Below are positions 1 through 32,962 of a stretch of DNA of 32,962 nt, one piece after another. The stretch's first letter is position 1; each line of letters opens with the position of its first letter. The notes under the pieces are model-generated. The model was not told the origin of the DNA and did not search any database. It worked only from the letters and a program-made list of their open reading frames with translations. Origin of the DNA: Planctomycetota bacterium (GTDB lineage Bacteria > Planctomycetota > UBA8742 > JACQVU01 > JANLHZ01); the NCBI GenBank assembly GCA_024653775.1, contig JANLHZ010000073.1:1-32962 (forward strand). Reading direction: 5' to 3'. Position numbers and translations under genes: made by a program.

Positions 1-211
1 GTAGCCATAGTTCCGATGAGGATTTGGCGACCGAGCGCGGAATGAATATGGTGTGAAGATGTGATGCAGAAACGGTAGTTTATTTTGTTCCGAGGCCTAT
101 AGGATGGATATGACTTCGCGGCGGGAGGTCCGTGCGGAACTTCGCGGCTAAGCTCATTTTCGGCAGGTTCGACCACGAGCTTTAACGACTCGCTCAGAAA
201 TGTGTCTGATA

Positions 212-284
212 CGCGGCATGTAAACATGGCTGTGAGCGGCGCTGCCAGCGGCTCACGGTCAGAATGATCGTGCCGCGCGAAGGA
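212..284. repeat. Degenerate copy of the double-hairpin repeat
   Basis: The stretch is bracketed by CGCGGCA (212-218) and TGCCGCG (271-277). Its right half is a hairpin, CACGGTCA (254-261) / TGATCGTG (265-272), with one G-T pair. Positions 253-284 match 5805-5836 at 28 of 32 bases, so this is a decayed relative of the element at 5758-5881. The left hairpin (GTGAGC...GCTCAC, 232-256) is more eroded. Such GTGGCACGG...CCGTGCCAC elements are dispersed non-coding repeats in several uncultivated lineages; the function is unknown. Confidence 0.6.
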
Positions 285-410
285 TGCGCGTAATCTGAAC
301 CTCCACGGCACTTCCATCTCCGCACAAGAAGTAATTTCATCGCAAAGAGGTGACTTTCGAAGAAAAGTTAAGTGCTTGGGCCCGATTCATCGAACATGCC
401 CATTGTTTCA

Positions 411-461
411 TACGTTTTGCTTAGTCCAATTTGGACTCCAAATTGGACTAAGCAAAACGTA
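411..461. repeat. Perfect 24-bp inverted repeat, 3-nt loop
   Basis: The left arm 411-434 and right arm 438-461 are exact reverse complements over 24 bp, separated only by ACT (435-437). The arms begin TACGTTTTGCTTAGTCC and the centre AGTCCAATTTGGACT is itself nearly palindromic. No T-run follows on either strand, so an intrinsic terminator is not supported. It could be a small palindromic repeat, the end-to-end joining of two terminal inverted repeats, or a protein-binding site. Confidence 0.85.
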
Positions 462-637
462 CTGTTATCTGAGATCATTGGGAGGATTCGACAGACTATC
501 GAGGAGTCCTTCTGAATTTCGAGGTTCCCAGCCCTGCGTTCCACGTAAAACGATCGCCAATTAAGGAACTTCTAACGCTGGGTCGGAAGCGGGGATCGCG
601 ACTCTTAGAACGGGTTCTGAGGTCATCGTGGATCGAG

Positions 638-1213
638 TCACTTCTTCTTGAATACCGCCCGCCAGCCGGTCGGGTGATAGTTCCGGAGGGCCTGGGTTGA
701 CGCCGTCTTGACGTCGCTTATGACATAGTAGCAGCTTCCGTCGGCCCTGTTCGCTGCGTCGAGCATTCTCTGCGTTAACCTGCGGTTGGTCTGGACGAGG
801 ATGATCGACACCGGCCCCGTCTTGCCGGCGCCTTCGAAACTCGTCACCGCGAATCCTTCCATGCGAAGAGCTTCCGCAACTTCGGCGCCCTTCCGCGTGA
901 ATAGCATGCAGAGTTCCTTTCCCATCGCGATGTACCTTTCGATGGAAATGCCGACGTAGTTGCCGAGCGCGAATCCGAACGCGAAGGATATCGCGTACTC
1001 GATTTTGTCGAGGTTGGTGACGACTTTACTCATCGAGAACACCCAAACCATGATTTCGACAAAAGCAAGAATGGTCGGAAGCAGCCTTTTTCCACGGAAA
1101 AGGAATATGGTTCTGAGCGTACCTATGGTGACGTCGAGAATCCTCGCTATCGTAATGAATATGCAAGTCTGGACAACTGGAAAATCTATCTCTAGAAAGA
1201 GCAGTGTTTTCAT
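638..1213 (-). CDS. UPF0316 / DUF2179-type membrane protein
   Basis: This 191-residue protein has an N-terminal membrane domain with three predicted hydrophobic segments: about residues 14-38 (ITIARILDVTIGTLRTIFLF), 45-66 (LLPTILAFVEIMVWVFSMSK) and 72-92 (AISFAFGFALGNYVGISIE). A soluble C-terminal domain of DUF2179 type follows (about 105-170, with VSIILVQTNRR and YYVISDVK). Order and length fit the UPF0316 (DUF5698 + DUF2179) family of inner-membrane proteins, whose molecular role is not established. DUF2179 is thought to be a small ligand-binding domain. The ATG at 1213 lies 13 nt after the stop of the cytidylyltransferase gene, so it is probably the last gene of the gmk operon. The family call rests on motif recognition. 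Confidence 0.85.
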   Translation of the reverse strand: MKTLLFLEIDFPVVQTCIFITIARILDVTIGTLRTIFLFRGKRLLPTILAFVEIMVWVFSMSKVVTNLDKIEYAISFAFGFALGNYVGISIERYIAMGKELCMLFTRKGAEVAEALRMEGFAVTSFEGAGKTGPVSIILVQTNRRLTQRMLDAANRADGSCYYVISDVKTASTQALRNYHPTGWRAVFKKK

Positions 1214-1226
1214 TCAGGACTTCGGT

Positions 1227-1976
1227 CTACATTGCAAATGGAGGGTGCGGAAGTCTCGCAAGCAGGAGTTCCGCGTAATCGAGATCGACTTCGACGTTGA
1301 TGTCTACCGCGCGGTCCCTTCCTACTTTATACAGAGCGATGCGGCCTCCAAATATTTCGTCGAATTTTAAATTCTCGGTTCGAAACGCGTCGAGAAATCC
1401 GCAAAGCGCGAACGCAGGCGCGGATTCGAGGGTCTGACGGTTTGGATAGCTCTTCTCGGACTTTCCGTCCACGAACGGAACGAGGAATCCATCCTCGAGC
1501 TTCTTGCACCAGTACGGATGGGAAGGCGCGTCGACGCAGCTTCGGACGCCGGTGGCGTCTTCCGTCAGCGTAGCGAGCACGTCGCGGACGTCCTCCAGTG
1601 TCCGAAGCGGACTCGTTGGACGAATCATCACGCAGACGTCCGGCTCCGGGCCGTTTGCCGCTAGAAAGTCGATGGCGTGCTTCATCACCGGAAAGTCCGG
1701 CGTGTCGTCCCGCGCAAGCTCGGCGGGTCTGACAAACGGAACGTCCGCGCCCTCGGCCTTCGCGTACTCGATGATTTCCGCGTCCTCGGACGACACGATC
1801 GCGCGCTTCAAAATTCCCGCGTCGACCGCCGCCTGCGCGAGCTTTATCGAATACCAGAGCAGCGGCTTTCCGTCCGGCGGATAGTGCGACTTTCCGACCT
1901 TGCGGAGGTTCTTTCTCCATAGACCCTTGGAGCCGCCGCGGGCGGGGATTACTCCAACTGGATAGTCGAAACTCAT
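1227..1976 (-). CDS. CMP-sugar (acylneuraminate-type) cytidylyltransferase
   Basis: The 249-residue protein starts MSFDYPVGVIPARGGSKGL. IPARGGSKGL.RKN is the nucleotide-binding signature of the NeuA/PseF/LegF cytidylyltransferases. IRPTSPLR, near residue 118, is the second family motif, and DINVEVDLDYAELLLARL near the C-terminus carries the usual acidic D.N...DL..AE pattern. The family activates sialic-acid-like nonulosonic acids (neuraminic, pseudaminic or legionaminic) with CTP, giving CMP-sugars for surface glycans. Which sugar cannot be told, since no nonulosonate synthase is in the window. The frame stays open upstream to 2144, but that part overlaps rpoZ and reads as arginine-rich shadow, so the ATG at 1976 is chosen. 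It overlaps the rpoZ stop as ATGA, indicating translational coupling. Confidence 0.9.
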   Translation of the reverse strand: MSFDYPVGVIPARGGSKGLWRKNLRKVGKSHYPPDGKPLLWYSIKLAQAAVDAGILKRAIVSSEDAEIIEYAKAEGADVPFVRPAELARDDTPDFPVMKHAIDFLAANGPEPDVCVMIRPTSPLRTLEDVRDVLATLTEDATGVRSCVDAPSHPYWCKKLEDGFLVPFVDGKSEKSYPNRQTLESAPAFALCGFLDAFRTENLKFDEIFGGRIALYKVGRDRAVDINVEVDLDYAELLLARLPHPPFAM

Positions 1977-2212
1977 TCCTTTTTGACGACCCTGGGAGTG
2001 TCGTCCTCCTCGCCTTCGAGCAGCAGTCTGATTCGACCTTCCTTGATTTCGCGCAGGGCTACGTCGAGCGGATCGTGCAGATCCGACGTGTCGACGAGCG
2101 TAGGCGAGCCGGTGACGATTTCCCGCACCCGCTTCTGCAGGCAAGCAGTGAGGCGGTAGACGCCGTGGGCCTCGATAAGTTCGTCAATCAGATGCCTTTT
2201 GAACTCGCTCAT
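1973..2212 (-). CDS. rpoZ: RNA polymerase omega subunit
   Basis: This 79-residue protein contains the omega-type pattern YRLTACLQKRVREIVTG followed by DPLDVALREIKEGRI, matching the conserved helix and the 'a..Ei..gki' segment of RpoZ. Omega helps assemble and stabilise the beta' subunit of RNA polymerase. The gene sits immediately after gmk, whose TGA is directly followed by this ATG, and gmk-rpoZ is a widely conserved gene pair that supports the call. The C-terminal tail (EGEEDDTPRVVKKE) is acidic then basic, as is common for omega. Its last codons overlap the start of the next gene as ATGA. Confidence 0.85.
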   Translation of the reverse strand: MSEFKRHLIDELIEAHGVYRLTACLQKRVREIVTGSPTLVDTSDLHDPLDVALREIKEGRIRLLLEGEEDDTPRVVKKE

Positions 2213-2791
2213 TCAATCCTCCGTCGGACCGCGCAAATATCTCGCGGCGATGGCGCGATGCACGCTTTCGATGCAGGCGCCGAGATCGTCGTTGACGACT
2301 TTGAGATCGAAGCTTGTACCACATTCCATTTCCTTTTTCCAGCGCTTCATCCTTTTTTCTATACTTTTTTCATCGTCCGTGCCGCGGCCCTTGAGTCTTT
2401 TCGCAAGCTCGTCATAATCCGGCGGGGAAATGAAAATCCGCAGCAGCGGATAGTTCATTGCGCGGATCTTCTCGCTTCCGTCGACGTCGATGTCGAGGAG
2501 CATTACCTCTCCGGACGCTACCGCTTCGTCGAGAGGAGCCCTCAGGGTGCCGTAGAGCACGCCTTCGTACACCTCGACGTATTCGACGAACCCGTCGGCG
2601 GAAATTTTCGCGCGGAACTCCTCCAGGCTGAGGAAATGGTAGTCGACTCCGTCCTTCTCATTCTCCCTCGGCGGGCGTGTAGTCGCGCTGATGCTGAAGC
2701 GAAACAGCGGATCACGCATCAGACAGCGCGAGATGGTCGTCTTGCCGACCCCCGACGGTCCGGAGAGCACGACCACGAGTCCGGAGAGCAT
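2213..2791 (-). CDS. gmk: Guanylate kinase
   Basis: The enzyme catalyses ATP + GMP to ADP + GDP in purine nucleotide synthesis. From the ATG at 2791 the product is 192 residues: P-loop GPSGVGKTT (about 10-18), the GMP-binding segment SATTRPPRENEKDGVDYHF (about 35-53), YEGVLYGT, and DIDVDGSEKIR, matching the family's LDIDVQG motif. Lid arginines lie in RLKGRGTDDEKSIEKRM. A GTG start at 2839 would add 16 residues. ATG 2791 puts the P-loop at the usual distance from the N-terminus, and neither start has a strong ribosome binding site. It is the first gene of the operon gmk-rpoZ-cytidylyltransferase-UPF0316, with its promoter probably in the short divergent gap to the Rpn gene. Confidence 0.93.
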   Translation of the reverse strand: MLSGLVVVLSGPSGVGKTTISRCLMRDPLFRFSISATTRPPRENEKDGVDYHFLSLEEFRAKISADGFVEYVEVYEGVLYGTLRAPLDEAVASGEVMLLDIDVDGSEKIRAMNYPLLRIFISPPDYDELAKRLKGRGTDDEKSIEKRMKRWKKEMECGTSFDLKVVNDDLGACIESVHRAIAARYLRGPTED

Positions 2792-2934
2792 CTTAGAGAG
2801 TCTTGGCAATTCTGGGAGTTTATTCGTCAATTGGCTCACCCGAAACTGGAAATGGTTCGAGAATCGTCAAACCGGGGTGGTACATTATCATTCTTCCTTT
2901 GGACATTCCACCTGACATTTCATCGAGAACGCCG

Positions 2935-3945
2935 GTGTCGGAACCGAGAGACGACAATTCCCATCTTAATAACCCGCACGACGTGTATTTCCGGTGGATT
3001 TTTTCCCGCGTTGCTTGCGTGGTGAGCTTTCTCGCAAACTATCTCGGTTTCGACCCGGAGAAGGTATTGAAAGTCGACATCATTTCGCTGGATACGCTTT
3101 TGACGGGTGACGATCTGAAAGAAGCCCGCGCCGACGTTCTGTACAGGATCAAGCTCGTCGGATTCAAGTTTTACGTTTATCTGCTCCTCGAGCACAAGAG
3201 TTCGAAGTCGGTCCGCACTCCGGCGCAGATACTAAGGTATCTTGGAAACATTTATTGGAAGCTGTCCGAAAAGCTGAGAAGGCCGGGGGACAAACTGCCC
3301 AGGGTGATTCCGGTGATCGTATACCACGGCAAGAAAATTTGGGACATTCCGGAGAACTTCGGCGAGATAGTGGAGAACGCCCCGGGGCTGGAGGAGTTTC
3401 CGTTCGATTTCAGGTATAAAGTGATTGATCTGGCACATATGTCGTTCGAGGACATCGCCGGGAATCTGCCGCTGAGACTTGGGTTCAGACTCCTGAAGAG
3501 CACGGATCGGTTCGAGGTGGCGATTTCGTGGACGATGACGATGGAGGACTTCAGGAACGAGCTAAAAAGAATGCCGGATGACGAATTGCAATACGAATTC
3601 TCGGCGCCTATGGTATACTCTGTTCGTGGGAAAAAGCTTGCGAAGAAGGCGCTCATTGAAACGATAGAATCGAAGTTGTCGGAAAAGGGTTCGAAAATGG
3701 CAAAGACATGGTTCGACAAAGCGCTTGATAAAAGCTACGCCAAGGGCAAGCTCGAAGGCAAGCTCGAAGGCAAGCTCGAGGGACTCCTGGTCGCAATCAA
3801 AATCAGATTTGGCGAGTCCGCGCGACAATCCGTGGTCGATAAGGCCTCTAAAATCGATCAGGGTATTCTGGACGGCATCGAGTTAGCGCTGAATCGGTCC
3901 AGGGACGAAAAAGAGTTTCTGAAGGCTCTCGAAAAACTCGGATAG
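2935..3945 (+). CDS. Rpn-family nuclease / Transposase_31-like
   Basis: This member of the PD-(D/E)XK 'recombination-promoting nuclease/putative transposase' family has about 336 residues from the GTG start. The family N-terminal motif NNPHDVYFRWIFS is followed by a nuclease core with Asp in ADVLYR (about residue 67) and E-H-K in LLLEHKSS (about 86-88). PRVIPVIVYHG is the next conserved strand. The C-terminus carries the lysine/glutamate repeat GKLEGKLEGKLEG typical of Rpn proteins. Known Rpn proteins nick DNA and promote RecA-independent recombination; some act in phage defence. No ATG lies between 2803 and the conserved region. The frame extends to ATG 2803, but those 44 extra residues overlap gmk's upstream region and lack family similarity, so GTG 2935 is preferred. 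The start is uncertain. Confidence 0.85.
   Translation: MSEPRDDNSHLNNPHDVYFRWIFSRVACVVSFLANYLGFDPEKVLKVDIISLDTLLTGDDLKEARADVLYRIKLVGFKFYVYLLLEHKSSKSVRTPAQILRYLGNIYWKLSEKLRRPGDKLPRVIPVIVYHGKKIWDIPENFGEIVENAPGLEEFPFDFRYKVIDLAHMSFEDIAGNLPLRLGFRLLKSTDRFEVAISWTMTMEDFRNELKRMPDDELQYEFSAPMVYSVRGKKLAKKALIETIESKLSEKGSKMAKTWFDKALDKSYAKGKLEGKLEGKLEGLLVAIKIRFGESARQSVVDKASKIDQGILDGIELALNRSRDEKEFLKALEKLG
3745..3780 (+). repeat. In-frame 12-bp tandem repeat (three units)
   Basis: The unit GGCAAGCTCGAA occurs three times back to back inside the Rpn gene, the last ending GAG, and encodes Gly-Lys-Leu-Glu each time. Because the unit is a multiple of three, copy-number change would lengthen or shorten the predicted helical linker without breaking the frame. 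Such G-K-x-E repeats are characteristic of this family. Confidence 0.9.
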
Positions 3946-3985
3946 CCAGAGTTTCCCGCATCTAATCCACAAATCCAAATTTCAA

Positions 3986-5701
3986 ATGAAAACAACAGGC
4001 GCAAAAATACTCGTCGACGCGCTGCATCGCGTTGGCGTCGAGCGGATTTTCGGCATCCCCGGCTCGCAGAACCTCGAGCTCTACGACGAACTCCGCGACG
4101 CAAAATTCGAGGTCATTCTCGTCACTCACGAGGTCGGCGCGAGTTTCATGGCCGACGCGACGGCGCGCTGCACCGGAAAGATCGGCGCGTTCACCACGGT
4201 CCCTGGTCCCGGAATGACGAACGCGTTCACGGGGATGGGCGAGGCGCTTTTAGACAGCGCGCCCATAATCGCGATCATTCCCGACGTCCGCAACGACATA
4301 AACGAGACGTATCAGCTCCACGAGATCGCGCAGTGCAAGGCCGCGGAACCGCTTGTGAAGATCGCGATAGACCTGAATAGCGCGAACGAGATCGCGGGCG
4401 CGGTGGCGAAGGCGTACAAGGTCGCGAAGGAAGGCGATCCCGGCCCCGCGATGATCAACATGCCCTACAATCTGCTGATCGAAAGCGCGGAATATAATTT
4501 CCAGATGCCGGTGATCGAGAAGCCGCAGATGGACGCGGCGGCGTTCGACGTTATCCGCAGCGCGGTCGTCGGAGCATCGAACCCCGGGATTTACGTCGGA
4601 CAGGGAGTCTTCGGCGCGACGGACGCGCTTAGGAACATCGCGGAGCAACTCGGCGCGCCCGTCGCGACGACCATCTGCGGCCGCGGCGCCATCGCGGAGG
4701 ACCATCCCCTCGCGGTCGGCTTCGGCTTCGGACCGCAGGGAACGAAGACCGCGGAAGAAGCGTTCGCGAAATGCGACGTTATCCTTGCGGTGTCGTGCCG
4801 CTTCGGGGAGGTTGCGACTGCGAGCTACTGCATGAAGCCCAAGGGCAAAGTCTACCACGTCGACATCGATCCGCAGGTCCTCGGGCAGAACATCAAATGC
4901 GAGAAGACGCTGCACGCGGACGCGACCGACTTCCTCGAAAAGCTGTGGACCTCGATCAAGGATTCGCCGAGGAAGAACAGCGATGCGCTCCAGCAGAAAA
5001 TCGCGGCGGGGAAGAAGGCGGAGCGGGACGAAATCCTGAGCGCACCGATGCTCGAAAAAGGCGTGAATCCGCAGAGGTTCGCGCTGAAGCTCCGCGAGAA
5101 AGCCGCGCGGAATGCGATAATGGTCACCGACTCCGGGCATCATCAGTTCATCGCGACTCCCGATTTCGCGATCTACGAGCCGCGCTCCTTCCTCACTCCC
5201 GCCGACTACCAGAGCATGGGCTATGGAGTGCCTGCGCTTGTCGCCTGCGCGCTCGCGCACCGCGGACGGCAGACCATCGGCATCATCGGCGACGGCGGCT
5301 TCCTTATGACCGGCTTCGAACTGATCACCGCCTCGCGTAACGAGGTAAATCCGGTGTGCTGCGTCTTCAACGACGGCAAGCTCGATCTGATCAGCAAGCA
5401 GCAGGGGAAGGCGTACGGCCGGGACTCGCTCGTCAAGCTCCACCAGCCCGACTACGAAGGACTCGCGCGCGGATTCGGCGCGGAATACGTCGCCATCGAG
5501 AGCGACGCCGGGAGCGACGCGGGAATCGAAAAGGCGCTCGCGGTCAAGGGCAAGCCCGTGCTCGTCGATGTGCACATCGTGTACAAAGGCCTGCCGCGGT
5601 TCATGAAAGCCGCGCTGAGCGTGAACATCAAGCGCACCCCGCTCGGGCAGAAATGGCGCTTCGGCAAACGGCTGATCAAGCGCCTCATCTTCGGCGGGTG
5701 A
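3986..5701 (+). CDS. ThDP-dependent acetolactate-synthase-like enzyme
   Basis: The 571-residue protein has the three-domain layout of the acetolactate synthase/pyruvate oxidase family. The N-terminal Pyr domain carries FGIPGSQNL and the cofactor-activating Glu49 (VTHEVGASFMADATAR). The central domain is at about 190-330. The C-terminal PP domain holds the ThDP/Mg site GDGGF (435-439) through Asn462 (CVFNDGKLDL), a 27-residue spacing that fits the GDG-X(24-30)-N rule. The substrate is not determined. No regulatory subunit (ilvN) or branched-chain gene lies nearby, so a true biosynthetic acetolactate synthase is not supported; another 2-oxoacid decarboxylase or carboligase is equally possible. 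The last 30 residues are strongly basic (MKAALSVNIKR...KRLIKRLIFGG), unusual for the family. The start lies 40 nt after the Rpn stop with no clear Shine-Dalgarno. Confidence 0.88.
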   Translation: MKTTGAKILVDALHRVGVERIFGIPGSQNLELYDELRDAKFEVILVTHEVGASFMADATARCTGKIGAFTTVPGPGMTNAFTGMGEALLDSAPIIAIIPDVRNDINETYQLHEIAQCKAAEPLVKIAIDLNSANEIAGAVAKAYKVAKEGDPGPAMINMPYNLLIESAEYNFQMPVIEKPQMDAAAFDVIRSAVVGASNPGIYVGQGVFGATDALRNIAEQLGAPVATTICGRGAIAEDHPLAVGFGFGPQGTKTAEEAFAKCDVILAVSCRFGEVATASYCMKPKGKVYHVDIDPQVLGQNIKCEKTLHADATDFLEKLWTSIKDSPRKNSDALQQKIAAGKKAERDEILSAPMLEKGVNPQRFALKLREKAARNAIMVTDSGHHQFIATPDFAIYEPRSFLTPADYQSMGYGVPALVACALAHRGRQTIGIIGDGGFLMTGFELITASRNEVNPVCCVFNDGKLDLISKQQGKAYGRDSLVKLHQPDYEGLARGFGAEYVAIESDAGSDAGIEKALAVKGKPVLVDVHIVYKGLPRFMKAALSVNIKRTPLGQKWRFGKRLIKRLIFGG

Positions 5702-5757
5702 GCGCTGATTCCCGACCACGTGCAGCATAGGCGTCTCGCTTGAATGTACCAAATAAT

Positions 5758-5881
5758 CGTGAACGTTCGGTGAAACACGTGGCACGGACGTCTCGTCCGT
5801 GTTTTCACGGTCAGGATGACCGTGCCACGCAAAGGAAACGCCTGGAACGTTCCAAACAACGTGGTTCACCGAACATTCACG
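5758..5881. repeat. Nested double-hairpin repeat element
   Basis: The outer arms 5758-5778 (CGTGAACGTTCGGTGAAACAC) and 5861-5881 are reverse complements at 19 of 21 positions. Inside lie two perfect hairpins: CACGGACG/CGTCCGTG (5783-5790, 5794-5801) and CACGGTCA/TGACCGTG (5806-5813, 5817-5824). The pair is itself framed by GTGGCACGG...CCGTGCCAC. The layout of nested inverted repeats without a gene resembles a MITE or REP-like element. A decayed relative is at 212-284. The true outer ends cannot be fixed without other copies. Confidence 0.75.
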
Positions 5882-5968
5882 GAAATTCGAGCATAAAGTC
5901 AAGTATCCCGCAAGTTTCGTCCGGCGAGATGTGTCTAAACCTTTGCGACAATTCACATGATCTTTTCG

Positions 5969-5997
5969 TGTGCATTTTGCGTAGGAATCGCTATAAT
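5969..5997 (+). promoter_or_regulatory. Candidate sigma-70-like promoter for the first giant gene
   Basis: TATAAT at 5992-5997 is a perfect -10 hexamer, 113 nt before the ATG at 6111. The hexamer 17 nt further upstream (TGTGCA, 5969-5974) matches the -35 consensus at only three positions. No extended -10 TG is present. The location is sensible, but the call rests almost entirely on the -10 box. Confidence 0.4.
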
Positions 5998-6110
5998 CGC
6001 TGGCGGTGAAGAAGAAGACGATTAGATGATTGTTGGACGCAGCGATCAAAATTTCATTCTGACACACCGGTTTTCCAAGTCATAGAATTCTGAATTTGCA
6101 TCGAGAATCG

Positions 6111-9100
6111 ATGGAAATTTGTCTGTCAGATAATAGTCGTTATGACCTTTGTGCAAAACGCGGAGCGTTTGCGCAGTGGATGCATTTTGCCCTGATCGCA
6201 TTCAGCGCGACTTTAGTCACGGCCTGCTCGGAATCTCAGGGCGCAATCGAAGCGGCAGTCGGACCGGCGCCGATTTCGGTGGAAACGAATGAGGAGCCGG
6301 GGAGCGAAAAAGAATCGCTTACTTCGAGCCAGGGCGCGCCGGAAATATCCGCGGCGAAGATGGAGGAACTTCTCTCGGAAGAAATCGCGATCGACGCGGA
6401 GTTCTATGATCTGAACGAAGTCTCCCGCGATGACGAAGTGCCGTCGCTACGCAGGGCGAACTCGTACACGTTTCAGAGGTTTGACGGGCAACTGGTATCG
6501 CTGATTTCTCTCGAAGCGCTCAACTACGAAGACGAAGACGGCCACTTTCGACCGATAGACCTCGTCTTAGTCAAAACTCCTGTCGGGTGGGAGAACTCCC
6601 GGAACAGCGTGCAGGTCAGTCTTCCGGAAAGCTCGGGCGGAGCGGGAATTTCCGTGGATTCTTCCAAAGCCGATGGAATCCAGATGTGGGCGGAGACGAA
6701 GATGGTTCTGCTGGACGAATCGCTGAAAACGCTCGCAGTGCAAAAGCCCGCGAAGGTGAGCGGCGCGGCGACCTCAGACGGTGTTTCATTCAGCGAAACT
6801 TACCCTGGAGTGGCGGAGAAGTTCAGCACGATTGCGGGAGGAATCAAGTACGACCTCCATCTCGAACGTGAGGAAATTTTCTGGGCCGGGAAAGTCGGAT
6901 ACCTCGCGTTCTGCGAGAACGTGACACTTCCGGAAGGATGGTACTTCAGCGCGGGAGGCGTCAAGCAGACGGGAACCTTCGAGACCAGCGGCGACATAGT
7001 CGTTCACGACGATGAAGGAAACCCGTGGTACGCCTTCGAGGCGCCGCGAATATTCGAAGCCGGCGGGGAGGAGGACGAGAACCCGGATGGCGCCGCGGAC
7101 GAAATCGCTGGGCGATACCTCGTGCGGAAGAAAGGAATCGTGTGGGAGGTTCTCGTGCTTACGGACCTCGGCTGGCTGAACGATCCAGAAAGGGACTATC
7201 CCGTAGTCATCGATCCGACGACGAAATACTATCCGTCGGTGGCGTCGATGTGGACGGGGTACGTCAATAACGGGGGAACGAAATCTAGCGGAGCGATACG
7301 AGTCGGAAACGACAGCGGAACACTATACAACGGATGGATGAAGTTCGACATTTCGGGAGTGACTGACGGCTCGACGATCGCGGACGTGGCGCTGTCGTAT
7401 CTCGTTACGAGCGATGGAAACGCCAACGTCGACGCTAAGGTCTACGATATTTCGTCGGACCCGGTCGCGGCGGCAGGCGCGGCGCTTTACGCGGACGCGG
7501 AGGCGGGATCGGTCTACGATACCGACAACAACGTCGACTCCGTCGGGTGGCGAACGAGAACGCTTTCATCGCAGGCGCGGGCGGATCTTCAGAACCTTCT
7601 CGGCTCGGACTGGTTCGCGGTCGGGATCGATCCGTACGCGAACGTCGCCGGCGCGGGCAACTACGTTTCGATCTCGGGATACGACGCGGGCGCAAGCTAC
7701 ATACCCTACATCACCGTGACGTACGCGACTCCGGCGCTTTCCTACGAATGGGCCGGCGCCGGGAACGTGGAGGGCTGGACCATCGGCAACGCGATGAGTT
7801 CGCTCACCTGCGACGGAACATACATGAACGCGGTCATCAGCGGTAGCGACCCGCACACCTATGGTCCGGCGGTATCGTTCTCGGGCACGACCTACAAAAC
7901 GCTCCACATCCGCGCGCTCATCCCGTCGGGAATCGACTTCGACATTTACTTCATCACCGCGGCGGACGGCACGTTCGACGAAACGAAGAAGGTAAGGCTA
8001 TCCGTCCCCGACAATACGAACTTCTACGACTACTACTTCCCGATGTCGACCGCGGCGGGGTGGACAGGCCAGACGATAACGCAGCTTCGAATGGACCCAG
8101 GCTGGGGAAGCTCGGGAACGGCGCAGTTCGATTTCTTCAGGATGGAAAGCGGACCGGCGGGACTCTGGATCGGGAAAACCAGCACGGCGTGGGCGACCGC
8201 CACGAACTGGGCCGACGGAAACGTCCCCGGCGCGAGCACCGACGTTAGGATTTACAAGAACGCGGAGAACTGGCCCACGATGAGTTCGTCGACTTCCGTG
8301 GGATCGATATACGTCGAAAGCGGCGCGACGCTGACGATAACCGCGACGGACAACTGGGTGACGGTCGCGGGTAATCTTATCGTCGAAAGCGGCGCGACGC
8401 TGAGCCATCAGACTAACTGGTCAACGACCTACGGCTTGCAGGTAGGGGGCGACTTCACAATAGACGGCACGTACAGCTATCCGGCGAATTACCCCCTTGT
8501 ATATCTTTACGGGAGCGGGACGCACTACATACGCGGCACAGGTCTCGGCTACCTCTGCTTCAATAACGGCGACTTCTACGCGAGCGGCACGATTTCGTGC
8601 AACGCGGATTTGTGGGCCATGTGGAGCGCGACGGGTTCCTTACATACGAACGGTTACAGCGTCAGTTCCATCACGGGAGCGTACATCAACGGCGGGACGC
8701 TGTACGTCGAGGGCGGGACGTTCGCCACGCCGTCGCTGGTTCTCGGCTGGAGTTCGGGTCTGACCGCGACTGTAAACATGTCTGCCGGCACGATGAACGT
8801 CACGGGAAACCTGTACGTCGCCGGCGGAGGAAGCCAGACCGGGGTTCTCACGCAGAGCGCGGGTACGATCAACGTGTCGGCGAACGTCTACGTCGGGTAC
8901 GGCGCGAGTTCGAGCGGGACGTACAACATTTCGAACGCGGCGATAATCATCTGTTCCGGAAGTGTTTATAACGCGTACGGCGCCAGCTCGACCGGGGCGA
9001 TCAACCAGAGCAACACGTGCACGATCCTGATAGCGCTCGATTTCGACAACGGCTCAGGGGGGACCCTGACATGCACGAACACGCCTGCGATCGCGCTCCA

Positions 9101-12100
9101 GCGGGACTGGATAAACGACGGCACGTTCAATTACGGTCAGAGCCTCGTTTTCTTCTACGGCGGGAACAGTTGCAGCATCGGAGGCGCGACGGTCCCGGGG
9201 TTCTACGACCTGACCTTCTCGAAGGATTCAGCGGCGCAGACGATTTCGGTGGCGCAGGGAATGTCCGTCGCGAACGATTTTGCGATGTACGAGGGAACCT
9301 GGGACGTCGGCCCTGGCACGACGTCGAACACCTGGCACTGGATCTCCGGCGACTGCGACATCGAAGGCGGAACCATCACGATGAACGCAGGCGTCGGGAA
9401 TCAGGACGTCATCCGCGTTCTCGGGAACGTCGTCATCAATGGCGGAACATTTGGCGCTATGGCGAGCGGAAGCAGCGCCTGGCTCTGCGAGGGCAACTGG
9501 ACCTTCGGCGCGTCCGCGAACGTGAACATGGGATCGACCGGCGCGGTCTACTTCGGGAAGATCGAAGGGGATCAGGCGAAGACGACCGCGTACACAGACA
9601 GTTCCGGAGTGTGCAGCCTGCCAGTCGTGATCGTTTCCGGCGGAAGCACGACGAATCTCGCGTCGAATCTCGTCGCTAACTCGTCGATCCAGGTGATGAC
9701 TGGATGGGGCGCGCCAACGATTGCCTGTACGCTGAATATCGGCGCGTACTCGCTTTCGACGGTGTCGCTCGCAATAGGTACGCAGAACGGCGTCAGCGGA
9801 ACAGTGACGATGTTCAGCAATTCGTCCGCGCTCGACGTCACGTACACGCTTTCGATTTCGAGCGGAGCAACCCTCGACTGCAACAACGGAACTCCATACA
9901 GCGCGAGCATCACAGTCGGGCTGAACTGGACTCAGGACGGAACGTTCGACGCGGGAGGCTCGACTGTTACCTTCGACGACACGAACGACACGACGATTTC
10001 CGGCGCGGGCACGTTCACGTTCAGAAACATGACCATCGTGAAGACGGACGTCGCCGACCAGGTTATCGCGAACGCGAAGCATTTCGATCTGACCGGAAGT
10101 CTCACGATCACCAAGGGAACGCTCACGCTCGGCGCAACGGACGACGATTTCGAAATCGACGGCGCGCTCACGTGCAGCACCCGCGGCGCCATCAATCACA
10201 ACGTCGACTGGGACACCTGGTACAAAGCGCTCATCGTCGGCGGTAACTTCGATTTCCAGGGAACGTACAGTTACACCGGAAGAGGGCACGTGCAGCTAGA
10301 TTCGAACGGCTCCGCGACAAGCCGCAACGTGCGCTGCACGAACGGAGTCTGCATACTGACGCTGATGTACGGCGACTTCTACGCAAACGGCGCCGTGGTT
10401 GTCGATAACGACTTCTGGCCCATGTTCGGAACCTCCGGCAGCTTCCACACGAACGGGCAGACCGTCACGGCTAGCGCGGGGACATATACGTCAGGCGGCA
10501 CGCTGTACATCGACGGCGGAACGCTGAACGCGCAGCAGGTCTACGTCGGGCACGGAACCTTGGGCGGATCGCTCGTTGTCTCCTCAGGAACCCTGAATTC
10601 CACCGGCGAAATCAGGATAGGAAATCAGTCCGGTCTCGACGGCACTGCGTCGCTCACCGGAGGGACGATTAGCGCAACGAATTACTACAACAGCTACCAT
10701 GGGGACGCCGACGGGACGACAACCCTCGCAGGCGCGACGCTGAACCTCAGCGGGAATTTCTATAACCGTTACGACACGAGCGGGACGAACGCCTGCGCCT
10801 TCACGATCAGCGACGCCGGGGCGGTGATGAACGTCGCGGGAGACTTCGAAAACAAGACCGGCGCGACGTTCACCTGCACCGCCGCGGGGAACGCCTACAT
10901 CGGAGGCGACTGGACGAATAACGGCACTTTCACCGCTGGTTCGGGCACGTTTACATTCGACGAAGGGACGAACAGCTACATCAGCGGATCGAGCCGGACG
11001 TTCGGGAACCTCGTTTTCGACAAGGACTCCGTCACCGACGTAATCACCACGTCGGGAGCGCTGACGGTGAATTCGAATCTAACGCTGACGGAGGGGGAAT
11101 GGAACACTGGCGGATTCATCCATGCGGTCATCGGGAACTTCGTAGTCGACGGAGGCCAGGTGACGATGAGCGCCGGATCGCAGGAAGGGGTATACACCTA
11201 CGGCAACGTGACGATCGAAGGCGGCTCCCACCCGACGCCCGGGAATGAATATTCCGGCTATACCTGCGAGGGAAACTGGACCTTCGGACCGTCCGCGGTT
11301 TTCGATCCGGGAAAGGGCGCGGTGGTCATCGGGCAGTACGTCGGAACGTCCGCAAGAACATGCACGATAACGGATAACTCCGGAGGCAACTGTGTTTTCC
11401 CGCAACTTTTCATTGCGGGAGGGTGTACCGCGAATCTTGCAACGGATATTTCCGCGGGCGCCTGCGACGCGCCGTCGACGCTTGCGCCATCGCCAACGCT
11501 CATGGCGACGCTGAACGTCGGCGCGAACACCCTGACTACGGGCGCGCTGAACGTCAATCTCGTGAACGGAGTGAGCGCCACGATAAATCTTTTAGACGAC
11601 GACGCGACCCTCGATGTTGCGGGCGCTTTGACGATCGCGTCGACCGGAGTCATCGACTGCGAAAGCGGCTCCGCGTACGCCGCGTCGATCGAAGTCGGCG
11701 GGAACTGGACTAACGACGGAACCTTCGATCCGGGGTCGAGCACAGTCACGTTTGACGGGACTGTGGCGATCTCGGGTTCAGCGACCCACGACTTCAGCGG
11801 CATTACGATCGCGGGAACCCTCACCGCGCCCGCGCAGCTTTACATCTCCGGAGACTTCTCAAACGACGGCACGTTCAGTTCGAATGGCGGAGACGTCACT
11901 TTCGACGGAAGCACGACCGTGAGCGGAAGCGTCGGCACTACCTTCGAGGATGTCACGATAACCGGTTCAGTTACCGCCGCTACAGCGACCACGTTCGGAC
12001 CTACGACCCTCACCGGAGGCTCGATGACTGTGAACGCCGCGAAGTCGATAACCATTGCGGGAGACTTCACGGAATCCGGTACAAGCTCGGTCACTGTCCA

Positions 12101-15100
12101 GCCACGCGGATCGCTGAAGCTCGATGGCGCGGATGCGAACGCGCTGCCGACGACCATAGACACTCTCGATTTGCAGATGAACGCGCTTAACGCGAGTCAG
12201 GTGGTATTCCAGCGCGCGGGATCGCAGATCGTTCCCGCGCTCACGTACAAGATTCTTCAGATCGCGGGCACCGGGACGAAGACCTGCGCGGGGAACGTCG
12301 ACGTCGACTGGTCGATGACGATAAACACCGCGACATTCGATATCGGAAACTACGACCTGAACCTCGGCGCGTCGTTCACTAATAACGGCGGATTCACGCA
12401 AGGCTCCGGAATGGTCACATTCGACGACACGACCGGAGGAATCATGATGATAGGCGGAGATCCCATTGGCGGAACCAGTGTCACGACATTCGAAGACGTC
12501 ACCATCGCCGACGACTGCCAGATGAACGCCAACATTAATATGTCGACTCTGCTCCTCTCCGGCGCGCTCCTGAACGTCAAGGCGAAGACACTGACGATCG
12601 CAGGCGATTTCACCGAAGCAGGAAACACGACGCTTCAGATAAACTCGGGCGGAGTCCTGAACGTCGGAGGAAGCGGCGCGAACGCGCTCCCCGCGAGTAT
12701 CAACACCACGACGCTCAACGCGAACTCGACGATCGACTTCACCGGAGGAGCCGCGCAGACGATCCCCGTCGATACCTACGGCAATCTGACCATCAGCGGA
12801 ACTGGCGTGCGTTCCATCGCGGGAGATGTCGTCATAGCGGGGAATCTCCTCGTAAGCGCGGGCACGTTCGACAACGCCACGTTCGACGTGCGCGTAGGCG
12901 GAACCGTCACGGTGAACGATACGATGCAGATCGCCGGCGCGGACTCGCTGAACCCTGCCAGACTTCTGAAAAACGGCGGCGGCACGCTCTCCATTGTACA
13001 GGGTGCAAACGCAACCATCGGATTCATCGACGTCATCAATCACGACGCTACCGCGGACCCGACGGCATTCGCGATCTCCGCAGGCGGCGCGGGCGCGCAG
13101 ATACTCTTCCAGCGCCCATCGTTCGACGAGTTCCAGGTTGGCTGGAGCGCGTACGTCGACTTCATAACGGGTTACACCGGAAACATCATCGCGATGGAAG
13201 ACCCGGATTTCGAGAACAACTCCTTCGCCGCGTCGCCCAGAAACGTGAAGGTCGCGGATGCTGCGTCGCCAATGGTCATAGTGATGGGAGGACGCGGACT
13301 TATCCACGGCGAAGAGTTCGACGTCGATCAGTACGCCCGTGTTCGATGGTACGTCGGACCGCCCGAGTACGAGATCGTCGAGACGGGAGCGACGTACAGC
13401 GAAATCTCGGACGCCATCGCTGCCGCGAGCGCGGGGCAGACCGTCCGCGGCACCACGGGTATGCCGACGTTCGAGGACGTCGTCGTCGACAAGGCAATCA
13501 CGCTTGAGGAACTGCTCGTCGTAGGCGACGTCATTTGCAACGTCGACACCGCTTCCATCCGCAACTGCTTCATAGAAGGTGATCTCGGCACCGTGGGCGG
13601 CGAGTTCCGCTACGTCTATCACTGTAGCGTAAACGGAAACATTCACGTCACCGGATCGTCCGGAGCCGGCGCCGCTAGCTGGAACATTCTGACGGGAAGC
13701 GTAACCCTCGCAAGCGGCGCGTCAGCTAGTCTCAACCTCGATGGCATCACGCCCGCGAACTACTGGACGAATCCGTCGCTCTGGGACTACCACCTTGTCT
13801 CCTCCGCCGCGAGCGCGATAAACTCCGCCGCGGGATCGACCGTGACGCGCGACTTCGACGGGCAGGCAAGACCAGGCGTAGACGCAAGCCCAGACATCGG
13901 CGCAGACGAGCGCATAAGCTCCGGACTTGGCGACGTGGTGTGGGAGTCAGGCGCGCTCGGTCCGGTGAACCACAGCTATATCAGTTACTGGGGAGACAGC
14001 CTCTACTGGATGGCAACCGCGAATTCCGAGGGCGCGGGCGACTGGTCGAATGCAATCGTCGCGCTCGACTCCGGGACGGGAGCGGTCATCGCCGGGTTGC
14101 GAGGCTCCGGAACCAACACCGGCTTCGCGAACTCCCTCGTGACGTTCAGCGGCGCAGCGACCTCCGTGAACGTTCTGAACGTATCATCCGGAAAATACGA
14201 CATCTACGTCACTTACGATTCAAGCGCAGACGGACGCGCCGACAAACTATCGAAAATTCGCGCGTCCTACTCCGGCGCGCTCTCCTCCGCGAACCGGCCC
14301 ACATGGTCCGGAGCGAGCGTCGAGTGGACGTTCACCGCAAGCGAGGGACCGATTTCCGCTCCCGCGTTCAACTTCGTCAGCGCGGGGATTTTCGATGTCT
14401 ACTTCATAGCCGACAGCAATAGTTCCGGGACGAACGGCACCGGAAACACGAACCCGGTTATCTACCGCGTCGATAACGATCCGCTTTCCGGTGGATACGG
14501 AACGGCAAGCGCATCGAGTCAGCGCGCCGGAGTCCCCCACTACGATTATCAGTACGGAGCGAGCGTTTTCGTCACGGGCGAAATCACCTGCGCGCTCAAG
14601 TCGAACGTCAGCGCAGACTACGACGTCGTGCGCCTCGACGCCTCGGACTTCACAGCGATGGACGAACACGACGTCGGAATAAACGGTCTCGTCGCGGCTC
14701 CGACCCCGGCAAACCTTGGGACCAGGGAAATGTGGCTCCTTGGCGGTGACGACACGTTCTACCGCGTCGATATGGCGGTGCCGGAAAACAGTTCGCCGTT
14801 CGATCCGTTCGACATTGGAACGGGCATCGCAGCGGTCGACGACGCGGCGGAAATCGTCGCGCCTCCAAGGACGATGTTCAACACCCCCTGGATTTTCGGC
14901 GGGTACGAAGAATCCGGCAGAAGCTATCTATTCAAAATCGATCACACGAGTGGAGGAACCGACGACGACTGGATCGCCTCGGCGGGCGCAAGGGACGACC
15001 AGACGATGATCGGCTCCGTGCTATCGAGCGGCGTCTGGTACGACAGATTGAACGATCACGTCTGGTGCGTTACCGACCTGGGATACCTCTACGCGTTCTA

Positions 15101-15272
15101 CTGCCCGAACGTCGCGGCTGCGAGCGGGGACGACGGAACCGTCCGCGCGGGCTACCCGGTGAGAATATCTGACGCGAACGTCCGCTACATAAAATGGGGA
15201 TTCAACACTCCGGTGCCGGTGATTTATTTGTCGCTCGAAAGCGGGCGGACGATCGCCATCAGAATAAAATAG
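6111..15272 (+). CDS. Giant surface lipoprotein 1 (solenoid stalk, C-terminal propeller)
   Basis: About 3053 residues in one uninterrupted frame. A signal peptide ends at the lipobox LVTA|C (Cys codon 6225-6227), predicting a lipid-anchored exported protein. Regions in order: an N-terminal domain shared with paralogue 2 (EFYDLNEVSRDDEVPSLR; LNDPERDYPVVIDPT near 7190, a YD-repeat/Rhs-type signature); a DNRLRE-like domain (about 7219-7730); a carbohydrate-binding-like jelly-roll candidate (7736-8155, VEGWTIGNA...ITQLRMDPGWG) absent from paralogue 2; the WIGKTSTAWATATNW module; long Gly/Thr/Asn-rich beta repeats (8330-12950) with NWT.DGTF..G...FD units; a beta-helix-like segment ending DFDGQARPG...DIGADE (13380-13915); and a probable beta-propeller to the end. 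ATG 6111 is preferred over TTG 6096; ATG 6180 would leave a minimal signal peptide. Function is unknown; adhesion, matrix or glycan binding is inference. Confidence 0.85.
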   Translation: MEICLSDNSRYDLCAKRGAFAQWMHFALIAFSATLVTACSESQGAIEAAVGPAPISVETNEEPGSEKESLTSSQGAPEISAAKMEELLSEEIAIDAEFYDLNEVSRDDEVPSLRRANSYTFQRFDGQLVSLISLEALNYEDEDGHFRPIDLVLVKTPVGWENSRNSVQVSLPESSGGAGISVDSSKADGIQMWAETKMVLLDESLKTLAVQKPAKVSGAATSDGVSFSETYPGVAEKFSTIAGGIKYDLHLEREEIFWAGKVGYLAFCENVTLPEGWYFSAGGVKQTGTFETSGDIVVHDDEGNPWYAFEAPRIFEAGGEEDENPDGAADEIAGRYLVRKKGIVWEVLVLTDLGWLNDPERDYPVVIDPTTKYYPSVASMWTGYVNNGGTKSSGAIRVGNDSGTLYNGWMKFDISGVTDGSTIADVALSYLVTSDGNANVDAKVYDISSDPVAAAGAALYADAEAGSVYDTDNNVDSVGWRTRTLSSQARADLQNLLGSDWFAVGIDPYANVAGAGNYVSISGYDAGASYIPYITVTYATPALSYEWAGAGNVEGWTIGNAMSSLTCDGTYMNAVISGSDPHTYGPAVSFSGTTYKTLHIRALIPSGIDFDIYFITAADGTFDETKKVRLSVPDNTNFYDYYFPMSTAAGWTGQTITQLRMDPGWGSSGTAQFDFFRMESGPAGLWIGKTSTAWATATNWADGNVPGASTDVRIYKNAENWPTMSSSTSVGSIYVESGATLTITATDNWVTVAGNLIVESGATLSHQTNWSTTYGLQVGGDFTIDGTYSYPANYPLVYLYGSGTHYIRGTGLGYLCFNNGDFYASGTISCNADLWAMWSATGSLHTNGYSVSSITGAYINGGTLYVEGGTFATPSLVLGWSSGLTATVNMSAGTMNVTGNLYVAGGGSQTGVLTQSAGTINVSANVYVGYGASSSGTYNISNAAIIICSGSVYNAYGASSTGAINQSNTCTILIALDFDNGSGGTLTCTNTPAIALQRDWINDGTFNYGQSLVFFYGGNSCSIGGATVPGFYDLTFSKDSAAQTISVAQGMSVANDFAMYEGTWDVGPGTTSNTWHWISGDCDIEGGTITMNAGVGNQDVIRVLGNVVINGGTFGAMASGSSAWLCEGNWTFGASANVNMGSTGAVYFGKIEGDQAKTTAYTDSSGVCSLPVVIVSGGSTTNLASNLVANSSIQVMTGWGAPTIACTLNIGAYSLSTVSLAIGTQNGVSGTVTMFSNSSALDVTYTLSISSGATLDCNNGTPYSASITVGLNWTQDGTFDAGGSTVTFDDTNDTTISGAGTFTFRNMTIVKTDVADQVIANAKHFDLTGSLTITKGTLTLGATDDDFEIDGALTCSTRGAINHNVDWDTWYKALIVGGNFDFQGTYSYTGRGHVQLDSNGSATSRNVRCTNGVCILTLMYGDFYANGAVVVDNDFWPMFGTSGSFHTNGQTVTASAGTYTSGGTLYIDGGTLNAQQVYVGHGTLGGSLVVSSGTLNSTGEIRIGNQSGLDGTASLTGGTISATNYYNSYHGDADGTTTLAGATLNLSGNFYNRYDTSGTNACAFTISDAGAVMNVAGDFENKTGATFTCTAAGNAYIGGDWTNNGTFTAGSGTFTFDEGTNSYISGSSRTFGNLVFDKDSVTDVITTSGALTVNSNLTLTEGEWNTGGFIHAVIGNFVVDGGQVTMSAGSQEGVYTYGNVTIEGGSHPTPGNEYSGYTCEGNWTFGPSAVFDPGKGAVVIGQYVGTSARTCTITDNSGGNCVFPQLFIAGGCTANLATDISAGACDAPSTLAPSPTLMATLNVGANTLTTGALNVNLVNGVSATINLLDDDATLDVAGALTIASTGVIDCESGSAYAASIEVGGNWTNDGTFDPGSSTVTFDGTVAISGSATHDFSGITIAGTLTAPAQLYISGDFSNDGTFSSNGGDVTFDGSTTVSGSVGTTFEDVTITGSVTAATATTFGPTTLTGGSMTVNAAKSITIAGDFTESGTSSVTVQPRGSLKLDGADANALPTTIDTLDLQMNALNASQVVFQRAGSQIVPALTYKILQIAGTGTKTCAGNVDVDWSMTINTATFDIGNYDLNLGASFTNNGGFTQGSGMVTFDDTTGGIMMIGGDPIGGTSVTTFEDVTIADDCQMNANINMSTLLLSGALLNVKAKTLTIAGDFTEAGNTTLQINSGGVLNVGGSGANALPASINTTTLNANSTIDFTGGAAQTIPVDTYGNLTISGTGVRSIAGDVVIAGNLLVSAGTFDNATFDVRVGGTVTVNDTMQIAGADSLNPARLLKNGGGTLSIVQGANATIGFIDVINHDATADPTAFAISAGGAGAQILFQRPSFDEFQVGWSAYVDFITGYTGNIIAMEDPDFENNSFAASPRNVKVADAASPMVIVMGGRGLIHGEEFDVDQYARVRWYVGPPEYEIVETGATYSEISDAIAAASAGQTVRGTTGMPTFEDVVVDKAITLEELLVVGDVICNVDTASIRNCFIEGDLGTVGGEFRYVYHCSVNGNIHVTGSSGAGAASWNILTGSVTLASGASASLNLDGITPANYWTNPSLWDYHLVSSAASAINSAAGSTVTRDFDGQARPGVDASPDIGADERISSGLGDVVWESGALGPVNHSYISYWGDSLYWMATANSEGAGDWSNAIVALDSGTGAVIAGLRGSGTNTGFANSLVTFSGAATSVNVLNVSSGKYDIYVTYDSSADGRADKLSKIRASYSGALSSANRPTWSGASVEWTFTASEGPISAPAFNFVSAGIFDVYFIADSNSSGTNGTGNTNPVIYRVDNDPLSGGYGTASASSQRAGVPHYDYQYGASVFVTGEITCALKSNVSADYDVVRLDASDFTAMDEHDVGINGLVAAPTPANLGTREMWLLGGDDTFYRVDMAVPENSSPFDPFDIGTGIAAVDDAAEIVAPPRTMFNTPWIFGGYEESGRSYLFKIDHTSGGTDDDWIASAGARDDQTMIGSVLSSGVWYDRLNDHVWCVTDLGYLYAFYCPNVAAASGDDGTVRAGYPVRISDANVRYIKWGFNTPVPVIYLSLESGRTIAIRIK
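8442..11760 (+). repeat. Ancient tandem duplication of a ~595-residue module in giant protein 1
   Basis: Landmarks recur in the same order at near-constant spacing. VGGDF...GTYSY (8442) recurs at 10236, an offset of 1794 bp. NGDFYASG...WAMW..TGSLHTNG recurs as YGDFYANG...WPMFGTSGSFHTNG. CEGNWTFG recurs, and the NWT.DGTFD.G.STVTFD block recurs at an offset of 1779 bp (9924 and 11703). The offset drifts by a few codons and the sequences have diverged, so the duplication is old and carries small in-frame indels. Boundaries are approximate. Confidence 0.75.
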
Positions 15273-15334
15273 CCGGATGTGAAATTAGACCCATCCCCTG
15301 AAAATCCGCCATAAAAGAGGGTGTAATGTAATCT

Positions 15335-15355
15335 AAATAGTCTATTAGACTATTT
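15335..15355. terminator. AT-rich palindrome after giant gene 1, possible weak terminator
   Basis: AAATAGTCTA (15335-15344) and TAGACTATTT (15346-15355) are exact reverse complements around one T, followed by TATTT. The position, 62 nt after the stop codon, suits a terminator. The stem is nearly all A-T and the T-run is broken, so termination is uncertain; an operator-like palindrome for the next gene is an alternative. Confidence 0.3.
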
Positions 15356-15542
15356 TATTTCAAATGTTTCGATATGTCTTTTGCACCTTCCCACTTCCCA
15401 ACGAGACCATGAATATGGTAAAATTTTTTGCATTGTGGATTAGGCATAGTTAGTTGTATATGTAATTTGAATTGTCGGAAACGCCCACTGACATGATGGT
15501 TTCTTCGCCGGATGCAGATGTCCCTGAGCCTCTGAATTCCAA

Positions 15543-18500
15543 ATGATTGCAGCGTCGACCAGATTAACCAATTTCCTCACCGCAAAGTGCGGCGAGAGAT
15601 GGCGTTTACTGCCTGAATTACGCTTCGCGCTGGCTCTCGCACTCGTAACGCTGACTGCCTGCGGCGATTCGATTTCCAAATTCGGAATCGATCCGGCGAA
15701 AGTGGAGATCCCGAAGCCGGGCGGGGTTGTAGTGGGTCAGCCTCAAGCGACGGGCGGGCAGGAGCAGCCGATTCCTTCACAACCGGAAGTGGTTGTTCAG
15801 GAACTGTCTCAGGACTCGATTCTGGTTGCTTCCGAGTTTTATGAAGCGAACGAAGTCTCCCGGGAAGACGAAGTGCCAGCGCTCCGGGATGAGTTTTCCT
15901 ACACGTTCGCCAAGGAAGACGGCTCGTACGTCGCGTTCATCACCCCGGAAGCGACGAATTACAAAGACCCGGACGGTCTCCTTCGCCCCATCGATAACTC
16001 GGTAGTCGAGAGTGAAAGCGCGGAGCACCCGGACCATGCTTTCGAGAACACTACCAACGCGCAGAGGTCGTTCTTTCCGAAAGACGCAGGCGGAACTGTA
16101 GTCGTCGAGCATTCAGGCGATACGGGGTCCGTAATTCTGCACGAGGAGCCGGGGATCGCCTGGATAGCGGACGGGATCGGGCGCTATCCAGTCGGAGGGC
16201 GCAAGTCCAGTCTTCCGGTCGCGAGCGGAAACTCGGTAACGTATGACGACGTCTACTACGGCGCTTCGGAGCGTTTCTCCGTAAGCGGAGCGACGATAAA
16301 GCACGAGCTAATTTTGGAGTATCCGCTCGAATCGTCCGGTGGCGGCGCATACCTCGCGCTTTCGGAGATCGTTACGCTTCCAGAGGGCGCAAGTCTTTCG
16401 AGCGTAAACCCCGCGATCGATGGACCCAACGGGACTTCATACCTCGATCTTGTAGTCCTGGACGCCGACGGAAACGAAATCGGATCGTTCCCAAGACCCG
16501 TGGCGATCGCGGAAGGGGTCAAGAAGCCCGCGGATAAAAGCGATGCTTCCGGCGCAGGCAACAAAGGCCGCGACGAATCGGAGTCCAGAACCGCAGTCGG
16601 ACCGCCGCCGCTGACGCAGAGCTTTGGAAGGGCGTCGAGGGGATTCTTTCGGGCGGAGATGCTATCTCCCGGGCGCTACAGGATCGACACCTGTTTCGAC
16701 GGAGAATGGCTCGCTAGCGGGGACATCGTTTATCCCGTGAGCCTCGATCCGACGTACTACGCGAGCGCGACGAACTCGAACGGCGACGTAAACTACTACT
16801 ATCTGAACATCTATCGTAGCTCGGCATTTTTTACCGTAGGTGCTACCGACTACTGGGACTGTGACGACTTCTACGACGGCTACACCGAATTCAACACGAC
16901 GTCTATTCTCGACGGTTCGACCATCAGTGCGCTCAGCCTGTCGTTTTACGTCGAATACGATTACGCAGTCCAGAACGACATTTACATCACGCCGATGTCG
17001 ACGAAGCCAAGCACGAATAATAGCGGATTGTCGCTAAGTGACGACATCAACGACGGGACCGCGTACTACGGGCTCGCGAGTATCGCTTCGACCGGATGGA
17101 GAACCTGGACCATGCCCGCCGCGGCGAGAACGGATATGGCGAACCTGCTCGCGTCGAACTGGTTCGCATTCGGGTTCAGATCTTATGACGTTTACTACTG
17201 CGACGACTACTGCAACATCAGCGGCTGGGGAGACGGCACCCGTTCGTACATCACCGCGACCTACACCTACGGCGGCGCGCACGTATGGATCGGGGGAACG
17301 AGCACCGCATGGGCAACCGCAGCCAACTGGAGCACGGGCACCGTTCCGGGAGCGGGAAACGACGTCGTAATCCCGGGAGGATGCACGTATTATCCGAGCT
17401 TCACATCAGGCACCGCGAATTGCAACCGGTTGACTTTGTTCTCCGGCGCATCGATATCCGTCGCGGGCGGAACGCTCACCTGCGCCAACGACCTCGTTAT
17501 CAACTCCGGTTCGAGCGTTTCGGTGACAAGCGGCACACTTAACGTCAACGGCGCGTCGGGAGCGTACTGGAGCTACAACGGAATCGACTGCTTCGGAACG
17601 TTCACCGCGTCGGGAGGAACCGTCAGCGTGGCGCAGACCTTTGAGCTAGGTGGCGGGACCGCGACATTCTCCGGCGCGACCGCGACGTTCGGCGGATACC
17701 TCTACAACGTCCGCGGATACAATAGCACGATCAACGTGAGCGCGGGTTCCGTAACCTGCGCCAACATCCCGAACTATCAGGGAACCATCAATCACTCGGG
17801 TGGAACCATCTACGATAACGGCTACTACTACGAACAGTACACCGACGGCGGAATCTATTACGGCTCCGGTTCGGCGACGATCCAGTTCCAGGGCGGAGCG
17901 ACGAGCTACATCGACATCGAGCGCACAGAAACCTACTTCCGGAACATGAACGTCACCGGCTCATACTCCTACGGGAATATGGGCGGCGCGACGAATTCGC
18001 AGGACCTCGACATAAACGGAAACCTCAGCGTCACAGGCACGCTGGGCATGGATAAAGACGTCAACATCGATCTCGAAGGGAACGGAACCGTCAGCGGGAC
18101 TTTCAACTGGAGCGGAGCTGGAAACCTGTATCTTTACTGCGGAGGGAACTGGAACTCGAGCGGCGGAAGCGTCACCTACGATACGTATTTCATAATGGAT
18201 GGCGGAACGGGAAAAACGCTCACGTCCGGAGGCGCTAAGCATTTTCTCTATCTCTACGTCGAAAAGTCCGCGGCGGCGAACACCGTTACTTTGAATGGCG
18301 GAGTCAGGTGCGATCACCTCATTCATACGAGAGGAACTCTGGTCTTCAATTCCGCGGACGACGTTTTCGTCGCGGACGGGGTCTACTACGGCTACGGCGG
18401 CGCGGTGCTGCAGATGTCGAACGGAGATCTTCAAGTGAAATGGAGCAGCGCCGGAAGCTACGGTCCCTGGCACGCGAACGGTTCCGACGGATACGGTTCC

Positions 18501-21500
18501 GGCTGGAGCGAAAACATCACAGGCGGAACGATCTCGATTTATGCGTACGGAGTCCACGCGACGTACCGCACCGCGATGTTCGAAGCAGGGTCGAATTTCA
18601 CGCCTACTGGAGGGACGTTCAGATTCCTCGACGCCGCGACGACTGCGCAGACGGTATATCTTAAAATCGCGGAGCCGACCAACTTCAATTTCTACAACCT
18701 GACGATCGATAACTACCGCACGGTGTATCTGGAGAACTCCGCGGGCGAAGTCTGCGACATCAACGGCAGCTTCACGATCAACGCTGGCGGCACGTTCCTC
18801 TCGCAGGGGATTTCGATGGAAGTCGCGGGAGGCTGGACGAACAGCGGCACCTACACTCACGGAAACTCCATCGTCTATTTCGACGGCACCGGCTCGCAGA
18901 GCATAAGCGCCGGGGGTACCGGGGTGTCGAAGGCGTTCTACCGCGTTTACGTCACGGGCGCCGGGACATGCACGATGACGAGCAGCATGCAGGTGGACCA
19001 GAGCTTCTTCGTGCAGGGCGGAACCTTCGCGATAAACAACTACAGCCTCTACACGCTAAACAGCCTCACGGGGTCCGCGACGATTTCCGTCGGCGCGGAG
19101 GTGGATCTTACGGGCGCGAGTTCGTACTGGCGTCCATCCGCGGCGAACAACGGGACGCTCACGATAAGCGGTACGCTCGACCTGAACGCGGGCGCGGTCA
19201 GCACCGACGCGGCGATGGTGCTCGCGGCGGGGGGCGTCGTAAACCAGGACGGCGGAACTCTCGGCGTCGGCGACAACTTCACGATCAACGGCGATTACAA
19301 CGGAAACGCGGGAACGCTCCGCGGAAGGTCGGACGGCGACGCGTCCACGCCGCAGATTACAATCAACGTGGCTGGCACGTACTGCTACGATTTCTTCTCG
19401 GATGGCGGCACCACAGGAACGCCGACGACGCTTAACGGAACGCAGTCGCTGACGGTGCTGAACAGCGTATCGATTCCGTCCGGCGACGAGCTAAGCATGA
19501 ACGGAGTAGCCCTCCTCGTCGGCGGCAACTGGACCAACGCGGGGACATTCACACACGGGAGCAACATCGTTACCTTCAACGGCACGGGAACGCAAACGAT
19601 CATCGCCGGCGGAACAGGCGCAGGATACAGGTTCTACGACGTCTACGTGTCGAACGCGGGAACCACCCAACTCGGCGGAAATTTGGAGGTCGAGCGCAAT
19701 TTCCAGGTGCAGGGCGGCATTTTCGCCGTCAACAACTACAGCCTCTATACGCTAAACGTGGCCGCGGGGTCCGCGTCGATTTCCGCCGGAGCGGAGGTGG
19801 ATATGACGGGCGCAAGCTCGTACTGGAGAGCGGCGGATCAGAACAACGGAACCCTTACCATCAGCGGTACGCTCGACCTGAACGCTGGCAACTTCACAAC
19901 CGACTCGAGCGTCACCCTCGCAGCCGGTGGCGTCGTCAATCAGGACGGAGGCACGATCGGAGTCGGCGACAACCTTACCATCAACGGCGACTTCAACGGT
20001 AACGCGGGCACGCTGCGCGGAAGGTCGGACGGCGAAGGCGTCTCGCCGCAGATCATAGTCAACGTCGCCGGAACGTACTGCTACGATTTCTTCACGGACG
20101 GAGGCGATACGGGAACTCCGACGGCTATGAGCGGTTCACAGCCGCTGACGGTCTTGCACGACGTTTCGATTCCTGCGGGAGACGAACTCAGCGCGGGAAG
20201 CGTAACGATATACGTCGCGGGAAACTGGACCAACAACGGAACCTTTACCGAGGGCACGAGCACAATCGACTTTAACGGCTCGTCTTCGAGCGCCTTGAGC
20301 GGCACTTTGAACTTCTACAACCTCATAATGTCGAAATCCTCGACGTCCTACGACGTCACGCCAGGCGCCACGATGACCGTCGGCAATAATTTCGCAATCT
20401 CGGGCGGAAACCTCGCGAACGGATCGTACACGCACGTTATCGGCGGAAACTGCACAAAGTCCGGAGGCAGGATCACTATGACGCTCGCCGCGTGCGCGCT
20501 CGACATCGCTGGCAACTTCACCAACTCCGCGGGCGACGTTTCGATCTCGGGAGGCGGAAGACTTCTCGTGGCGGGGAACGTTGCGATCAGCGGTAACAAC
20601 TCTTTCGTCCCTTCGGACGTGCGTCTGCATATGGACGGCTCTGGCACGCAAACGATCTCCATGTCCGGAACGAACAACAAGATCGCGAATTATCTCTACT
20701 CTTCGTCGGGCGGAACCGTGCAGGCGACGAGCGCGCTCAGCATATATCATCTGATTCACACGACGGGCGGGTTCGACGTCAACGGGCAGACGATCACAAC
20801 CGACGGCGTCTACTACGGATATTCAGGCGCCACGCTCACAATGGCAAGCGGCACTATGAACATCGGTCAGAACGGTTACGGCGGAGGCACTTACAGCCCC
20901 TGGTACTGCGCAAGCGGATGGAGCGAAAACATTTCGGGCGGCACGGTTAATCTTAGGGGAGCGAGTCACGCTACTTACGGAAACGCCGGATTCGACTCGG
21001 GATGCAACTTCACGCCGACGGGGGGGACGTTCAATCTGATCGGAAACGACGCCACGAAGGAAATCTGGGTCGGCGAAGCGACGAACTTCAACTTCTACAA
21101 CCTCGGGATGGGGGATGGCACGAACGCGACGAACGTCACTCTCAGAAACGTCGGCGGGCAGCAGGCTCTCGACGTGAACGGAACGCTGACGATAAACGCA
21201 AACGCGACTTTCACCTCGAACAGTAAACCCGTGGAGGTCGCCGTGAACTGGACGAATGGCGGCACGTTCGCGCAGGGAACCGGGATGGTTACATTCGACG
21301 GAAGCGCCGCGCAGGTCATCGGCGGATCGACCACGACGACGTTCTACGACCTCATCGTGAACAACACCGCGGGCAGTCCGAGCGATTCGGTGGACGTCGA
21401 TCCTTCGGGCGCGGTGAACGCCACGGGAACGCTCACCGTGAACGACGGGCAGTTCTCGCCGGCGACGGGAAGCGCCTTCGCAAACGTCACCGTAAACGCG

Positions 21501-24500
21501 GCGGGGATTTTGAAGCCCGACGCTTCCGCCACGATAAACGTCACCGGCGGCTGGACGAATAACGGAACGTTCACCCACAACTCCGGAACCGTGAATTTCA
21601 GCGGATCGTCGAACCAGACGATCTCCGGAAGCGGCGGCCTCGCCTTTGGAGGGATCAGCGTAAACAACACCGGAGACCCCGCGAGCGTCTACGTGCAACC
21701 TTCCGGCGCGCACTCTATGACGTCGCTCACCGTAAGCGACGGATGGTTCGACTGCGCGGGACAGACATGCACGATCACGGGAAACGTCTCCGTCGCGGCG
21801 TCGCAGCGCTGGTCGCTAAGCACGGTAGCGGGGGCGACGAATCTCGTAACCGTCGGCGGGAACGTCACGAACAGCGGTACGCTCGACGCGGGCGACGTCG
21901 GCACAGTGAACCAGACGACGGCCCTCGACGTTGCGGGCAATTTCACCTCGACCGGTACCGTGAACGTCACCGACCGCTGGATGATGTGCGCGGGCAACTG
22001 GGCGACATCGGGAACATATAACGGAAGCGGTGCGCAGATCCATCTCGACGCCGCGTCGGGAACTACGACGATTTCGCATTCCGCGGGCGGAACCGGACTC
22101 GGAACTATCGTGCCGCGCGGAGACACCGCCGCCCCGGCAAGCATCACGCGGGTCGTGCAGCTTGCGACAAACGTGACCGCGGCGGGACTACACATCGGAT
22201 GGGGATCTGACGGCGCCGTCCTCGATCTCAACAACAATACCTTCTCCACCAGCGCGTCCGTCACGATCCACTGGGGACGTATCGTGCTGGATCAGGCGTC
22301 TGACGTTCTATCCAGCGTCGGAATGACGGTCGGCAATTGGAATTACTCCGTTAACAGCGCAAACGGCTCGCAGTTCGTTCAGTCGAACGGGACGTTCACC
22401 TCCACCGGAAACGTGGCAGTCGTCGTTTCAGGGAACACCACCGCGGCGACGATGACAATATCCGGAGGCACATTCAATATTAACGGGAATCTTGCAAACA
22501 TAATGCTCGTATACGGGACGCTCAATGTTTCAGGCGGAACGCTTAACGTCGGCAGAGCCGCGACCGACAGTACCTCCGATATTCAGATTGCAAGGTCTCC
22601 GTACAACACGGCTGGAGCCGCGAACTTCAGCGGCGGCACAGTGAGCGTTGTGGACCAGGTAAAAGTATGGAACGCGTCGACGTTCAGTATGTCCGGAACC
22701 GCGGTTCTTAACGCGGGATCTTTCACCGGCGCGAACGCCGGCTCCGCGGGACCGAAGTTCGGCCTCAACAGCGGCTGCACCTTCAATATGACGGGCGGCA
22801 CGCTAAACGTTCAGCGAGAGAACTTCTCTGGCGGACAGCCGTCTTTCTATCTCGACTCAGCATCGACCACAAGCATTACAGGAGGAGTCATAAAGTTTGC
22901 AAACTCCTCCACGAACAACGTCCCGACAAAGTTCACCACGGGCGGAAAGACGCTTTACAGAGTCGAAATCGACATGACCAGCAGCGCGTATACGGTTACG
23001 CCGTATACAAATGCGGTCGCGCTTTCAGAGAATCTGAACGTGACCACGGGAATATACAGCGGTAACGCTCTCAATACAACCGTAGGCGGGGATCTTAGCG
23101 TCGGCGCGCTCGGAACTTTGAACGTGGCCGGCGAAACCGTCACCGTAAGCGGAGGAACCTCGATCGTCACCGGCGGGACTGTGGCTCTTTCAAGCGGGGC
23201 TATGTCGCTTTCCGGCGATTTCTCCAACAGCGGCACGTTCACCCATTCGGCGGGAACCCTCACGTTCCCCGGAACCACGAACGTTAACGGATCGACCTCG
23301 ACGTCGTTCGGGGATGCCACGATCACTGGAAGCGTCACGATGAGCGGCGCGACGAGCGCGACGTTCGCGAATATCACTCTCACCGGCGGAACCCTCGCAG
23401 CGGCCTCGAAGACGATAAACGTTTCCGGAGACATTTCGGAAAGCGGAACCACGACGATCAGCGCGACCACGGGAACGATCAACCTTGCGGGCGCGAGCGG
23501 TATACCCTCCGGCACGAACACGGTAAGCCTTGGCGCGACTTCCACCGTGAACCATAATCGCGCGGGCGCGCAGGCGCTGGGCGCGTTCACCTACGGGAAC
23601 CTGACGCTCAGCGGCTCCGGCGCGAAAACGCCAGGCGGAAACGTAGTCGCGGCCGGAAATTTGAATGTCGGCGCGGGGACGTCGTTCCCCTTCGGCGCGA
23701 ATCAGTCCCTCACGGTGGGCGGGACCGCGACCGTGAGCGGCGATCTTTCGATGGCGGGAACAAGCGGGAATCCGGCGATGCTCCTCAAATCCGGCGGAGG
23801 CTCGCTCTCGCTCGCTCTCGGTTCCGCGGCGTCGCTCACGCTAAGTAGCGCGACAAACGGCACAGGCGCGGGCAACGCGACGTCCTACGCGATCTCCGGC
23901 GGCGGGGCGAACGCAAGCGTCACAGTATCCGACGTTGCGTTCGACTACTTCCAGAGCGGGATGACGGCGTATCTCGACTTCCAGACGGGGTTCACCGGTA
24001 GCGAAATCGACGTCCAGAATCCGTACTTCGGGAACTCCAGCAACACTGTCGGCGCGAGGAACGTCAAGGTTGCCAGCGCCGGATCGCCGCTCGTTCTCGT
24101 CTTCGGCGGAGGCGGACGCATTTACGGCGAGGAGTACGACATCGACGCGAACAAGCGGGTGCGGTTCTACGCGAATTCGCCAGAATACACGAACGCGACG
24201 ACCGGCGCGACCTACGGTTCCCTCAGCGCCGCGATTTCCGCCGCGACCGCCGGCGACGTAATCCGCGGATCGTCAGGCGTTCCCTGCTTTGGCGACTTCA
24301 CGATCGACAAGCAGCTAATCCTCGAAGAAATTCTAGTGGTCGGAAATCTTTCATGCTCGGTGAACACCGTCACGATCAGAAACAGCTTCGTCAGCGGCAA
24401 CGTCGGAAGCGTCGGCGGCGAGTTCCGCTACGTCTACCATTGCAGCGTCGACGGTGACATTCACGCGACCGGAGCCGCGGGCGACGGCGCGGCGAACTAC

Positions 24501-26093
24501 AATCTGCTCACGGGGACGATCACGCTTGCGTCGGGCGCGACAAAGAATCAGAACCTCGAAAGCGTAATGGCGTCAACCTACTGGGTAAACGCGACGATCT
24601 ATGATTTCCACCTCAAGTCCACCGCGGCAGCCGCAATCGACCAGGCGACCGCGTCATCCGAGGCGCGCGATTTCGACGGTCAGACTAGATCGACCGTGGA
24701 TACAGATCCCGACATCGGCGCCGACGAGCGCATTTCGACCAACCTGGGTGGAGTGATCTGGGAAATCGACAACGTCGGTCCGATAAGTTATTCGTATATT
24801 AGTTTCGCCGGAGACAATCTCTACTGGGTTGCCACTGCCGCGTCGGACGGCGTCGGGGACTGGTCAAACTCGCTTGTCGCGCTTGACTCGGGCACGGGAG
24901 CGGTGGTCGCGGGAATACGCGGCTCCGGCACGAATTCGGGCTTCGCGAACTCGCTGCTGACGTTCTCCGGAAGCGTCAGTTACATCAACGTGATGCGCGT
25001 CGCGTCCGGAAAGTACGATCTCTACATCATCTACGACTCAGACGACGACGGACGTAGCGACCGTCTCTCCAAGATAACCGTTCCGTACAGCGGGACCCTC
25101 AGCCCGTCGAACCGTCCGACATGGGCTAGCGCAAGCGTCGAGTGGACCTTCGACGTCAGCGAAGGCCCGATTTCGGGTCCGACGTTCAACTTCGTCAGCT
25201 CCGGGATTTTCGACGTCTACTTCATCGCAGACAGTAACGCTAGCGGGTCGGACACTCCGTACGCGAACGGACTCCCCGCGCTGTACCGCATCGACAACAA
25301 CCCCGCGTCGGGCACTTACGGCGACGTAGTAGACTCGGACCAGCGCGCGGGCACGCCCCACTACAACTATCAATATGCCGTGAGCATTTTCGTGCCGGGC
25401 GAGCTGATTTGCGCGCTGAAGCCGAACGCAGCGATCGACTACGACGTCGTCCGGATCAACGCTTCGACGCTGGCGACTCTCGCGGAACACAACGTCGGCG
25501 TAAACGGAATCGCGGCCTCGCCGACGCCCGGAAACCTCGGCACGAGCGAAATGTGGATTCTCGGCGGGGACGACACGTTCTACCGCGTCGATATGTCCGG
25601 CCCTGCGAACGATTCGCCTTTCGATCCGTTCGACATAGGCGCGGGCATCGCAGCGGTGGATAACGCTTCGACGATCGAAGCTCCTCCAAGGACCATGTCT
25701 AATACGAACTGGATCTTCGGCGGGTACAGCGAATCCGGCAGAAGCTATCTCTTCAAGGTCAATCACACGAGCGGCGGAACCGACAACGACTGGATCGCGG
25801 CGGCAAGCGCTCGCGACGCGCAGATGATGACGGGCAGCGTACTTTCGAGCGGTATCTGGTACGATCGTCTGAACAGCCACGTCTGGGCGGTGACGGATGA
25901 GGGCTATCTTTACGCGTTCTACTGCCCGAACGTCGCCGCGGCGAACGGAGACGACGGTAACGTCCGCGCGGGCTATCCGGTGCGAATTTCCGACGCGAAC
26001 GTGCGCTACGTCAAATGGGGGTTCAGCGCTCCGGTACCCGTGCTTTACCTTTCGCTCGAGAGTGGAAGAACTCTTGCGATCCGCATAAAATAA
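15543..26093 (+). CDS. Giant surface lipoprotein 2, paralogue of the preceding gene
   Basis: 3516 residues, uninterrupted. A basic N-region (RLTNFLTAKCGERWRLL) leads into LRFALALALVTLTA|C, a lipoprotein signal peptide. The N-terminal domain matches paralogue 1 (EFYEANEVSREDEVPALR), followed by a DNRLRE-like domain and WIGGTSTAWATAANWSTG (about 17283). The jelly-roll-like domain of paralogue 1 is missing. A longer solenoid-like middle (about 17400-23760) follows, with WTN.GTFT.G units, an exact 232-codon tandem duplication and a second duplicated module (VYYGY...SGWSENI). The last ~775 residues align colinearly with paralogue 1, including the DFDGQTR...DIGADER signature and the propeller candidate ending LSLESGRTLAIRIK. 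There is no autotransporter barrel, LPXTG motif or typical type IX sorting tail; attachment presumably relies on the N-terminal lipid. A 270-nt gap from paralogue 1 permits separate expression. Role unknown. Confidence 0.85.
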   Translation: MIAASTRLTNFLTAKCGERWRLLPELRFALALALVTLTACGDSISKFGIDPAKVEIPKPGGVVVGQPQATGGQEQPIPSQPEVVVQELSQDSILVASEFYEANEVSREDEVPALRDEFSYTFAKEDGSYVAFITPEATNYKDPDGLLRPIDNSVVESESAEHPDHAFENTTNAQRSFFPKDAGGTVVVEHSGDTGSVILHEEPGIAWIADGIGRYPVGGRKSSLPVASGNSVTYDDVYYGASERFSVSGATIKHELILEYPLESSGGGAYLALSEIVTLPEGASLSSVNPAIDGPNGTSYLDLVVLDADGNEIGSFPRPVAIAEGVKKPADKSDASGAGNKGRDESESRTAVGPPPLTQSFGRASRGFFRAEMLSPGRYRIDTCFDGEWLASGDIVYPVSLDPTYYASATNSNGDVNYYYLNIYRSSAFFTVGATDYWDCDDFYDGYTEFNTTSILDGSTISALSLSFYVEYDYAVQNDIYITPMSTKPSTNNSGLSLSDDINDGTAYYGLASIASTGWRTWTMPAAARTDMANLLASNWFAFGFRSYDVYYCDDYCNISGWGDGTRSYITATYTYGGAHVWIGGTSTAWATAANWSTGTVPGAGNDVVIPGGCTYYPSFTSGTANCNRLTLFSGASISVAGGTLTCANDLVINSGSSVSVTSGTLNVNGASGAYWSYNGIDCFGTFTASGGTVSVAQTFELGGGTATFSGATATFGGYLYNVRGYNSTINVSAGSVTCANIPNYQGTINHSGGTIYDNGYYYEQYTDGGIYYGSGSATIQFQGGATSYIDIERTETYFRNMNVTGSYSYGNMGGATNSQDLDINGNLSVTGTLGMDKDVNIDLEGNGTVSGTFNWSGAGNLYLYCGGNWNSSGGSVTYDTYFIMDGGTGKTLTSGGAKHFLYLYVEKSAAANTVTLNGGVRCDHLIHTRGTLVFNSADDVFVADGVYYGYGGAVLQMSNGDLQVKWSSAGSYGPWHANGSDGYGSGWSENITGGTISIYAYGVHATYRTAMFEAGSNFTPTGGTFRFLDAATTAQTVYLKIAEPTNFNFYNLTIDNYRTVYLENSAGEVCDINGSFTINAGGTFLSQGISMEVAGGWTNSGTYTHGNSIVYFDGTGSQSISAGGTGVSKAFYRVYVTGAGTCTMTSSMQVDQSFFVQGGTFAINNYSLYTLNSLTGSATISVGAEVDLTGASSYWRPSAANNGTLTISGTLDLNAGAVSTDAAMVLAAGGVVNQDGGTLGVGDNFTINGDYNGNAGTLRGRSDGDASTPQITINVAGTYCYDFFSDGGTTGTPTTLNGTQSLTVLNSVSIPSGDELSMNGVALLVGGNWTNAGTFTHGSNIVTFNGTGTQTIIAGGTGAGYRFYDVYVSNAGTTQLGGNLEVERNFQVQGGIFAVNNYSLYTLNVAAGSASISAGAEVDMTGASSYWRAADQNNGTLTISGTLDLNAGNFTTDSSVTLAAGGVVNQDGGTIGVGDNLTINGDFNGNAGTLRGRSDGEGVSPQIIVNVAGTYCYDFFTDGGDTGTPTAMSGSQPLTVLHDVSIPAGDELSAGSVTIYVAGNWTNNGTFTEGTSTIDFNGSSSSALSGTLNFYNLIMSKSSTSYDVTPGATMTVGNNFAISGGNLANGSYTHVIGGNCTKSGGRITMTLAACALDIAGNFTNSAGDVSISGGGRLLVAGNVAISGNNSFVPSDVRLHMDGSGTQTISMSGTNNKIANYLYSSSGGTVQATSALSIYHLIHTTGGFDVNGQTITTDGVYYGYSGATLTMASGTMNIGQNGYGGGTYSPWYCASGWSENISGGTVNLRGASHATYGNAGFDSGCNFTPTGGTFNLIGNDATKEIWVGEATNFNFYNLGMGDGTNATNVTLRNVGGQQALDVNGTLTINANATFTSNSKPVEVAVNWTNGGTFAQGTGMVTFDGSAAQVIGGSTTTTFYDLIVNNTAGSPSDSVDVDPSGAVNATGTLTVNDGQFSPATGSAFANVTVNAAGILKPDASATINVTGGWTNNGTFTHNSGTVNFSGSSNQTISGSGGLAFGGISVNNTGDPASVYVQPSGAHSMTSLTVSDGWFDCAGQTCTITGNVSVAASQRWSLSTVAGATNLVTVGGNVTNSGTLDAGDVGTVNQTTALDVAGNFTSTGTVNVTDRWMMCAGNWATSGTYNGSGAQIHLDAASGTTTISHSAGGTGLGTIVPRGDTAAPASITRVVQLATNVTAAGLHIGWGSDGAVLDLNNNTFSTSASVTIHWGRIVLDQASDVLSSVGMTVGNWNYSVNSANGSQFVQSNGTFTSTGNVAVVVSGNTTAATMTISGGTFNINGNLANIMLVYGTLNVSGGTLNVGRAATDSTSDIQIARSPYNTAGAANFSGGTVSVVDQVKVWNASTFSMSGTAVLNAGSFTGANAGSAGPKFGLNSGCTFNMTGGTLNVQRENFSGGQPSFYLDSASTTSITGGVIKFANSSTNNVPTKFTTGGKTLYRVEIDMTSSAYTVTPYTNAVALSENLNVTTGIYSGNALNTTVGGDLSVGALGTLNVAGETVTVSGGTSIVTGGTVALSSGAMSLSGDFSNSGTFTHSAGTLTFPGTTNVNGSTSTSFGDATITGSVTMSGATSATFANITLTGGTLAAASKTINVSGDISESGTTTISATTGTINLAGASGIPSGTNTVSLGATSTVNHNRAGAQALGAFTYGNLTLSGSGAKTPGGNVVAAGNLNVGAGTSFPFGANQSLTVGGTATVSGDLSMAGTSGNPAMLLKSGGGSLSLALGSAASLTLSSATNGTGAGNATSYAISGGGANASVTVSDVAFDYFQSGMTAYLDFQTGFTGSEIDVQNPYFGNSSNTVGARNVKVASAGSPLVLVFGGGGRIYGEEYDIDANKRVRFYANSPEYTNATTGATYGSLSAAISAATAGDVIRGSSGVPCFGDFTIDKQLILEEILVVGNLSCSVNTVTIRNSFVSGNVGSVGGEFRYVYHCSVDGDIHATGAAGDGAANYNLLTGTITLASGATKNQNLESVMASTYWVNATIYDFHLKSTAAAAIDQATASSEARDFDGQTRSTVDTDPDIGADERISTNLGGVIWEIDNVGPISYSYISFAGDNLYWVATAASDGVGDWSNSLVALDSGTGAVVAGIRGSGTNSGFANSLLTFSGSVSYINVMRVASGKYDLYIIYDSDDDGRSDRLSKITVPYSGTLSPSNRPTWASASVEWTFDVSEGPISGPTFNFVSSGIFDVYFIADSNASGSDTPYANGLPALYRIDNNPASGTYGDVVDSDQRAGTPHYNYQYAVSIFVPGELICALKPNAAIDYDVVRINASTLATLAEHNVGVNGIAASPTPGNLGTSEMWILGGDDTFYRVDMSGPANDSPFDPFDIGAGIAAVDNASTIEAPPRTMSNTNWIFGGYSESGRSYLFKVNHTSGGTDNDWIAAASARDAQMMTGSVLSSGIWYDRLNSHVWAVTDEGYLYAFYCPNVAAANGDDGNVRAGYPVRISDANVRYVKWGFSAPVPVLYLSLESGRTLAIRIK
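18375..21103 (+). repeat. Two copies of a 'VYYGY...NFTPTGGTF...NFNFYNL' module in giant protein 2
   Basis: Copy 1 runs about 18375-18701 and copy 2 about 20802-21104. Both read DGVYYGY.GA.L.M, then SGWSENI.GGT (GSGWSENITGG, ASGWSENISGG), HATY, NFTPTGGTF and NFNFYNL, each preceded by HLIHT and followed by a WTN.GT unit. The offset changes from 2427 to 2403 bp across the module, so indels have accumulated. The two copies flank the 696-bp tandem duplication. Confidence 0.75.
18822..20213 (+). repeat. Exact-length 696-bp (232-codon) tandem duplication in giant protein 2
   Basis: Unit 1 is 18822-19517 and unit 2 is 19518-20213. Independent landmarks all sit exactly 696 bp apart: V.G.WTN.GT.THG, NNYSLYTLN (19035 and 19731), GASSYWR, LTISGTLDLNAG, GVVNQDGGT.GVGDN, and GNAGTLRGRSDG (AAGG at 19325 and 20021). 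No indel is detectable. A third partial start (VAGNWTNNGTFTEG) begins at 20214. Nucleotide similarity is high but many third positions differ, so the event is recent relative to the other internal duplications though not brand new. Confidence 0.9.
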
Positions 26094-26098
26094 TGCCT

Positions 26099-26235
26099 AC
26101 TGTTCACGGGGTAGTTCGCGTTCGTAGTGGCGCCGTAAGGCGTTTCTTTGAACCACCGCTATCTGGAAATATGCTCTCACGAGCACACTACGAACAGAAT
26201 TTCTCTATAGACTGCGAATCTACCCCGTGAACAGT
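26099..26235. mobile_element. MITE-like element with perfect 16-bp terminal inverted repeats
   Basis: ACTGTTCACGGGGTAG (26099-26114) and CTACCCCGTGAACAGT (26220-26235) are exact reverse complements. Pairing continues inward through TTCGCG with a one-base bulge and then GTTCGTAGTG against CACTACGAAC. The whole 137-bp element could fold into a long imperfect hairpin. It contains no transposase. The inner TTCGTAGTGGCGCC...CACTACGAA style resembles dispersed non-autonomous elements of other bacterial genomes. No target-site duplication is obvious. Confidence 0.75.
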
Positions 26236-26250
26236 TACAAATAATGTTCG

Positions 26251-26676
26251 CTATATAGCTTTCCAGTTCAATAGCTGGAGGTTCCCCTTCACTTTCTGCA
26301 GCGCCTCGTAATCCTTGATGTTGTAAGTCGCAATCGAAAGTCCTAATTCGAAGGCGACACAAGCATTCAGAATATCGATTGTTCCGCTTTTATCGTTCGG
26401 TTGACGACCCTTCCTTTTAAGAGCAGCTTTTATAAACGGAAACAAACTCCACGCAGCCACGTCGATCTCGACAACGGCGATGGCGCTTATGAGATCGTCG
26501 ATAGCTTCAAGTGAAACGCCGGGATCCGACTTACTTGCCGGCATCACCTGCAATTCAGCGATGGTCGCTCTCGAAATGAATACGTTTGAAAGCCCGACTT
26601 CCTTGAGGCGATCCGTTATGTCGAGCTTGCGCTTTAAGTGCTCGGAGCAAACGTCGGTATCGAGAAGAACGCGCAT
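26251..26676 (-). CDS. PIN-domain toxin, VapC-like
   Basis: From the ATG at 26676 the protein has 141 residues. It carries the PIN-domain acidic pattern: Asp6 in MRVLLDTDV, Glu in SRATIAELQ, a third acidic position in KSGTIDILNACVAFELG, and the C-terminal TYNIKDYEAL. PIN toxins are Mg2+-dependent ribonucleases, usually cleaving tRNA or rRNA and neutralised by a cotranscribed antitoxin. A TTG start at 26709 would add 11 residues and overlap the stop of the upstream antitoxin fragment as TTGA. ATG 26676 gives the canonical N-terminus, but neither has a good ribosome binding site. The upstream antitoxin appears truncated, so toxin activity or expression may be altered. It is less GC-rich than its neighbours, hinting at transfer. 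Confidence 0.8.
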   Translation of the reverse strand: MRVLLDTDVCSEHLKRKLDITDRLKEVGLSNVFISRATIAELQVMPASKSDPGVSLEAIDDLISAIAVVEIDVAAWSLFPFIKAALKRKGRQPNDKSGTIDILNACVAFELGLSIATYNIKDYEALQKVKGNLQLLNWKAI

Positions 26677-26705
26677 TGGATGAAATTTGAAACTAAGTTG
26701 ATTTT

Positions 26706-26813
26706 TCAATTCAGGAGATCGTCGTCATCATTAAAATCAGACCACGCTCCGAACAGCGACCTGATTTTCTGAAGCTTGCGCTCCTGCTGCCGAAGGTTCT
26801 GGTTCGACCTCGC
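26706..26813 (-). pseudogene. C-terminal fragment of the toxin's antitoxin
   Basis: The minus-strand frame ending at TGA 26706-26708 reads NLRQQERKLQKIRSLFGAWS and then DFNDDDDLLN. A basic helix, FGAW, then an acidic tail is typical of the toxin-binding end of VapB/Phd-type antitoxins. Its stop touches the toxin's alternative TTG start, as expected for a toxin-antitoxin operon. Further upstream the frame is open but reads as the antisense of the plus-strand remnant at 26776-27075, and no DNA-binding N-terminus or start codon with a ribosome binding site is visible. The gene therefore looks cut at about 26800-26815. An intact gene using an unusual start cannot be excluded. Confidence 0.45.
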
Positions 26814-27075
26814 GGATTTCGATCTGCGAGGGATCGCGTTCAACTTCGGCGCGCGGGTCAGGATAGCGCTGAACGACAATCGGGAATTCGAGAGGACGCG
26901 CGTCGTCCCGCTGGGCGCGGCGGGAACGGATTTCGAGGTGACGAAAGCGCTCGTTCGCGAGAAGTTCCTCAGAGAATGTTCCGCGGAGCTTCTGGAAAAC
27001 GGGGTTGAAAGCGCGTTCGAGGCGATTCTCGGCTCGAAGAGCGATTCGTTCGCGGAGGCGATTTCCTCCTTGTGA
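26776..27075 (+). pseudogene. 3' remnant of a plus-strand gene, possibly MmgE/PrpD-like
   Basis: From about 26809 to the TGA at 27073-27075 the plus frame has the same G/C-ending codon preference as the real genes here and reads like a protein C-terminus: ARVRIALNDNREFERTR, then VREKFLRECSAELL and a helical end. A strand ending in 'DxREF' followed by a P.G segment and a KF helix recalls the C-terminus of MmgE/PrpD-type proteins, but this resemblance is weak. An in-frame TGA at 26770 and the antitoxin fragment on the other strand truncate it, and no credible start exists (only TTG at 26776). It is best read as debris of a rearrangement joining two genes tail to tail. Confidence 0.35.
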
Positions 27076-27130
27076 TTTCAAAGGAAATTTATTCCGAGAC
27101 GTCTAAGTTAAATGAAAGGTGAACGATTAC

Positions 27131-27162
27131 CCAGGTCTTCGGTAACACTCTGTAACACCTGG
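27131..27162. promoter_or_regulatory. Small inverted and direct repeats upstream of the ABC operon
   Basis: CCAGGT (27131-27136) and ACCTGG (27157-27162) are inverted repeats enclosing two direct GTAACAC repeats (27142-27148 and 27152-27158). The site is 86 nt before the first ABC gene and could be an operator. A short hairpin (GGCAT...ATGCC, about 27210-27231) followed by TTTTTT lies just before that gene's ribosome binding site. Both are speculative. Confidence 0.2.
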
Positions 27163-27247
27163 AAACGCCGGATCAGCAAAAACAATCTAACGAATGTAAA
27201 AGCGGGCATCTGCAATGTAGAATGCCTGTACTTTTTTCAGGGGCACA

Positions 27248-29074
27248 ATGAAACTCACGTTGCGAATACTCAGCTACTGCGTCAAGTACCGCTACTGGTA
27301 TCTGATGGGACTGTTCGCGCTTCTGATCGTCGATATGCTGGAGCTTGCGCTTCCCGCGACCGCAATGACCTCGATCCAGTCCCTGGATACGGAATCCGGG
27401 GAAGAGACCGCGGGACCGATGAAGATGATTCTGCTGTGGCTGTTCGATTTCGACGGCTCAGGCTCAGCGGAAAGGCTAGAATTCTACTTCATGCTCGTGA
27501 TCGTCTTCGGCTGCGCGGTGGCGCTGCAGAGCGTCATGCGCTATTTCTGGCGGCTCGGATTCATTCTATCGAGCATAAAGATCGCACGGGATCTCCGTCG
27601 GCAGTTCTTCGAAAAACTCCAGAGCCTCGGAAGCGACTTCTACGCGAAATCGCAGACCGGGGAACTCCTATCCCTCGCGACGAACGACACCGAGGCCGTG
27701 CGGTTCTTCCTCGGAATCGGCGTGCTTTTGTTCTTCGACACGTTTTTCTACCTGCTGTTCGCGTGCGCGTTCCTTTTCTTCTACAACGTCGAGCTTGCGC
27801 TCTGGGCGGTAATCCCGCTTCCGATGCTGCCGTTCCTCGCGAGCCGGCTCTCGAACGTCGTGCATAAGAGATTCAAGGTCGTGCAGCAGAAGCTCGCGGA
27901 TCTCTCCGCGTTCGCGCAGGAGAGCTTCAGCGGCACACAGGTCATCAAAAGCTTTGGCCGCGAGGAGGCGGAAACCGAAAGATTCTCGAAGCACTCCGAG
28001 GATTACCGCAACGAACAGATCCATCTCTGGCGCGCACAGAGCTTCGTCCATCCGACGCTCCACTTCATCGTGCTGCTGATGGAAGGCATCATCCTCGCGA
28101 AGGGCGCGCTGATGGTGATGGATGGCGAAATCGCGGTCGCGACGCTCGCCGCGTTCCTGCTGACGCTCAGTATGCTCACGTGGCCTATGATGGCGCTCGG
28201 CTGGGTCATCAGCATCTGGCAGCGCGGCCGGGCGAGCTTCGAGCGCGTGCTCGAAGTGATGGAAACTCCATCGAGCATCGTCGACAGCGAACACGCCGAT
28301 CCCGCGCTGAAGGTCGAAAAAGCGAAGATCGTTTTCAGAAAGGTGAGCTTCCAGTACGACACCGCGGAAGAGAGGCAGCACGCCGCGCTGTCGGAGGTTT
28401 CGTTCTCGATCGAGGTGGGAGAGAGCGTCGCGTTCGTCGGCCCAATCGGAAGCGGCAAGACCACGATCGCGCGGCTGATCGCGCGTTTCTACGATCCTGA
28501 CTCAGGCGAAATCGAAATCAACGACCGCGGCATCCGCGACTACAGGCTGAAAAACCTGCGCGGAAGCATCGGTTTCGTGCAGCAGGAAGGCTTCCTTTTC
28601 AGCTCGACGATCAAGGACAACATCGCGTTCGGGAAGCCTGAACTCGATATCGAGCGCGTGCGCGAATACGCGCGCATCGCACGGGTCGAGGACGACATAC
28701 TCGCGTTTCCGGAGGGCTACGAAACCCGCCTCGGCGAGCGCGGCGTGAACCTGAGCGGCGGCCAGAAGCAGCGCGTCAGCATCGCCCGGGCGCTCGCGAT
28801 CGACCCGCCGATCCTGATTTTCGACGACTGCCTCAGCGCGGTGGACGCGAAGACGGAGGAGGAGATCACCCGCGAACTGAAAGGCGCGCGAGCCGGTAAG
28901 ACGAGCATCACGATTACGCACCGTCTGACGTCGCTTCGGGATCGCGACTGCATCTACGTGATGAAGGCTGGGCGGATCGTCGATCAGGGAACCCACAGCG
29001 AACTTATGATGAAGGATTCGTGGTATCGCGAGACCTTCGAGAAACAACTGATCGAGCAGGCGCTGACTGAATGA
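27248..29074 (+). CDS. ABC exporter half-transporter, degenerate-site subunit
   Basis: This 608-residue half-transporter is a six-helix type I exporter membrane domain (about 1-330) fused to an ATPase domain. Walker A is GPIGSGKT (398-405), the signature is the canonical LSGGQ (502-506), Walker B is ILIFDD with Asp527 where the catalytic Glu normally sits, then SAVD and switch His558 (ITHRL). Asp in place of Glu marks the non-hydrolysing site of heterodimeric exporters (TM287/288, BmrCD, LmrCD types). The partner is the next gene, 43 nt downstream. The likely role is export of a lipid, drug or peptide across the inner membrane; the substrate is unknown. AGGGG lies 5-9 nt before the ATG. Residues 45-70 form an acidic loop between the first helices. 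Confidence 0.9.
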   Translation: MKLTLRILSYCVKYRYWYLMGLFALLIVDMLELALPATAMTSIQSLDTESGEETAGPMKMILLWLFDFDGSGSAERLEFYFMLVIVFGCAVALQSVMRYFWRLGFILSSIKIARDLRRQFFEKLQSLGSDFYAKSQTGELLSLATNDTEAVRFFLGIGVLLFFDTFFYLLFACAFLFFYNVELALWAVIPLPMLPFLASRLSNVVHKRFKVVQQKLADLSAFAQESFSGTQVIKSFGREEAETERFSKHSEDYRNEQIHLWRAQSFVHPTLHFIVLLMEGIILAKGALMVMDGEIAVATLAAFLLTLSMLTWPMMALGWVISIWQRGRASFERVLEVMETPSSIVDSEHADPALKVEKAKIVFRKVSFQYDTAEERQHAALSEVSFSIEVGESVAFVGPIGSGKTTIARLIARFYDPDSGEIEINDRGIRDYRLKNLRGSIGFVQQEGFLFSSTIKDNIAFGKPELDIERVREYARIARVEDDILAFPEGYETRLGERGVNLSGGQKQRVSIARALAIDPPILIFDDCLSAVDAKTEEEITRELKGARAGKTSITITHRLTSLRDRDCIYVMKAGRIVDQGTHSELMMKDSWYRETFEKQLIEQALTE

Positions 29075-29094
29075 CGAATTACGAATTACGAATA
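29074..29094 (+). repeat. Short tandem repeat ACGAATT x3 between the ABC genes
   Basis: ACGAATT occurs at 29074-29080 and 29081-29087, then ACGAATA at 29088-29094. It starts on the last base of the first exporter's stop codon and fills half of the 43-nt gap before the second ATG. It may be a slippage product; no function is implied. Confidence 0.85.
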
Positions 29095-29117
29095 GAATTC
29101 ACTAACCACTGACGACT

Positions 29118-30920
29118 ATGTCCGCCCTTGTTGTAAAAGAAGAAGAAATAACCGGGAAACCGCTAGACATGAAACTCGTCACGCGGCTCCTCGGATACAT
29201 GCGCAGACACCTGCGGCTGTTCGCGTTCAGTCTCGTGCTCGTCTCGATTTCAGCCTGCACGCCGCTGCTGTTCCCGCTGCTTATCGGAGAGACGATCAAC
29301 ACGGTCAAGCTCTCCCTCGAAAGCGGCGACGTCGCTGCGGGGAAGGACGCGCTTCTCATGCTCGTTGTGTTCTTTTTCAGCGCGGCAATCGTCAAATGGC
29401 TGAGCGAAGTATCGTCGGTCTATTTCGTTCAGGTCTTCGGGCAGAGAGTGATCTATGACATTCGCGTGCCGCTATTTGCGCACATCCAGCGGCTGCCGAT
29501 GTCGTTCTTCAACAGGAACTACGCGGGCGCGCTCGTAACTCGCGTCTCGAACGACGTCGAAGCGCTGAACGAATTCGTCACCGCGGGCCTGATCACGGTA
29601 ATGACCGACATTCTGATGATCGCGGGAATTATGGTCCTGCTGCCAATGATAAACTTCAAACTCGGCATGATCGCGATCGCGGTGATTCCGGCGCTGATCG
29701 TCGTGACGCTCGTTTACCGCGTCCTCGCGCGAAAGGCGTACCGGATAATGCGAAGGCAGCTTTCGAGGATGACCGCGTACGTCGCAGAGAACATCAACGG
29801 AATCCGCGTCACGAAGGCGTTCGTTCGCGAGAAGAAACAACTTGAGATGTTCGACGCGGAGAACGACGACTACCTGAAAAAGCAGCACCGCAGTTTCACC
29901 AACTGGTGGGTCTATTCGTCGAGCATCACGTTCTTCACGGGAGTCTCCCTCGCGCTCGTGATCTACTTCGGCGCGTCGGGAGTTCTCGCGGGCGAAATCG
30001 AAATCGGAACAATGTTCGCGTTCATTCTATACGTGAAAATGTACTTCGATCCGATCCGCGACTTCGCGGAAAAATACAACGTCTTCCAGGCCGCGATGGC
30101 GTCGAGCGAACGCATCTTCAAGATTCTCGATGAGAAGGAAGACCCCGCGCTACTCGCAACGAAAGACCTTCCATCGCCGCTTCGGGGCGCGATCAGCTTC
30201 CGGGACGTCGTGTTCGCGTACCAGGAAGATAAACCCGTCCTTCGTGGAATCAGCTTCGACGTCCAGCCGGGAGAGAAAATCGCGCTCGTCGGGCACACGG
30301 GCGCGGGCAAATCGACGATCATCAAGCTCCTGATGCGCTTCTGGGACGTCACGAGCGGCGCGATAGAAATCGACGGAGAAGACATCAAGACGATATCGCC
30401 GAAGTCGCTTCGCAGCGTCGTCGGCGTAGTGCATCAGGACGTCTTCCTCTTCAACGGAACCGTGATGGAGAACATCAGGCTGTGGAACACGTCGATAAGC
30501 GATAGCAAGGTCCGCGAAGCCTGTAGGCGCGTCAGCGCGGACGGTTTCATAACCTCGCGCTCCGATGGATACGATCACAACATCCAGGAAGGCGGAGTCG
30601 TGCTTTCGAGCGGTGAGCGGCAGCTTCTGTCCTTCGCCCGGGCGATCGCGTACGATCCGACGATTCTCATTCTCGACGAGGCAACCGCGCTCGTCGACAC
30701 AGAGACGGAGCAGATCGTGCAGGAGGCTCTCGAAGAGTTGACGAAGGATCGCACGAGTATCATCATCGCGCACCGTCTTTCGACCATCAAGAACTGCGAC
30801 ACGATCCTCCACCTGAAGGACGGCGAGATCATCGAGCGCGGCACACACGACGAACTCGTCGAAGCCGGTGGGGAATACGCGCAACAGTACAAACTCCAGA
30901 CGTCGGAGTTCGAGGGATAG
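29118..30920 (+). CDS. ABC exporter half-transporter, catalytic-site subunit
   Basis: This 600-residue partner of the preceding gene has a six-helix membrane domain (about 35-330) and an ATPase domain: Walker A GHTGAGKS (392-399), non-canonical signature LSSGE (496-500), Walker B ILILDE with catalytic Glu521, and switch His552 (IIAHRLSTI). The defects are complementary. Its odd signature faces the partner's Asp Walker B to form the degenerate site, and its intact Walker B faces the partner's LSGGQ to form the hydrolytic site. That is the hallmark of an obligate heterodimer. SSGERQLLSFARA is typical of YheH/BmrD-like subunits. ATG 29118 lacks a clear ribosome binding site; ATG 29169 just before the first helix is an alternative start. 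Substrate unknown. Confidence 0.9.
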   Translation: MSALVVKEEEITGKPLDMKLVTRLLGYMRRHLRLFAFSLVLVSISACTPLLFPLLIGETINTVKLSLESGDVAAGKDALLMLVVFFFSAAIVKWLSEVSSVYFVQVFGQRVIYDIRVPLFAHIQRLPMSFFNRNYAGALVTRVSNDVEALNEFVTAGLITVMTDILMIAGIMVLLPMINFKLGMIAIAVIPALIVVTLVYRVLARKAYRIMRRQLSRMTAYVAENINGIRVTKAFVREKKQLEMFDAENDDYLKKQHRSFTNWWVYSSSITFFTGVSLALVIYFGASGVLAGEIEIGTMFAFILYVKMYFDPIRDFAEKYNVFQAAMASSERIFKILDEKEDPALLATKDLPSPLRGAISFRDVVFAYQEDKPVLRGISFDVQPGEKIALVGHTGAGKSTIIKLLMRFWDVTSGAIEIDGEDIKTISPKSLRSVVGVVHQDVFLFNGTVMENIRLWNTSISDSKVREACRRVSADGFITSRSDGYDHNIQEGGVVLSSGERQLLSFARAIAYDPTILILDEATALVDTETEQIVQEALEELTKDRTSIIIAHRLSTIKNCDTILHLKDGEIIERGTHDELVEAGGEYAQQYKLQTSEFEG

Positions 30921-30971
30921 ATATTTTGCTCAAATGCCGCGTATCTGTGAACTCTATGGTTAAATAGCGTT

Positions 30972-32246
30972 ATGAGCACGGGAATCAAAATCGCAATCAT
31001 CGGCGCGGGTTCGAGCTACACTCCGGAGCTTACCGACGGTCTGCTGGATGAGCACGAAAAAACGTCGCTCCGCGAACTCGCGATGTTCGACATCGACCCC
31101 GCGCGGCTAGAGATCACGTCGAACTTCACCCGCCAGATGAACGAGCACAAAAAATCGCCGGTAAAAGTCGTGAATTACGACAGCCGCGCGAAGGCGCTCG
31201 ATGGCGCGGATTTCGTCGTGATCCAGATCCGCGTGGGCGGGCAGCAGGCGCGCCACGAGGATATCCAGCTCGGGCTGAGGCATAACGTCATAGGTCAGGA
31301 AACCACCGGCATAGGCGGTATGGCAAAGGCGCTGCGAACGATTCCCGTCGTTCTGGAAATCTGCCGGGAAATCGAGCGCGTCGCGCCGGATGCATTCGTT
31401 CTGAATTTTTCGAACCCGAGCGGCATCGTCACCGAGGCGATCCACAAGCACAGTCGGGTCAGGAACATCGGTCTTTGCAACATCCCGATCGACATTATCC
31501 ATAATATCGCATCGTCGCTGAGCTGCCAGCCTGAGGACGTCACGCTCGACTACGTAGGGCTGAACCATCTTTCGTGGGTGCGAAAAATTTTCCGGCGCGG
31601 GGAGGACGTCACCCGCGCGGTCCTCGAAAATTTCAGCCAGACGGGAGGTCCGTCGAACATCCCCGAAATCGAGTACGACCCGCTGATCTATGACGCGCTC
31701 GAGTACATCCCGAGCTACTACCTCCGGTACTTCTACGAGCCGGAGCGCATGCTCGATGAACTCCGCGCAAAGCCGAAAAGCCGCGCGCAGGAAGTGATGG
31801 AAATCGAGCGCAAGCTGTTCGAGATTTACAAGGATCAATCCCGCGTGACGAAGCCGGACGAACTCTCCGAGCGCGGCGGCGCGTGGTACAGCAAGCTCGC
31901 AACGCTTGTCATCGAAAGCATCGTGACGAACGCAGGAAAAGAGTACATCGTGAACGTCCCTTCCGCGGGACTGATCCCCGGATTCAGCGCGGATCAGGTC
32001 ATCGAAGTCCCCTGCGCCATCGACCGAAGCGGCGCGACGATCAAAACTCCGCTCGATCCACCCGCGCCCGCGATCCAGGGACTGATGACGATGGTGAAGT
32101 GCTACGAATCGCTGACTATCGACGCCGCGGTGGAACGCAGCTACAAAAAGACGTTCCTCGCGCTGCTCACGCATCCGCACGTTCGCGGCATCAGCCACGC
32201 CCGCGCGATCGTCGACGATATGAACCGCGTCCTCGGCTTCAACTGA
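30972..32246 (+). CDS. GH4 6-phospho-beta-glucosidase
   Basis: The 424-residue protein has NAD-binding IIGAGSSYTPEL (about 9-20), GQETTGIGG (Glu110; this form is typical of the phospho-beta-glucosidase branch), LNFSNPSG (Asn148), and metal ligands Cys169 (GLCNIPID) and His199 (GLNHLSW). The PSYYLRYFY segment includes the likely catalytic-base tyrosine. GH4 enzymes hydrolyse 6-phosphoglycosides by an unusual oxidation-elimination mechanism using NAD+ and Mn2+. The substrate is normally made by a PTS transporter, and none is in this window. The gene starts 51 nt after the ABC exporter and may be cotranscribed or have its own promoter; no strong promoter was seen. It converges with the SCP2-like gene, with a 33-nt gap. 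Length matches the family (about 415-440). Confidence 0.92.
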   Translation: MSTGIKIAIIGAGSSYTPELTDGLLDEHEKTSLRELAMFDIDPARLEITSNFTRQMNEHKKSPVKVVNYDSRAKALDGADFVVIQIRVGGQQARHEDIQLGLRHNVIGQETTGIGGMAKALRTIPVVLEICREIERVAPDAFVLNFSNPSGIVTEAIHKHSRVRNIGLCNIPIDIIHNIASSLSCQPEDVTLDYVGLNHLSWVRKIFRRGEDVTRAVLENFSQTGGPSNIPEIEYDPLIYDALEYIPSYYLRYFYEPERMLDELRAKPKSRAQEVMEIERKLFEIYKDQSRVTKPDELSERGGAWYSKLATLVIESIVTNAGKEYIVNVPSAGLIPGFSADQVIEVPCAIDRSGATIKTPLDPPAPAIQGLMTMVKCYESLTIDAAVERSYKKTFLALLTHPHVRGISHARAIVDDMNRVLGFN

Positions 32247-32279
32247 TTCCGGAGGGCCGAAGAGATGGCAGAGGAACGT

Positions 32280-32669
32280 CTACGAGGCTGAAAAGATTTT
32301 CATCAGCGGAAGCAGCTTGAACGGATTCCCGCCGACTTTGAGCTTTCCCAAAAGGACGAGCTTCACCGGGCTGACGCCTTCAAGGCAGGAAAGGAGATCG
32401 CCGAACTCGCCTCGGATACTCGCCGCGATCGGACCGTCCATCCCAGACGTGATGAAGACGACCCCGCGATCGAAAGCGAGAGTGCAGCGCATCGAAGCCG
32501 CCTGCACGAGGACTTTGTAGTTCAGATTCCTGATGGCGGGATAGGTATCGTCGCGGGTTTCGAAACTCTGCGTGAGCACGTTCTTCAGCACGAACGCGAG
32601 CAGACTCGCCCGGCCTTTCTCGCGAAACCGCACCTTTTCGCCATTGACTGCTGGCTCGATTGTTTGCAC
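32280..32669 (-). CDS. SCP2-like sterol/lipid carrier domain protein
   Basis: This small cytosolic protein has 129 residues from the GTG start. The C-terminal half reads MDGPIAASIRGEFGDLLSCL, then GKLKVGGNPFKLLPLMKIF, matching the SCP2 fold pattern of an 'a.i.g...dl..ll.G' strand and helix followed by 'G.lkv.G....l..l...f'. SCP2 domains bind hydrophobic ligands; bacterial stand-alone versions mostly lack a defined role. GTG at 32669 is chosen because GGAGG lies 5 nt upstream. The frame is also open to a TTG at 32726, but that start would place this Shine-Dalgarno inside the gene. The similarity is moderate, so the fold call is less certain than the gene call. Confidence 0.7.
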   Translation of the reverse strand: MQTIEPAVNGEKVRFREKGRASLLAFVLKNVLTQSFETRDDTYPAIRNLNYKVLVQAASMRCTLAFDRGVVFITSGMDGPIAASIRGEFGDLLSCLEGVSPVKLVLLGKLKVGGNPFKLLPLMKIFSAS

Positions 32670-32674
32670 TTGAT

Positions 32675-32679
32675 CCTCC
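32675..32679 (-). promoter_or_regulatory. Ribosome binding site fixing the GTG start at 32669
   Basis: On the minus strand GGAGG is followed by ATCAA and then GTG. This is the best Shine-Dalgarno in the window and it decides the start of the SCP2-like gene against the longer TTG frame. Confidence 0.7.
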
Positions 32680-32899
32680 ACGAATGTAATCCGGCTGAAT
32701 TTTACATTCGCGGGAGATTCAAACAAGCAGGAGCGAAAAGAGGTGATGTTTCATTATATTCGTACCGTCTACGAATTTTACGTACGATTCTGCGTGTCAG
32801 TACAACGAACCGCGTCCATGCAACGTCTCTGGCGATTCCAGAGCGTAGTGCCGGTATCTTGCTCGTAATCGATGGCGGCTGAAGAACGAACGCTTGCCG

Positions 32900-32962
32900 T
32901 TATTCTTTTCCGCCTTCTGATTCCTCTGACTCCGCCTTTTTTGTCCTTCCCGCTTGTTGCGA
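32900..32962 (-). CDS. Possible 3' end of a gene entering from the right edge
   Basis: The minus-strand frame open to the window edge ends at TAA (32900-32902) and reads AGRTKKAESEESEGGKE at its end, a charged tail of the kind often found at protein C-termini. Only 20 codons are visible, and one other frame is also open here, so this is a weak call. Between 32680 and 32899 I see nothing recognisable; that region should hold the promoter of the SCP2-like gene. Confidence 0.25.
   Translation of the reverse strand, partial: SQQAGRTKKAESEESEGGKE

Follow-up and report, generated by a model that had tools for sequence, protein, structure and literature searches.

What do two adjacent giant genes of a planctomycete encode, and which of their parts are kept while others are exchanged? 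We address this question for a window of 32,962 nucleotides, that is, the whole stretch of DNA that was analysed (contig JANLHZ010000073.1, positions 1 to 32,962, of the Planctomycetota assembly GCA_024653775.1). Giant bacterial genes reportedly encode surface proteins or PKS/NRPS for the most part, and they are abundant in Planctomycetes (PMC5177795).

Two intact giant genes with predicted lipid anchors

The two genes, here called A and B, lie on the plus strand and are separated by 270 bases (Table 1). We observed that both frames are uninterrupted and that both proteins start with a lipobox, as the initial annotation had described. The lipoboxes read LVTAC/SES in A and LTAC/GDS in B, where the slash follows the predicted lipid-bearing Cys. 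With lengths of 9.2 kb (A) and 10.6 kb (B), both genes exceed the 5-kb criterion for giant genes of planctomycetes. Scans of the whole proteins against Pfam and NCBIfam resulted in no match above threshold for A or B, and the sole traces were G8-like matches below the cut-off. Promoter and terminator scans around the starts of A and B gave nothing decisive.

Table 1. Coordinates of the features of genes A and B within the window.
Feature	Position	Strand	Basis
Giant lipoprotein gene A, 3053 aa	6111..15272	+	Open frame; without Pfam/NCBIfam match above threshold
A signal peptide, lipobox LVTAC, predicted lipidated Cys39	6111..6227	+	Sequence pattern
A type I N-terminal domain (DEVPxLR ... NYxDxDGxxRPID ... 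YPVVIDPT)	6351..7220	+	Alignment; relatives in other planctomycetes
A DNRLRE/CBM96-like stretch	7284..7454	+	NF033679, E 7e-4, below curated cut-off; clear at same position in class relatives
A beta-solenoid stalk (predicted), begins with WIGKTSTAWATATNW cap (weak G8 match, E 0.018)	8166..12962	+	Pfam scan; AlphaFold2
A stalk segment common to paralog C107 (41% identity), partly duplicated in A at 8196-9302	9798..11102	+	
A conserved C-terminal module: predicted beta-helix segment to ~13913, predicted beta-propeller 13914-15269	12963..15269	+	Genome search, alignment, AlphaFold2, Foldseek
Giant lipoprotein gene B, 3516 aa	15543..26093	+	Open frame
B signal peptide, lipobox LTAC, predicted lipidated Cys40	15543..15662	+	Sequence pattern
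B type I N-terminal domain, ending YPVSLDPT	15786..16754	+	Alignment
B stalk, starting with WIGGTSTAWATAANW; best-matching paralog C281	17286..23780	+	
B conserved C-terminal module, predicted propeller 24732-26090	23781..26090	+	Genome search, propeller profile

A C-terminal module defines a family of eight

The C-termini of A and B align over 769 residues with 63% identity, which bears out the shared C-terminus that had been proposed for the pair. Identity increases along the alignment from 44% at its start to 87% at its end, and conservation peaks in the last ~150 residues (79-87%); this gradient is strong for A and B only and weaker in other pairs. When the last 769 residues of A were used as the query of a genome search, eight copies of the C-terminus were found, each ending a giant frame without internal stops. 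The family with a common C-terminus and divergent middles that had been postulated is thus present in this genome with eight members: A, B, C60 (3854 codons), C8 (5896), C241 (3773), C77 (5377), C281 (2775) and C107 (3191). Their sizes range from 2,775 to 5,896 residues (n=8), and together they comprise ~31,400 residues or ~94 kb, which is 1.7% of the 5.42 Mb assembly. The lipobox pattern occurs in all eight, and in three of them (C241, C281 and C107) an Asp directly follows the predicted lipid-bearing Cys. A module of ~720 residues is common to the eight proteins, and its position is always C-terminal.

The eight giants are spread over seven loci: A and B lie next to each other, and the remaining six are singletons whose flanking genes differ. 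A tandem arrangement had been suggested as a trait of the family; this is not supported, as we found one pair among seven loci, where contig ends near the giant gene limit the view of the neighbourhood for C8 and C241. On contig C77, a secreted frame of 2128 codons (L021, 316-6702, minus strand) lies upstream of the giant gene and is divergent from it.

The C-terminal module is not covered by any Pfam or NCBIfam family. Its AlphaFold2 model, which was built from a shallow input of 10 sequences, is all-beta (pLDDT 74, pTM 0.64); the first part consists of helical turns that we read as a predicted beta-helix, and a predicted beta-propeller follows. With Foldseek, the model matches BamB propellers best among PDB structures (E 9e-9, TM on target 0.54-0.65, 10% identity); the next matches are mainly WD40 propellers. 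When the PDB was searched by sequence with the module, no relative and no match to BamB were detected.

The module is rare, an estimate that is based mainly on a propeller-profile search of 392 Planctomycetota genomes. Two genomes contain matches, namely the source genome (eight) and a genome of the same order, G001 (two); there were none in the other 390. A wider scan of contigs with a single peptide pattern yielded one relative, a groundwater Planctomycetota MAG (JACQVU010000174.1) that probably corresponds to G001; the module was thus detected in one genome besides the source. An origin from a phage or plasmid was also considered and rejected, as the search of plasmids and viral contigs yielded no match. 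In G001, one copy ends a secreted protein of 1341 residues (L036, 8886-12911, minus strand), which lacks a lipobox and whose body is of another, propeller-like kind; the other copy is interrupted by the contig end. The body of the 1341-residue protein contains repeats of type VGDSGTVIHYDGANWS, which apparently form a second propeller. Because the module sits here on a protein without a lipobox, lipid anchor and tip are separable.

N-terminal domains of two types

The N-termini of A and B share 30% identity over 612 residues (E ~1e-56). Across the family, however, the conservation of both ends that the initial annotation had assumed holds for the C-terminus only, as there are two types of N-termini: type I in A, B, C8, C281 and C107, and type II in C60, C241 and C77. 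A comparison of their profiles by hhalign revealed no persuasive relationship between the two types (probability of only 30% over 24 columns). Furthermore, the type I domain is also found in proteins other than the giants and occurs in 11 of 149 planctomycete genomes, including the source genome. When both ends are searched separately, the C-terminus is thus bound to the family whereas the type I N-terminus is not.

A domain similar to DNRLRE had been expected to follow the N-terminal domain in both proteins. In A, the DNRLRE profile NF033679 matches with 19.6 bits, below the cut-off of 34, whereas in B it has no match. The expectation is clearer in relatives from the same class: in L051 and L054, the N-terminal domain directly precedes a clear DNRLRE match (E 4e-18, 66 bits). 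In both, TIG repeats are present as well after the type I domain, and CBM96 matches in one of them (E 9e-8). The founding member of CBM96, the family of the DNRLRE domain, binds alginate (PMC9971899).

The N-terminus had also been described as of the YD-repeat type, which we did not recover: the window contains no RHS/YD repeats, and neither A nor B has a Pfam match above threshold. Membership in the RHS/YD (WapA) group was thus dismissed; matches to PF05593 occur only on contigs C66 and C121, outside the window.

Stalks as mosaics of segments

The middles of A and B are composed of 13.8-15.8% Gly, ~13% Thr and 7-8.7% Asn, in agreement with the stalk rich in these residues that had been noted. 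For a segment of 435 residues from the A stalk (residues 1230-1664), AlphaFold2 predicts an all-beta fold (pLDDT 79, pTM 0.76; shallow input of 4 sequences). The nearest PDB structures are weak matches (best E 0.05), mostly to beta-helix passenger or adhesin domains such as those of Ag43, Hap and EtpA. A regular beta-helix gains ~0.48 nm in length with each coil, which comprises ~22 residues. If the stalks were built in this way, they would be roughly 35 nm long in A and roughly 47 nm in B.

The stalk had been thought to change freely between paralogs. The middles are indeed divergent, but mere drift does not account for them, as segments are common to paralogs that are not neighbours and one is duplicated internally (Table 1). 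For instance, the best match of the A stalk is not the neighbour B but C107 on another contig (45% over 291 residues, E 4e-78), and the middles of C60 and C8 have several hundred residues in common (41-57%) at differing positions. The predicted binding-type modules also vary from paralog to paralog. Laminin_G_3 occurs in the middles of C8 and C60, DUF2341 (four times) and TIG (six times) in C241, and a P-domain with a beta-helix in C107; C77 has an H-type lectin match just under the cut-off and a DUF2341 match near the cut-off.

Sequences similar to the stalk were detected in 20 of 60 relatives (source genome included), often in frames of 2,000 to 12,000 codons. Planctomycete examples are G036:C46 (11954 codons), G055:C339 (5721) and G001:C181 (5375). 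As stalk and N-terminus are widespread and the module is restricted to the order, we conclude that the former are ordinary parts, whereas the latter is peculiar to this family.

The duplication is old and the parts differ in history

The pair had been read as a duplicated locus. A recent duplication is contradicted by the fourfold-degenerate sites. At identical fourfold-degenerate residues of the A and B C-termini, the same codon is used in 42% of cases compared to ~32% expected from base use, and no stretch of high agreement occurs anywhere along the alignment. In the stalk segment common to A and C107, the agreement is 43%. The fourfold sites are therefore near saturation, which indicates that duplication and exchange are old and that the C-terminus is conserved at the protein level. 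Recent gene conversion of the C-terminus was likewise rejected, as the sites are near saturation over its whole length, and nothing points to an assembly artefact there.

In the tree of the propeller, A, B, C60 and C8 are grouped (100/100) apart from C281 and C107 (100/100), and A and B are likely sisters (87/93). C60 joins the C-terminus of this group to a type II N-terminus, and the other three have type I. Since stalk matches and N-terminal types disagree with the propeller tree, ends and middles differ in history. As the comparison of N-terminal to C-terminal trees lacks resolution, we base the evidence of exchange on the stalk matches and on the presence of two types of N-termini. Separate histories for the cap and propeller sub-domains were considered and discarded; the trees do not reject a single history, the cap tree being poorly resolved.

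Possible roles of the giant lipoproteins

The reading that we consider best, and moderately probable, is that the eight giants are lipid-anchored and work at the cell surface as adhesins or as fibres that bind glycans, the stalk modules being exchangeable and the terminal propeller constant. They would be exported by Sec and anchored in the envelope by the lipid on the N-terminal cysteine. The long beta-solenoid stalk with its interchangeable carbohydrate- or surface-binding modules would project outward and end in one conserved piece, where a short beta-helix leads into a beta-propeller. Reach and specificity would then be set by the stalk and lectin modules, which may have been reshuffled between paralogs through ancient recombination and through duplication within genes. 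The propeller at the end may have a common job, for example binding of a shared ligand, self-association or capping of the solenoid. The intact frames, the lipobox in all eight, the common C-terminus, the mosaic middles and the predicted all-beta folds are shown by our data, and from these we infer surface exposure, adhesion and the role of the propeller.

Two observations count against such fibres, the Asp at position +2 in three of the eight giants and the module on the G001 protein without a lipobox. In enteric bacteria, Asp after the lipid-bearing Cys favours retention in the inner membrane, a rule that may not be this phylum's. The same Asp residues would fit periplasmic or inner-membrane structural lipoproteins that form a scaffold of the envelope and are not surface exposed, and no dedicated surface-export system was recognised near A and B. 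We think such a scaffold unlikely, however, as lectin-like modules on beta-solenoid stalks would typify exposed proteins, and an ordinary periplasm would hardly accommodate a long rigid stalk. The G001 protein suggests that the module can work without a lipid anchor, which would suit a sorting, docking or export-completion domain for a common envelope partner rather than a free ligand-binding head; the giants would then have both ends fixed, or would be secreted through a pathway of their own. The invariably C-terminal position points in the same direction, as does the strong conservation of the final ~150 residues between A and B, which is expected of a common recognition site. Yet this conservation is marked in that pair only, there is no obvious linked partner gene (the neighbours in the window are ordinary and the loci differ), and at ~720 residues the module greatly exceeds known C-terminal sorting domains in size. 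We regard a docking role as the main rival of the fibres but as rather improbable, if less so than a scaffold. The giants could also be extracellular enzymes that degrade polysaccharides with the beta-helix as a catalytic, lyase-type domain, as polysaccharide lyases have this fold too, the giants contain carbohydrate-binding-like modules and a GH4 glycosidase gene is located downstream (30972-32246). This we consider very improbable: no family of lyases or glycoside hydrolases matches A, B or the other middles, the one exception being a 3-keto-disaccharide hydrolase match just under the cut-off in C77, and the stalks are poorly conserved repeats.

The giants might further represent lineage-specific surface diversification, in which one planctomycete order maintains multigene giant lipoprotein fibres as a bacterial counterpart to the combinatorial families of surface antigens. 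Stalk and lectin cassettes as well as N-terminal types would have been swapped among dispersed paralogs, and a new terminal propeller would have been kept by selection. We offer this extension tentatively.

Comparison to known systems

Giant surface genes are already known from Planctomycetes, and the family is absent from the libraries searched. The giant genes of Rhodopirellula and Fuerstia (PMC5177795) are similar in size (>5 kb to >20 kb) and in their predicted functions at the cell surface, in adhesion and in carbohydrate binding; they are, however, a size class, whereas the eight genes here are one family with a common C-terminal module, lipoboxes and traceable exchange of segments. Large proteins with beta-helices and carbohydrate-binding domains have also been reported from related phyla (PMC12057145). 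A resembles secreted DNRLRE proteins including the WapA type (NF033679; CBM96) in having a domain that ends in YPVVIDPT before the DNRLRE-like stretch. Unlike the WapA type, A and B lack YD/RHS repeats and are predicted to be lipid-anchored and to have a solenoid stalk; the DNRLRE profile stays below threshold in A and has no match in B. The long, putative beta-solenoid stalk is reminiscent of beta-helix adhesins such as the autotransporter Ag43 and the two-partner EtpA, although the structural matches are weak. In contrast to these, the giants would be anchored by a lipid at the N-terminus; Pfam detected neither a C-terminal beta-barrel nor an N-terminal TPS domain in A or B, and the C-terminus is modelled as a propeller. 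The predicted fold of that domain is shared with BamB, a lipoprotein beta-propeller, whereas the low identity and the position of the propeller at the far end of the giants set the two apart, and nothing points to a BAM role.

We found no description of a family of eight mosaic giant lipoproteins with an order-restricted terminal module. Planctomycete giant genes have so far been described mostly singly and by size. The set of eight thus allows asking which ligands are bound, by what route the cell exports lipoproteins of up to 5896 residues and in what way the middles become diverse.

Lastly, we note two neighbours of the pair within the window. A gene of the YhgA-like/Rpn transposase family (PF04754, 2803-3945) is located two genes upstream of A and B, and a lone PIN-domain gene (26251-26709, minus strand) lies directly downstream of B.
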